A DNA stretch of 41,760 nt, from positions 1 through 41,760 of the IMG/VR virus record IMGVR_UViG_3300006916_000102. One strand, 5' to 3'. The DNA comes from a virus. How positions within the stretch are numbered: position 1 is the first letter of the stretch; every line of letters begins with the position of its first letter. This document shows positions 1 to 41,760 of the stretch, in pieces. The notes under the pieces were generated by a model. It searched no databases, was not told the origin of the DNA, and saw only the letters and a list, made by a program, of their open reading frames with translations. The position numbers were made by a program, and so were the translations under genes.

Positions 1-20
1 GGTATTGTAATATTTGCCAT
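1..20 (-). CDS. start of a tail fibre-region gene, cut by window edge
   Basis: An ATG on the minus strand at 18-20 opens a frame reading MANITI before the window ends. It lies six bases after the stop of the preceding tail gene, with the same tight spacing as the rest of the late operon. Position after the DUF2612 and fibre-like genes suggests a tail fibre or fibre-assembly protein, but only six codons are visible, so this is context only. Confidence 0.4.
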
Positions 21-25
21 AATTT

Positions 26-478
26 TTAACTAATTTTAAAATTCATACTAAAAGCCTTAACATTTGCTGCTGTTGCACCAGAAATAGGAATATCCCCATT
101 TGCATCTGGCGTTCCAAAAGTCAAAGTATTATTACTAATTATCTTTGTAGTTCCTGCAGAAGCACCTGGCTTATCAGCAAAACCTAAAACATAATCATCT
201 AAATTCGTGCTATCAAAAGCAACAATAAATGAAAAATGGCCATCTTTTGTCAATCCTGTTCCAAGTCCAGTTGTAGCTTCAACTAAATCATTAGTAAAAC
301 TACTCCACAATCCTAATATATTAAACATAAAATTTAAATGATTTAATGAATAATTTCCATCTAAACTTCCATTTTGTTTAAGTTCATCAGTTGGTTCTAG
401 TTTATTAGAGCCTCCTTGTCTTGTTTCTGTAGCGTCATCTGTCGCCCACTCAATTATATTTTCTGGTTTTATTGACAT
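26..478 (-). CDS. putative tail fibre/collar-region structural protein
   Basis: A 150-residue protein directly downstream of the last baseplate gene. No catalytic motif, signal peptide or membrane segment is seen. The N-terminal half has an Asn/Leu-rich stretch near residues 40-58 (SLNHLNFMFNILGLW); the rest is rich in Gly, Thr, Ala and Asn, a composition common in short virion proteins. Its place between DUF2612 and the next late gene is where Mu-like phages encode fibre or fibre-attachment proteins. Function is inferred from position only; a baseplate-fibre adaptor is equally possible. Confidence 0.55.
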   Translation of the reverse strand: MSIKPENIIEWATDDATETRQGGSNKLEPTDELKQNGSLDGNYSLNHLNFMFNILGLWSSFTNDLVEATTGLGTGLTKDGHFSFIVAFDSTNLDDYVLGFADKPGASAGTTKIISNNTLTFGTPDANGDIPISGATAANVKAFSMNFKIS

Positions 479-496
479 AATATTTTATTTATTAAA

Positions 497-1249
497 TTAT
501 TGGTAAGCTAAATTTGCTTTTCCACCATCGATAATATCTTGATCAGCATCATAACAACCCATTATGGCGCCTGTATCTGTAACAATAGTATCTCCGGTAT
601 CAGTTATTAAATCTAAATTTTCTACAACTCCAAATTCTCGACCTTCAAAAATTTCTTGTAAACGATCATCTAAAGCTGTTCCTTCATAATTAGCAACAAA
701 CTGAGAACCTGCATCATCAACTAAATCATCTCCTGTATCAGTTTGTAAATTAGCTTCTGTTGTAGCAACTTCTGTTGCAATAAAAGGAACTTCACCTACA
801 GAAGCATAAATTAAAACAGCAACACCTGCTGCTGATAATTTATCCATTACTGAATGAATATTTAAAGGTAAAGTTGGCCCATTAGTATAAATAGTATAAG
901 CTGCTGGTGGATTATCAGAATAAACAACTTTAGTTGCTTCAGTTATAACTGTTAAAATCTCAACAACATCTTCTACAAATCCTCGAGAAGTATTTTTAAA
1001 AATTTTAAGGGTAATAGCTGAACGATAATCAGCATCACTTCTTCCTTCTCTTTTTTCTACAACAATAGCCCCAATTAAATCTAATTGCTTTCCTGAGGCA
1101 TTAGCAATATTTAAAATAGCTTTAAGATCAGCAAAAACAGTATCTAATTCATCAAAAGTTGTTGCTGCAACCTCTAAAACTTTATTAAAGTTGCTAGATG
1201 ATTTAAATTGTTCAATATTTAACTGTTTTATAGTATCGTAAATGCTCAT
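497..1249 (-). CDS. DUF2612-type baseplate protein (gpI/Mu gp48-like position)
   Basis: A 250-residue protein. Residues 1-150 look like the DUF2612 family: a helical start, then a SGKQLDLIGAIV segment followed by DADYRSAITLKIFKN, typical of the family's LD-G and YR signatures. The C-terminal 100 residues are acidic and carry repeated T-D-T-G units (near 169-172, 217-220 and 224-227), perhaps the fibre-docking part. Its start overlaps the stop of the gpJ-like gene by one base, so the two are likely translationally coupled. Homologues join the baseplate wedge to tail fibres. Family assignment is fairly sure; the role of the acidic tail is inference. Confidence 0.75.
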   Translation of the reverse strand: MSIYDTIKQLNIEQFKSSSNFNKVLEVAATTFDELDTVFADLKAILNIANASGKQLDLIGAIVVEKREGRSDADYRSAITLKIFKNTSRGFVEDVVEILTVITEATKVVYSDNPPAAYTIYTNGPTLPLNIHSVMDKLSAAGVAVLIYASVGEVPFIATEVATTEANLQTDTGDDLVDDAGSQFVANYEGTALDDRLQEIFEGREFGVVENLDLITDTGDTIVTDTGAIMGCYDADQDIIDGGKANLAYQ

Positions 1250-2694
1250 TATAATGTTACAACCATTCTACTTAAATCAAAATTAGGTTTTTCCCTAATT
1301 GTGCAATTAATATTACTAGAACCATAAGTCGGGGTTCCACCAGCTGTTGAAGTTGAAGCAATAGTTATTGTTGCTGAACCAATACCTGGAATTTCATAAA
1401 CAGGTTTATAAAATTTTTGTAAAACAATAACATCACCAATATTAAAATAATCTTCAGCAAATTCTAATAAAGCAGCTTTAATTGCTGCTTCGCCATCTGC
1501 CGGAAAAGTTTCTTCAGTATTATAAGAATCAATAACAACCTTAACCCAAAAATATAAATTAGTAGGTCTTGAGAATTTAATATTATGAGGCGTATTTTGT
1601 GCATCAGTTACTTCAACTGTTACATCTCCATCTGATTTCATTCCTGCAACTTTCATCTGGAATAACTTTGCAGCAATATTTGTATTAGAACCACCTTCAA
1701 TAACTGTTTCAAAAGATTTAGCAGCGATTCCATTTACATCTTCTGTTAATTCATCATTTTCATAAACTCTACAATAACTAGTTCCAGGAACTTCATTTAA
1801 TAATTTTGCTCTAATAGCATCAACAAAATTAAATCCTGCAACTGCTATATCTTGCTGAGTTCTTAATCTTAATTCTTGTGTATTTTCAATTGCTCTTCCT
1901 GTTTCTCCTGCATAATAATTTAAAACAGAATCTAAACCGGCTAAAGCTTCAGAAATTTCATTTATTGTTTCAGCAGCTACTTCATTAACTCCTGTTTCTA
2001 AAGCTTGAACTTCGATTACTGTTTGAACTTTACCTACAGTTAATTTTGAATCACCAGTAATATCATAAATATCATTTTTATCAGTAGCTTCAATAGTCAT
2101 TAAACCGCTACCTTCATCAGTTATAGTTAAACCAATAGCAGCACCTTCAACAACAGCTTTTAATCCTGCAACAATTTCATCAGCAGTTGCTGTTCCGTCT
2201 GAAACATAAGAATAAGTATTACCATCAATATAAAAATGATAAGTAGCATTATCAGTTACAGTTGAAACTGTAAATTGAATATAATTACAAGCGCCTTGAG
2301 TTATAAAGGCTTCAACAAGAGTTTTAAATACTAATTCGGTTGAGGATTGTTTTACTTGAGTATTAAGAGGAATTAAAGTTGCATTATCACCTTTAAAACT
2401 TACATTTGCTGTAGAAGCAGAAGCATCTTTTTTATTAATTCCAACTAATGAAACTGCATTTTCTAAAGGAACTCCTGAAGCAGCATTTCTATTTAATGAA
2501 TTATAAGTATCTTCTGCAGTTTGCCATAATGAGTCTGACATACTACCAATAAGCCCAATTATAATAGAATTAGGAGAATCTTTACTTAGATCTGAATCTT
2601 GTCCGAACTCATTTTTCCAAGCAGTTTCTAAGTCATCTATAATTTGTTCATTTGTCTTTCTAACAAACCCGTTGCTAGTTACGCCGTATGACAT
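1249..2694 (-). CDS. baseplate J-like protein (Mu gp47 type)
   Basis: A 481-residue protein with the gpJ/Mu gp47 layout. The N-terminal YGVTSNGFVRKTNEQIIDDL start is followed by the conserved early segment with SPNSIIIGL, and the C-terminal FNIGDVIVLQKFYKPVYEIPGI region is also typical. A middle insertion (about residues 115-235, Thr/Asp rich) may be an extra surface domain. In contractile tails this protein forms the wedge arms between hub and fibres. It sits between the gp25-like gene and DUF2612, the standard baseplate order. A possible extended -10 promoter lies just upstream at 2714-2722. Confidence 0.85.
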   Translation of the reverse strand: MSYGVTSNGFVRKTNEQIIDDLETAWKNEFGQDSDLSKDSPNSIIIGLIGSMSDSLWQTAEDTYNSLNRNAASGVPLENAVSLVGINKKDASASTANVSFKGDNATLIPLNTQVKQSSTELVFKTLVEAFITQGACNYIQFTVSTVTDNATYHFYIDGNTYSYVSDGTATADEIVAGLKAVVEGAAIGLTITDEGSGLMTIEATDKNDIYDITGDSKLTVGKVQTVIEVQALETGVNEVAAETINEISEALAGLDSVLNYYAGETGRAIENTQELRLRTQQDIAVAGFNFVDAIRAKLLNEVPGTSYCRVYENDELTEDVNGIAAKSFETVIEGGSNTNIAAKLFQMKVAGMKSDGDVTVEVTDAQNTPHNIKFSRPTNLYFWVKVVIDSYNTEETFPADGEAAIKAALLEFAEDYFNIGDVIVLQKFYKPVYEIPGIGSATITIASTSTAGGTPTYGSSNINCTIREKPNFDLSRMVVTL

Positions 2695-2713
2695 ATTTTA
2701 AATAATATTTTAA

Positions 2714-2722
2714 ATTATAACA
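2714..2722 (-). promoter_or_regulatory. possible extended -10 promoter before gpJ-like gene
   Basis: The minus strand reads TGTTATAAT, a full extended -10 element (TGnTATAAT), about 20 bases before the gpJ-like start in the 53-bp gap after the gp25-like gene. No good -35 hexamer lies 17 bases further upstream (TTATTT). In DNA this AT-rich a chance match is plausible, so this is tentative. Confidence 0.25.
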
Positions 2723-2747
2723 GATTTAATTTTAATAAATAATTTTG

Positions 2748-3119
2748 TTAAAGTACAATCAAATTATCAGTTATAACCGTGTTGTTAATAGAAGTAGCAC
2801 TAAAAGAATAAATAACCTGGCGCTCATTTTCATTGTAATCAACTGAGCTTTCAGTTATTTCTTTAACACCTTCAATAGCTAATAATTGCTCTCTAAATAT
2901 ACTTTCAAGAATATTTAGATCAATATTTTTAGTTCCTAATATATTCTCAAAGTAAGGCAATCCATGTTCTGAATTTAAATACCACTCATTTTTAAAGAAT
3001 TTAAGTCTGACCTTCATTCTTTGTAAAATTTCTTCATCAGTATTAGAACCTGATAAAATAGTTATTCTATTATTTGTAAAATATAGATCATTTTCTGAAT
3101 TTAATGCTAAAGTGCTCAT
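2748..3119 (-). CDS. gp25-like baseplate wedge protein (Mu gp46/DUF2634 type)
   Basis: A 123-residue protein with the usual pattern of this family: a short beta N-terminus, EEILQRMKVRLKFFKNEWYLNSEHGLPYFENILG (residues about 30-62), then a helix and a final pair of strands. The R-L-F-x-x-E-W-x-L-x-x-x-x-G-x-P-Y core is the recognisable part. Such proteins anchor the wedge to the tail tube hub and start sheath assembly. It lies between the spike and gpJ-like genes, as in Mu and related phages. Confidence 0.8.
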   Translation of the reverse strand: MSTLALNSENDLYFTNNRITILSGSNTDEEILQRMKVRLKFFKNEWYLNSEHGLPYFENILGTKNIDLNILESIFREQLLAIEGVKEITESSVDYNENERQVIYSFSATSINNTVITDNLIVL

Positions 3120-3132
3120 AATATATTTTTAA

Positions 3133-3813
3133 TTAAGTTACTGGCCCTGAAGTTCCACCACCTGGCGTAACTCCTGTATGAGTATGAGTTGCAAAGTCTT
3201 TTCCACCAATTAAAGCCGTAGCTCCTTTTAATTCTGATGTTGCTTCTACATTTGCAGCTGTTAAATCTCCTGATATTGTAACATTTCCGGTAATATCAAC
3301 ATCACCTGTAATATTTAAATTAGGGGTAGTTATATTTGCCTCTGTAGCATTAATATCAATAACTCCAGAAGGTTTTAATTTAATTTCTGAACCATCATAT
3401 TTTACTAATAAATCTGTATTATTTGCAGCAGGAGAAGGGGTTCCAAAATCTCTAAAACCTAAATGAGCTACAGCATCTGTTAAACTATTTTGTCTAGGAT
3501 CATCGGGGGTAACTTGATTTCCATTTTGTAACCATTCTTCTAAACTTTTTTCAGAAAATACTAATAAAACCTTATCACCAACATTAACAGGAAATGTAAT
3601 AGAAGCACCACCAGAAGCAGGATGAATAACTGGAACATTAAAAATAGCCGGTAATTTTACAACTTCACCATCATTATATTTTTGATTTAGAGCGGGTTGA
3701 ACCTTTGCTTTTTGTTTTGTATAGTCATATTCTAATATTTTTGCAGGCATACAAATGTGCATATCAGCAATTTTATTAGCAATAATTATATTTAATAATT
3801 CTGTTTTATTCAT
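3133..3813 (-). CDS. baseplate central spike protein (Gp138/gpV-like)
   Basis: A 226-residue spike. Residues about 20-110 fit the Gp138-type N-terminal OB-fold (VPVIHPASGGASITFPVNVGDKVLLVFSE). Residues about 150-195 form a repetitive beta-prism/helix of short NITGDVDITGNVTISG-like units. The C-terminus ends with H210-T-H212 in a Gly/Pro-rich tip; an HxH pair at the apex binds iron in several phage spikes. The protein caps the tail tube and pierces the outer membrane. Its start overlaps the hub gene stop by four bases. Confidence 0.85.
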   Translation of the reverse strand: MNKTELLNIIIANKIADMHICMPAKILEYDYTKQKAKVQPALNQKYNDGEVVKLPAIFNVPVIHPASGGASITFPVNVGDKVLLVFSEKSLEEWLQNGNQVTPDDPRQNSLTDAVAHLGFRDFGTPSPAANNTDLLVKYDGSEIKLKPSGVIDINATEANITTPNLNITGDVDITGNVTISGDLTAANVEATSELKGATALIGGKDFATHTHTGVTPGGGTSGPVT

Positions 3814-4658
3814 TTCTGTATAGCATCAATTTGGCAAAGCCAGTTATTATCTTCAGTATCACCATTAAATTTAACTTTCTTAACTAAAAAAGTTCCTTCT
3901 ATAGTTGAACTTTTAACCCTTATTAAATTTTTAGGTTGAATAGAAGGAATTATTAAACAATTAATTTTCCAACCATCGATTAATTTATTACTTTTAGTTT
4001 TAGTTTTAACAGCTTTTTCTTTAAATCTTTTAGGTTTATCAATTAAACCTGTTTCAGGTGATAAATATTGAGCTATTGTTTGTTTATCTAACTCGTTTGG
4101 CTTAGTTATTATTAAAACATTGTTTGCGATTGTCCATTGATAGCCTATTCTTGCTAAAATAATATCTAAAGCATTTCCGGGGGCTCCTATAAAAGAAAAA
4201 CCTTGTTTATAAACATAATTAGGTAATAATGAATAATCACCTTTAGCTAAATTTAATTCACCTACGATCTTTTCAAGTATTTGTTTTGTGTTTGAATCAG
4301 GGGCAAAAGATAAAGCTAATTTTTTGCTAGTTAAAGCAATATATCCATCTTTAACTGTAATTTTAGTAATAACATCAAAGCCATTAAAATCATGCTCATA
4401 TTCAACCACATTTCCAATAAATAATGTGCTTAATTCTTCACCATCATATCCTACTTTTAATATTAATGAAGTATCTTTTTCTTCTAATAAACCTACTGTT
4501 TCTTCCGAAAGATTATAAATATTAATCTTACCTGTATTAGTTTCCTTATTATCTTCCATATCAATATCAAAAGAAATACGCACACCATCAAGCAAACGAC
4601 CTACTGAACCTAGCTTTCCTATTAAAACTTGTGCTTTTCTTTTAAATAATCTACTCAT
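3810..4658 (-). CDS. baseplate hub protein (gp27/gpD-like)
   Basis: A 282-residue protein placed between plug and spike genes, the slot of the gp27/gpD-like hub in compact contractile tails. The N-terminal region (RISFDIDMEDNKETNTGKINIYNLSEET) is the two-barrel start common to these hubs, in which a set of strands ends in I-Y-N-L; a second Tyr-rich segment follows near residue 160. A hub trimer joins the tail tube to the spike. No peptidoglycan-degrading domain is visible, unlike T4 gp5. Assignment rests on the N-terminal pattern and gene order. Confidence 0.75.
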   Translation of the reverse strand: MSRLFKRKAQVLIGKLGSVGRLLDGVRISFDIDMEDNKETNTGKINIYNLSEETVGLLEEKDTSLILKVGYDGEELSTLFIGNVVEYEHDFNGFDVITKITVKDGYIALTSKKLALSFAPDSNTKQILEKIVGELNLAKGDYSLLPNYVYKQGFSFIGAPGNALDIILARIGYQWTIANNVLIITKPNELDKQTIAQYLSPETGLIDKPKRFKEKAVKTKTKSNKLIDGWKINCLIIPSIQPKNLIRVKSSTIEGTFLVKKVKFNGDTEDNNWLCQIDAIQK

Positions 4659-4660
4659 AA

Positions 4661-4990
4661 TTAAATAGTTTCAATTTCACTTTGAGTTAAATATAATAAT
4701 TTAGCTTCACCTGATGAAAAAGCAGTTCTATTTATTGAAGCACTTTTATCTGATATTTCGCAATAAAAATCACCATCTGGTAATGAACTTTTTTTATGAG
4801 AAAATAATAAAGGATAATTTGCAACAATTTTTATTCCTGCAATTATAACAGAATCATTTTCATCCCATATAGTCATTGCCCAAAAAGCACCTTGTACGTT
4901 ATATTGAAAACCTAATTTATAAATTATTGATTCTAATTCAATAACCAAAGTATGATTAGGATTATTTTTTATCGGTATTATTACAGCCAT
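4661..4990 (-). CDS. baseplate plug protein (Pam3 gp18-like)
   Basis: A 109-residue all-beta protein. The IPIKNNPNHTLVIELE start and the F-Q-Y-N-V-Q-G-A-F-W-A-M-T-I-W segment (residues 28-42) match the small plug family described for minimal contractile baseplates such as cyanophage Pam3. It is thought to close the tail tube end beside the hub. It sits two bases from the hub gene and follows the Dit-like gene, which supports the call. Confidence 0.75.
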   Translation of the reverse strand: MAVIIPIKNNPNHTLVIELESIIYKLGFQYNVQGAFWAMTIWDENDSVIIAGIKIVANYPLLFSHKKSSLPDGDFYCEISDKSASINRTAFSSGEAKLLYLTQSEIETI

Positions 4991-4995
4991 AATTT

Positions 4996-5592
4996 TTAAA
5001 ATAATGATCTTACAAATTGTACTAAAGTAATTTTAGGTTTAGGAGTAAAAGATTTTTGTTCTCCTACTTGTCTTCCAAAACTACTTGCCTTTTTAGCGCT
5101 ATCAGTTTTTATTCTTGAATTATCAAGACTAACTAACTGACTTTCTACTATTCTAGCTTCTTTAAATATTGCAGTAAATCTAAAACTTTCCCCATCTGTA
5201 GCATCATTTGGCATGTCTAAATTAGTCATAACCATACTGTCATAATATTTAAACTTCATTAGCAACCTTATAGGCTCTTTAGCCATAAATATTCTATATA
5301 ATTCATCATGAGCTTCTTTTAATCTATTAGGAATATTACCTTTAGCTAAAGTTGTAAGTTGTGATATTTTAGAATTTTTTAATGAAAATTTACTAATAAT
5401 TCCACTAATGGTAATTTCAGTTGGTTCATCTTTAGCATTATCTGTATTAAACCCGCCTTCAATTGGATTATTAGTTAAAGATACTTTTTCAGATATACTT
5501 CTTGAACTAGTAATATCAACCTCTAACTTGCCAATTTTTTGGCTAAAAGGTTCTTTAAATATTATTGCTGCTGCATTTGTAAAAAAACTCAT
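4996..5592 (-). CDS. Dit-like distal tail/baseplate protein
   Basis: A 198-residue protein with the N-terminal pattern of Dit-like proteins: I-G-K-L-E-V-D-I-T followed by an L-T-N-N-P-I-E-G-G-F-N segment (residues 40-50) in which a loop carries the N-P-x-E-x-G motif. The middle part alternates short strands and one helix; the last 40 residues are basic and probably disordered. In this tail type the protein links the tube tip to the hub. Its start lies four bases inside the end of the tape measure gene. Confidence 0.7.
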   Translation of the reverse strand: MSFFTNAAAIIFKEPFSQKIGKLEVDITSSRSISEKVSLTNNPIEGGFNTDNAKDEPTEITISGIISKFSLKNSKISQLTTLAKGNIPNRLKEAHDELYRIFMAKEPIRLLMKFKYYDSMVMTNLDMPNDATDGESFRFTAIFKEARIVESQLVSLDNSRIKTDSAKKASSFGRQVGEQKSFTPKPKITLVQFVRSLF

Positions 5593-7100
5593 TGTGCTCC
5601 TAATTCAATATATGTTTGTCTATTTTCTTCTTGCAGGGCTTGTTTAATAGCCGATTTAATACTTGTAGCATCACCGGCACCCATTCCAGAAGGAATATTA
5701 ACTGTTAAACTATTATTTACTGTTCTTTGATTAGTAAGAGGGGAACTGTTTACTCCACCTGATAAAAAGCTATCTGGTAACAAATCTCTTTGAGCTAAAA
5801 AATTATTAAAACTACCAACCATATTATTTATTCCAGAACCTACAGCAGAAAATAAAGGTTTATAATCCGTAGGACTATAATCTATATTTTTTTGACTTTC
5901 TTTAATCTCTGAAAAACTAGGAATAAACTTACCTACAAACTTTCCCGCTTTTTTAAATAATTCTATTATTTCTTTCCAATAAATTATTACAGTGGCTGTT
6001 GCAGCAATAAAAGCGCCTAAGGGATTTGCAGCCATTACAATTCCTAATAATCTAAACCCTGCAATTATTTTTGGTAAAAAATTGACTAATAAAACTATAG
6101 GTTTTACTAAAAGATTAAATCCTAAGACTGCAAAGCTCAATATTCTAGCTATTGCACCTAAAGCAATTAATAAAGGACCTACCACGGCTAAAAATAAGCC
6201 TATTGATAGTATCACTTTCTTTCCACTCTCATCTAAACGCGCAAAATTATTACTAACTTTGATTAACCATTCAGCAAAAGCTGCCATTTTATCATTAATC
6301 TTAAATGTTTCGTCCATTCCTCGACCAACATTTACTCTTAACATATAAAAAGCATTAGCAATTCTATTAGCATTTGCTCTAATTGTTTTAGAACCTTTAT
6401 CAATAGCTGCACCATATTTTTTATCAATAGTATCAGCAACTTTTGATAATACATCAGAAGTAACTTCTCCTTGTTCCATCATTTTAAGTAATTGCTCGGT
6501 ACTTACACCCATTGCTTCAGCGAACAAACCAACAGCACCTGGAACTGCATCACCTAATTGTAATTTCAATTCTTCAGCCATTACTTTGCCTTTTGACTGC
6601 ATTTGTTCAAGAGCTCTAATAACTCTATCAACATCTGTTGTTGTCAAACCTAAACCGGCTGACAATCCTAAGAATGATTTTATTACTTTTCTATTGGTTT
6701 CTAAACTATCTTTTGAGGCTGCTAAATATCTTGTATAAGGCTTAACTGAGGCGCTAAAAGATACACCTAATTCATCAGTTACCTTTTTTAAATATTCTAT
6801 TTCTGTTGATACAGCTTGTTCAATAGGAAGGCCGGTATCAAATTTAGCTAATACTGAGGTTAATGAGGCTTCTAAGGATTGAATATCGGCAGCGGCTTTA
6901 ATTGAAGCACCACCTAAAGCGGCTAAAGGAAGAGAAAGGGTTAATCCAATTTCTCTTCCTAATCTTGTAAAAGAATCACCTGTTGATCTTAAAGATTTGG
7001 CTGTATGTTGTAATTTAGCATCGATTTGATTTAAAGCAACGACTACAGGCCTAGCATTAGCTTGAAATGTTACTATTAATTCTTTAAGACTTGTCGCCAT
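5589..7100 (-). CDS. tail tape measure protein
   Basis: A 503-residue protein with the tape-measure N-terminal domain (about residues 50-250: A-A-D-I-Q-S-L-E-A-S-L-T, then the M-A-E-E-L-K-L-Q-L-G-D-A-V-P-G-A segment typical of the family). Residues about 290-377 hold several hydrophobic, probably membrane-active stretches, and the end is coiled and polar. It sets tail length and helps DNA enter the host. At roughly 1.5 angstrom per residue the tail would be near 75 nm, short for a myovirus. It overlaps the frameshifted chaperone extension by 17 bases. Confidence 0.9.
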   Translation of the reverse strand: MATSLKELIVTFQANARPVVVALNQIDAKLQHTAKSLRSTGDSFTRLGREIGLTLSLPLAALGGASIKAAADIQSLEASLTSVLAKFDTGLPIEQAVSTEIEYLKKVTDELGVSFSASVKPYTRYLAASKDSLETNRKVIKSFLGLSAGLGLTTTDVDRVIRALEQMQSKGKVMAEELKLQLGDAVPGAVGLFAEAMGVSTEQLLKMMEQGEVTSDVLSKVADTIDKKYGAAIDKGSKTIRANANRIANAFYMLRVNVGRGMDETFKINDKMAAFAEWLIKVSNNFARLDESGKKVILSIGLFLAVVGPLLIALGAIARILSFAVLGFNLLVKPIVLLVNFLPKIIAGFRLLGIVMAANPLGAFIAATATVIIYWKEIIELFKKAGKFVGKFIPSFSEIKESQKNIDYSPTDYKPLFSAVGSGINNMVGSFNNFLAQRDLLPDSFLSGGVNSSPLTNQRTVNNSLTVNIPSGMGAGDATSIKSAIKQALQEENRQTYIELGAQ

Positions 7101-7293
7101 TTTTTTCTCTATTAGTTTCTAATTCTTGTTGCTCTTTTTCTAAACGCGCTCTAAAATCTAAGATTGCATTCATTTTTAAAGTGTCAATAAAATTTAGATT
7201 CTCTATTTCAGAATATGTTATAGCTTTATCTAATACAAGTCTCCATACTAATATTTCATCTAAAATTTCAGAATCTAATAATTTTATTAACTC
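7084..7293 (-). CDS. C-terminal extension of tail assembly chaperone, made by -1 frameshift
   Basis: This frame has no start codon of its own but is open for 69 codons from the slippery site to a stop at 7084-7086. It encodes a helical, charged segment rich in Glu, Leu and Lys, ending in EKNGDKS. Joining it after residue 146 of the upstream chaperone gives a 215-residue long form. This is the lambda G/GT arrangement: a short abundant chaperone and a rarer long form that recruits tube subunits onto the tape measure. The position, immediately before the tape measure gene and overlapping it, is exactly where GT extensions occur. Confidence 0.8.
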   Translation of the reverse strand, partial: ELIKLLDSEILDEILVWRLVLDKAITYSEIENLNFIDTLKMNAILDFRARLEKEQQELETNREKNGDKS

Positions 7294-7730
7294 TTTTTTA
7301 CGTCTTTCAAAGCTTCCATAATTGCAGTCTCCATCGGAGCTAACATCGGAATCTTCTTTACCAGGATCGAAACTATATTTAGAGAAAAAAAACCATTGTG
7401 ATCTAAAACCTCCATTGCAAGTTCAATTGGACCATCTAAATTATTCTCAAAAACTTCATTAAAAGCTTTTTGATTATCTAAACCGCCAATATCAATTGCA
7501 GAACAATTTTTAAATAATTTTAAAAACATTTCTGAAGGAATTTCATAAACCAATCCGGCAACAGCTTTTAAAATATTAGCTGAATTTTCACCAAATGAAA
7601 TATCATCACCTACCTGTTTTTTAACACTTTCAATTAATTCTTTTCTTAATTTTAAAGCTTCGAACGCATTAAATTGGATTATATTAACTTCGTATTCACC
7701 AATTTTTACTGATTTTGTTTTAAGAGCCAT
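7287..7730 (-). CDS. tail assembly chaperone, short form
   Basis: A 147-residue protein between tube and tape measure genes, the fixed position of tail assembly chaperones. It begins with a small beta part (KTKSVKIGEYEVNIIQFNAFEALKL), then is mostly helical (VAGLVYEIPSEMFLKLFKNC). The sequence has no enzyme motif. The last codons carry an A AAA AAG slippery site, so about 146 residues are shared with a frameshifted long form. The chaperone binds the tape measure while the tube polymerises around it. Confidence 0.8.
   Translation of the reverse strand: MALKTKSVKIGEYEVNIIQFNAFEALKLRKELIESVKKQVGDDISFGENSANILKAVAGLVYEIPSEMFLKLFKNCSAIDIGGLDNQKAFNEVFENNLDGPIELAMEVLDHNGFFSLNIVSILVKKIPMLAPMETAIMEALKDVKKS
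7293..7299 (-). promoter_or_regulatory. dnaX-type -1 programmed frameshift site (A AAA AAG)
   Basis: On the minus strand the zero-frame codons GTA AAA AAG AGT TAA contain the heptamer A AAA AAG, the classical bacterial -1 slippery sequence, two codons before the stop of the short chaperone. Slipping one base back continues into the 69-codon open frame that ends inside the tape measure start. Location, heptamer and downstream frame agree. A stimulatory RNA structure downstream is not obvious. Confidence 0.8.
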
Positions 7731-7749
7731 AATATTTTTTTATTAATTA

Positions 7750-8181
7750 TTATTCGTTTCCTGCTAAGTTAACTACATAATCAGAACCAGTTTTAATCAT
7801 CCATTCCCTTTGTTTTGCTTCAGTTCCAAAAGCAATAGTTGGATTTTTAACAATCCAAGCAGCTTTTGCAGCAACTAAAGTATTTCCTGATCTATCTTTA
7901 ATTAGAATAGGAAGAACAGCACTTGCAACTCTATCAGCATTATGTAAGCCAGATAAAACTTGATTAGTAGGAGAAGTTTGTCTGATTCTTAAAGTAATAT
8001 TTAAAAAATTAGCATTATTTTTAACTCTGTCAACACCACCATCAGCACCGCCAACAGAATTAAAAGCGTCATTTTCTTCTGTAATTTCAACAGCATCACC
8101 TTCAGAAAAACCTGAAATTTGAGCCACGCCGAAAATAACGTTTAGTTTTTTAAAATCGAATGTTCCTATATTATTTGCCAT
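7750..8181 (-). CDS. tail tube protein (DUF3277-like)
   Basis: A 143-residue protein straight after the sheath gene. The pattern FDFKKLNVIFGVAQISGFSEGDAV at the start, a central acidic loop and the NFLNITLRIRQTSPTNQVLSGL segment match the DUF3277 group of tube proteins in Mu-like and related contractile tails. It forms the hexameric inner tube through which DNA passes. Neighbouring sheath and chaperone genes support the call. Confidence 0.85.
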   Translation of the reverse strand: MANNIGTFDFKKLNVIFGVAQISGFSEGDAVEITEENDAFNSVGGADGGVDRVKNNANFLNITLRIRQTSPTNQVLSGLHNADRVASAVLPILIKDRSGNTLVAAKAAWIVKNPTIAFGTEAKQREWMIKTGSDYVVNLAGNE

Positions 8182-8203
8182 GATATTATTTTATTTAAAG
8201 TTA

Positions 8204-9493
8204 TTATACAGAAAGGTTACCTGTTATTGAAATTTTGTTAACTGCACCAGCAAGAGTAGCTGTAAAATTAACACCAGAAAATAGTCTAGCTAATCTATCA
8301 GCTGAAGCAATTGAAGAAACATCAGGAACAGTAATAGTATATTGACCAACGCCATCAGCATCAGCAGCAATTAAACCATTTTCAACACCTTGATCTAATA
8401 TTTCTCTAATTTTATTTTCGATAATATCACCACCAGCATCAGTATAAGGAATTTTTTCAACATTAATTAATGTTGAATATAAATTTTCTTGAAGTCTTGC
8501 TTGTAACCAATCAGCTCCGCGAATAACATCGATATACTCACCAGAAGCAACATAACCTAATCTTGTAATACTTTGACTAGCAAAATTTTCATAAGTGTTT
8601 CCTTTGTTTATAAATACAGCTGAAGATTGAGAAGATATTAAATCATCTGGTAAAATTCCAACTAAGTTTTTAAAGGCCCAGTTAGATGAACCTGGAACAG
8701 TTGGTAACATTCTTCCAAGCCAAGCAGCATCAGCAAAATAATTTGCAGTATCACCATTATAAATGGTGGCTGTTCTGTCATAAGACAAAGCATTTAATTG
8801 ATATAAAATACTTCCGGTATCAGCTGAATCTAAGTTATCAGCATCAGAAGATCTTGCAAGAAAGAATCTTTTTAATGATTCAATTTTTCCTGCAGCACTT
8901 AAAATATCGGCTTCAACAGCAGAAGTAATTGCTAAAGCATACCAAGTAGAATTGAAATTGTAGCAATATTGAATTGCATTTGCCCAAGTTTCACTTAAAA
9001 CATAAGTTCCTGAACCGGTTGCAGGAGTTGCTGAAGGGGTAGAAGCAGCTGTAAATCTAATATTATCATCATCAATAACATCAGTAATTGTAAATGTTCC
9101 ATTATATTCAGCTTGATCAAATCCTAAAGTAGTTATTGACGCACCAACTTCAGCTTCAATACCAATACCGGCTAATTCTATATTAACAATATCACCTGAT
9201 GGATTAGTTGCTTCAGTGATTGCAGTAGAAGCTTTAACAACTTTTTTACCAATCATTATTGCAGCCGGAGTTTTTTCTTGTGAGAAGGCTGCTGTAGCCA
9301 TTTTATATTCTGGATCAGTAGAAGCAAAATCAACTGCAACTTCTGTCATATTAGCATAACTTTTAACTCTTGTATTTGCACCTAATTTCATTGACTCACC
9401 TAAAAACATAGGAGTTCCGAATCCGGCTTGAGTAATTGTTTTTGTTGAAAGACTAATTGAAATATCAATTATCTGATCTAATTTATTTGACAT
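8204..9493 (-). CDS. contractile tail sheath protein (DUF3383-like)
   Basis: A 429-residue protein that marks the phage as a myovirus. It shows the DUF3383 features: an early I-S-L-S segment, QAGFGTPMFLGE near residues 22-34, repeated strands in an inserted surface domain (about 100-165), and a C-terminal Gly/Ala-rich strand region ending in ISITGNLSV, which in sheaths makes the handshake with the next subunit. It is shorter than T4 gp18 but normal for DUF3383. It precedes the tube gene, as expected. Confidence 0.9.
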   Translation of the reverse strand: MSNKLDQIIDISISLSTKTITQAGFGTPMFLGESMKLGANTRVKSYANMTEVAVDFASTDPEYKMATAAFSQEKTPAAIMIGKKVVKASTAITEATNPSGDIVNIELAGIGIEAEVGASITTLGFDQAEYNGTFTITDVIDDDNIRFTAASTPSATPATGSGTYVLSETWANAIQYCYNFNSTWYALAITSAVEADILSAAGKIESLKRFFLARSSDADNLDSADTGSILYQLNALSYDRTATIYNGDTANYFADAAWLGRMLPTVPGSSNWAFKNLVGILPDDLISSQSSAVFINKGNTYENFASQSITRLGYVASGEYIDVIRGADWLQARLQENLYSTLINVEKIPYTDAGGDIIENKIREILDQGVENGLIAADADGVGQYTITVPDVSSIASADRLARLFSGVNFTATLAGAVNKISITGNLSV

Positions 9494-9523
9494 ATTTTGT
9501 TTTTATTTAAAAATTATTAAAAA

Positions 9524-10069
9524 TTATTCTGCCACCGTTATATTAATGGCAAAAGGATCTTCGACTTGATCACCATCGACCTCGCCTGCAATCCCAATAC
9601 TTGTAACTGCTGCAACAGCATCTTCTGTAGCAGAAGAATAATTTTTAGAAATTCTAAAAACCATTTCAGCACTTGACCTTGATTCAAAACTATTATTAAT
9701 AATAGTTGTAATATCAACTGGTTCACTTTCTAATCCAACGTATGCTACTTTATTTTGACACAATAATTCTAAATTGGAATATAAATTTAACTTATCTACT
9801 AAATTAAGTAAAATTTCTAGTGACGTTTCACTAACAGCAATTAAAGATAAAAGAACTTCACGATCTCCTTGAGTTGTTGCAACTTCATCACCATCAGGCT
9901 TAGACTCATAGTCGGTAGCACCTAAGACTCTTATTGATGATATTTTTAATACAATATAATCACCATTTGGAGTAGGAGCATTCTGATCACCCCAAATAAC
10001 AGCCTTTGTTGTTAAAGTATTTATAATTGTTGCTAAAGCTGTTTTTAATCCTAAAGTATTTATACTCAT
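9524..10069 (-). CDS. neck/tail terminator protein (LIC_12616-like)
   Basis: A 181-residue protein between the head-closure gene and the sheath gene. The early AVIWGDQNAPTPNGDYIVLKI segment, with a P-x-P and a short beta hairpin, and the following E-V-L-L-S-L-I pattern are typical of the phage neck terminator group. Such proteins cap the finished tail and dock it to the head. There are no catalytic motifs. The assignment depends on this N-terminal pattern and on gene order. Confidence 0.7.
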   Translation of the reverse strand: MSINTLGLKTALATIINTLTTKAVIWGDQNAPTPNGDYIVLKISSIRVLGATDYESKPDGDEVATTQGDREVLLSLIAVSETSLEILLNLVDKLNLYSNLELLCQNKVAYVGLESEPVDITTIINNSFESRSSAEMVFRISKNYSSATEDAVAAVTSIGIAGEVDGDQVEDPFAINITVAE

Positions 10070-10072
10070 AAT

Positions 10073-10447
10073 CTAACTTGATTCAGGTGGAACACTATTA
10101 TTTGTTGTTCTTTTAGCAACAAAAACTTTATAGTGATTAATAACTTGGTTACGCCATGGATAAACTTTAATAACTTCATAATCTGAACCATCAATAGTTA
10201 CCAAATCAGCATTTACACCATTTCCTTTTTCAATACCATATAATTCAGTATCTGTAAATAATTTTATTGTTTCTTGTTCTCTTCTATTTTCTGGTAGCAA
10301 CAACATTTCACTACCTGTTAAAGGTTGAACGCTTGCGGTTATAGTAAATTCAGTATCTGGACCAGATACTTCAAAAAAACCTGAGGCATTATAACTTCCT
10401 GAGGCTCTTCTTTTTACTGTCAATGTATGTTTCCTAAAGCTGCTCAT
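10073..10447 (-). CDS. head-tail connector/head closure protein
   Basis: A 124-residue, mainly beta protein. It starts RKHTLTVKRRASGSYNASGFF and ends with a DGSDYEVIKVYPW segment, a pattern seen in small head-closure proteins (the SPP1 gp16/HK97-like connector slot). It sits between the gp10-like and terminator genes, overlapping the former by four bases. It probably closes the portal channel after packaging. No membrane or enzyme features. Confidence 0.65.
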   Translation of the reverse strand: MSSFRKHTLTVKRRASGSYNASGFFEVSGPDTEFTITASVQPLTGSEMLLLPENRREQETIKLFTDTELYGIEKGNGVNADLVTIDGSDYEVIKVYPWRNQVINHYKVFVAKRTTNNSVPPESS

Positions 10448-10926
10448 TTTGACCTTAATTCACTTGAAATTTTTGTTCTTAATTCTCCAGTATCAATCAA
10501 AGGATTGCTAGATTTCTTTTTTCTTATAGTTGATTCAGCATTAGCAGGAGTTTTTATTTCAACTATTGTTTTTTTAACAGCTGCTTCTTGCTCTAAACCT
10601 ATTAATTTTAATTTCTTTTTAACTTGATAATCGCCATTAGAAATAGATTTAGCTATTTTAGTAAATCTCCCGGCTACTTTTTTGTAGTTTTTATTGTAAG
10701 TAGATCTTAAAAAAGATCTTTCCGGTATAACAATATTATGATTTTTACCGGCCCTATTTGTTCCAAATTCGTTTACAATTCCTTTAGTTAAAACTTGATC
10801 GCCAACACTAGCAAATAATCCTACAACAACTTTTTCAGCATCTAGGCCTATAAAAGCTTCTTTGTAATTCTTAAATCCTTTGTCAACAATTTTAACTGCC
10901 ACTTTGCATATAGAAATTAGGAACAC
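10444..10926 (-). CDS. neck/virion morphogenesis protein (HK97 gp10 or Mu gpG-like)
   Basis: A 160-residue basic protein in the neck gene cluster. The central VNEFGTNRAGKNHNIVIPERSFLRST segment contains the E-F-G-T and I-P-x-R-S-F-L-R elements typical of gp10/virion-morphogenesis proteins. The C-terminus (NPLIDTGELRTKISSELR) carries the L-I-D-T-G-x-L signature. The first eight residues overlap the preceding gene by 35 bases; a GTG at 10900-10902, giving a start (M)AVKIVDKG and an overlap of only 11 bases, is perhaps the true start. Confidence 0.75.
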   Translation of the reverse strand: MFLISICKVAVKIVDKGFKNYKEAFIGLDAEKVVVGLFASVGDQVLTKGIVNEFGTNRAGKNHNIVIPERSFLRSTYNKNYKKVAGRFTKIAKSISNGDYQVKKKLKLIGLEQEAAVKKTIVEIKTPANAESTIRKKKSSNPLIDTGELRTKISSELRSK

Positions 10927-11251
10927 GCGCTTTTATTAATCTGTTGAAGGAATCTAAATATTGAGTCGTGTTCATTTCAACATTTGGATTATTTCCTCCA
11001 CCATAACCTCTACTTAAATCACCTTCTTTTTCAGAAGTTAGAACTCCGCGAGAATTACCATCTCGATCGCTAAGCTCCAACAAATGAGCGGCATAATAAG
11101 CCACGGCCATATTATATTTACTGGTATTATCAAATAAAGTAGAATCTACTTCATCTTGAGCCATACTTATAAATCTATTTTTTTTATCCGTGGTATTATT
11201 AGCATCAATTGTCGGAGCAATGTCTGCCAACCACTCAAGAGCAGTTGTCAT
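10892..11251 (-). CDS. head-tail adaptor (DUF4054-like)
   Basis: A 119-residue helical protein. The sequence pattern (an N-terminal helix, LFDNTSKYNMAVAYYAAHLLEL, then a G-V-L-T-S-E-K-E-G-D-L-S-R-G-Y-G segment and a final NRLIKARVPNFYMQ) matches the DUF4054 adaptor family, related to HK97 gp6-type connectors. It would form the ring below the portal. It begins one base into the stop of the previous gene and is followed by other neck genes. Confidence 0.8.
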   Translation of the reverse strand: MTTALEWLADIAPTIDANNTTDKKNRFISMAQDEVDSTLFDNTSKYNMAVAYYAAHLLELSDRDGNSRGVLTSEKEGDLSRGYGGGNNPNVEMNTTQYLDSFNRLIKARVPNFYMQSGS

Positions 11252-11796
11252 TATTTTTTAGCTTCAATTAATTCAATAATTTGTTCTTTATTTTTACCTT
11301 TAGTCTCAATTTCTAAAGCTTCAGCAATTTCTACTAAAGTTTTTTTATCTTGAGCCACAAGATCGATATTTGAAAGATCAATTCCATCTTCACCAGAATC
11401 TTTTTCTGAATCATCTTCAGAAACTTTTTCTGAATCATCTTCATTAGAATCTTCATCAATATCAGCTTCACCTGCTTTAGAATCAGCTTCACCTGCTTTA
11501 GAATCAGCTTCAATTTTAGCTTTTTCTGCTTGAGCAGCAAGTTTAGCATCTTCTTCAGCTTTTTTAGCAGCTTTTTTAGCTTCTCTTTTTTCATTTTTAA
11601 TTTGAGAAGGAGTTTTTGCAGTATTTTCAGCAACTAAAACTAAACCTGAAGTTTTAACCATAGCTTCATACATAGGATGAGCTTTTATTAATTTAAATTC
11701 TTTATCAGATAATTCATTAACACCATCTTTTAAAGCAATAGTGCCTTCAGTAGTTCTAAATCTCAATAAACCTTTAGTTCTTTTCAATATTTTCAT
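11251..11796 (-). CDS. head-region protein with acidic repeats and C-terminal SAP/HeH-like helix pair
   Basis: A 181-residue protein between major capsid and adaptor genes. Residues 1-55 form a compact N-terminal part (RFRTTEGTIALKDGVNELSDKEFKLIKAHP) seen in similar short head genes. Residues 60-140 are low-complexity: a Lys/Ala/Glu helix, two copies of A-D-S-K-A-G-E, and E-D-D-S-E-K repeats. The last 35 residues (DKKTLVEIAEALEIETKGKNKEQIIELIEAKK) look like a SAP/HeH-type helix-turn-helix that can bind nucleic acid. Role unknown; a minor head or connector-associated protein is likely. Confidence 0.6.
   Translation of the reverse strand: MKILKRTKGLLRFRTTEGTIALKDGVNELSDKEFKLIKAHPMYEAMVKTSGLVLVAENTAKTPSQIKNEKREAKKAAKKAEEDAKLAAQAEKAKIEADSKAGEADSKAGEADIDEDSNEDDSEKVSEDDSEKDSGEDGIDLSNIDLVAQDKKTLVEIAEALEIETKGKNKEQIIELIEAKK
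11398..11505. repeat. in-frame tandem repeats in the acidic linker
   Basis: Within the 181-residue head-region gene a 21-base unit is repeated exactly twice near 11463-11505 (seven codons), next to a roughly 24-base unit repeated near 11398-11445 (encoding E-D-D-S-E-K). Both unit lengths are multiples of three, so copy number can change without breaking the frame. Confidence 0.7.
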
Positions 11797-11828
11797 TGGA
11801 ATACTTTTTTTAATTAATAAATATAAAA

Positions 11829-11857
11829 TAGCTAGGAGAATAATATCCTCCTAGCTA
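11829..11857 (-). terminator. rho-independent terminator/attenuator after the major capsid gene
   Basis: TAGCTAGGAG at 11829-11838 and CTCCTAGCTA at 11848-11857 form a perfect 10-bp stem with a 9-base loop. On the minus strand the stem is followed by a T-rich run (TTTTATATTTATT). It lies between the major capsid stop and the next gene. A partial terminator here would raise capsid mRNA relative to downstream neck and tail genes. Confidence 0.8.
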
Positions 11858-11867
11858 AGTCTAATTA

Positions 11868-12896
11868 TTATATACCAGTTGTATATGATAATGAATAAGG
11901 CATGAAAACTCTAGTTCCACCACATCTTGCTTCAATAATATTTTTTGTAGCAAGATTTTTAACTTGAGGAGCATGAGGCATTAATCTAATTGGAAGAACA
12001 CCTTCTAATTTTTCTTCAGATTTGTTATAAAGAACAAAACCTGATTTAGTGTTTCCAACAAAACTATTTTTCAATTGAGACATTTTCTCAACTTTCAAAC
12101 CAAATTCTTTTTCGACGTATTTTAAAATAGTCATTCCAGAATAATTGGTAGTGTCAAGAGCTTTGTTTCTAATCAAAGAATAGTTGGTATGATCAACAAG
12201 CATGTGAGTTGGTTCTTCAACACCATTACTAATATCCATCATATCATTAATTGCTTCTTCAATATCCGCAAGAATATTTGCAGCAGTTTTGGTTGACCAA
12301 GTTGTGGTTGAACCAGAACCAGTTGCAGCAGCAGCTGTTGAAGGAACGTTAGAGTTATTGAACATTCCAGTAATTCCAAAAGCAGAATCACCAAAACCTA
12401 AAAGTTTCTCTAGTTTTTGATCAACAGAACGTCTAGCAGCTAAAGCTTTATTAGTTACAACTGAATGACCAATATTTCCTAACATTCTATCGCGTCTCAT
12501 ATCTTGAACTGAATAGATATAAGAATCAGCAACAGATTTAATTTTGTTAGTGTATTGATCACCAAAAACTTCAACTGTTGGAATGTCGTCACCAAAATCA
12601 GAAATGATTTTAGCTTCGCCAGTAGAATCAAGAACATCATAAGTATCTTCTTCGGCTCCTTCTGGAATTGAAGTATTAAGCGGGATTAAACCACCGTTTA
12701 ATAATTTCAATTCAGCATAAGTAGGTCTGAAAATCTTTTGACGAATGAACTCTAAGTTTCTTGCGAAGAAAAAGCTCTCATCTTTTTTGTTCACGCCGAT
12801 AAGTTTAGCAGCATGCTCATAAGATTGAAATTCTGGTGATTGAGTATCAATTTTGAACTCTTCACCATTATCTAGTTTAAATGTTTGAATAGGCAT
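11868..12896 (-). CDS. major capsid protein (DUF2184-like, HK97 fold)
   Basis: A 342-residue protein. The early EDTYDVLDSTGEAKIISDF and the IYSVQDMRRDRMLG segment (residues about 128-142) are typical of the DUF2184 major capsid group, as is the C-terminal part ending in a conserved GGTRVFMPYSLSYTTGI. It builds the head shell. Upstream lie the cement protein and prohead protease; downstream is a strong hairpin terminator that would favour high capsid expression. Confidence 0.88.
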   Translation of the reverse strand: MPIQTFKLDNGEEFKIDTQSPEFQSYEHAAKLIGVNKKDESFFFARNLEFIRQKIFRPTYAELKLLNGGLIPLNTSIPEGAEEDTYDVLDSTGEAKIISDFGDDIPTVEVFGDQYTNKIKSVADSYIYSVQDMRRDRMLGNIGHSVVTNKALAARRSVDQKLEKLLGFGDSAFGITGMFNNSNVPSTAAAATGSGSTTTWSTKTAANILADIEEAINDMMDISNGVEEPTHMLVDHTNYSLIRNKALDTTNYSGMTILKYVEKEFGLKVEKMSQLKNSFVGNTKSGFVLYNKSEEKLEGVLPIRLMPHAPQVKNLATKNIIEARCGGTRVFMPYSLSYTTGI

Positions 12897-12923
12897 ATTT
12901 TTACTATATTTTTAAGTTATTAA

Positions 12924-13688
12924 TTACGGTTGGTTAATTTCTACTTTTGCTAAAGCAGGAGTTCCAGTTGTTCCCGCAGCAGCACTTACAAATCTAGCAG
13001 AAGAAACAGCTAAGTTTCCAGAAGAAGAGTTTGTAAATTTACCTTGGTTAGCAGAATCTGATTTGTCATTATAAACATAAACAGAATCATTAACAGCAAC
13101 TGTAGCAACAACCCATACATAAATAACGCCTTTTGTAAGAACGTTAACTGCATCATTAATTGCATATTGATCATTTCCACCAATAGAAGCTGGTTGGCCA
13201 TGTCTTAGAGCAGTAATTCCATCAAATACATCTGATGAAGTATAAACAACAGTTCCTGCAGCTTGTCCAGCTCCACCAGTTACAGTATAATCAGAAAGAG
13301 TAATGTTTGAAACAGCATTATCAATTGTGATTATAATTTCACGGCCAGTACCAGCAACAGCACTTACACCATCAAGAGCATCAATTGCAGCAATTAAAGC
13401 AGCAAAAGTTGCAGCATGAGAAGTTGCATAAACAACAGGAGTAATTGCAACGCCATTAACTGACATTGGAATTGAGTTAGAGGCTACAAAGTCTCCATCA
13501 TAAGTGATTGCAGCAGTATCTTTATAGATTGCTTTAACATCAGTTCCAGGAGTAATACCTTGAACAGCAGCTACACCAAAAGCAAGAGCTTGTTCAGCAT
13601 TTCTTGTTTTGATATTGCTATCTTCCAAAGTTGCAACTTGACCAGCTTGGCCAACGTCGTAGTAATTTTGATATTTTGTAATAGGCAT
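12924..13688 (-). CDS. capsid decoration/structural cement protein (gp24-like)
   Basis: A 254-residue protein rich in Ala, Gly, Val and Thr, with no Cys. The first 45 residues (NYYDVGQAGQVATLEDSNIKTRNAEQALAFGVAAVQG) match the start of structural cement proteins found beside DUF2184 capsids. The remainder is predicted beta-rich. It is encoded between prohead protease and capsid, where cement or decoration proteins usually are. It would stabilise the expanded head. Confidence 0.75.
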   Translation of the reverse strand: MPITKYQNYYDVGQAGQVATLEDSNIKTRNAEQALAFGVAAVQGITPGTDVKAIYKDTAAITYDGDFVASNSIPMSVNGVAITPVVYATSHAATFAALIAAIDALDGVSAVAGTGREIIITIDNAVSNITLSDYTVTGGAGQAAGTVVYTSSDVFDGITALRHGQPASIGGNDQYAINDAVNVLTKGVIYVWVVATVAVNDSVYVYNDKSDSANQGKFTNSSSGNLAVSSARFVSAAAGTTGTPALAKVEINQP

Positions 13689-13698
13689 AATTATTTAC

Positions 13699-14853
13699 TT
13701 ATTGATTGTTAGTAGATTTTTTAATTAAGTCTCTTTGTAAGTCTTGGTTGCTAATTGTAACTTCAGAATCACCAGAATCTTTTTTGTTACTTGCTACTTT
13801 AATATTAGCAGCTAATTTTGAATCTTTTCTTAAATTCAAAATAGTATCAAAGCAAGCTGAAACATATTCTTCACTTTTTTCATCAGCTTTAAATTCTGGA
13901 GAAACAGTTTGAATTACTTTAGTCTTGATTTCTGAATCAGAAAGAGAAGATAAATCTTCATCTTCTTTTAAAACTTCAGAAGCTCTTTTTTCTAAAGAAA
14001 TACGAGCTTTAACTTTTTCTGCTATTTCATCAGAATTATCTTTTTTATTTGATAATTCTTCAACTTTAGAAGTAAGAGCTAATTTTTCGCCTTCCAAAGA
14101 ATCTGCTTTACTTTTTAATTCTTTTTCAGTGTTTTTTAGATTAGAAATTTCTGTTTCAAGAGTATCAAGTCTTGAAAAGACTTCCTCTGAAACTTCAACT
14201 TCCTTTCCATCTATTTTATATTTTTTCATAATTAGATTTTCGTTATTGTTATTGAAGTTATTAAAAACACAAATAGCTTCTTGTCCATCAAGTCTAAGTT
14301 TAGCTTTGTCGCCAGCTCGTCCTTGATAAACAATGGCCAGATGATTCCCTTTTATATCCGTTTGAATATAATCATATCTTTCTCCTTTGTAAACACCTTC
14401 TTTTTTAACTAAGTTAACTTTATATCCATAACTTAGTCCGCGCTTACCAGAATTTATTTGATCAATAGTAGCTTTATCAGTTATTTTTAATTTAGTCATT
14501 AAATAACTGTCAAGCTTTTTTATTTCTTCACCAGTATAACCAACAGCTAATTCTTTAGCATTATCTGAGTTAACTTCTTGTAAAGGATGATCGTTTGTTA
14601 TTGGTAGTAATTTGAATGAGTTAATTGCATCTTCTTTAAATACTTCTTCTGGAAGTCTTAACTCTCTTTGAATTGAGCCATCAGCTCTCATATATTTGAA
14701 AACTCCGGTTCGAGTAGCAATAGCAAAGCCCTCTAGGTAACCTTCATCGGTTTTAGTTAATTTTGTATCATCTAAATGGATATTATCATATCTTGTAGCT
14801 GCTACAGTTTCAACGCTATCAGTTTTAATTTGCTCGTTTATATTTTTTGACAC
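13699..14853 (-). CDS. prohead protease-scaffold fusion (DUF2213)
   Basis: A 384-residue protein starting with GTG, three bases after the lipoprotein stop. Residues about 35-190 fit DUF2213: GYLEGFAIATRTGVFKY, LPITNDHPLQEV (His in the NDHP motif) and the RGLSYGYKVNL segment with a likely catalytic Ser. Residues about 210-300 are a long coiled coil rich in Glu, Lys and Leu, as in scaffolding proteins. The family is a self-cleaving maturation protease fused to scaffold. Its order before cement and capsid genes agrees. Confidence 0.82.
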   Translation of the reverse strand: MSKNINEQIKTDSVETVAATRYDNIHLDDTKLTKTDEGYLEGFAIATRTGVFKYMRADGSIQRELRLPEEVFKEDAINSFKLLPITNDHPLQEVNSDNAKELAVGYTGEEIKKLDSYLMTKLKITDKATIDQINSGKRGLSYGYKVNLVKKEGVYKGERYDYIQTDIKGNHLAIVYQGRAGDKAKLRLDGQEAICVFNNFNNNNENLIMKKYKIDGKEVEVSEEVFSRLDTLETEISNLKNTEKELKSKADSLEGEKLALTSKVEELSNKKDNSDEIAEKVKARISLEKRASEVLKEDEDLSSLSDSEIKTKVIQTVSPEFKADEKSEEYVSACFDTILNLRKDSKLAANIKVASNKKDSGDSEVTISNQDLQRDLIKKSTNNQ

Positions 14854-14856
14854 AAT

Positions 14857-15339
14857 CTAATTAATATCAATTTTAATTTTCCTATCTAATTCAACCTTTG
14901 AAAATAGAAAGGCGTTAAATAATGTCGTTCCTTTTCTTTCTATTACTTTTAGCGTTTTATTATCATTATATAAATTATACCTTAATACATCTTTTGCTGA
15001 AATGTAAACTATTAAATTACAATTCTTTGATCTTGCAAAATCCTTTAAGCTTTCTTCATTCACAACAAATAATTCATCAGTAGAAAATTTAGTAATATGT
15101 GTAACTGCATATCCTTCTAAATCAACTGATAAAGCTACTAAAGTTGAAGGTATATCTTTTATCTCTTCTAATTTAATAACTTTTACTTCTGTTACTTTTT
15201 CATTAGTCTTTCTCAAAGAAAGATCTGAATCAAAAGTATTTTCTTTTAATCTTTGCTCAAAATCAACTTTGTTAGCAAAGTTGTTCATTGAAGCACAAGA
15301 AACAGTAAATAGTAAAATTACAATTGTAAATATTTTCAT
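14857..15339 (-). CDS. phage lipoprotein, likely independently expressed moron gene
   Basis: A 160-residue protein with a lipoprotein signal: Lys2, a hydrophobic stretch and Cys15 in a TVSC box. The mature part is mixed alpha/beta with no recognised family. Unlike the head genes around it, it has an extended -10 promoter just upstream (15377-15385) and a Shine-Dalgarno-like AAGGA eight bases before the ATG. It interrupts the head gene order between the Mu F-like and protease genes. Phage lipoproteins placed this way often block superinfection or alter the host surface; that role is inferred. Confidence 0.7.
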   Translation of the reverse strand: MKIFTIVILLFTVSCASMNNFANKVDFEQRLKENTFDSDLSLRKTNEKVTEVKVIKLEEIKDIPSTLVALSVDLEGYAVTHITKFSTDELFVVNEESLKDFARSKNCNLIVYISAKDVLRYNLYNDNKTLKVIERKGTTLFNAFLFSKVELDRKIKIDIN

Positions 15340-15376
15340 GATTTTATCCTTTTAAGTTTTTAAAGTACACAATTTA

Positions 15377-15385
15377 ATTATAACA
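15377..15385 (-). promoter_or_regulatory. extended -10 promoter of the lipoprotein gene
   Basis: The minus strand reads TGTTATAAT, a perfect extended -10, in the 77-bp gap before the lipoprotein gene. The -35 position is poor (TGTATT), which extended -10 promoters tolerate. The gap is larger than any other in the head block, and the gene also has an AAGGA ribosome site. Confidence 0.5.
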
Positions 15386-15416
15386 CGTTTCTATTTAAAA
15401 ATACATAAGATTTATT

Positions 15417-16277
15417 TTACTCAAACATTTCATCAGTAATTATAGGTTGAGCTGTGCATCTACATCTAATTTGAGAACCAGGGTGACCAGTTATTGATGA
15501 TGGATTATTCCAATTAAATATTTTTCCTTCATTAGCTAAATGGGTTGCACGTTCTCTTTCATCTAATGAACCTGACCACCAATATTCACCAATTCCTAAT
15601 TCTTGTTGTCTTAATTGAGCTAAATTACCGTTAAATTTATTGGTTTGATCTCTAGCAATTAATCTTGCACGCCTTTCACTAATACCAAAGTTTTTAGCAA
15701 TTTCTTCTCTTATAACCTTTGCACCATTACCTGCAGCAAGATTTCTATAAAGAGTATTTTGCATTCTATCAGCTTGTTCTACTGATAATTTAGTTATTAA
15801 TGCTGAATTTTCAGCTTGAAAAGCTTTAATTTGTGGGCCAAGATAAGGTTCAGCAATAATTGGATTTACTTGAACGGCCGAATGAACTACCTTAACAAGC
15901 TGCTCTTTATTGTAAGTTGATATTCTTTCAGCTTGATCAGCTGTTAAATTATTAACATTTGCAGAAACAATAATAGAATTTAAATCTATTGTTGTTGCTT
16001 TAACTAATTCATTTATAGTATCAACCCAACCTAAATCTAATTTTCTATTAACATTGTCGGGCCTATCTTGTTTAGCCTGACTAACTAAAAAATCTAATTC
16101 AGGATAGAGTTTATCTCTAATAGCAAAACTGAGTTTTCTATTTAAAGCAACTAATTCTTTTTCATAAGTTCTTTGAGCATTATGTGGATATAACCACTTT
16201 TTAATTCTCTTCTTAACTTTTACCTTACCACCATGGGCAATAAGAACTTGTTGTTTAAATATTGGATTTAAAGCCAT
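15417..16277 (-). CDS. head morphogenesis protein (Mu gpF/SPP1 gp7-like)
   Basis: A 286-residue protein. The C-terminal 100 residues carry the phage Mu F-like signature: SERRARLIARDQTNKFNG, then YWWSGSLDERERATHLANEGKIFNW, and a final HPGSQIRCRCTAQPII with paired Cys. The N-terminal half is helical and basic. A few copies of such proteins enter the prohead with the portal and are needed for infectious particles. It sits after the portal and Acb2-like genes, a usual place for gpF homologues. Confidence 0.85.
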   Translation of the reverse strand: MALNPIFKQQVLIAHGGKVKVKKRIKKWLYPHNAQRTYEKELVALNRKLSFAIRDKLYPELDFLVSQAKQDRPDNVNRKLDLGWVDTINELVKATTIDLNSIIVSANVNNLTADQAERISTYNKEQLVKVVHSAVQVNPIIAEPYLGPQIKAFQAENSALITKLSVEQADRMQNTLYRNLAAGNGAKVIREEIAKNFGISERRARLIARDQTNKFNGNLAQLRQQELGIGEYWWSGSLDERERATHLANEGKIFNWNNPSSITGHPGSQIRCRCTAQPIITDEMFE

Positions 16278-16285
16278 ATTTAAAA

Positions 16286-16516
16286 TTATTTATTAGTAGT
16301 TAAAGCTTTAACTGCCCACATTGCTGCTTCTTCATAAGCAGTTTGAGCTAATTTTATTAATCTAATTTTTTCTTTATCTTCTGGTAATTCTTCACCAACA
16401 TAATCTATTAAATTAATTAATTTAGCTGTATTTTGTTTAACAGTATCAATAGTTTCAACATGAGAGGGATTAAAATCAGTTCTTACACGTTGTTCGCCTA
16501 ATGTTTTATTTTTCAT
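16286..16516 (-). CDS. Acb2/Tad1-hairpin-like protein, candidate anti-CBASS nucleotide sponge
   Basis: A 76-residue protein. Its start L-G-E-Q-R-V-R-T-D-F-N-P-S (residues 6-18) and end A-Q-T-A-Y-E-E-A-A-M-W-A-V-K-A form the two-helix pattern of small phage proteins in the Acb2/Tad1 hairpin group. Characterised Acb2 proteins assemble into hexamers that bind cyclic di- and trinucleotides, silencing CBASS immunity. I chose the ATG at 16514-16516, which overlaps the portal stop by 11 bases; an upstream ATG (16558) would add 14 basic residues not seen in the family. Family membership is likely, ligand binding is not shown. Confidence 0.7.
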   Translation of the reverse strand: MKNKTLGEQRVRTDFNPSHVETIDTVKQNTAKLINLIDYVGEELPEDKEKIRLIKLAQTAYEEAAMWAVKALTTNK

Positions 16517-17861
16517 TTTCTTTTTTATTTGAGTTAATCTTTTTAGTATCATCTTCAAAACTACCTAAATCAACTTCACCTTCAACATCAGTTTCAATTG
16601 AATATTTACCGTTGGCAAATCTTGATTCTCTTACTTCTTCAGGACTATAAACACCATTTCCAATATAAATCTGATCAGTTTCAGCTTGGACTTTTCTCAT
16701 ATTAACTTTTTCAGAATCTGTTTGTTGCCATAAAGAACCTAATTCAATATTATATTCTTGATCAAAACTCAAACCCGCATCTTTAGCATAAGAAATATAT
16801 TCTGTTAGTTTTTCAGCATTAGGTAATAACTCTTCTTCTTGATCAGATTTAATTTTATCATAATAAACTCTAACTTCATTATCACCTGTTGCATTTAATC
16901 CACCGGCAGATTTACCCCAGAAAATACTTACAGGAACGCCTGTTATTCCAGTTAGCGCTTCTTGAGTTTTAGTAAAGACTTCAGCAACCCCTGTTAATGT
17001 TTGAGAAACGGCTTCAAATGATTCTTTAGAATCTAATAATAAAGTTGTTGAAACTGATTTAGCTAAGTCAAAGCTAGAGGCTCTAGCTGCTAATTGTTTT
17101 TGTCCATCAGGGTTTTTCAAAAGCTGCATTAAATTTTCAATCTTCAAAACATCAATATTAGATTTAGAAAGCAATCTCATTAATGATTGATGGGCAATCC
17201 CATATTCTTCTAAATCTTCATAAATAGCTTGAAGAATAGACAAACCCCAATATTTTTCATAGTTTGGTTGCATTCCTAATTCTTCTGATGGATAATATTC
17301 ACCTTGAAAAACTAAACATCTTGATTCATGAACAGTTGTTGGAATACCACCTTCTGGATATAACTCAAAATATTCTGGTTCACCAAACATTTCAGTAGTT
17401 GGATCAGAATAATAATTAGTATCATTGATCACAACATTTTTTCTACTGAAAAACTTAAGCTTCTTGATTGATTTAATATTTTTAATATCAACAGGCTCAT
17501 TTGGTTCTCTTCCATCATCAATAACCATAAAAATAACAGCACCACCAAAAAGCTTAGCTGCTCTAATAGCTTTTTTAAATTCTGATTTAGCTTTTAGATT
17601 TTTAAGATAGTTTAACATTTTTCCTTCAGTATCTTCTGGAATTGTAAACCACTGGCGCACCATATCATCACTTAAAAGATCGATATATCTTTTAGTTAAA
17701 CCATTTCCGGTATATAAAGCAGCAAATAAAGCATCATCAGCTAAAGTTAATGAAAAGCCTGTATTACCCGCCGTTTTAGTTCCTATCTTTTTGGCTATAT
17801 CAACATAACCATCTTCATTAAAAGAATCTATTCTTTTAGTTGTTTGTTTTTTGTTTGTCAT
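16506..17861 (-). CDS. portal protein (DUF1073-type)
   Basis: A 451-residue protein downstream of the large terminase, which it overlaps by four bases. It has the DUF1073 features: GNGLTKRYIDLLSDDMVRQWF (residues about 53-73), an AAKLFGGAVIFMVIDDG segment, SRCLVFQGEYYP, and the C-terminal TGVPVSIFWGKSAGGLNATGDNEVRVYYDKI. Twelve copies form the vertex channel for DNA entry. The last 40 residues are acidic and polar. The assignment is firm from motifs and position. Confidence 0.9.
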   Translation of the reverse strand: MTNKKQTTKRIDSFNEDGYVDIAKKIGTKTAGNTGFSLTLADDALFAALYTGNGLTKRYIDLLSDDMVRQWFTIPEDTEGKMLNYLKNLKAKSEFKKAIRAAKLFGGAVIFMVIDDGREPNEPVDIKNIKSIKKLKFFSRKNVVINDTNYYSDPTTEMFGEPEYFELYPEGGIPTTVHESRCLVFQGEYYPSEELGMQPNYEKYWGLSILQAIYEDLEEYGIAHQSLMRLLSKSNIDVLKIENLMQLLKNPDGQKQLAARASSFDLAKSVSTTLLLDSKESFEAVSQTLTGVAEVFTKTQEALTGITGVPVSIFWGKSAGGLNATGDNEVRVYYDKIKSDQEEELLPNAEKLTEYISYAKDAGLSFDQEYNIELGSLWQQTDSEKVNMRKVQAETDQIYIGNGVYSPEEVRESRFANGKYSIETDVEGEVDLGSFEDDTKKINSNKKENEK

Positions 17862-19423
17862 AATGTATTCATTTCATTTATTAAACTAGAATAATCAGGT
17901 GGTCTAAGTTTATCATCTTCTATATCAAAAAGTAAATCTTTAATAGCATAAGTTAAAGTATCGACCTGATCTTTTTTATTATTATTCTTTTTTGATGAAA
18001 AAAGAAGTAATTCTTTTTCTAATTGAGTTAAGAAAGGAGCATCTTTAGGAAATAATACTTGACCTGATTCCATTCTAGGTAAAATATCATTAGCTCTTGC
18101 CACTTTGTCTTTATCTGGTAATAATTTTGTTACTGGAATATTTGTTGTTTCTTCTAAACTTTGAATTAATCCTGAACCTGAATTTTTCTTTTCAATTGCA
18201 AACTTGATCAAATTACTATCTTCATTCAAAGTATACATATTAGGAATCCAATCACTAACATATTTGTAAGGGTGGCTTAAATCTTTAGAATGCTTATCCC
18301 AAAACTCTTGAGCAGCTACTAAAAGCTTAGGGCTGCTTAGTTTATCACGCATTATATCAATCAAATAAATATATTTTCTACCATTGATAAATCTAACTCC
18401 GAAGCACATAAAAACGGTATAATCATGTTGTCTTCCTTCTTCTTGAGCAGTATCAGCATACAAACATTTATAATCCATTTTAGGAAGATAAGTATAATAT
18501 TTGAACCATTTCCTTTTAAATACTTCGCCATCATCTGGCTGAGTAGCTTGAAAGAATTGAGCCTCTACCGTTTTTGTTCCCATTAATCTAATATCTTCTT
18601 CTAATTCTTTTTCACCATATCTTCTAGGTTCTAAAAACTCACCTTTCTTATAAACTTTTGTAAAATTACCAAAGCTATAAATCTTTGTTTGTCTTGCTTT
18701 AATTGGAATAATAACATTTTCCCATTTATCATCAACAAAGCTTCCTGTAAAATCTTCATCACATAATCTTTGCTGAATATTAAGCTTTTGGCCTGTTTTT
18801 CTATTATTAAACCTAGAAAAAGCAGTTCCTTTAGTCCAATCTAAAGCGGAAGTTCTTTGAGTTAAAGATAAAGCCTCTTCAGGGTTCATTAAATCATCAA
18901 ATATCAATATTTTAGCACCTTCACCTGTAATAGCACCATTTGTTGACGCAGCTATCCTAAAACCTCCCTCTGTTGTAATAAACTGACTTTGAGTATTTTT
19001 AGTTTCTGTTTCGTCTGTTTTTAAAAACTTTGCTGAATTATCAATTTTGAAATGTGGAAAAGCCCTTTTATACCATTTTGTATTTGAAATAGCTCGGCCA
19101 TAACCATGAAGTTTTTGTGATAAAGTTGCACCGTAAGAAATACTGATAAGCTTCATTTTAGGATCTTGACCTAAAAGCCACATTGAAAAAGCAACATTAC
19201 ATAAAGCTGATTTACCAAATCTAGGAGGAATATTTATATTTAAATTTTGAATTTCACCTCTTCCAAAAGCTTCTAAATATTCACAAAGCAATTCAATATA
19301 CCAATTATCTAAATAAGTTTCTCCAGCATCAAATTTAGAAAAAGCTTGTTCGTAGAAGCAACTTAATTTAGTTTGAACTAAATGATCTAATGTATCTGTA
19401 TTGTAAATATCATTATTCATCAT
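17858..19423 (-). CDS. terL: terminase large subunit
   Basis: A 521-residue packaging motor. The ATPase domain shows a Walker A-like PRFGKS (about residues 66-72) and a Walker B ending in DD (ILIFDDL, about 170-176). The nuclease domain begins near residue 315 with CLYADTAQEEG and ends with KKDQVDTLTYAI, giving the acidic residues of the RNase H-like fold. It drives DNA into the prohead and cuts it. It overlaps the small subunit gene by 11 bases and the portal by four, the standard order. Confidence 0.93.
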   Translation of the reverse strand: MMNNDIYNTDTLDHLVQTKLSCFYEQAFSKFDAGETYLDNWYIELLCEYLEAFGRGEIQNLNINIPPRFGKSALCNVAFSMWLLGQDPKMKLISISYGATLSQKLHGYGRAISNTKWYKRAFPHFKIDNSAKFLKTDETETKNTQSQFITTEGGFRIAASTNGAITGEGAKILIFDDLMNPEEALSLTQRTSALDWTKGTAFSRFNNRKTGQKLNIQQRLCDEDFTGSFVDDKWENVIIPIKARQTKIYSFGNFTKVYKKGEFLEPRRYGEKELEEDIRLMGTKTVEAQFFQATQPDDGEVFKRKWFKYYTYLPKMDYKCLYADTAQEEGRQHDYTVFMCFGVRFINGRKYIYLIDIMRDKLSSPKLLVAAQEFWDKHSKDLSHPYKYVSDWIPNMYTLNEDSNLIKFAIEKKNSGSGLIQSLEETTNIPVTKLLPDKDKVARANDILPRMESGQVLFPKDAPFLTQLEKELLLFSSKKNNNKKDQVDTLTYAIKDLLFDIEDDKLRPPDYSSLINEMNTL

Positions 19424-19853
19424 TTAGTTTTTTAGCATGTTTTTCTATTTGACGATTAATTAACTCTCTTTCTTTATCTGACAATTCAGTTGTATCTGTA
19501 ACTGTTGCATCAAGAATATTTTTCTGAACAGGTTTGCCTTCTGTTCTGTCCATAATATCATTCCAGGCAGATAAAGCTGTTTTTTCATCAGTTAAAGCTC
19601 CATTAGCAATTTCAAGCATAGAATAAACTTCTAATCCTATTTCTTCTACTAATTGAGCTTTATCAGTCTGACCTGCTTTTTTAAGAGCAGCAGCCTTTTC
19701 TTTTGCCATAAATTCAAGAGCAATTTTAAACCTTTCTTTTAAGTCTTTTTTCTTTCTTCTAACCTCACCAGATTTTTTTCCTCCAGCCCTAGCTATCTGC
19801 TGTTGTTCTTCTGTTGTTCGATCAGCTAAAGAAATTAAATCTTTTTTAGCCAT
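19413..19853 (-). CDS. probable terminase small subunit
   Basis: A 146-residue protein directly before the large terminase. The N-terminal third has TTEEQQQIARAGGKKSGEVRRKKKDLKERF, a basic segment typical of small-subunit-like proteins next to this class of TerL. The middle is helical, with DEKTALSAWNDIMDRTEGKPVQ, a phrase often found in small terminases. It should recognise the packaging site. The DNA-binding motif is not classical, so the assignment leans on position and the GKP-Q segment. Confidence 0.75.
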   Translation of the reverse strand: MAKKDLISLADRTTEEQQQIARAGGKKSGEVRRKKKDLKERFKIALEFMAKEKAAALKKAGQTDKAQLVEEIGLEVYSMLEIANGALTDEKTALSAWNDIMDRTEGKPVQKNILDATVTDTTELSDKERELINRQIEKHAKKLNDE

Positions 19854-19864
19854 TTTTTAAGTTT

Positions 19865-20068
19865 TTATTCTTTATTGTTTAAAGATATTGATTTATTTAA
19901 ATAAAAATTAGCTTCTTCAAGTTTCTGCTTCATTATATCAAACTCTCTTCCTCCTTCAGAATCTAAAGCTGCTATATCATTCATTAAAGTGCTAAAAATT
20001 TGTTTAGATTGTTTAATTCTATCAATTCCTTCTTTAGTTATTGGAAAACTTTCAAATAATTTATTCAT
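19865..20068 (-). CDS. small helical protein, first gene of the late block; possible second Acb2-like hairpin
   Basis: A 67-residue helical protein. The second half reads G-R-E-F-D-I-M-K-Q-K-L-E-E-A-N-F, resembling the G-R-E-F-(x)4-T-K-L-E-E-A phrase of small phage proteins related to the Acb2/Tad1 hairpin group. The aromatic and Ala-Ile ending of that group is only partly kept. It heads the late block just upstream of the small terminase, so a packaging-related role is also possible. Function not established. Confidence 0.6.
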   Translation of the reverse strand: MNKLFESFPITKEGIDRIKQSKQIFSTLMNDIAALDSEGGREFDIMKQKLEEANFYLNKSISLNNKE

Positions 20069-20099
20069 GATAATAAATAAGTTTGGTTAATATTAAATG

Positions 20100-20133
20100 T
20101 TAAGATAATATAATTGAACTTACATTATCTTAA
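20100..20133. repeat. 10-bp perfect inverted repeat before the late block
   Basis: TTAAGATAAT at 20100-20109 pairs exactly with ATTATCTTAA at 20124-20133 (14-base loop). It lies 32 bases upstream of the first late gene, so it may be an operator for a late regulator or a hairpin in the 5' end of the late mRNA. Confidence 0.55.
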
Positions 20134-20203
20134 TATTCATAAATTATATTTTATAAATCAAAAAAGTACATGATATTTATAAAGGTTTTAAGAAAGTTTC
20201 AAC

Positions 20204-20224
20204 AGGTTTTAAGCCTTGAAACCT
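20204..20224. repeat. imperfect hairpin containing one AGGTTTTAAG repeat
   Basis: AGGTTTTAA and TTGAAACCT around a three-base centre GCC form a 9-bp stem with one G-T pair. It is part of the repeat set in the 403-bp gene-free region. Confidence 0.45.
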
Positions 20225-20471
20225 TTACCAAGCCAATGTTTATATATCTCCGGGAGGCTAAAAGTTTTAAGTTTTGAGGTTTTTAGCAAGTAGATCCCTT
20301 ATATACATATTATTATTTATATTTTTTATATTTTTTATATTTACTATATATCTATTTATTAATTTAACTTAAAACTTAAAACCTTATATAAAATAGATAC
20401 TTAATAAAAGCAATGAATACAAGGCTTTCGGAGAAAATCAAAAAAGTTTCAAGTCGTCAAAAACTTAAAAC

Positions 20472-22826
20472 CTAACTTAAAACTTTTTCATTATTCGAAA
20501 CCTTATCACTCAATAAAGCCCTCGCCTCTTCATTACTTATTAATTTCTTACTCCAAACCTTTTTCAATTTTCCATCGATTTTAATTTGTTTTGATAACAT
20601 ACTATAGCCTAATTTTTTCATCAACAAGTGCCTTTTACTAGTTTGAATGTCTAATTCAGGATGTTCAAAAGCTAAAATTTCAAATAAATCAGTTGAAGAA
20701 ACAACATCTTTATTATAATATTTACCCCCTTTTTCAATCAAATCTTTCAATTCTGAATAGCCTTCGAATGAGCCCTCTTCAGTTGCAATCATCGATAATT
20801 TATAATCAGTCATAGGAGCTTGTTTAATACTAAGGAACTCATCAGATAATTTATAATCTAACAACCACTTTCGAATCTCGCTACCATGAGTTCTAACAGC
20901 ATTAAATAATTTAGGAAAATAGGTTACAGCCGATTCACCAACAAATTCAGCCATATCATCTAATTTTTCAATAGGAACAAATATTACCCACCATCTTCGA
21001 TCATCTTCACCAAGCGGCAAAGAGTCTTTATAGTTAGTAAAACAAATATAATTTGTTGTGTTGTAAGTCATATATTGTTTCACGCCTTTATCATTAATCT
21101 GAATCATCCGATCAGTTACCAAAGGCTTTAAAGAATTAACCGCATCATATCTATTATGACCTTTTACTCTTAATTCTTCTAAAACATTAACCATAACATT
21201 TGTTGCCCAACCATTAAAATCAGAAACAACTTGTGTAGGGCTAACGGTTCCAACATTTCTATCACCTAAACACATTCTAAGTAATTCACCAAAAAAAGAC
21301 TTACCAACGCCTTGAATTGATTGAATTACAGGACTCCATAAGATTTGTTTACCTGGAAATTGAACCTGGTGAGCAAGCCATTGAGTAAATATATCAGAAT
21401 TTTGATCACTTGAACAAATGAATTTAATATGTTTTTTAACTAATTCAATTGCAGCTAATCCTTCTTCAGAATATTCTTCAGCAGCAATAGGAACTGTTTT
21501 TGAATTAAAACTATTCAATACTTTATATTCATCAATAATACAAATAGGTTCATTTGTATTAGGAAGATAAGCCATTGCGTCTACAGTTTCAACAAAACCT
21601 TTATCAGCAACATATTTAGCCGCTGATTGTTTTGAACCATTAACCGATTCAGGAACCCACTTACCATTCTTAATATTAAAGGCTTCTGTCTTTAATATTT
21701 TTAAATTAGTTAAGTTGGCAAAAGCAGTGTGGCTATTAATATAAACCCAATCTTTACACCAATCAGGTTTTTCACCTTCTTCAACAAAATGACCATTAAC
21801 AAGCTCATATCCATGTAATAAATTTCTAATATCATTTATAGGAAGCCTTACATTTGAAATATCTTTATAACGATCTTGAACAGCTTTTGCAATCTTTTCT
21901 AAATTAATCTTAGAAAAGTTATGCTTTTTAATTTTAGGAATTAGATCAAATTCTAATTGCTTTTCATCAGCAAATTTAACTTTTTCTAAATAGTGATTTA
22001 ACTGAATATTAACTTCATCATAATTAACCTCTTTAACCATATAAGATATAGTTCCAAGAGTAACACCACCATTTAAATCAAAGCTTTTCCACCTTGTTTC
22101 AGTTTGTCCTTCTTCATAATTATCACCGTCTTGCGACCAGTTTTCCCATAATTCTAAACCTTTTACCGGGTCCCAATCATGTAAAGCCATTCCAACCTTA
22201 ACCCAATCATCATTTCCCATTGACGAATCAAGCCTTTCAAGCATTTCAAGAACTTTTTCTTCGGACCAATTAGCGGACTTACCACCAATTAAACCTTCAA
22301 AATCACCAAGATCACTCTCATTAGAATCAACTTTAAATGTAATGAAATTAAGAATACTTTCAGGAGTTTCATTTTGTTCAAACTTACCAAAAAGATCATC
22401 ACCCCATACATATTCGCCATCCGGCCTTTTACAAGAAGCTATTAAACAATAAGCTCCATCAGTTAAAAAATCGACGCCTTTATATTCTTTAAATGTTTTC
22501 TTGAAAGAATAATCTTTATACTTTTCAGGAATCTTTAAATAAATATGATAACCACCTCCGGGAGTTATAACTGTAGGTTCCATATCAGGAAACTTAAGCT
22601 TTTCTTGAAGCTTCTTGAAATTAACATCACCACCATTTCTAGGATCAATATCAATAACAAGATCTTTAGTTGACAATTGCCAACCTATATTACCTTTGTG
22701 ATTATAAAGTTGTTCTTCTGAAAATAAAGTAGTTCTCCAATTCTCTCGAGGATATTTAACACGATCTAACGGCATTAAATTTTTACCAGATGAAAGATAT
22801 TGGTTAATTATAGAATTTTTAACCAT
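20472..22826 (-). CDS. primase-polymerase fused to SF3-type helicase
   Basis: A 784-residue replication protein. Residues 1-150 are a prim-pol (archaeo-eukaryotic primase) domain: catalytic D59-I-D61, T-P-G-G-G-Y-H-I-Y (His94) and GVDFLTDGAYCLIASCKRPDG. Residues about 195-265 fit the PriCT linker (MALHDWDP, LELWENWSQ). The C-terminal half is an SF3/D5-like helicase: Walker A QGVGKSFF near 505, Walker B VMVNVLEEL near 550, then a WWVIFVP segment. It would prime and unwind DNA at the origin, and the repeats just beyond its stop fit that role. Confidence 0.88.
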   Translation of the reverse strand: MVKNSIINQYLSSGKNLMPLDRVKYPRENWRTTLFSEEQLYNHKGNIGWQLSTKDLVIDIDPRNGGDVNFKKLQEKLKFPDMEPTVITPGGGYHIYLKIPEKYKDYSFKKTFKEYKGVDFLTDGAYCLIASCKRPDGEYVWGDDLFGKFEQNETPESILNFITFKVDSNESDLGDFEGLIGGKSANWSEEKVLEMLERLDSSMGNDDWVKVGMALHDWDPVKGLELWENWSQDGDNYEEGQTETRWKSFDLNGGVTLGTISYMVKEVNYDEVNIQLNHYLEKVKFADEKQLEFDLIPKIKKHNFSKINLEKIAKAVQDRYKDISNVRLPINDIRNLLHGYELVNGHFVEEGEKPDWCKDWVYINSHTAFANLTNLKILKTEAFNIKNGKWVPESVNGSKQSAAKYVADKGFVETVDAMAYLPNTNEPICIIDEYKVLNSFNSKTVPIAAEEYSEEGLAAIELVKKHIKFICSSDQNSDIFTQWLAHQVQFPGKQILWSPVIQSIQGVGKSFFGELLRMCLGDRNVGTVSPTQVVSDFNGWATNVMVNVLEELRVKGHNRYDAVNSLKPLVTDRMIQINDKGVKQYMTYNTTNYICFTNYKDSLPLGEDDRRWWVIFVPIEKLDDMAEFVGESAVTYFPKLFNAVRTHGSEIRKWLLDYKLSDEFLSIKQAPMTDYKLSMIATEEGSFEGYSELKDLIEKGGKYYNKDVVSSTDLFEILAFEHPELDIQTSKRHLLMKKLGYSMLSKQIKIDGKLKKVWSKKLISNEEARALLSDKVSNNEKVLS

Positions 22827-22884
22827 ATCAAATATTTTTTAGTATTAATAATATTCACGTTCCAATCAAAACTGGCTATTTAAA

Positions 22885-23094
22885 TTAAACAGCTGAGTTT
22901 TCCGTGTTTTTCTTAGGCTTTAGATAATCTGACACTTTAGAAAGAGTTCGAGAAGTATAATTTTCAGGCTTACCATCAGCTAATTTTTTAAGAGTAGGAT
23001 AAGATAAACCAGTTGCCTTAGTTATCACATAAAGCTTCTTATCTTGCAATAAGTCTTGTATTTCTTGTAGAGACAACAAATTGTTGTTTGACAT
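22885..23094 (-). CDS. small HTH DNA-binding regulator (Cro/repressor-like)
   Basis: A 69-residue protein. Residues about 17-52 form a helix-turn-helix: LYVITKATGLSYPTLKKLADG, in which GLSY is the turn and PTLKKLADG the recognition helix. It is too short for an oligomerisation or cleavage domain, like Cro-type regulators. It is expressed leftward from a promoter (23127-23155) divergent from the first rightward early promoter, the position of a switch regulator. It is the best candidate to bind the palindromes repeated at early promoters; that link is inferred. Confidence 0.78.
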   Translation of the reverse strand: MSNNNLLSLQEIQDLLQDKKLYVITKATGLSYPTLKKLADGKPENYTSRTLSKVSDYLKPKKNTENSAV

Positions 23095-23126
23095 AATTTA
23101 ATCAATTATAGGTTAATAAAGAAATT

Positions 23127-23155
23127 ATTATAAAATGTAATTATTTATTTGTAAA
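23127..23155 (-). promoter_or_regulatory. sigma70 promoter for the HTH gene and primase
   Basis: On the minus strand TTTACA (23150-23155), a 17-base spacer and TATAAT (23127-23132) form a consensus-like promoter, 33 bases before the HTH start codon. It uses the same hexamers and spacing as the rightward early promoters. Confidence 0.75.
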
Positions 23156-23168
23156 CCTTAAATTGTAG

Positions 23169-23210
23169 ATTTTAAAATATATTTTAAAATATGTAAAATA
23201 AAGGTTTACA
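23169..23210. promoter_or_regulatory. operator cluster in the divergent control region
   Basis: Two perfect palindromes ATTTTAAAAT (23169-23178 and 23181-23190) are followed by TGTAAA-N7-TTTACA (23192-23210), which overlaps the rightward -35 box. The same elements recur at other early promoters. Placement between divergent promoters is typical for a repressor that controls both. Confidence 0.6.
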
Positions 23211-23233
23211 TTAAGAATAAGGGGATTTATAAT
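23205..23233 (+). promoter_or_regulatory. rightward early promoter 1
   Basis: TTTACA at 23205-23210, a 17-base spacer and TATAAT at 23228-23233. The likely transcript begins near 23240 and carries the conserved leader TTAGACAAATATAAACTT ahead of the first early gene. Confidence 0.75.
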
Positions 23234-23265
23234 AGAAAAGTCAATTAGACAAATATAAACTTAAA

Positions 23266-23808
23266 ATGATAAAAATTATGTCACACGATCATGAAGATAA
23301 TATAATTTGCCCACATTGCGATTCTACTTATTCATCTGAGCCTTATGAATATTATGATTCAGACGGAGAAGAATTAGAATGCGACGATTGTGGTAAGAAA
23401 TTTATTTTAGGAGTAAATACTTCAATAACTTTTTCTACTAATAAATCTGATTGTGAAGATGATAATCATGATATAGATGAAGAAAATATTGAAATAAGAA
23501 TATATGATCAAGAAACTTGCGATAGATATAATAGAGAAAAATTTTTAATAAGCGAAAGAAGACCTAAATGGGAACCTCATAAAAAAATAATAAAAAGTTG
23601 TAAAAATTGTGAACATCAAGAATATTCTGAAGATCTTCCTTTAAGACCTAAATGTGATAAAGGAACACATATTTTTGGTAAACCTTACGGAGAAAATTTA
23701 AAATCTATGTGTGGAACTTATTATACAAGAAGAGTTGATTGTAATAATTGTGAAGCTTATAATTATGTCGACGATAAAGGTAATATTGAATTTGAACATT
23801 TAAAATAA
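23266..23808 (+). CDS. multi-zinc-ribbon protein, first rightward early gene
   Basis: A 180-residue acidic protein with five CxxC-type pairs: CPHC near residue 18, CDDC near 39, CKNC near 116, then single Cys in CDKG and MCG, and CNNC near 162. These make at least two, perhaps three, zinc ribbons; the first pair with the second reads like a small rubredoxin-type knuckle. No known family is recognised. The first four codons (MIKI) come from the shared leader; ATG at 23278 (MSHDHE) is an equally good start. As the first early product it may act on host transcription, but this is a guess. Confidence 0.7.
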   Translation: MIKIMSHDHEDNIICPHCDSTYSSEPYEYYDSDGEELECDDCGKKFILGVNTSITFSTNKSDCEDDNHDIDEENIEIRIYDQETCDRYNREKFLISERRPKWEPHKKIIKSCKNCEHQEYSEDLPLRPKCDKGTHIFGKPYGENLKSMCGTYYTRRVDCNNCEAYNYVDDKGNIEFEHLK

Positions 23809-23815
23809 TAAAATT

Positions 23816-24049
23816 ATGAAACCTAGAAATAATATGATTAATATAAATTTAAATATAAGTTCTCTTGTTACTAAAGAACAAGCTGATAAACTATTATTTA
23901 GAAATAAAGACGGTATACCTAGAATTAATCCAAAAGAATTATCTAAATTAATAGAATCTAAAGAAATATTTGTTGATCAAATATCAAGTGAAACAGGTAT
24001 GCCTTACGGTAATCTTTCAATATCAATGATTCAAATAAACAATGACTAA
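23816..24049 (+). CDS. small protein of unknown function
   Basis: A 77-residue protein seven bases after the zinc-ribbon gene, so probably in the same transcript. It has a Lys/Asn/Ile-rich composition with no membrane segment or Cys. A start at the second Met (residue 7) is possible. No family is recognised. Confidence 0.55.
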   Translation: MKPRNNMININLNISSLVTKEQADKLLFRNKDGIPRINPKELSKLIESKEIFVDQISSETGMPYGNLSISMIQINND

Positions 24050-24203
24050 ATCATTAAAAAGATCAATTGACGAAGTTAATGTTAATTGTAGAAAATTAAA
24101 AAGAGAAATAATTCAGATTATATTTGAAAATAAATTAGTTTTTGGAATATGGTTTTGTAGCTATCCTTTTATATATTTATTAATCTGTTATTTAAGAAAA
24201 TAA
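24042..24203 (+). CDS. 53-residue single-pass membrane protein
   Basis: Overlaps the preceding gene by eight bases (ATGACTAA), which suggests translational coupling. The first 25 residues are basic and polar; residues about 30-50 (LVFGIWFCSYPFIYLLICY) form one hydrophobic helix, ending in LRK. An early phage inner-membrane peptide of this type could affect the host envelope, but there is no direct evidence. Confidence 0.5.
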   Translation: MTKSLKRSIDEVNVNCRKLKREIIQIIFENKLVFGIWFCSYPFIYLLICYLRK

Positions 24204-24206
24204 ACC

Positions 24207-24464
24207 ATGTGTAAATTAATTAAAGAAACTAAGCCAAAAGCAAGAAAGAATCATTTTTGTGATGGTCGAGAACAACTAATAACTCATTCATCAATAGATA
24301 ATGAGTTATTAGAAAATCAAATTGATAATTGTAAAGGTATTAAAAAAGGTGATCAATATATTAATCAATTTGTAGCAGAATCAGCTCATGAAGCTTATAT
24401 GTGGAAGAGTTGTTTAGGTTGTTATAAAGTAATTGCTGATTGTAATGTTTTTGATGAATCTTAA
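24207..24464 (+). CDS. Cys-rich small protein with PKARKNHFCD start
   Basis: An 85-residue protein. The pattern P-K-A-R-K-N-H-F-C near residues 10-18, then K-G-D-Q-Y, then S-C-L-G-C-Y-K near 68-74 resembles a small phage zinc-binding family also represented here at 37083 (P-K-A-K-K-N-Y-K-C-E-Y-C, K-G-E-I-Y). An insertion of about 20 residues follows the first Cys, and the second Cys of the first pair is shifted or lost. Function unknown. The next promoter begins just after its stop. Confidence 0.6.
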   Translation: MCKLIKETKPKARKNHFCDGREQLITHSSIDNELLENQIDNCKGIKKGDQYINQFVAESAHEAYMWKSCLGCYKVIADCNVFDES

Positions 24465-24478
24465 AATAAGTAAAATAA

Positions 24479-24508
24479 ATTTTAAAATATGTAAAATAAC
24501 TGTTTACA
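24479..24508. promoter_or_regulatory. operator elements at early promoter 2
   Basis: ATTTTAAAAT at 24479-24488 and TGTAAA-N7-TTTACA at 24490-24508, the right arm being the -35 box. A near-duplicate of the TTAAAATAAGTAAAATAA unit precedes it at about 24461-24478. Confidence 0.6.
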
Positions 24509-24531
24509 TTAAAGATTTAAGGTTCTATAAT
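24503..24531 (+). promoter_or_regulatory. rightward early promoter 2
   Basis: TTTACA (24503-24508), 17-base spacer, TATAAT (24526-24531), followed by the shared leader with TTAGACAAATATAAACTT and ATGATAAAA. Confidence 0.75.
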
Positions 24532-24563
24532 ATAAAAGTCAGTTAGACAAATATAAACTTAAA

Positions 24564-24791
24564 ATGATAAAAACAATGAAAAAATCTATAAATTTAATGA
24601 CTTTAAAAGAAATAAAAACTAAATTTACAATTGATCAAATGTTAGATATAATTGTAAAGTTTACTAAAGAAGCTGAAAAATATAAGTCTGCAATGAGATT
24701 TGCTAAAAGCCAAACTGAATATTCAATGAACGAATGTTTTTATGATATTGCAAATAGTAAAGTTAATAAATTAGAATCAATAGCTTATTAA
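24564..24791 (+). CDS. small helical early protein
   Basis: A 75-residue basic helical protein with no recognised family. The first four residues (MIKT) come from the shared leader, and the ATG at 24576 (MKKS) may be the actual start. Two Asn/Lys-rich helices are likely. It is the first gene behind early promoter 2. Confidence 0.55.
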   Translation: MIKTMKKSINLMTLKEIKTKFTIDQMLDIIVKFTKEAEKYKSAMRFAKSQTEYSMNECFYDIANSKVNKLESIAY

Positions 24792-24793
24792 TT

Positions 24794-24961
24794 ATGAAAG
24801 AAGATCAAATAATCATAAACAATTATTATAATTTTATAGGTCGCGATTTACCGATAAGATTAATTTCTATCAATAAAGATATAGTTGTTTTAGAATCTTT
24901 TGCTTTGTTTAGAATAAGTAAAGATTATTTTTTAACTAATTATCAGCCTTATGATCAATAA
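24794..24961 (+). CDS. 55-residue protein of unknown function
   Basis: Starts two bases after the previous stop. It is rich in Ile, Asn, Tyr and Phe, with a likely beta-rich core (IRLISINKDIVVLESFALFRI). No membrane segment is convincing. Tight spacing on both sides and a normal composition for the region support a real gene. Confidence 0.45.
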   Translation: MKEDQIIINNYYNFIGRDLPIRLISINKDIVVLESFALFRISKDYFLTNYQPYDQ

Positions 24962-25118
24962 ATTATTTAGATATTTATCAGAAATTCATATTTGTTCTTA
25001 TAAATTAAAAAGAGTTCAATTAATAACAGCTACAAGAGACGTTGAAATTTATGAATGTATGAAGTGTTTTAAACAAATTAGAAAACTTCATGATCATCAA
25101 AGAATTAACAATAATTAA
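24951..25118 (+). CDS. 55-residue zinc-knuckle-like protein
   Basis: Overlaps the previous gene by 11 bases. The sequence is basic and carries a CxxC pair (YECMKCFK, residues 36-39), an upstream Cys15 and His residues at 46-49 (HDH), enough ligands for one zinc site. Small zinc proteins of this kind often bind nucleic acid or polymerase; no family is recognised. Confidence 0.5.
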   Translation: MINKLFRYLSEIHICSYKLKRVQLITATRDVEIYECMKCFKQIRKLHDHQRINNN

Positions 25119-25123
25119 AATAA

Positions 25124-25231
25124 ATTTTAAAATAAGTAAAATAATTGTTTACATTATAAATCTTAAGATCTATAATATTAATATCAATTGAGCAATCAAT
25201 TAGATAAATATAAACTTTAAAATGATAAAAT
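25124..25231 (+). repeat. 108-bp exact direct repeat, copy 1 (promoter plus leader)
   Basis: Positions 25124-25231 are identical to 33401-33508. The unit holds ATTTTAAAAT, the -35 and -10 boxes, and the 5' leader to its ATGATAAAAT end, but no complete gene. Each copy drives a different operon segment. Confidence 0.9.
25148..25176 (+). promoter_or_regulatory. rightward early promoter 3
   Basis: TTTACA (25148-25153), 17-base spacer, TATAAT (25171-25176), with ATTTTAAAAT at 25124-25133 and AGTAAA-N7-TTTACA overlapping the -35 box. Its leader ends in a three-codon mini-ORF (25222-25233) that overlaps the next start by ATGA. Confidence 0.78.
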
Positions 25232-25421
25232 GATAAAAACAATAAAAAATATAAATGAAAAAATTACTTTAGTAAGACAAGAAATTAAAAACATTGATGA
25301 AAAACTTACTAAATTATATGATGAAGGATTTAAAAAAAATCAAATCAGAATTGAAGATTTAGAAGCTAAACAAAATCTTCTTAAAGATAAAAGAGAAGAA
25401 TTAATTTCTAAAACTATTTAA
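25230..25421 (+). CDS. 63-residue coiled-coil protein
   Basis: A highly charged helical protein with heptad-like Ile/Leu spacing over almost its full length (INEKITLVRQEIKNIDEKL; IEDLEAKQNLLKDKREEL), so probably a dimeric coiled coil. The start codon overlaps the TGA of an upstream mini-ORF (MIK stop), which suggests coupled translation. Function unknown. Confidence 0.6.
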   Translation: MIKTIKNINEKITLVRQEIKNIDEKLTKLYDEGFKKNQIRIEDLEAKQNLLKDKREELISKTI

Positions 25422-25512
25422 TAAGAATAAAAGTTTGAATTTACAACAAATTTAGTTAATTGACAATAGATAAATAATTAAAAAGCAATTGAACAAAACA
25501 AAAAATAGTAAA

Positions 25513-25532
25513 TGACGGCTCGGAAAGACGAG
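25513..25532 (+). ncRNA. short RNA hairpin, copy 1 of a repeated element
   Basis: TGACGG then CTCG-GAAAGA-CGAG forms a 4-bp stem with a hexaloop, 36 bases before the next gene. Nineteen of twenty bases recur at 28194-28213, where the stem is extended to five pairs. Here it is followed by TAATATAATTATTAAC, a segment also found before the ssDNA-binding protein gene. Confidence 0.45.
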
Positions 25533-25567
25533 TAATATAATTATTAACAATTAAAATATAAAATAAA

Positions 25568-26077
25568 ATGTCTTTAGAAAATGCAATCCTAAAATTAGCC
25601 GAAGCAATGAATAACAATGCTGAAGCAATAAGAGAATCAAATAAACCCATTATTGAAGGTTTTGAAAAACCTATAAAAACTCCGGTTGATCTTAATGTTG
25701 AAATTAAAAATCCTACTGAAGCTTTAGAATATGAAGTAGATAATGAAAAAAATGAAGTTAAGTTTAAAGAAAAGAAAAAATCAACAAAAACTAAAAAAGA
25801 AGAAATATCTATAGGTTATAAACCTGCTGAAGAAATTGCTCCGGTTGAAAAACAATCTAAATCTATTACAAAAGTTGAACTAAAAAAAGAAGTTGATGAA
25901 GTTAAGAAAATAACTTTTGAAGATGTTCAACAAATTGCAACAAGCAAAATGAAAGGAAAAGGTATTGATAGAAAAGTGGTTAAAAAAATCATTACTGATA
26001 TTAAAACTGATGCTCAAATATCAGATTTAAATGATGAAGAATTAGTTACTGCTTATAATCAAATTAACGCCCTTTAA
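25568..26077 (+). CDS. hypothetical protein preceding the DUF2800 nuclease gene
   Basis: A 169-residue charged protein. The first 30 residues are a helix of the MSLENAILKLAEAMNNNAEAI type, commonly seen in phage proteins next to DUF2800/DUF2815 genes. The centre (60-120) is low-complexity Lys/Glu. The C-terminal 50 residues (FEDVQQIATSKMKGKGIDRKVVKKIITDI) form a helical domain that could be nucleic-acid binding. The gene order suggests a role with the recombination proteins. Exact function unknown. Confidence 0.65.
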   Translation: MSLENAILKLAEAMNNNAEAIRESNKPIIEGFEKPIKTPVDLNVEIKNPTEALEYEVDNEKNEVKFKEKKKSTKTKKEEISIGYKPAEEIAPVEKQSKSITKVELKKEVDEVKKITFEDVQQIATSKMKGKGIDRKVVKKIITDIKTDAQISDLNDEELVTAYNQINAL

Positions 26078-26079
26078 AA

Positions 26080-26226
26080 ATGTCTAAAGAAAAAATAAAT
26101 AATCAATTAGAAGAATTAGATAAATTATTAAATGAAAAACGAGTTTTAAATGAAACAGATATTCTAAAAGTTTCAATACAAGCTATTCAAAAAATAATAA
26201 ATATATTAAAAGAAATTAATAATTAA
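26080..26226 (+). CDS. 48-residue coiled-coil protein
   Basis: Begins two bases after the previous stop and ends two before the DUF2800 gene, so it is clearly part of the operon. It is entirely helical, with Leu/Ile heptads (LEELDKLLNEKRVL; IQAIQKIINILKEI). The short linking gene may encode a subunit of a complex with its neighbours; no family is recognised. Confidence 0.55.
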   Translation: MSKEKINNQLEELDKLLNEKRVLNETDILKVSIQAIQKIINILKEINN

Positions 26227-26228
26227 AA

Positions 26229-27470
26229 ATGTCTGATACAAAACAAAAAGATCACGCAAAGCTTTCAGCTTCAGGATCTGCAAAATGGTTAAATTGTGCA
26301 GGTTCTGTTTTAGCTGAAGAGCAAACAGCTTTATTAGAAAAACAAAAGTATGATGAAGCTGTTGCAAGAGGTGAAAATCCTAAAATAAAAGTTAATACTT
26401 TTGCTGAACTTGGAACTTTAGCCCATGAATTAGCTGATATTTGTTTAAAAAAAGAACAAGATGCTATTGAGTGGGTTGATCGAGAAATTTCTTGTGAGTC
26501 TGATGGTAAACTATTAAAAATAGTTGTAGATAAAGAAATGGCTAAATTTGTTCAAGAATATCTTGATTATGTTAGAGCTCATGAAACTAATAATTCTCAA
26601 TTATATACTGAGGATAGAGTTGATTTTTCTCATCTTGTGCCAGAAGGTTTTGGAACTTTAGATAGTGCTGTTTTAGATTATAGCACCGGAATTTGTCATA
26701 TTTTTGATTTAAAATATGGCGAAGGTGTTTTAGTTGAAGCTGAAGAAAATACTCAAGGCCAATTATATGCTTTAGGTTTATATAATGAATTAAAATTTTT
26801 AGATATTATTAAATCTTTTAAAATCCATATTGTTCAGCCTAGAAAATACTCAATTACTTCTTGGGAAATATCAGTTAAAGATTTAACTAAATTTGGTGAA
26901 AGAGCTAAACTTAGAGCTAAACTAGCTTTAGCAAAAAATCCTAAAAGAACTCCAGGTGAAAAACAATGTACTTGGTGTGATGCAAGATTTACTTGTAAAG
27001 CCTTAGAAGAATTTACTTTTGAGCTTATATCTGATGATTTTGAAGATTTAGGGGCTAAAAATCTTAATAAATTACCTGAAGAAGCTATGAAAAAAATTAA
27101 TTCAATTTCTGATGAAAGAATCAAAGAGTTATTAGATAATAAGAAATTAATAGAGAAATTTCTTAAAAATATCGAAGAGCATACTTTAGAAAGAATGCAA
27201 AAAGGTGAAAAAATACCAGGTTACAAATTAGTTCAAAAGAAATCTAATAGAACTTGGATAAATGAAGCTGAAGCAGTATTAGTTGAAGAGTTAGGAGAAA
27301 AAGCTTATACTCAAAAACTAATTGGAATTACAGCAGCTGAAAAACTTCTTGATAAAAAACAAATGGAAGAACTTACTTACAAACCTGAAGGCGGTATTGA
27401 AATGGCTCCTGAAAAAGATAAAAGAGAAGCTGTTCAATGTGTTATTGATCAATTTGAGGATATTAAATAG
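26229..27470 (+). CDS. DUF2800 PD-(D/E)XK nuclease with Cys cluster
   Basis: A 413-residue protein. The N-terminus has the family's SASGSAKWLNCAGS (Cys23) and GTLAHELADICL. The nuclease core lies near residues 139-162: GTLDSAVLD followed by IFDLKYG, giving D and D-x-K. A Cys group near 246-257 (QCTWCDARFTC), with Cys23, is arranged like the iron-sulphur cluster of Cas4/AddB-type nucleases. It probably processes DNA ends for phage recombination. It stands just upstream of the DUF2815 ssDNA-binding gene, the usual pairing. Confidence 0.88.
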   Translation: MSDTKQKDHAKLSASGSAKWLNCAGSVLAEEQTALLEKQKYDEAVARGENPKIKVNTFAELGTLAHELADICLKKEQDAIEWVDREISCESDGKLLKIVVDKEMAKFVQEYLDYVRAHETNNSQLYTEDRVDFSHLVPEGFGTLDSAVLDYSTGICHIFDLKYGEGVLVEAEENTQGQLYALGLYNELKFLDIIKSFKIHIVQPRKYSITSWEISVKDLTKFGERAKLRAKLALAKNPKRTPGEKQCTWCDARFTCKALEEFTFELISDDFEDLGAKNLNKLPEEAMKKINSISDERIKELLDNKKLIEKFLKNIEEHTLERMQKGEKIPGYKLVQKKSNRTWINEAEAVLVEELGEKAYTQKLIGITAAEKLLDKKQMEELTYKPEGGIEMAPEKDKREAVQCVIDQFEDIK

Positions 27471-27499
27471 AAATTTATTTTATAAATATTAAATTTTAA

Positions 27500-27528
27500 T
27501 TTACATTTAAAATCTATGTATTTATAAT
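27500..27528 (+). promoter_or_regulatory. rightward early promoter 4 (before ssDNA-binding protein)
   Basis: TTTACA (27500-27505), 17-base spacer, TATAAT (27523-27528). Unlike the other promoters it lacks the ATTTTAAAAT palindrome and the TGTAAA arm, so it may be under different control. Confidence 0.7.
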
Positions 27529-27533
27529 AAATA

Positions 27534-27559
27534 TTGTTCAAGTGTGGCGATTTGAGCAA
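27534..27559 (+). ncRNA. 5'-end hairpin of the ssDNA-binding protein mRNA
   Basis: TTGTTCAA (27534-27541) and TTGAGCAA (27552-27559) form an 8-bp stem (one G-T pair) with a 10-base loop. It begins about six bases after the -10 box, so it would lie at the very 5' end of the transcript, where hairpins protect mRNA from decay. Confidence 0.5.
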
Positions 27560-27602
27560 TTACTTTTTGCCAATATAATTATTAACTTAAAATTTAAATA
27601 AA

Positions 27603-28112
27603 ATGTCTAAAAAAATTAAAATCGAAAATGCAAGATTATCTTATCCAAATCTTTTTCAAAAAGGATTTTATGAAGGTAAAGAAAATAAGAAATATACAGC
27701 AACATTAGTTTTAGATAAATCTAATCCTAAGCATATTGCCGCTAAAAAGCTTATTGACGAGCAAATTGAAACTATCTATAAAGAAACTAAGACAGAAAGA
27801 ATTGACTTCAAAGAAGACAAATTTTGTGTTAAAGAAGAATCGGCAGATTTTGAAAATTCTTGGTTAATTAAAGTAGGTAATTCTAAACGCCCTACTATTA
27901 TTGATAGAGATAAATCTCCATTAGCTGAAAGTGATGAAAAAATCTATGCAGGTTGCTATGTAAATGTAATTATAGATTTTTATTATTACGATAAGCAATA
28001 TGGTAAATTTATTTTATCTAACTTATATGGAGTTCAATTTTCTGAAGATGGTGAACCTTTTGGAACTGGCCCTGTAGATGTTACTGATGAATTTGATGAT
28101 ATTGATCTATAA
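27603..28112 (+). CDS. DUF2815 ssDNA-binding protein
   Basis: A 169-residue OB-fold protein. The start KKIKIENARLSYPNLFQ, the KYTATLVLDK segment and the acidic end (DVTDEFDDIDL) are typical of DUF2815, a T7 gp2.5-like phage SSB family. The acidic tail should contact polymerase or helicase, as in other SSBs. It has its own promoter and hairpin leader, fitting the high amounts needed. It lies between the DUF2800 nuclease and the polymerase. Confidence 0.88.
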   Translation: MSKKIKIENARLSYPNLFQKGFYEGKENKKYTATLVLDKSNPKHIAAKKLIDEQIETIYKETKTERIDFKEDKFCVKEESADFENSWLIKVGNSKRPTIIDRDKSPLAESDEKIYAGCYVNVIIDFYYYDKQYGKFILSNLYGVQFSEDGEPFGTGPVDVTDEFDDIDL

Positions 28113-28193
28113 ATCATCAATAAAGAATGGCGGTGTTTATTATTTTAAACGGTGTAGTAGCTTAAAGGTGAATAACTTGGTATAAAAAATAAT

Positions 28194-28214
28194 TGACAGC
28201 TCGGAAAGACGAGC
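28194..28214 (+). ncRNA. short RNA hairpin, copy 2 of a repeated element
   Basis: GCTCG-GAAAGA-CGAGC preceded by TGACA; differs by one base from the 20-base copy at 25513-25532. Here it is followed by ATTCTTTTT, so it might act as a weak terminator after the ssDNA-binding gene, but copy 1 has no T run. Confidence 0.5.
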
Positions 28215-28222
28215 ATTCTTTT

Positions 28223-28290
28223 TATGTTTAAATGTGTCGTCATTTATAGTTAAACGTTCCAAATTATTTATGGCGGCACTTTTAAGCATA
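28223..28290 (+). ncRNA. 21-bp stem-loop within the structured RNA candidate
   Basis: The arms are 28223-28243 and 28270-28290, with a 26-base loop. Twenty of 21 positions pair (three G-U), with one T-T mismatch. G-U pairs and the mismatch suggest an RNA, not DNA, structure. Confidence 0.65.
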
Positions 28291-28398
28291 AATTAGCAAA
28301 TCATCTAGTGACAGTTAAGACACATAATAAATTAAGAGACGTCAGATCAGGCCTGACTTTGTTAATTTATGCTGATATAAAATCATAAAACGAATATA

Positions 28399-30342
28399 AT
28401 GGAAAATTTAGTAGTATTAGATTGTGAGGTTTATCCTAACTATTTTCTAGTAGCTTTTAAAAGCTTAGATTTAGGTAAAATAATTACAATAGAAATAAAA
28501 GGCGAAAATAATGTATTGGACAATGAATCCCATAGAAAGCTTAATACTATTATGCAAACAAGACATACTTTTGGTTTCAATAGCCGAAATTATGACATCC
28601 CCGTTATACTCTTTGCTCTAAGAAGAAAATCAGCCTCTCAAATTCATCAATTATCATCATTCATTATTGAAAATAATGCTTACGGTTGGCAAACCATGCA
28701 AAAATTCGGTTTAAATTGGGATAAAAATAAAATTAAACATTTTGATGTTCAAGAACCGGCTCCAGGCGTTAAAGTAAGCCTTAAGCTTTACGGTGGAAGA
28801 ATGCACTCAAAAAGATTGCAAGATCTTCCTATCGAGCCTAATTCAATGCTAACAGATAAAGAAATGCAAGATACATTACTTTATTGTATAAATGATCTTG
28901 ATACTACAATTGATCTTTATAATTCAATTAAAGATAGAATTGATTTACGTGTTGATATGTCAAAGCAATATGATCAAGATTTAATGAGTAAATCGGATGC
29001 TCAAATTGCAGAAGCTTTAATTAAATCAGAATTATCTAAGAAAAATCCACATAAAAACATAAAAGCGCCTAAATTACCAGATAATTTAAGTTTTAAACCT
29101 GATATTCCAGAATTTATTAAATTTGAAACAAAACAACTTCAAGATATTTTAGATATTATAAAGAATCATCATTTCAAATTAGATGCAAAAGGTTCTGTTA
29201 AATTACCACCTGAATTAAAAAAAGCTAAAATAGAAATAGGAAATTCTATTTATCAAATCGGAATCGGTGGTTTACATTCTACAGAAAGTAATCAAGCAAT
29301 GGTTCCTAAAGCTGATGAGCTATTAATTGATAAAGACGTAGCTTCATATTATCCTGCAATTATTGTTAATAATGATCTATATCCTAAACATTTAGGAACT
29401 GATTTTTTAGATGTTTATAAAGATATTATGGCCACAAGGCTTAAAGCTAAAAAAGAAGGAAATAAAGTTATTAATGAATCATTAAAGATTGTTTTAAATG
29501 GAACTTATGGTAAATTAGGTAGTAAATATTCAGTTATTTATTCGCCAGATTTATTGGTTACTGTAACACTTACCGGCCAATTATCTTTGTTAATGTTGAT
29601 CGAGAAGCTTGAATTAAAAGGAATTTCTGTTGTTTCAGCAAATACTGATGGTTTTGTTTCATTACTAAAAAAAGATCAATATGAGTTATATTCAATAGTT
29701 TGTTTTGACTGGGAATTAATAACAGGTTTTGATTTAGAAGAAAATAAATATAAAGGTTTATTTTCAAGAGATGTTAATAATTACTTTGCTATTACTGAAT
29801 ATGGAATAAAAAGAAAAGGAATTTTTGTTGTAGATGAGTTAAGTAAAAATCCAGGTGGCGCTATTTGTGTTAATGCTATAGTTGAATATTTAGTAAACAA
29901 AACTCCAATAGAAAAAACAATAAAAGAATGTAAAGATATAACTCAATTTTTATTAGTTAGAAGTGTTACAGGTGGAGCTGTTTTTAAAGATAAATATTTA
30001 GGAAGAGTTGTTAGATGGATTTATTCAACAAAAGGAAATACGATTACTTATAAAATAAGAGAAGATATTGATTTAACAGCTACTAGAAAAATCTTAAAAG
30101 AAAATAAAGATCAAATTAAACCTGAAAAATTTGATATTATAATTAAAGCTTCAAAAAAGCAATTAAAAGAAGTTTATTTTGAATATAGTAGATTTTTTGT
30201 AAATAAAATAACAAATCCTAAAGTGCCTAAATCTGAATATTCTAGGCCTATTATGGAGTTAAATGAATTTCCTGATGATATTGATTACAATAGATATATC
30301 GGGGAAGCTTTAGAAATATTAACAAACTTAGGAATGAAATGA
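28399..30342 (+). CDS. family B-type DNA polymerase with proofreading exonuclease
   Basis: A 647-residue polymerase. Exonuclease motifs: ExoI D8-C-E10, ExoII F-N61-SRNY-D66, ExoIII Y162-CIN-D166. Polymerase motif A is D313-VAS-YYP, motif B K363-IVL-N367-GTYG. Motif C reads S413-A-N-T-D417, so the first Asp of the usual D-T-D is Asn and the Tyr is Ser; the catalytic second Asp is kept. N-T-D forms occur in some phage polymerases, so activity is likely. It is compact, with no terminal-protein region recognised. The SSB gene lies just upstream. Confidence 0.88.
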   Translation: MENLVVLDCEVYPNYFLVAFKSLDLGKIITIEIKGENNVLDNESHRKLNTIMQTRHTFGFNSRNYDIPVILFALRRKSASQIHQLSSFIIENNAYGWQTMQKFGLNWDKNKIKHFDVQEPAPGVKVSLKLYGGRMHSKRLQDLPIEPNSMLTDKEMQDTLLYCINDLDTTIDLYNSIKDRIDLRVDMSKQYDQDLMSKSDAQIAEALIKSELSKKNPHKNIKAPKLPDNLSFKPDIPEFIKFETKQLQDILDIIKNHHFKLDAKGSVKLPPELKKAKIEIGNSIYQIGIGGLHSTESNQAMVPKADELLIDKDVASYYPAIIVNNDLYPKHLGTDFLDVYKDIMATRLKAKKEGNKVINESLKIVLNGTYGKLGSKYSVIYSPDLLVTVTLTGQLSLLMLIEKLELKGISVVSANTDGFVSLLKKDQYELYSIVCFDWELITGFDLEENKYKGLFSRDVNNYFAITEYGIKRKGIFVVDELSKNPGGAICVNAIVEYLVNKTPIEKTIKECKDITQFLLVRSVTGGAVFKDKYLGRVVRWIYSTKGNTITYKIREDIDLTATRKILKENKDQIKPEKFDIIIKASKKQLKEVYFEYSRFFVNKITNPKVPKSEYSRPIMELNEFPDDIDYNRYIGEALEILTNLGMK

Positions 30343-30575
30343 AAAAACTAAAAGAAATATTTATAAAAGAAACTAAACCTTGTGAAATTACGCCTTGTTA
30401 TCACGGTTTTGTTACTTTCAGTATGGTAAAAAATAAAGTTATAACTGCTATTATACCTTTAAATTTCATATTAATGATATTAAGAAGTTTATATTTGACT
30501 CTAAAATTTGCAGGACAAGATATGGATAGATTTTATGAACAACAAATAAAATTAAGAGGTAAAAATGAAAAATAA
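30339..30575 (+). CDS. small protein with a hydrophobic segment
   Basis: A 78-residue protein that overlaps the polymerase stop by four bases (ATGA), so it is coupled to it. Residues about 36-56 (ITAIIPLNFILMILRSLYLTL) are hydrophobic; the ends are basic. It may be a membrane-associated peptide or a small protein buried against a partner. No family is recognised. Confidence 0.6.
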   Translation: MKKLKEIFIKETKPCEITPCYHGFVTFSMVKNKVITAIIPLNFILMILRSLYLTLKFAGQDMDRFYEQQIKLRGKNEK

Positions 30576-30810
30576 AATATTACAATTAAAAAATATAGGT
30601 CGCGCTATCCATAAATATCCAGATGATAAATTTGTTTCAAATTGCTTAAGTGCAAGAGAAGTAAAAATTCAGATTTATATGTGGGGAAGAGACTTTGAAG
30701 CTAAAAAAGAAACTGATGAAAAATTATTAGAATCTATTTTAGAATCAGCAAAACAAGAACTTAAAGTTTTAGTATCAGGTGATACTGTTCAAGCTTTAAT
30801 TTGCCCTTAA
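30565..30810 (+). CDS. 81-residue protein of unknown function
   Basis: Overlaps the previous gene by 11 bases. It is mostly helical and charged, with a short NIGRAIHKYPDDKFVSNCLSAREVKI start and a Glu/Lys-rich second half. It has no recognised family. Close spacing to the polymerase segment suggests coexpression. Confidence 0.55.
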   Translation: MKNKILQLKNIGRAIHKYPDDKFVSNCLSAREVKIQIYMWGRDFEAKKETDEKLLESILESAKQELKVLVSGDTVQALICP

Positions 30811-30834
30811 TATTAACTTAAAATAATAAAAATT

Positions 30835-31320
30835 ATGTTTAAACCAGCTCAAGATATTCCAGAATTTATTCTTAAATTCATTAATGAAAGTAAGGCTATT
30901 GAAGGTATTTATAGGCCTGCTAGCGAAGCTGAAATTGAAACTGCTCTTAAGTTTCTTGATCTCAAGCAATTAACTTTAGCAGATTTAGAAAATTTTGTTT
31001 TAGTTTATCAACCTGATGCAAAATTACGTGATCAAATAGGCTTAAATGTTACTGTAGGAAATTATAGTCCACCAAAAGGCGGTCCTGAAATTAAGTTAAA
31101 TTTAGTTAGTTTTATTAATTCAATTAATGATAAATCAACTAATAAAGGTAAAGATCCTTTCTTAGCTCATAAGAAATTTGAGTCTTTACATCCATTTACT
31201 GATTGTAATGGAAGAACAGGAAGAATTATTTGGTTGTGGCAAATGCTAAAACTCAAGAAGAACTTTGCACCGCTTGGCTTCATGCAGTCTTGGTATTACC
31301 AATCGCTAAATAATAAATAA
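30835..31320 (+). CDS. Fic-domain protein with intrinsic inhibitory motif
   Basis: A 161-residue Fic protein. The catalytic loop is H119-PF-T-D123-C124-N125-G126-R127-TG-R130; the standard HPFx(D/E)GNGRxxR has Gly where this has Cys124. The flap region shows GNYSPPKGGPEIK (75-87), and the end (LGFMQSWYYQSL) is typical of a phage Fic group. Near the N-terminus S19-KAI-E23-G24 is the (S/T)xxxE(G/N) inhibitory motif that blocks ATP binding by pairing Glu with the loop Arg. Fic enzymes transfer AMP or other groups from nucleotides to protein hydroxyls. The target here is unknown. Confidence 0.85.
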   Translation: MFKPAQDIPEFILKFINESKAIEGIYRPASEAEIETALKFLDLKQLTLADLENFVLVYQPDAKLRDQIGLNVTVGNYSPPKGGPEIKLNLVSFINSINDKSTNKGKDPFLAHKKFESLHPFTDCNGRTGRIIWLWQMLKLKKNFAPLGFMQSWYYQSLNNK

Positions 31321-31323
31321 AAA

Positions 31324-31345
31324 TTTGTAAAAAGTAGTTTACAAA
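31324..31345. promoter_or_regulatory. perfect operator-like inverted repeat at promoter 5
   Basis: TTTGTAAA and TTTACAAA, separated by six bases, form an 8-bp perfect inverted repeat whose right arm contains the -35 box of the promoter before the GapR-like gene. It is the longest-armed copy of the TGTAAA/TTTACA element. Confidence 0.6.
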
Positions 31346-31366
31346 TAAGAAAATATATTTTAAAAT
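31338..31366 (+). promoter_or_regulatory. rightward early promoter 5 (before GapR-like gene)
   Basis: TTTACA (31338-31343), 17-base spacer, TAAAAT (31361-31366). The ATTTTAAAAT palindrome here (31357-31366) covers the -10 box itself, a direct block position for a regulator. Confidence 0.6.
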
Positions 31367-31407
31367 ATAGAAACTTACTACCCTTAATAATTTAAATAAA
31401 AACTAAA

Positions 31408-31659
31408 ATGATAAATAATACAATTACAAATGAAACAAAATTAGAGCTTAAAAATATGGTTGAAGAGGTTGAAAGATTGACTTCTCAAAAAGATCAAATT
31501 ACAAGTGAAATTAGAGAAACTTTTGAAGCAGCAGCAAATAAAGGATTTGATGTTAAAGCTATGAAAGAGGTAATTAAACTTCGCAAAAAAGATCCACAAA
31601 AAGCTATTAGTGAAGAAGATATGAGAGAACTTTACAAAGATTTATTAATTGAAATTTAA
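31408..31659 (+). CDS. GapR-like nucleoid protein (DUF2312)
   Basis: An 83-residue protein aligning by eye over its full length with alphaproteobacterial GapR: LKNMVEEVERLTSQKDQITSEI (first helix), then AANKGFDVKAMKEVIKLRKKD, with the conserved GFD and LRKKD, and a final short helix. GapR binds AT-rich, overtwisted DNA as a clamp and aids replication. A phage copy may manage its own AT-rich DNA or compete with the host protein. It has its own promoter, with the operator palindrome in the -10 box. It also marks an alphaproteobacterial host. Confidence 0.9.
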   Translation: MINNTITNETKLELKNMVEEVERLTSQKDQITSEIRETFEAAANKGFDVKAMKEVIKLRKKDPQKAISEEDMRELYKDLLIEI

Positions 31660-31667
31660 GGATAAGT

Positions 31668-31877
31668 ATGGAAACTAAAGATATTGAAAATATAATGGAT
31701 TTAATTGAGTTAACAAATAAAAATGCTAACGAAGGTAAATCTGAAGTTTTTGAACTTTCGCAAGCTGATGAATTAGATGAAAAAGAAAAATCTATTTCTA
31801 AAAAGTTTGATGAAATATTAGAAAATTTAGATGAAATTTATAAAATAATTCAATTTAAACATATAATAAAATGCTAA
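31668..31877 (+). CDS. small acidic helical protein
   Basis: A 69-residue acidic protein eight bases after the GapR-like gene, with an AAGGA-like ribosome site. It is helical, rich in Glu, Lys and Leu (MDLIELTNKN, ISKKFDEILENLDEIYKII). It overlaps the next gene by seven bases. No family recognised; its acidity and place next to a DNA-binding protein might suggest a partner, but that is only inference. Confidence 0.5.
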   Translation: METKDIENIMDLIELTNKNANEGKSEVFELSQADELDEKEKSISKKFDEILENLDEIYKIIQFKHIIKC

Positions 31878-32281
31878 ATTTAGTAAAACAAATGCACCAA
31901 AAATTTGGAATAACTTCTGATAAAGTAAAATTTTCTGATGAAGAAAAGAAATTTCGAATTTGTGCAATGCAAGAAGAATTGGACGAATATAAAGAAGCTA
32001 CCTCAAAAGAAGATGAGCTAGATGCTTTAGTTGATCTTGTTGTTTTTGCTTTAGGAACTGCTGAAAGGCAAGGTATGCTTGAAGTTTTTGATGAAGCTTT
32101 CTATAGAGTTATGATTGCAAATTGTAAAAAAGAGATCGGAACGAATCAAAAAAGAGGTTTGTTTCAACTGGATTTAGTAAAACCAAAGGGTTGGACTGCT
32201 CCAGATTTAAAAGATTTGGTTGAGGAAAAACCTCGCCAGATGACTTTATTTGATTATATCCCTGAACCTAAACAAAAATAA
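31871..32281 (+). CDS. MazG-like nucleotide pyrophosphohydrolase
   Basis: A 136-residue all-alpha NTP pyrophosphatase. The metal-binding E35-E36-xx-E39 (QEELDEY) and the E49-L-D51-xxx-D55 helix (DELDALVDLVVFALG) give the EExxE plus DELxDxxxD arrangement. Enzymes of this group hydrolyse NTPs or dNTPs to monophosphates. Here it sits at the head of a nucleotide cassette (thymidylate synthase-family enzyme, dCMP deaminase, DHFR), so removing an unwanted dNTP or supplying dNMP is plausible. Confidence 0.8.
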   Translation: MLNLVKQMHQKFGITSDKVKFSDEEKKFRICAMQEELDEYKEATSKEDELDALVDLVVFALGTAERQGMLEVFDEAFYRVMIANCKKEIGTNQKRGLFQLDLVKPKGWTAPDLKDLVEEKPRQMTLFDYIPEPKQK

Positions 32282-32283
32282 TT

Positions 32284-32574
32284 ATGCCAGATAAAATAGA
32301 AAAAACATTAAAAGAAAGAGAATCAGTTTATGGTGAGTTTGAAGATAATGCCGATATAACTCAAGAGTTAATCAAAGTTATTGAAAATGCTCCGAGTTAC
32401 TCAAAATTGAGTAAACAACATTTAGAAGCTTTCCACATGATTTTCCACAAAATTTCAAGAGCTGTTTGTGGTGATCCTGATTATATTGATAATATTCATG
32501 ATATAGTTGGCTACGCTAAACTTCTTGAAGATTTTTTAATTGAAAAACAAGCTTTAAAAAATGGCGAACTTTAA
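32284..32574 (+). CDS. DUF6378-like phage protein
   Basis: A 96-residue helical protein. The pattern LKERESVYGEFEDNADITQEL and HLEAFHMIFHKISRAVCGDPDYIDNIHDIVGYAKLLEDF matches small phage proteins of the DUF6378 group, with a conserved R-x-x-x-Y-G and H-D-x-x-G-Y-A. Function unknown; the helices and acidic residues resemble the MazG fold, perhaps a related phosphohydrolase. It overlaps the next gene by 14 bases. Confidence 0.7.
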   Translation: MPDKIEKTLKERESVYGEFEDNADITQELIKVIENAPSYSKLSKQHLEAFHMIFHKISRAVCGDPDYIDNIHDIVGYAKLLEDFLIEKQALKNGEL

Positions 32575-33391
32575 AGATATTTACAAAGATATTCTAATAA
32601 AAGTTTATGATCAAGGTGTTTGTGAAACTAATAAACGCACAAATACCTTGATCAAGGTTGCTAGAGAGCCTATATTTTTTAATATAGATTTAAGCAATAA
32701 CCTATTACCGATTGCCGGAAATAGAACTATTTGGCCACATATTGCAGCTGCAGAAGTAGCATGGCAAACTCAAGGAACTAAAGATCCAGAATTTATTCTT
32801 AAATATGCACCAAAATTATGGAGTAAATTTATTGAAGATGGTGAATTAAAATCTGCTTATGGTTACCGCTGGCATAAAAATTTTAATCGCGATCAAATAA
32901 AATTAGCTATTGAAGCATTAATAGAAGATCCAACTAATCGCCAGGTCTATATTTCAAACTGGGATCCGTCAACAGATGGATTAGGTGAGCCTAATCAGCC
33001 TAAAAATATTCCTTGCCCGCTTGGTTTTACACTAAATATTATTGATAATAAATTAAATATGTCAGTAATGATAAGATCATCGGATGTTTATGTAGGGCTT
33101 CCTTATGATGTTTTAGCTTATAGTTTAACTTTAGACTTAATTGCTAAAACTTTAGGTATATCAAAAGGAAATATTTCTTTTACTTTATCTCATGCCCATA
33201 TTTATCAGCCTCATTTTAAAGCTGTTGAAGAAAATTTAAGAGGTGATCAAACAGAATTTAAAGATATTAATATTGAATTTAAGCAAGCTACATATAGCCA
33301 GGTTCAAACTTATCCTGATGTTTTTGTTAAGGTTTATAAAGAAGAAAAAATTGAAAACTTTTGGAATCCTAAACCGGAAGTAATTGAATAA
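32561..33391 (+). CDS. thymidylate synthase-family enzyme, probably acting on dCMP
   Basis: A 276-residue ThyA-fold protein. Residues matching E. coli ThyA: E65, Y100, R127, catalytic Cys152 (NIPCPLGF), R172-S-S-D175, H213 and Y215. The key difference is GLPYD183: the Asn that reads the uracil base in ThyA (N177) is Asp here. The same Asn-to-Asp change is found in T4 dCMP hydroxymethylase and makes thymidylate synthase prefer dCMP. The residue after Cys152 is Pro rather than His. So it may be a dCMP methylase or hydroxymethylase. A nearby DHFR gene favours a reaction releasing dihydrofolate. Confidence 0.85.
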   Translation: MANFKDIYKDILIKVYDQGVCETNKRTNTLIKVAREPIFFNIDLSNNLLPIAGNRTIWPHIAAAEVAWQTQGTKDPEFILKYAPKLWSKFIEDGELKSAYGYRWHKNFNRDQIKLAIEALIEDPTNRQVYISNWDPSTDGLGEPNQPKNIPCPLGFTLNIIDNKLNMSVMIRSSDVYVGLPYDVLAYSLTLDLIAKTLGISKGNISFTLSHAHIYQPHFKAVEENLRGDQTEFKDINIEFKQATYSQVQTYPDVFVKVYKEEKIENFWNPKPEVIE

Positions 33392-33400
33392 GTAAAATAT

Positions 33401-33508
33401 ATTTTAAAATAAGTAAAATAATTGTTTACATTATAAATCTTAAGATCTATAATATTAATATCAATTGAGCAATCAATTAGATAAATATAAACTTTAAAAT
33501 GATAAAAT
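33401..33508 (+). repeat. 108-bp exact direct repeat, copy 2 (promoter plus leader)
   Basis: Identical to 25124-25231. The unit again carries palindrome, promoter and leader. It lies immediately downstream of the ThyA-family gene and drives the dCMP deaminase/DHFR part. Confidence 0.9.
33425..33453 (+). promoter_or_regulatory. rightward early promoter 6
   Basis: TTTACA (33425-33430), 17-base spacer, TATAAT (33448-33453); ATTTTAAAAT at 33401-33410. The leader ends in a four-codon mini-ORF (33499-33513, MIKL) overlapping the next ATG by ATGA. Confidence 0.78.
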
Positions 33509-33509
33509 T

Positions 33510-33698
33510 ATGACTGATAAAATTAAAAACCAAATCAAACAAGCTCTTCAAGCTTCCATTCAAGAAATGTCGGTAGATATAATAGAAAACACTTTAGACA
33601 AAGTGTTTACCGATTCAAACTTTTCAGATAAAGAAACAGATCAAGTAAATTTATTAATTCATGAGTTAGTTGATCAATTAATTAAAAATATCAAATAA
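33510..33698 (+). CDS. 62-residue acidic helical protein
   Basis: A small helical protein (IKQALQASIQEMSVDIIENTLDKV; LLIHELVDQLIKNI) with no recognised family. The start overlaps the upstream mini-ORF stop (ATGA), implying coupled initiation. Its next neighbour is the dCMP deaminase. Confidence 0.55.
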   Translation: MTDKIKNQIKQALQASIQEMSVDIIENTLDKVFTDSNFSDKETDQVNLLIHELVDQLIKNIK

Positions 33699-33700
33699 TC

Positions 33701-34114
33701 ATGCAAAATAAATGGGACGAAAGATTTTATCAACTAGCAGAAACTGTTGCTAGTTGGTCTAAAGATAAAACAAAAGTAGGTTGTGCTTTAATTTCTCCAG
33801 ATCGAACTCAAGTTTCTTATGGATATAATGGTTTTCCTCGTGGAATAAAAGATGATGAAAGAATAACAGCTGAAAATAAAAATCAGTTAATAATTCATGC
33901 AGAAATTAATGCAATTTTGAATGCTAAAGTAAATTTAACCGGTTGGACGCTATATTGCACAAAATTTCCATGTATTGAGTGTGCAAAGGCTATAATTCAA
34001 AGCCATTTTAAGCGAATTGTGGTTAAACGACGTTTAGAGAGCTCCTGGGCAGATTCTCAACAGTTGGCTTATGATCTTATAAAAGAATCAAAAATAATCA
34101 TTTCTGAGGTATGA
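33701..34114 (+). CDS. dCMP deaminase
   Basis: A 137-residue zinc deaminase. The HAE motif (H66-A-E68, within HAEINAIL) and P90-C91-IE-C94 supply the zinc ligands and catalytic Glu. The N-terminal SKDKTKVGCALISPD segment is typical of the dCMP deaminase family. It converts dCMP to dUMP. Together with a ThyA-family enzyme and DHFR it forms a pyrimidine cassette. The size is normal for phage enzymes. Confidence 0.9.
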   Translation: MQNKWDERFYQLAETVASWSKDKTKVGCALISPDRTQVSYGYNGFPRGIKDDERITAENKNQLIIHAEINAILNAKVNLTGWTLYCTKFPCIECAKAIIQSHFKRIVVKRRLESSWADSQQLAYDLIKESKIIISEV

Positions 34115-34115
34115 T

Positions 34116-34556
34116 ATGCAACTAATTTTAGGGCTAAGTAAAAATAATTTTATAGCAAAGTCTGAAAATGACAATATGGAGTGGTTAAAAGCTGATAAAA
34201 ATGTATTTCGTCTTTTATCAGCTACAAACGGAGGTATTAATTATATTTCTATGAAAAGCGGCCGATTTATGCCGGAAATTTTACCCGGTAGAAAAATAAT
34301 TAAATTAAGTCGTAAAAGTTTAAATCTTGATATGGCTTATATGTTAAATAAAAAATCAAATTTATTAGGCGGGCAAACTTTAGCTTTAGAGGCAATTAAT
34401 AAAAATTATATTACTGATATATTTTTGACTTATACACCAATTGAGTTAAAAGAAGGAATTAAATTTAATCTTGATAATATTATTGCTGAAAAATTTAATC
34501 TTGCTCAAACAATAACTATTGATGGAATTATTGTTAAACATTGGAAATTAAAATAA
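34116..34556 (+). CDS. dihydrofolate reductase-like protein
   Basis: A 146-residue protein with a recognisable DHFR layout: ILGLSKNNFIA at the start, EWLKAD with the position of the active-site acid, ILPGRKIIKLSR (the PLPGRKN motif) and LLGGQTLALEAI (the GG of the NADPH site), then IFLTYTPIEL. It is shorter and more divergent than bacterial DHFR. It regenerates tetrahydrofolate after a reaction that oxidises it, as the ThyA-family methylation does. It starts one base after the deaminase stop. Confidence 0.82.
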   Translation: MQLILGLSKNNFIAKSENDNMEWLKADKNVFRLLSATNGGINYISMKSGRFMPEILPGRKIIKLSRKSLNLDMAYMLNKKSNLLGGQTLALEAINKNYITDIFLTYTPIELKEGIKFNLDNIIAEKFNLAQTITIDGIIVKHWKLK

Positions 34557-34832
34557 ATGAAAGAGTCTATTATTGAAACTACTGTTTGTGATTATGCAAA
34601 AAGTAGAGGTTGGAAAACTTATAAATTTGTAAGTCCGGGGAATAAAGCGGTTCCTGATCGTATTTTTTTAAGAAGAACTATCTGCTTTTTTATTGAATTT
34701 AAACAAAAAGGAAAAAAGCCTACAAAATTACAAGAAAAAGTAATTAGTGATATTAAGAAAGAAGGCTTTGAAGTTTTTGTTTGTGATGATATTAAAGATG
34801 GTTTTACAATTATTAATGGTTTTGAAATTTAG
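34557..34832 (+). CDS. VRR-NUC domain nuclease
   Basis: A 91-residue stand-alone VRR-NUC protein: E6 in the first helix, P33-D34-R, then I-E47-F-K49 giving the PD-(D/E)XK core, and L-Q-E-K near 58-61. Phage VRR-NUC proteins are thought to resolve or cut branched DNA. It follows the DHFR gene directly (stop and start adjacent) and precedes an SNF2-like helicase, a pairing common in phages. Confidence 0.88.
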   Translation: MKESIIETTVCDYAKSRGWKTYKFVSPGNKAVPDRIFLRRTICFFIEFKQKGKKPTKLQEKVISDIKKEGFEVFVCDDIKDGFTIINGFEI

Positions 34833-34838
34833 AATATA

Positions 34839-36179
34839 ATGCGTAAAAAATCACAACTTTATAATCATCAAAAAACAACTATTGAAATAGCTAAAGATCT
34901 AAAAAAATGTGCTTTATTTTTAGATATGGGAATGGGAAAAACTGCAACAAGTTTAACTATTTCTAGTTTTTTTTATGATGATTTGTTTATTGATAAAACT
35001 TTAATTATTGCACCGAAAAGAGTTGCTAAAAGTGTTTGGCACAAAGAAGCTAAGCAATGGGAACACTTAAAAGATTTAAATATTAAAATTTGTGTAGGTT
35101 CAGAAAAAGAAAGGCTTGCTGCTTTAAATTCTGAGGCTGATATTTATGTGATCAATAAAGATGTTATTCCTTGGCTTGTTAAAAACTACAAATGGAAATG
35201 GGATATGGTTATTGGTGATGAATCATCAATGTTTAAAACTCATTCAAGTAAAAGAGTTAGAGCTTTAAGAAAAATATTAAAAAATCTAAAAAGTATTATT
35301 TTATTAACTGGAACGCCTTCTCCAAATGGTTATATGGATTTGTGGAGCCAGATATTTTTAATTGATCAAGGTGAAAGGTTAGGAAAAACAATTACCGGTT
35401 TTCGTCAAAGATTTTTTGATGTTGATTATATGGGTTATAATTATACATTAAAACCGGGAGCAAAAGAACAAATTGATAATCTTATAAAAGATATTTGTGT
35501 TACTATGTCAAGCGAGGATTACCTTGATTTACCCGAAGTAATACCTTTAACAGAATATATTGAACTTCCTGAAGATGTTAAAAAACAATATAAAGAATTA
35601 GAAAAAACCTTTTTATTACAATTAGAAAAAGCTGAAATTACTTCAGCTTCAGCTGCTGTTTTATCTAATAAACTATTGCAAATGTGTAATGGGGCTATTT
35701 ATGATGAAGAAAAGAATACTCATGAAATTCATGATGAGAAGATAAAAACCTTAAAAGAAATAATAGAAGATAATCCTAATGAAAACTTTTTAATAGGTTA
35801 TAATTTTAAATCTGATCTAAAAAGAATTAAAAAAGCTTTTCCTAAAGCTGTAGAATTAAAAACTACAGAAGATGAAGATAAATGGAATGAAGGAAAAATA
35901 AAGATGTTATTAGCCCACCCTGCTTCGGCCGGACACGGTTTAAACTTACAATATGGAGGTTCTATTTTAATTTGGTTTGGATTAACCTGGAATTTAGAGC
36001 ATTACCAACAATTTAATAAAAGGCTACATCGTCCAGGGCAAACAAAACCTGTAAGAATTATTCATATTGTGGCTAAAGGTTGTTTAGATGAAAGAGTAAT
36101 GTTAGCTCTAGGCAGTAAAGCAAAGACTCAACAAGATCTTTTAGACTATCTTAAATACAAAGAGATTGTATCAAAATGA
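34839..36179 (+). CDS. SNF2-family helicase/translocase
   Basis: A 446-residue SF2 ATPase. Motif I: D-M-G-M-G-K34-T; motif II: D-E-S-S near 126 in place of DEAH; motif III: L-T-G-T-P near 157-161; motif V: ASAGHGLNLQ; motif VI: QQFNKRLHRPGQ near 390-401. The sequence is compact, with no extra domain. SNF2 proteins move along double-stranded DNA and remodel protein-DNA or branched DNA. Linked with the VRR-NUC nuclease, it probably serves phage replication or recombination. Confidence 0.92.
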   Translation: MRKKSQLYNHQKTTIEIAKDLKKCALFLDMGMGKTATSLTISSFFYDDLFIDKTLIIAPKRVAKSVWHKEAKQWEHLKDLNIKICVGSEKERLAALNSEADIYVINKDVIPWLVKNYKWKWDMVIGDESSMFKTHSSKRVRALRKILKNLKSIILLTGTPSPNGYMDLWSQIFLIDQGERLGKTITGFRQRFFDVDYMGYNYTLKPGAKEQIDNLIKDICVTMSSEDYLDLPEVIPLTEYIELPEDVKKQYKELEKTFLLQLEKAEITSASAAVLSNKLLQMCNGAIYDEEKNTHEIHDEKIKTLKEIIEDNPNENFLIGYNFKSDLKRIKKAFPKAVELKTTEDEDKWNEGKIKMLLAHPASAGHGLNLQYGGSILIWFGLTWNLEHYQQFNKRLHRPGQTKPVRIIHIVAKGCLDERVMLALGSKAKTQQDLLDYLKYKEIVSK

Positions 36180-36228
36180 TACAGTATTTAACCTATTTAA
36201 AATAAATTTAAAAATATGCAAAATATAG

Positions 36229-36257
36229 TTTACATATTAAATATTATGTTTTATAAT
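36229..36257 (+). promoter_or_regulatory. rightward early promoter 7
   Basis: TTTACA (36229-36234), 17-base spacer, TATAAT (36252-36257). Upstream TGCAAA-N6-TTTACA is a weaker copy of the operator, and the ATTTTAAAAT palindrome is only approximate. It drives the last genes of the early strand. Confidence 0.72.
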
Positions 36258-36312
36258 TAATATATGAGTTAAGGAATTAATTCATTTTTATTAATTTAAT
36301 CGTGAGGAACGC

Positions 36313-36447
36313 ATGAGAATATTTATAATATCAAATTGGTTAGATAATCTTGAAAAACAATCAAGATTAAGAGCTCAAAAGCTTATTAAATCTATTGAAA
36401 AACTACCTCTTGAACAACAGGTAGATATAATTTCTAGAAACATATAA
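36313..36447 (+). CDS. 44-residue protein with a strong ribosome site
   Basis: A short protein (MRIFIISNWLDNLEKQ start) preceded by GAGG seven bases before the ATG, while most genes here have only A/T-rich leaders. It is helical with a hydrophobic N-terminus. A GGAGG site for the next gene begins just after its stop. No family recognised. The distinct initiation signal suggests separate origin or regulation. Confidence 0.5.
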   Translation: MRIFIISNWLDNLEKQSRLRAQKLIKSIEKLPLEQQVDIISRNI

Positions 36448-36458
36448 AGGAGGTTATT

Positions 36459-36689
36459 ATGACAAATTTAATGAGTGTAAGATCAACAAAATTAGAACAA
36501 CAAATTGCCGATAAAATTTGTGCACCTGATTTTCCTTTTAATGAAAAATTCATTAAAATATCTCAAATGTTATTAAGAAGAATAGCTAGAAGATATGAAA
36601 GAATCAGACTAAACAAAATGATAAAAGCTGATTTTAATAATGGTTTTAAAAGAAAGAATTATCCTAACGTAACACAATTTGAAAAATAA
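36459..36689 (+). CDS. 76-residue basic helical protein
   Basis: A basic protein with AAAGGAGG six bases before its start, the best Shine-Dalgarno in the window. The helical centre (FIKISQMLLRRIARRYERIRLNKMIKADF) has an Arg/Lys-rich amphipathic helix, compatible with nucleic-acid or membrane binding. No family recognised. The Arg-rich stretch is distantly like the short basic DUF1127 proteins of alphaproteobacteria, but not convincing. Confidence 0.6.
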   Translation: MTNLMSVRSTKLEQQIADKICAPDFPFNEKFIKISQMLLRRIARRYERIRLNKMIKADFNNGFKRKNYPNVTQFEK

Positions 36690-36690
36690 T

Positions 36691-36849
36691 ATGAAAAAAT
36701 TATATAAAAAAATTATTGAAATTACTTTATTTTCTTTAGCTATATTTGTAGCAGCATTTATATTATATAAATGTGGAATGGCTTCGCATACTCGTTGTAA
36801 AGCTGCTAATTCAACTATTGAAGATTATAGATTTTGTATGAATATTTAA
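36691..36849 (+). CDS. 52-residue membrane protein
   Basis: Begins one base after the preceding stop. Residues about 9-28 (IEITLFSLAIFVAAFILYKC) form one transmembrane helix after a basic N-terminus. The short C-terminal part has two more Cys (Cys36, Cys49), likely outside the cytoplasm. It could be a small inner-membrane effector or exclusion peptide. No family recognised. Confidence 0.5.
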   Translation: MKKLYKKIIEITLFSLAIFVAAFILYKCGMASHTRCKAANSTIEDYRFCMNI

Positions 36850-36859
36850 TTGAAGTAAA

Positions 36860-37090
36860 ATGACAATTTGTAAAGACTTTAAACAAACAAAGCCTCGCTC
36901 AATGCACCGTGTATTGTCCGATATAGAATTTTTAATTGCTAATGATTATAAAGATATTGAGCCTATTTTATGTGATATTGCACAACTTAAAGCTCAATTA
37001 TCTTCTGTAGAAAATGCAGTTAAAAATAAAAGCAATAAAAAAGCTTTTCAAATTATTAACCCTTCAATTAATTATTATAAAAATGACTGA
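36860..37090 (+). CDS. 76-residue protein of unknown function
   Basis: A helical protein (MHRVLSDIEFLIANDYKDIEPILCDIAQLKAQLSSVENAV) with coiled-coil potential in the middle. It overlaps the next gene's ATG by eight bases. No family is recognised. Confidence 0.5.
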   Translation: MTICKDFKQTKPRSMHRVLSDIEFLIANDYKDIEPILCDIAQLKAQLSSVENAVKNKSNKKAFQIINPSINYYKND

Positions 37091-37346
37091 AAGACTTATT
37101 GACACAAAACAGCCTAAAGCGAAAAAAAATTATAAATGCGAGTATTGCAACGGTATTATTCATAAAGGAGAAATTTATTCTTATAAAATCTTTATTAGTA
37201 ATGATAATAAATCTTTCAATCCTAAAAGATTTCATTTAGTTAATAATTGCTCTAATGGTTTTGAAGCTTTTTTAACAAAACTTAATGACACTTTTTTAAT
37301 AAAAAATATCACTAAGTTTTTAAGATGTTTTAGAAAATTATTTTAA
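37083..37346 (+). CDS. small zinc-finger-like protein, last gene of the early strand
   Basis: An 87-residue protein starting MTERLIDTKQPKAKKNYKCEYCNG. The PKAKKN-x-x-CxxC-x-x-I-x-x-G-E-x-Y pattern defines a phage zinc-binding family also seen at 24207. A third Cys (NNC) and His51 are possible further ligands. I chose the ATG at 37083 because the family starts just before the PKA motif; an upstream frame continues to 37014 but overlaps the previous gene. Its stop shares four bases with the convergent gene. Confidence 0.65.
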   Translation: MTERLIDTKQPKAKKNYKCEYCNGIIHKGEIYSYKIFISNDNKSFNPKRFHLVNNCSNGFEAFLTKLNDTFLIKNITKFLRCFRKLF

Positions 37347-38164
37347 AGCTTAGAAGCTAAAAATCCATGTATTGATCCAGCTAAAGATTTATTATCAGCT
37401 GAAGCAATTCCAACAAGCCTTACATCAGAATTAGGTGGAACAATCATATAAGGAATTGAATATTGCTCTTCATTATTTCCTGCTTGAACTCCTATAATAT
37501 CTTTAGCCCTAAAAGTTTTACCTTTATTTCTTACTTGTATTTCTACATCAGCAAATAAAGCTGATTTTTCAAGAACTGTAGCTGAAAACATTGTGATTAT
37601 CCAATAATCATCTTTAGAAATAGTTGTAGCACATTTTTCACTTTGATTTTTCCCTGCTGCAATTATACAATGAACTTCAGCAGCTGTATCTGGAACTCCA
37701 TCAGTAATATCTCCATCTTGATAAGCATAAATATTTCCAACCAAATCAGAATTATCATTATTATACATTTTAGTCACTCTTGCCAAAGGAGTTGACAAAA
37801 CTACCTTATTTTGTCCATCTAATGTAGCTGTTTGAATAACAAAAGTAAAATCACCATTAGAATCAATAGTATGACCTTCAATAATTAAATCTTGATCATC
37901 ATCACCACTTGAAGATGAAACAGTATCAATTAAATTATCAGAAACAAAAGTTTCATGATCTTCACTGCCTGCTAAAGTCATAATAGTTGAACCTGTTGCA
38001 GCATTTGAAACTGCATCATTTCTTCCAAATTTTAAAAGACTTTTAGCTTTATTTTTTACTGAAGCTAGTTCTCCGTAAGTTGAATAAATTTCTCTTAATG
38101 CTTGTTCGATCAATGGATCTTTTATAACATCATCGTTTGCGTTTATTGCGTCTAATCCTGGCAT
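37343..38164 (-). CDS. putative virion (capsid fibre/decoration-like) protein
   Basis: A 273-residue protein. The N-terminal LIEQALREIYSTYGELASVKNKAKSLLKFGRND, then repeated beta segments (FTFVIQTATLDGQNKVVLSTPLARVTKMYNND, VGNIYAY) and a C-terminal PPNSDVRLVGIASADNKSLAGSIHGF resemble a widespread family of phage virion proteins found mainly in marine phages. Composition is rich in Asp, Ser, Thr and Gly, with no signal or membrane segment. It may decorate the head or belong to fibres. It is the last gene of the leftward late unit and meets the early strand at a shared TTAA. Confidence 0.6.
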   Translation of the reverse strand: MPGLDAINANDDVIKDPLIEQALREIYSTYGELASVKNKAKSLLKFGRNDAVSNAATGSTIMTLAGSEDHETFVSDNLIDTVSSSSGDDDQDLIIEGHTIDSNGDFTFVIQTATLDGQNKVVLSTPLARVTKMYNNDNSDLVGNIYAYQDGDITDGVPDTAAEVHCIIAAGKNQSEKCATTISKDDYWIITMFSATVLEKSALFADVEIQVRNKGKTFRAKDIIGVQAGNNEEQYSIPYMIVPPNSDVRLVGIASADNKSLAGSIHGFLASKL

Positions 38165-38169
38165 AATTT

Positions 38170-38928
38170 TTATTTAATTAAATAATATGTTAATACAGAT
38201 ATTGAGTTTATTAAAAACCCAAATATTAATCCTCCGGTTAAAAACTCACCAATATTTGTTGATGAACTTAACCAATTAGGAAATTTCTTAGTATTTATTT
38301 CATGGCCTATATTGTAGCACCACCCCATTAAATACCCTATAGGTAATAATAAAATAGATTGATAAAAAATGACATCATAAAAATAATAAAAATAACTTAT
38401 TAAAATTATTACTGGAGGAATTGAAATACCTAAACCTCTTATTGACATTCCAAACTTTTCCATTTTAATTCGCCAATCTAAAGGCCTAACTTTTCCAGTA
38501 GGAGAATCAATTAAATTAAATCTAGCTTTTAAATTAAAATATTCCGGAATAGTTAAGTTATGAGTTTTAGGAATCCATTTAGGCCCATAAACCCAATATG
38601 TAATATATTCAACCCAAATAGCATCTTTATTGTGCTTCCAGGAATCTTTTGCACGACCAACAAAAAACCATGAACCCCAACCTGGTAAAATACCAATAAT
38701 TAGAAAAGATAAATAACTTACAATCCATAACCACCATTCGATCATGTCTTTAAAAGGAAGTAATAAAGATATTGTAGGAATAAAACAAACAATTAATCTT
38801 TTAATACCATGATTATCAATTTTAAGCCAATCTATTTGCCAACCACCTCGCCATCTATTTAAGAAAGCTCCGGTTATAGTTAAAAGGCCACAATATAAAA
38901 TATAATCTAAGTTATTTAAAATAATCAT
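38170..38928 (-). CDS. polytopic membrane protein of unknown function
   Basis: A 252-residue protein with about five or six hydrophobic segments: near residues 8-26, 45-60, 66-92, 160-185, 188-206 and 225-250. The long loop of about 60 residues is Trp and Lys rich (WVEYITYWVYGPKWIPKTHNL). It lies between the endolysin and a virion protein. Its start overlaps the endolysin stop by four bases. It could help lysis or block other phages; no family is recognised. Confidence 0.6.
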   Translation of the reverse strand: MIILNNLDYILYCGLLTITGAFLNRWRGGWQIDWLKIDNHGIKRLIVCFIPTISLLLPFKDMIEWWLWIVSYLSFLIIGILPGWGSWFFVGRAKDSWKHNKDAIWVEYITYWVYGPKWIPKTHNLTIPEYFNLKARFNLIDSPTGKVRPLDWRIKMEKFGMSIRGLGISIPPVIILISYFYYFYDVIFYQSILLLPIGYLMGWCYNIGHEINTKKFPNWLSSSTNIGEFLTGGLIFGFLINSISVLTYYLIK

Positions 38929-39425
38929 AATGGTTTAAATTTTCTTTTTTTAGTTATAGGGTCCGGTAAATAATAACCATACATCATTCTATTTTTTGCG
39001 TCTTTATGAAGAAGTTTACTAATATGAACCCAAGAACCCTCGTTAAAACATTGATCAACAATAAAACCTTTTGAATGTAAAAATTTAACTATTTCTTCAG
39101 GAGTTCCAAAGCCAGGGCAAACAAAATCACAGGCTAACCCTTGAAGATGTTGGCTTGAGTCTGATGAACCAACTGCTCTATTTAATTCTAAACAACGATA
39201 AGCTGAATTAATTTTTATAGGCTTACCTAATAAATCTCTTATTTCTTGCATCATATCAGCAGTTGACATCAAGCAAGGTAAAACAGCTAATTCTTGTGAT
39301 AAAGGAGGGTAATTTTTTATTCCTAATCTTTTAGCAGTATCAGATACAAAAAATTCTTTATGATTAAAATTAGGTCGATCTAAATTTTCTTTTGTTACAA
39401 CTTGGCAACTATATAAATTTGTCAT
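38925..39425 (-). CDS. M15-type endolysin (zinc peptidase)
   Basis: A 166-residue peptidase. Residues 72-100 include the M15_3 signature: A-Y-R-C near 75-78, S-x-H93-L-Q-G-L-A-C-D100 and, later, S-W-V-H134, giving the His-Asp-His zinc site. Enzymes of this type cut peptidoglycan cross-links and act as lysins. There is no signal peptide, so it needs a holin. It begins one base from the barrel protein stop and lies downstream of the spanin and holin genes. Confidence 0.88.
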   Translation of the reverse strand: MTNLYSCQVVTKENLDRPNFNHKEFFVSDTAKRLGIKNYPPLSQELAVLPCLMSTADMMQEIRDLLGKPIKINSAYRCLELNRAVGSSDSSQHLQGLACDFVCPGFGTPEEIVKFLHSKGFIVDQCFNEGSWVHISKLLHKDAKNRMMYGYYLPDPITKKRKFKPL

Positions 39426-40000
39426 TAGAATAAATAATTAATATTTAATGAAACGGCACCTTCTAAATCTAATTCTTTATTAGGTAAAATATAACTTACA
39501 GAGGGAATTAAATTTTTTGTTGCAAAATAAGCTAAATTTAAACCACCTAAAATTGCGTGCTTATTTTCATAACCAACTAAAGAACCTTGATAATATAAAA
39601 ATTTACTCATTTCTACATTTGCCAAAAGCAAACCCGGATTAAATCTTTTTATTCTATAAGCAACAATTAAAGAATCAATAGTAGTTTTAGTTTCATTTTG
39701 AAATAATATACCATCTGATTTTCTTTTAACAGTTCTTTTTATTTCTTGATTATATAAACGATTTGTGTTTAATGACCAGTTAAAATTATTGTCATAAAAT
39801 TTTGATATACCAACAGAAATAGATTTTATTTGATCTTTTGGATTTGTAATAGTTTCATATTTATCAACATAATCAAATTTTGAATCATTTACATTAGCAT
39901 AAAGATAAGATAAACCTACATTATATTTAATATCTCCTGCTAATACAACACTACAAGTTGATACTAAACATATAATACTGAGAGCTAATAATTTAATCAT
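39425..40000 (-). CDS. phage-encoded outer-membrane beta-barrel protein
   Basis: A 191-residue protein with a clear signal peptide (MIKLLALSIICLVSTCSVVLA, cut after residue 21) and alternating amphipathic strands throughout, for example KYNVGLSYLYANV, IKSISVGISKFYD and AILGGLNLAYFA. It ends in -INYLF, a terminal Phe preceded by aromatic residues, the usual BAM-recognition signal. This looks like an eight- or ten-stranded barrel. Phage barrels such as Lom change the host surface or block receptors. Here it is inside the lysis block. No homologue identified. Confidence 0.7.
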   Translation of the reverse strand: MIKLLALSIICLVSTCSVVLAGDIKYNVGLSYLYANVNDSKFDYVDKYETITNPKDQIKSISVGISKFYDNNFNWSLNTNRLYNQEIKRTVKRKSDGILFQNETKTTIDSLIVAYRIKRFNPGLLLANVEMSKFLYYQGSLVGYENKHAILGGLNLAYFATKNLIPSVSYILPNKELDLEGAVSLNINYLF

Positions 40001-40003
40001 AAT

Positions 40004-40231
40004 TTATTTTAAATCTTTACAGTTTTTTACACCTAACATTTCATTATGCTTTAAGATATAATCAATATTTTTATCATCAATTACCTTTTTTGTTTCATCA
40101 TTTAAACAAATAGGTTGGCCCCACAAATGAAAATCATCAGTTAAAGATTTAGTTGTATTACAAGCGGTTAAGCTTATCATCACGACTAAGTTTAGTAATA
40201 CTATTTTCAATATTTTTAGCTTTTTTAACAT
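40004..40231 (-). CDS. outer-membrane spanin lipoprotein (Rz1-like)
   Basis: A 75-residue lipoprotein: basic start, hydrophobic segment and L-T-A-C24 lipobox. The mature part contains W-G-Q-P-I-C-L-N-D, DKNIDYILKHNEMLGVKNC, a pattern common in small o-spanins that carry a conserved I-L-x-H-N-E near the end. It overlaps the upstream i-spanin gene by 74 bases in another frame, the classic Rz/Rz1 nesting. It would span to the inner-membrane partner and fuse membranes at lysis. Confidence 0.82.
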   Translation of the reverse strand: MLKKLKILKIVLLNLVVMISLTACNTTKSLTDDFHLWGQPICLNDETKKVIDDKNIDYILKHNEMLGVKNCKDLK

Positions 40232-40352
40232 TTTCTACAGATTTTTTTAATTGTTTAGTTTGTTCTTTACTTTTTCCTGATCTAGAACCGGCAATAAATA
40301 TTGTTAAAATTGCGCCTACAACAGAAACTATTTTAAATATTAAACTCTTCAT
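40158..40352 (-). CDS. inner-membrane spanin (Rz-like)
   Basis: A 64-residue protein: one transmembrane helix (residues about 4-21, LIFKIVSVVGAILTIFIAG), then a basic coiled coil with the S-R-S-G-K start and ending in D-D-K-L-N-R-L, typical of small i-spanins. Its last third overlaps the o-spanin gene in a different frame. The protein sits in the inner membrane with its coil in the periplasm, meeting the lipoprotein. Confidence 0.78.
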   Translation of the reverse strand: MKSLIFKIVSVVGAILTIFIAGSRSGKSKEQTKQLKKSVENVKKAKNIENSITKLSRDDKLNRL

Positions 40353-40354
40353 AA

Positions 40355-40594
40355 TTACTTTTTAAACTTATTTATAATACTACTTGCAGTTGTTAAGCCA
40401 CCTAAGGCTCCTAAAAACCAAAGGTTTGAACTATGTATAACATCAAATAGTTCCTTATGTCTAGCAGCAAAATAATAGCTAAATGGAATAGCTAAAACAC
40501 CACCATAAATAAAAATTAAACGTCTTGACGAATTACCGCCATCTTGTTCTTGTAAAAACTGTAATAAGCCTAATAAAAAACTTTTCATTTGCAA
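40355..40594 (-). CDS. probable holin (two transmembrane helices)
   Basis: A 79-residue protein with two hydrophobic segments, about 27-45 (IFIYGGVLAIPFSYYFAAR) and 55-72 (SNLWFLGALGGLTTASSII). The N-terminus holds QEQDGGNSSRR, seen in class II-type holins, and the C-terminus is basic (NKFKK). Lying directly before the spanins and endolysin, it is the best holin candidate. A second membrane gene overlaps its start by 10 bases. Confidence 0.72.
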   Translation of the reverse strand: MQMKSFLLGLLQFLQEQDGGNSSRRLIFIYGGVLAIPFSYYFAARHKELFDVIHSSNLWFLGALGGLTTASSIINKFKK

Positions 40595-40791
40595 ATATAT
40601 AAATTTATTAATATTTCTTTAAGTGCCTCGCCCATATAAAAGCCAATAATAATTGACCATAAGCAAACAGCAATAGTTACATTAAAAAAGAAGATCTTAC
40701 CCTGGTTTCTATGAATATCAAAATGTTTTAATATTAATTTTAACCATAAATCAATGTGATCTAATATTTTTAAGTTATTCTTTTTAGTCAT
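40585..40791 (-). CDS. small membrane protein in the lysis block, possible pinholin/antiholin
   Basis: A 68-residue protein with one transmembrane segment (about 35-54, FFFNVTIAVCLWSIIIGFYMG) after a basic N-terminal half. It overlaps both neighbours (10 bases with the holin and eight with the coiled-coil gene), so all are made from one transcript. A regulatory partner of the holin is plausible from position, not from sequence. Confidence 0.55.
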   Translation of the reverse strand: MTKKNNLKILDHIDLWLKLILKHFDIHRNQGKIFFFNVTIAVCLWSIIIGFYMGEALKEILINLYICK

Positions 40792-41122
40792 TATCTAAAT
40801 TCTCAAATATTGTAGGAGCTTGCTTATCTAGCTTTGCTAATACTTGTCTTAATATTTTAATTTGCATTTTAGCATTATTATTTTCATGATTTTTTAGTGA
40901 TTTCATTTGACTTTCTAAATGGCTACACTTTTCATTAAATTTCTTGTATTGTTCTGCTAATTTGTTTTCAAATTGTTTTTCTAATCTCTTTTCTAATTTA
41001 CTTTCTCTTAAGTCCAAGTCCTTATTTAAACTTCCGTTAAAGAGTCTATAAATTACGGCAATTAATGCTGCAACCAACGCTAAGAACCCCCAAAAGGCTT
41101 TTTCCAAAAATACTGCTGACAT
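40784..41122 (-). CDS. membrane-anchored coiled-coil protein
   Basis: A 112-residue protein: a transmembrane segment at about 8-26 (AFWGFLALVAALIAVIYRL), then about 70 residues of coiled coil (LDLRESKLEKRLEKQFENKLAEQYKKF). It resembles spanin or holin-associated proteins in shape but has no further signature. It lies at the upstream side of the lysis cluster. Function unknown. Confidence 0.6.
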   Translation of the reverse strand: MSAVFLEKAFWGFLALVAALIAVIYRLFNGSLNKDLDLRESKLEKRLEKQFENKLAEQYKKFNEKCSHLESQMKSLKNHENNNAKMQIKILRQVLAKLDKQAPTIFENLDND

Positions 41123-41125
41123 TTT

Positions 41126-41758
41126 TTATAATTTTTCTTTTGCATATAATGATAATTCTTCAAGTATAGAAATGGTTTTATCCTTTCCACATTTGGTTTC
41201 TTTTTTAGTATTTGTCATTGCAAAGACATATACAATATTTTTCTTAACATTCTTAGTAACGGTTAAGCCTATTGACTTAATATCTTTATTAGAAGATTGT
41301 AAAGCTTTATTTATAGATTTAAACTCATTTAAGTATTTTAAATCATCAAAATATGCAACCATTCCAGTGTCCATCTTTTCTAAAAAATGATAAGTATCAG
41401 TATCTAATTTATGATAAGTTTCATTATAAAAAGGATTTAAACGAGTTTCTTTAACTGAATAAGCACAATTATTTTTTATTTTAGATTCAACATTACAACC
41501 AATAACATCTTGAAAATAATATTTATTTTTACTTTTATTTCCATCAAGAACAATCCAGCTAATCCAGGTATCTGGACCGCAAATATTTATTTTATTCTCT
41601 ATTTTAGTTTTTATTGAGGCATTAGAAATAGAGGAATAATAATGATCTTTAACTTCAAAAAATTGAAAGAAAGCAATATACAAAAAAGTTATTTGAATTA
41701 ATGCACTAACTAAAGGGCACATTAATTTATCTTTTGTTTTTCTAACAATTTTCATCAT
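41126..41758 (-). CDS. membrane-anchored protein of unknown function
   Basis: A 210-residue protein. After a basic start, residues about 18-35 (SALIQITFLYIAFFQFFEV) form one hydrophobic helix; the remaining 170 residues, with six Cys (for example in NICGPDTW, VIGCNVE, NNCAY and ETKCGKD), are probably periplasmic and disulphide-bonded. The start is near the right window edge; both ATGs (41758 and 41755) are inside. No family recognised; a host-envelope or exclusion function is possible. Confidence 0.6.
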   Translation of the reverse strand: MMKIVRKTKDKLMCPLVSALIQITFLYIAFFQFFEVKDHYYSSISNASIKTKIENKINICGPDTWISWIVLDGNKSKNKYYFQDVIGCNVESKIKNNCAYSVKETRLNPFYNETYHKLDTDTYHFLEKMDTGMVAYFDDLKYLNEFKSINKALQSSNKDIKSIGLTVTKNVKKNIVYVFAMTNTKKETKCGKDKTISILEELSLYAKEKL

Positions 41759-41760
41759 AA

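Follow-up and report, generated by a model that had tools for sequence, protein, structure and literature searches.

Why would an uncultured, AT-rich phage carry several near-identical copies of a strong promoter, often with a small RNA hairpin just downstream? We examined this question in the window, the whole 41,760-nucleotide stretch of viral DNA analysed here. An earlier note on this DNA had proposed a family of matched early promoters with shared operators, dispersed so as to coordinate the early genes, and had named a small HTH protein or a GapR-like protein as the likely binder. Judged by sequence, a dispersed and coordinated set of early promoters of host type is borne out and is conserved in relatives; the claims about operators and binders fared less evenly. 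We favor, as the likely explanation, strong early promoters of the T4 early type that serve the main-sigma RNA polymerase of the host, with the class A members being copied cassettes that carry a leader hairpin. The features on which this argument draws are as follows.

22885-23094, minus strand: small HTH_26 (Cro/C1-type) protein of 69 aa (Pfam PF13443, E=8e-5), divergent from the early genes
23127-23155, minus strand: HTH promoter, TTTACA-N17-TATAAT, no 5' hairpin; -35 region AATTTAAGGTTTACAAAT conserved in relatives G008 and G011
23150-23210, no strand: divergent core, an inverted repeat of TGTAAACCTT (23150-23159) and AAGGTTTACA (23201-23210) that holds both -35 boxes, 50 bp apart
23181-23280, plus strand: class A cassette with UP-like region 23181-23204, promoter 23205-23233, GTC-N5-GAC hairpin 23240-23250 and A-rich start region
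24471-24578, plus strand: class A cassette, promoter 24503-24531; 86% identical to the 23173-23280 copy
25110-25234, plus strand: class A cassette, promoter 25148-25176, 5' hairpin 25182-25206 (10 bp, loop GCAA); 98% identical to 33387-33511
27500-27528, plus strand: promoter for the ssDNA-binding protein, preceded by AT-only sequence that lacks the class A element and followed by a long 5' hairpin (27533-27560); G011 and G019 conserve it
31338-31366, plus strand: promoter of the gapR-like gene, TTTACA-N17-TAAAAT, spacer like that of the HTH promoter, hairpin absent; L132 and L082 have orthologous promoters
31408-31659, plus strand: GapR-like DNA-binding protein (Pfam PF10073, E=7e-19)
33387-33511, plus strand: class A cassette, promoter 33425-33453, 5' hairpin 33459-33483
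36229-36257, plus strand: promoter of the rightmost small-gene operon, TGCAAAATATAG upstream, 5' hairpin 36264-36285; G012 has a relative of it at 29637

The promoters form a genuine family. Every site listed in the earlier note is present where the note placed it: seven of the eight exact TTTACA-N17-TATAAT matches in the window are listed promoters, and the remaining listed site, 31338, has TAAAAT. Equal frequency in shuffled sequence, which the note had held would speak against promoters, is not what we found, as 200 dinucleotide shuffles gave a mean of 0.085 and a maximum of 1, so the excess stands. For the early region alone, none of 500 shuffles reached eight. The motif search that the note had suggested over this genome and its relatives repeated the excess, with 33 exact matches in related contigs and none for a reversed control pattern. 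Spacing is strict: in the window TATAAT never follows TTTACA at 10-16, 18-20, 22 or 24 bases and does so once each at 21, 23 and 25, and TTGACA-N17-TATAAT has no match at all. The promoters are intergenic and co-oriented with genes. The eighth exact match (24624-24652, plus strand) lies inside the ORF at 24564-24791, and the orthologous genes of G020, G021, L132 and L082 have it at the corresponding position with a single -10 box change; we therefore attribute it to coding sequence and reject it as a false positive. An unlisted TTTACA-N17-TAAAAT at 23197-23169 on the minus strand is as good as the accepted site at 31338.

Could such matches simply reflect composition, as chance likenesses in very A/T-rich DNA? 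The chance of this is close to negligible. A loose sigma-70 scan does find only 117 sites against 96 in shuffles, and ATTTTAAAAT, an element of the upstream region, is no longer in excess once a single mismatch is tolerated (32 copies, 38 expected). Composition alone, however, does not account for the exact matches with their single spacing, intergenic placement and shared orientation, or for 125-bp copies at 98% identity and conservation in relatives.

What is repeated, and specific to this lineage, is the whole cassette of about 110-125 bp rather than the promoter core. On sequence grounds, at least four promoters, those of class A, are copies of one such regulatory cassette, which also supplies the 5' leader. 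Its order is ATTTTAAAAT and TAAAATAA upstream, the promoter, usually a hairpin at the predicted 5' end of the transcript, and an A-rich start region that lacks a Shine-Dalgarno sequence. The nearly identical cassettes at 25148 and 33425 stand in front of unrelated genes, whereas the 33425 cassette is only 78% identical to the cassette of the orthologous gene in G019. The latter is in turn 97% identical to paralogous cassettes of the close relative G011. Copies within a genome are thus closer than the counterpart in a relative, which argues for concerted evolution or cassette swapping, and the phage seems, from these comparisons, to copy and even out its promoter signal in front of unrelated genes.

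In class A and at several other family promoters, a stem-loop at the predicted transcription start varies in sequence while its position is fixed. Of 13 independent leaders, 9 have a hairpin at the 5' end where 3.1 would be expected (P 3e-4), in a test devised after the data had been inspected; the mean z is -2.4, compared with -0.3 for control 40-mers. The hairpins of the short class A leaders (23205 and 24503) have 3 bp only. Since the MAFFT alignment of leaders misplaced the short type, stems were compared by eye, without covariation statistics: long leaders have ATC/GAT where short ones have GTC/GAC, a paired change, and stem changes in L132 and G011 remain paired through G-U. No terminator was found at the cassettes; the only plus-strand terminators, at 28199 and 28341, both lie elsewhere. 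A search of Rfam returned no RNA family in the window. Stem-loops at the 5' terminus stabilise mRNA by hindering RppH/RNase E (PMC3997798).

The promoter design follows that of T4. T4 early promoters have a -35 element GTTTAC at -36 to -31 and an A-rich stretch from -40 to -44 (PMC1524935), and the 'uber' early promoters combine UP, -35, TGn and -10 elements (PMC2988021). We found 26 matches to GTTTAC-N18-TATAAT in the T4 genome with at most one mismatch, 25 of them on the early strand. In the window, G precedes TTTACA in seven of the eight promoters (A at 27500), so that GTTTAC spans -36 to -31 and position -33 is a T, and the 17-bp spacer and TATAAT are likewise those of a T4-type early promoter. 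Class A promoters have AAAA at -45 to -42 and -54 to -51, in keeping with the A-rich -40 to -44 stretch; these tracts fall on the proximal (-45 to -37) and distal (-58 to -45) alpha-CTD subsites of UP elements (PMC2613000). In unrelated contigs, retrieved with a pattern derived from this phage, TATAAT lies exactly 17 bp downstream of GTAAAATAANNGTTTACAT at 12 of 31 independent sites, with no exact case at 14-16 or 18-23. Several of these contigs encode proteins that match T4-type functions, namely gp46-like SbcC, NrdA, DnaB-type helicase, DNA polymerase and terminase. Like T4, then, the window has many dispersed copies of the same design, often before novel small ORFs. Unlike T4 early promoters, its copies lack TGn (TG before the -10 box is absent from every family promoter), include a distal lineage-specific ATTTTAAAAT block, have hairpins at +1 and lack a Shine-Dalgarno sequence. 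Nor is the phage itself of T4 type: it has a Mu-like head and a B-type polymerase of phrog_1252.

Do the promoters also share an operator? Exact ATTTTAAAAT occurs eight times in the window (2.1 expected) and six times in the early region (1.1 expected). The palindromes reported at most promoters hold up for four copies (23181, 24479, 25124 and 33401), which alone occupy one fixed position, from 24 to 15 bases ahead of the -35 box; the signal is weak taken by itself, and the copy at 31357, which overlaps the -10 box, is of a different kind. The second proposed element, TGTAAA-N6/7-TTTACA over the -35 box, is exact at three of eight promoters, 23205 and 24503 (both N7) and 31338 (N6). Elsewhere it is altered, to AGTAAA at 25148 and 33425 and to TGCAAA with N6 at 36229. 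No single fixed operator sequence is therefore present at every site. A common repressor site may exist, but the case for shared operators is weak: the A-tracts and -35 box fit a T4-type early promoter, the dyad spacing varies and the core occurs in unrelated phages. The dyad resembles the TyrR box, TGTAAA-N6-TTTACA, although class A has N7. Still, the G within TGTAAA and the ATTTTAAAAT block are conserved beyond what a plain UP element needs, and the full block was found in this lineage only, which leaves room for a specific binding protein. The suggestion that the promoter at 27500 lacks the operator agrees with our finding that the class A upstream element is absent there, and likewise in G011 and G019.

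The probable site of action of the small HTH protein is the divergent promoter pair to which its own promoter belongs. Homologues at 64-71% identity occur in G008, G011, G012, G020, G021, L132 and L139, and cassette-bearing relatives have the gene, divergent from the cassettes, wherever its region is covered. In eight related contigs, a distance of exactly 50 bp separates the two -35 boxes of the pair. The same observations, together with the 10-bp inverted repeat in the window, conservation of the -35 region of the HTH promoter in G011 and G008, restriction of the ATTTTAAAAT block to this lineage, and a weak likeness to Aca11, an anti-CRISPR-associated protein (E=0.027), would fit a wider role, in which the 69-aa protein binds the dyad, ATTTTAAAAT or both at all class A promoters and shuts the early genes off together. 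We regard this regulon as unlikely. At most promoters the dyad is inexact, and from one class to another its spacing shifts by a base; G-TTTACA with an A-tract is also found in T4 and unrelated T4-like phages; and G008 keeps a 71% identical HTH protein without the class A block. Tyrosine integrase (PF00589) is absent from the window and seven related records, other integrase types being outside the search, so no role as a lysogeny repressor is indicated.

The GapR-like protein was the other proposed binder, and it would coordinate the early promoters through their A/T-rich blocks. GapR-family members are nucleoid proteins, the protein matches PF10073, and the gene lies under a family promoter of its own (31338). 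The gene is nevertheless absent at the syntenic place in G019 and L035 and present in the close relative L013, and all three have an identical cassette; none was found in G008, a record with repeating ends. Published work describes GapR as a protein that recognises positively supercoiled DNA and not a fixed sequence (PMC8360656). We therefore reject GapR as the binder, this reading being very improbable. The best 80 database matches of the protein, at 30-47% identity, are nearly all titled Alphaproteobacteria or members, which would at most hint at an alphaproteobacterial host. A prophage search of 84,980 genomes with the capsid profile, aimed at the host, returned nothing. Single-sequence scans of IMG/VR with the HTH protein and DNA polymerase gave no close relatives; the relatives used here were found there with capsid and primase/HTH profiles.

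Returning to T4-style host promoters, we infer the following course. At infection, host polymerase would bind the A-tracts (about -42/-45 and -51/-54) through alpha-CTD, together with the -35 G-TTTACA and -10 TATAAT boxes set 17 bp apart. The 5' stem-loop would impede attack by RppH/RNase E and so stabilise early mRNAs, and the HTH protein would most probably autoregulate, or brake, the divergent pair at 23127-23233. Recombination among the repeated cassettes would keep copies alike within one genome and let them land before newly acquired small genes. This course assumes a suitable -35 preference in the host, and that the host uses alpha-CTD and RNase E. A bolder version, which we rate as doubtful, is a self-homogenising cassette (UP element, T4-type promoter, 5' hairpin that protects the mRNA, start without Shine-Dalgarno) moved by recombination in a non-T4 lineage and jointly throttled by the HTH protein from the founding divergent copy; if true, it would give every newly acquired gene ready-made early expression. 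More generally, a T4-style early promoter design in movable form would not be confined to T4-type phages and could bring with it an RNA element for the 5' end of the transcript. It would offer phages a concrete route to the immediate expression of newly acquired small genes, and its sequence could serve as a handle for finding early (host-takeover) genes in uncultured phages.

Several known systems resemble this one in part. Stoperators of cluster A mycobacteriophages are also many dispersed copies of one element per phage; they serve as sites for a repressor and, at numerous places genome-wide, also terminate elongation (PMC9283540). The window element, unlike stoperators, is always a promoter, and any binder is only putative. 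The ESAS of cluster K mycobacteriophages is likewise a repeat with inverted repeats before some non-structural genes and conserved with them, but its place is a Shine-Dalgarno-like start element, and RNA pairing is not supported by its arms (PMC3203893). The window repeat, in contrast, includes a full sigma-70-type promoter and keeps its RNA pairing. Aca regulators of anti-CRISPR operons are very small HTH proteins beside a strong early promoter, possibly acting as a brake. The window's very small HTH protein also adjoins such a promoter, although its Aca11 match is marginal and no anti-CRISPR gene was recognised in this phage. T4-like phages reportedly carry PeSLs (promoter early stem-loops), or mobile regulatory cassettes, as Arbiol 2010 and Comeau 2014 are said to have described. 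Of module shuffling, the window has the concerted evolution and the cassettes before unrelated genes; no recombination junction was observed. PeSLs, as PMC4503421 presents them, also join an early promoter to a stem-loop, are repeated in gene-shuffling regions and are copied between places; the window differs in that its stem-loop is a leader hairpin after the start site rather than a terminator, and in belonging to another phage lineage.

The window holds eight exact matches to TTTACA-N17-TATAAT, where 0.085 were expected and no dinucleotide shuffle, out of 200, gave more than 1; for the early region, 500 shuffles all stayed far below the observed count. Exact TTTACA/TATAAT pairs at spacings neighbouring 17 are absent from the window, as are exact matches to TTGACA-N17-TATAAT. 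One of the eight (24624) lies within a gene. Related contigs add 33 matches, against 0 for the reversed control pattern. Close relatives were retrieved via the major capsid protein, primase and HTH protein. Comparison with both shuffled sequence and relatives bears out the earlier note's family of matched early promoters with one spacing; the family is real and lineage-wide, and its members are probably strong early promoters. A further A/T-only promoter class, TTTACA-TTTATAATTTAATATAT-TATAAT, lies near the terminase genes of contigs G002, G004, G021 and L132 in at most four copies, where it would drive small unknown genes inserted in the relatives' late region.

The 41,760 bases (28.5% G+C) are the entire IMG/VR virus record and encode Mu-type head genes, a phrog_1252 B-type DNA polymerase, a thymidylate synthase and an SNF2-type helicase. 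A tyrosine integrase was searched for in the window and seven related records and found in none of the eight. In the nearly identical contig G001, the gene at 41126-41758 is joined to the window's start with ~2.4 kb between, and the record therefore represents a genome that is incomplete, circularly permuted or cut. The 46.6-kb relative G008 has repeated ends, one promoter recurring at positions 4 and 45860.

Four promoters (class A; -35 starts at 23205, 24503, 25148 and 33425) sit in a 108-125 bp repeat running from ~35 bases before the -35 box through the start codon region. ATTTTAAAAT, of unremarkable frequency in the window when taken alone, keeps a constant position across the class A promoters, in relatives as in the window. 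The copies at 25110-25234 and 33387-33511, 8.3 kb apart and followed by unrelated genes, are 98% identical. In relative G019, the promoter of the gene 33510 orthologue is 78% identical to 33425 and 97% identical to other cassettes of the close relative G011. Because paralogous identity (98%) exceeds orthologous identity (78%), copying or gene conversion would thus keep the cassettes of one genome type alike. The HTH and gapR promoters share a distinct spacer type, TTTACAAATAA...TTTTATAAT or TTTTAAAAT. The cassette's own ATGATAAAA opens a 3- or 4-codon reading frame (33498-33512 and 25223-25234) whose stop overlaps or adjoins the true start (ATGATAAAATTATGA), which could allow translational coupling.

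Most promoters other than those of HTH and gapR, which have no leader hairpin in the window, are followed by a stem-loop 0 to 8 bases past the -10 box. Such 5' stem-loops occur in 9 of 13 independent leaders against 3.1 expected from shuffles (P ~3e-4, a guide only, the hypothesis having been taken from the same data), with a mean z of -2.4 versus -0.3 for random 40-mers of the early region. Their position is constant despite differing sequences (TATCAATTGA-GCAA-TCAATTAGATA, TTGTTCAA...TTGAGCAA, ATATGAGTTAA...TTAATTCATAT, TATCG...CGATA). 5'-Terminal stem-loops stabilise mRNA, hindering RppH and RNase E (PMC3997798), and the phage hairpins may protect its transcripts likewise.

The HTH gene (22885..23094, minus strand) diverges from the first cassette; in eight contigs the two -35 boxes are separated by exactly 50 bp, and in the window they form TGTAAACCTT...AAGGTTTACA. 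This arrangement fits an autoregulated divergent pair. For the dispersed copies the HTH operator case is weaker: the dyad TGTAAA-N6/7-TTTACA is exact at only 3 of 8 promoters, with either N6 or N7, and G008 has the HTH protein but no class A block. A shared operator, as proposed earlier, is a possibility. The other suggested binder, the GapR-like protein (31408..31659, plus strand), is unlikely: G019 and L035 have no gapR at the expected position and L013 does, and all three contigs share an identical cassette. Across 30835-31877, G019/L035 lack Fic, gapR and the small gene after it at the syntenic place, and L013 retains gapR and that small gene; this difference is a recent indel within the lineage. 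ORF 25568-26077 holds a second, weak GapR-like stretch (25895-26056; 16.7 bits, below cut-off). Upstream of the HTH gene in L136, a distant relative (HTH 45% identical; 43% G+C), a perfect inverted repeat (~5420-5470), TTGTAAAC-N14-GTTTACAA, may point to the HTH operator.

A structured 286-base gap (28113-28398), with no Rfam match, precedes the DNA polymerase gene and contains two hairpins:
28199-28214, terminator-like hairpin 1, GCTCGGAAAGACGAGC
28341-28357, terminator-like hairpin 2, GTCAGATCAGGCCTGAC
Hairpin 1 has a near duplicate at ~25515-25535, before ORF 25568.

Since a Shine-Dalgarno-like motif is found at only 9 of 70 window genes, the A-rich sequence upstream of ATG may be what marks the start; an A/T-rich stretch precedes the majority of start codons (AAAATG, ATTATG). 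Several T4-like contigs with the same promoter core have AAGGAGG, unlike window genes.

T4 itself has 26 matches to GTTTAC-N18-TATAAT with at most one mismatch, 25 on one strand. Its early promoters, 'uber' promoters for host polymerase (PMC2988021), carry the -35 element GTTTAC at -36 to -31 and are A-rich and UP-like from -40 to -44 (PMC1524935). With -35 boxes set at -35 to -30, the window's A-tracts (-45 to -42 and -54 to -51) coincide with UP subsites, one proximal and one distal, as defined in PMC2613000. An IMG/VR scan with GTAAAATAANNGTTTACAT returned many contigs without any homologue of the window phage, in which TATAAT follows by exactly 17 bp at 12 of 31 independent sites and at none by 14-16 or 18-23. 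Several of these contigs encode T4-type proteins. Other promoters of the contig set, outside the pattern selection, are also A-rich at -4 to -9 with G before TTTACA. The longer pattern including the distal TTTTAAAATA half is confined to the window lineage, every matching contig (new L259 and L261 included) having window-phage homologues. The family is best explained as a set of T4-type promoters that multiplied through copying of a cassette bearing a 5' hairpin.

Follow-up and report, generated by a model that had tools for sequence, protein, structure and literature searches.

A ThyA-family protein with aspartate at the base-selecting position in a viral contig is a probable deoxycytidylate methylase of the Xp12 kind

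A ThyA-fold protein with a changed base-selecting residue

The window analyzed here, a stretch of 41,760 nucleotides of viral DNA (IMG/VR record IMGVR_UViG_3300006916_000102), encodes a thymidylate synthase (TS) homologue in which the asparagine that selects the base is replaced by aspartate. This raises the question of whether the enzyme acts on dUMP or on dCMP and, in the latter case, whether it transfers a methyl or a hydroxymethyl group. The initial annotation had proposed a dCMP-specific ThyA homologue leading to modified cytosine, with methyl preferred to hydroxymethyl on account of a nearby dihydrofolate reductase (DHFR) gene. The comparative evidence, from which we infer the substrate and the product, favors this reading: the gene product is probably an Xp12-type deoxycytidylate methylase, making 5-methyl-dCMP (probability of about 0.78).

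The gene lies at positions 32561 to 33391 on the plus strand, as first reported, and encodes 276 residues, while the strand opposite this frame is rich in stops. The product matched PF00303 (7e-40) and the PHROG family of thymidylate synthases (PHROG 160, 5.8e-53). An AlphaFold2 model built from a 40-row alignment had a mean pLDDT of 92.7, and its top PDB matches were thymidylate synthases (Z of 29.8, root mean square deviation of 2.0 to 2.1 over 253 to 255 residues; Z of 29.7 to 1tys of Escherichia coli ThyA). The identity with E. coli ThyA was 23% in the alignment. The earlier statement that all TS catalytic residues are present is correct in essence, since Glu58, Tyr94, Cys146, Arg166, Asp169, His207, and Tyr209 of the E. 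coli enzyme are retained as E65, Y100, C152, R172, D175, H213, and Y215; with the profile match, these residues place the protein in the ThyA superfamily.

The alignments also confirmed that Asn177, the pyrimidine selector expected of a dUMP thymidylate synthase, corresponds to D183 (codon at 33107 to 33109, plus strand). They revealed three further active-site changes relative to E. coli ThyA that had not been described: Leu143 is N149 (33005 to 33007, plus strand; Asp145 in T4 gp42), His147 is P153, which follows the catalytic C152 (33014 to 33019, plus strand, for both codons), and R127, the second of the arginines that bind phosphate, is Q128. The C-terminal tail common to the window protein and E. 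coli ThyA (PEVIE at 33374 to 33388, plus strand, the counterpart of PVAI) is absent from T4 gp42.

An ordinary dUMP thymidylate synthase that tolerates Asp177 would suit the database names, including the annotations of the homologues of phages DLP4 and AXL1, and the deaminase and DHFR genes would then complete the classical dTMP pathway, dCMP deaminase-TS-DHFR, which is how this gene content is read in PMC6469090 and PMC9206674. We consider this very improbable, because TS acquires dCMP methylase activity when Asn177 is changed to Asp (Liu and Santi 1992 and others, cited in PMC8670742). Moreover, the 79 viral loci aligned after a search with E. coli ThyA all kept the Leu, His, and Asn of the E. 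coli enzyme at positions 143, 147, and 177, and the window protein stayed below the cut-off of each of the eight NCBIfam TS models that it matched (for example, TIGR03284, 87 against 108.35 bits).

Residue signatures and phylogeny of ThyA homologues

We described each homologue by its residues at E. coli ThyA positions 143, 147, and 177, position 143 standing three residues before the catalytic cysteine (Cys-3). ThyA proteins were extracted from 159 fetched loci and aligned, two loci giving none (L076, where the gene is absent, and L131, an identical copy), and identical proteins were removed ahead of the row counts. Five patterns were found, in addition to a single S-P-D row (L063). L-H-N is the pattern of ThyA from E. 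coli and from viruses (77 rows without identical copies). The N-P-D pattern is that of 53 rows, including the window (46 clusters after merging at 95% identity). D-T-D is carried by T4 gp42 and 8 viral loci, and D-N-N by the enzymes of SP8, M6, and PaMx11 and by one further locus (L070). Four cyanobacterial homologues (L071 to L074) showed S-L-N and formed a long branch in the tree. The loci of the N-P-D clade from the viral_contigs set were fetched with patterns that lacked the three signature columns, and Asp at 177 is common to the entire clade of window relatives, which is neither chance nor a local change.

A quick maximum-likelihood tree of 84 rows, with 13 of the 77 L-H-N rows included and the three signature columns retained, united the S-P-D row with 51 N-P-D rows in a single branch (SH-aLRT of 96). 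This branch contains the window, RDJL Phi 1, Tedan, PaMx28, DLP4, JWX, RcSimone-Hastad, and the Xp12-like phage YB23. The D-T-D rows of the T4 gp42 lineage formed a separate group (support of 97). In this tree, T4 gp42 and SP8 both had long branches. Two N-P-D rows from Patescibacteria records (L068 and L069) fell outside the main clade. Their thyA homologues adjoin a DHFR-like gene, and the contigs, labeled as Patescibacteria MAGs, are perhaps phage or prophage.

The residue at Cys-3 divides these groups. Among the 54 N-P-D and S-P-D rows it is Asn in 53, Ser in 1 (L063), and Asp in none, while Asp occurs in T4 gp42 and its 8 related rows and in SP8, M6, PaMx11, and L070. The CMP hydroxymethylase MilA has Asp at Cys-3, Thr after the cysteine, and Asp at 177 in the PDB alignment. 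The dUMP hydroxymethylase homologues of SP8, M6, and PaMx11, like MilA, share with the window protein the ThyA fold and, by its predicted activity, base modification at the nucleotide level, and all four differ from it in having Asp at Cys-3; at position 177, the former three have Asn. The PaMx11 phage hypermodifies its thymidine. Thymidine hypermodification is also described for Yuavirus phages (PMC11946847), and SP8 DNA contains hydroxymethyl-dU (PMC7653180). In the aligned sequences, Asp at Cys-3 accompanies hydroxymethylation irrespective of the base, and Asp at 177 accompanies cytosine. The window protein has the latter and lacks the former (N149). Asn at Cys-3 was absent from every experimentally characterized methylase that could be checked.

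These patterns bear on whether the protein could, like T4 gp42, be a hydroxymethylase of dCMP, with a 5-hydroxymethyl-dCMP product that is maybe decorated further. The initial annotation had pointed to the T4 enzyme, and part of that comparison stands: both proteins have the ThyA fold and Asp at the base-selecting position, a residue common to T4 gp42 and its 8 related rows, and viral contigs with such genes exist. As a guide to the product the comparison is misleading, since T4 gp42, which makes hydroxymethyl-dCMP, comes from a different lineage with Asp at this position. Asp183 alone would not tell a methyl from a hydroxymethyl product, a distinction that the residue at Cys-3 seems to provide. 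In T4 gp42 this residue, Asp145, is thought to activate the water that ends as the hydroxyl, and its change to Asn (D145N) abolishes activity (PMC6400193). The replacement of Asp by Asn, or once by Ser, throughout the clade of the window, the retention in this clade of a C-terminal tail (PEVIE or a similar sequence), the separate grouping of the D-T-D rows (which have Thr at 147), and the absence of glycosyl- and carbamoyltransferases among the window proteins scanned, a part of the window open reading frames, make a hydroxymethylase unlikely.

The combination of Asp177, a residue other than Asp at Cys-3, and a TS-like tail is that of the Xp12-kind methylase. The N-P-D clade thereby offers a specific gene, together with a rule based on residues by which dCMP methylases, dCMP and dUMP hydroxymethylases, and true thymidylate synthases could be separated. 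By this rule, modified cytosine would be predictable by sequence in many phages whose gene is annotated merely "thymidylate synthase."

Relation to Xp12 and evidence for modified cytosine

The enzyme kind is already known from Xp12, whose 5-methylcytosine has been known for decades. What is added here is the residue rule, the anatomy of the cassette, and a connection to this kind for the window and for many uncultured phages. Every cytosine of Xp12 DNA is 5-methylcytosine (PMC7653180), and both a dCMP methyltransferase (Feng 1978) and a 5-methyl-dCTP deaminase (Wang and Ehrlich 1982) of this phage are cited in PMC5175136 and PMC12088426. The clade link between the window and Xp12 goes via YB23, which is Xp12-like by its primer sites, the Xp12 gene itself being outside the tree. 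Both Xp12 qPCR primers of PMC8670742 matched YB23 with 0 mismatches, at facing sites about 106 bases apart, and residue 128 of the YB23 deaminase is Trp, under the same number as reported for Xp12. The thyA genes of YB23 and the window are 46% identical. YB23, standing here for Xp12 (Bosavirus, Mesyanzhinovviridae), shares with the window the ThyA clade, the N-P-D residues, and the MazG, deaminase, and DHFR genes, and the predicted product is 5-methyl-dCMP.

Our literature search found no assignment of the Xp12 methyltransferase activity to this gene. A 2022 paper on the close relative AXL1 calls the genetic mechanism unknown (PMC9206674), and the homologue of all Mesyanzhinovviridae is named a deoxyuridylate hydroxymethyltransferase in PMC11946847. 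Our residue comparison disagrees with this label for the N-P-D group.

The DNA of clade members is consistent with modified cytosine. DLP4 DNA resisted 36 of 36 restriction enzymes (PMC6469090) and AXL1 DNA all but 5 of 31, 3 of these 5 having A/T-only sites (PMC9206674). In the MetaGPA survey (PMC8670742), positions 177 and 147 ranked highest for association with modified cytosine, modified contigs carried mostly Asp177, and the co-occurring domains were TS, PRA-PH, dCMP deaminase, and MafB19-like deaminase; a Pfam scan detected these four domains in the window. It is likely, with less confidence than for the methylase itself, that 5-methylcytosine replaces cytosine in the virion DNA of the window phage.

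The thyA cassette

The MazG-like, dCMP-deaminase, and DHFR genes near thyA proved real by Pfam and PHROG matches (by PHROG only for DHFR). All genes of the cassette are on the plus strand. A MazG-like nucleotide pyrophosphohydrolase, possibly a dCTPase, lies at 31871 to 32281 (PF01503, 1.5e-4; PHROG 671, 4.3e-16), followed at 32284 to 32574 by a small DUF6378 protein that overlaps the thyA start (PF19905 at 7e-6, slightly under the cut-off, and a comparison of the same slot in relatives). Downstream are a dCMP-deaminase-family protein with HAE and PCxxC motifs at 33701 to 34114 (PF00383, 5.7e-23; PF14437, 5e-12; PHROG 174, 1.8e-38) and a DHFR-like protein at 34116 to 34556, which matched PHROG 13578 (3.1e-29) and no Pfam family.

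We counted neighbors within 5.5 kb of thyA in clusters merged at 95% identity, since the 53 N-P-D rows had some named phages twice; the S-P-D locus and the four S-L-N loci were left out. Deaminase, MazG, and DHFR genes were found in 41, 43, and 36 of the 46 N-P-D clusters and in 5, 3, and 7 of the 68 ordinary viral ThyA (L-H-N) clusters (Fisher test; P = 7.7e-20, 4.1e-24, and 1.4e-13, respectively, shared descent being ignored). After merging at 70% identity, the counts were 26, 28, and 23 of 31 N-P-D clusters and 4, 3, and 5 of 33 ordinary ones (P = 7.5e-9, 2.5e-11, and 2.9e-6). These contrasts are to be read with a bias toward detection on the N-P-D side, on which the neighbor profiles were built, and with a control fetched with E. 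coli ThyA, near host genes, with some flanks cut by contig ends. The seven D-T-D clusters had MazG once and neither of the other two genes, and 3 of the 4 D-N-N clusters had a deaminase. Six N-P-D loci had no deaminase match close by (L052 and L065 to L069).

The slot between MazG and thyA held mutually exclusive contents in the 53 N-P-D rows: in 24, MazG was fused to a dNMP-kinase-like domain, 19 had a "YFPFGH" domain, 6 had DUF6378, and 4 had none of these. YB23 has the "YFPFGH" domain and a MazG fusion, whereas MazG and DUF6378 are separate genes in the window. The nearest named relatives of the window ThyA include the "thymidylate synthases" of Roseobacter phage RDJL Phi 1 (47.6% identity, N-P-D, same cassette) and Ruegeria phage Tedan (53.2%, N-P-D). 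Both differ from the window in having MazG fused to the dNMP-kinase-like domain, and Tedan also in having no DHFR match near the gene. That DUF6378 and "YFPFGH" form a single family was rejected (hhalign probability of 0.2, separate profiles without cross-hits), so they are reported as two types. The structure model of DUF6378 was poor (pLDDT of 60.3).

The same neighbors could serve thymidylate supply only, with dCMP methylated and 5-methyl-dCMP deaminated to dTMP while virion cytosine stays ordinary. The deaminase is a constant partner of these genes, a title on a "new thymidylate biosynthesis" in Xp12-infected cells is cited (Kuo 1982, in PMC11946847 and PMC12088426), and searches of the window, a record that may be a fragment, detected neither ThyX, a second ThyA, nor a dNMP kinase. 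The frequency of MazG and the restriction resistance of relatives indicate cytosine replacement, and Xp12 does both, which leaves supply alone improbable, about on a level with the hydroxymethylase and perhaps slightly ahead of it.

Concerning the deaminase, Trp occupies the column of Xp12 W128 in the window and in 47 of 47 N-P-D deaminases. This residue was considered as a marker of 5-methyl-dCTP use and found conserved but not diagnostic, because Trp also occurs in 3 of 3 D-N-N deaminases and, among the 5 that neighbor ordinary ThyA, in 3, with gaps in the remaining 2.

Proposed pathway and its implications

For the preferred reading, a deoxycytidylate methylase, we propose the following reaction. 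Asp183 would orient and protonate cytosine, Cys152 would attack C6, and the one-carbon unit would come from methylene-tetrahydrofolate. Since Asn149 should be unable to activate the hydroxymethylase water and the TS-like tail would close the site, hydride transfer would follow, yielding 5-methyl-dCMP and dihydrofolate. Dihydrofolate as co-product fits the DHFR gene, whose product would regenerate tetrahydrofolate after the reductive methylation.

The inferred role of MazG is to remove dCTP and return dCMP, and a phage or host kinase would take 5-methyl-dCMP toward the triphosphate that replaces dCTP in replication. A C5 DNA methyltransferase was not found in the window, and DLP4 has a dNMP kinase reported elsewhere in its genome (PMC6469090). 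The deaminase may act on 5-methyl-dCMP or 5-methyl-dCTP, so that some of the 5-methyl-dC nucleotide pool would become thymidylate. A part in dTMP supply had been suggested for it through the host enzyme; the dUMP route that this implies is not required, since the Xp12 deaminase gives dTTP from 5-methyl-dCTP (PMC12088426).

A joint origin of thymidylate and 5-methylcytosine is plausible. The fuller proposal, of a mobile cassette in which one enzyme provides for both "C" and "T," with dCMP methylated first, 5-methyl-dC replacing dC, and the same pool deaminated to thymidylate, is tentative, and we give it somewhat less than even odds. If it is true, fully 5-methylcytosine-substituted DNA would be widespread among uncultured phages, and Asp as opposed to Asn or Leu at Cys-3 would predict hydroxymethyl or methyl transfer across ThyA homologues. 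Such substitution would bear on the interpretation of virome data, because many restriction enzymes fail to cut this DNA, which single-molecule sequencers should read as fully methylated.

Phage background

The cassette was seen in Mesyanzhinovviridae, in roseophages, and in the window, a low-GC phage (28.5%) with contractile-tail genes. Unlike Xp12, the window has such tail genes and a DNA polymerase (8204 to 9493, 1249 to 2694, and 28399 to 30342) whose best matches are not the cassette-sharing phages: the tail-sheath-like protein and the polymerase were closest, among the matches listed, to phages outside Mesyanzhinovviridae (33 to 42% identity). Together with a baseplate J-like protein, these matches make it probable that the thyA cassette has passed from one phage lineage to another.

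Two further genes were observed upstream of the cassette. A GapR-like DNA-binding protein (31408 to 31659; PF10073, 7.1e-19) hints at an alphaproteobacterial host, GapR being an alphaproteobacterial protein, and the early region encodes a Fic/DOC-family protein (30835 to 31320; PF02661, 2.6e-6).
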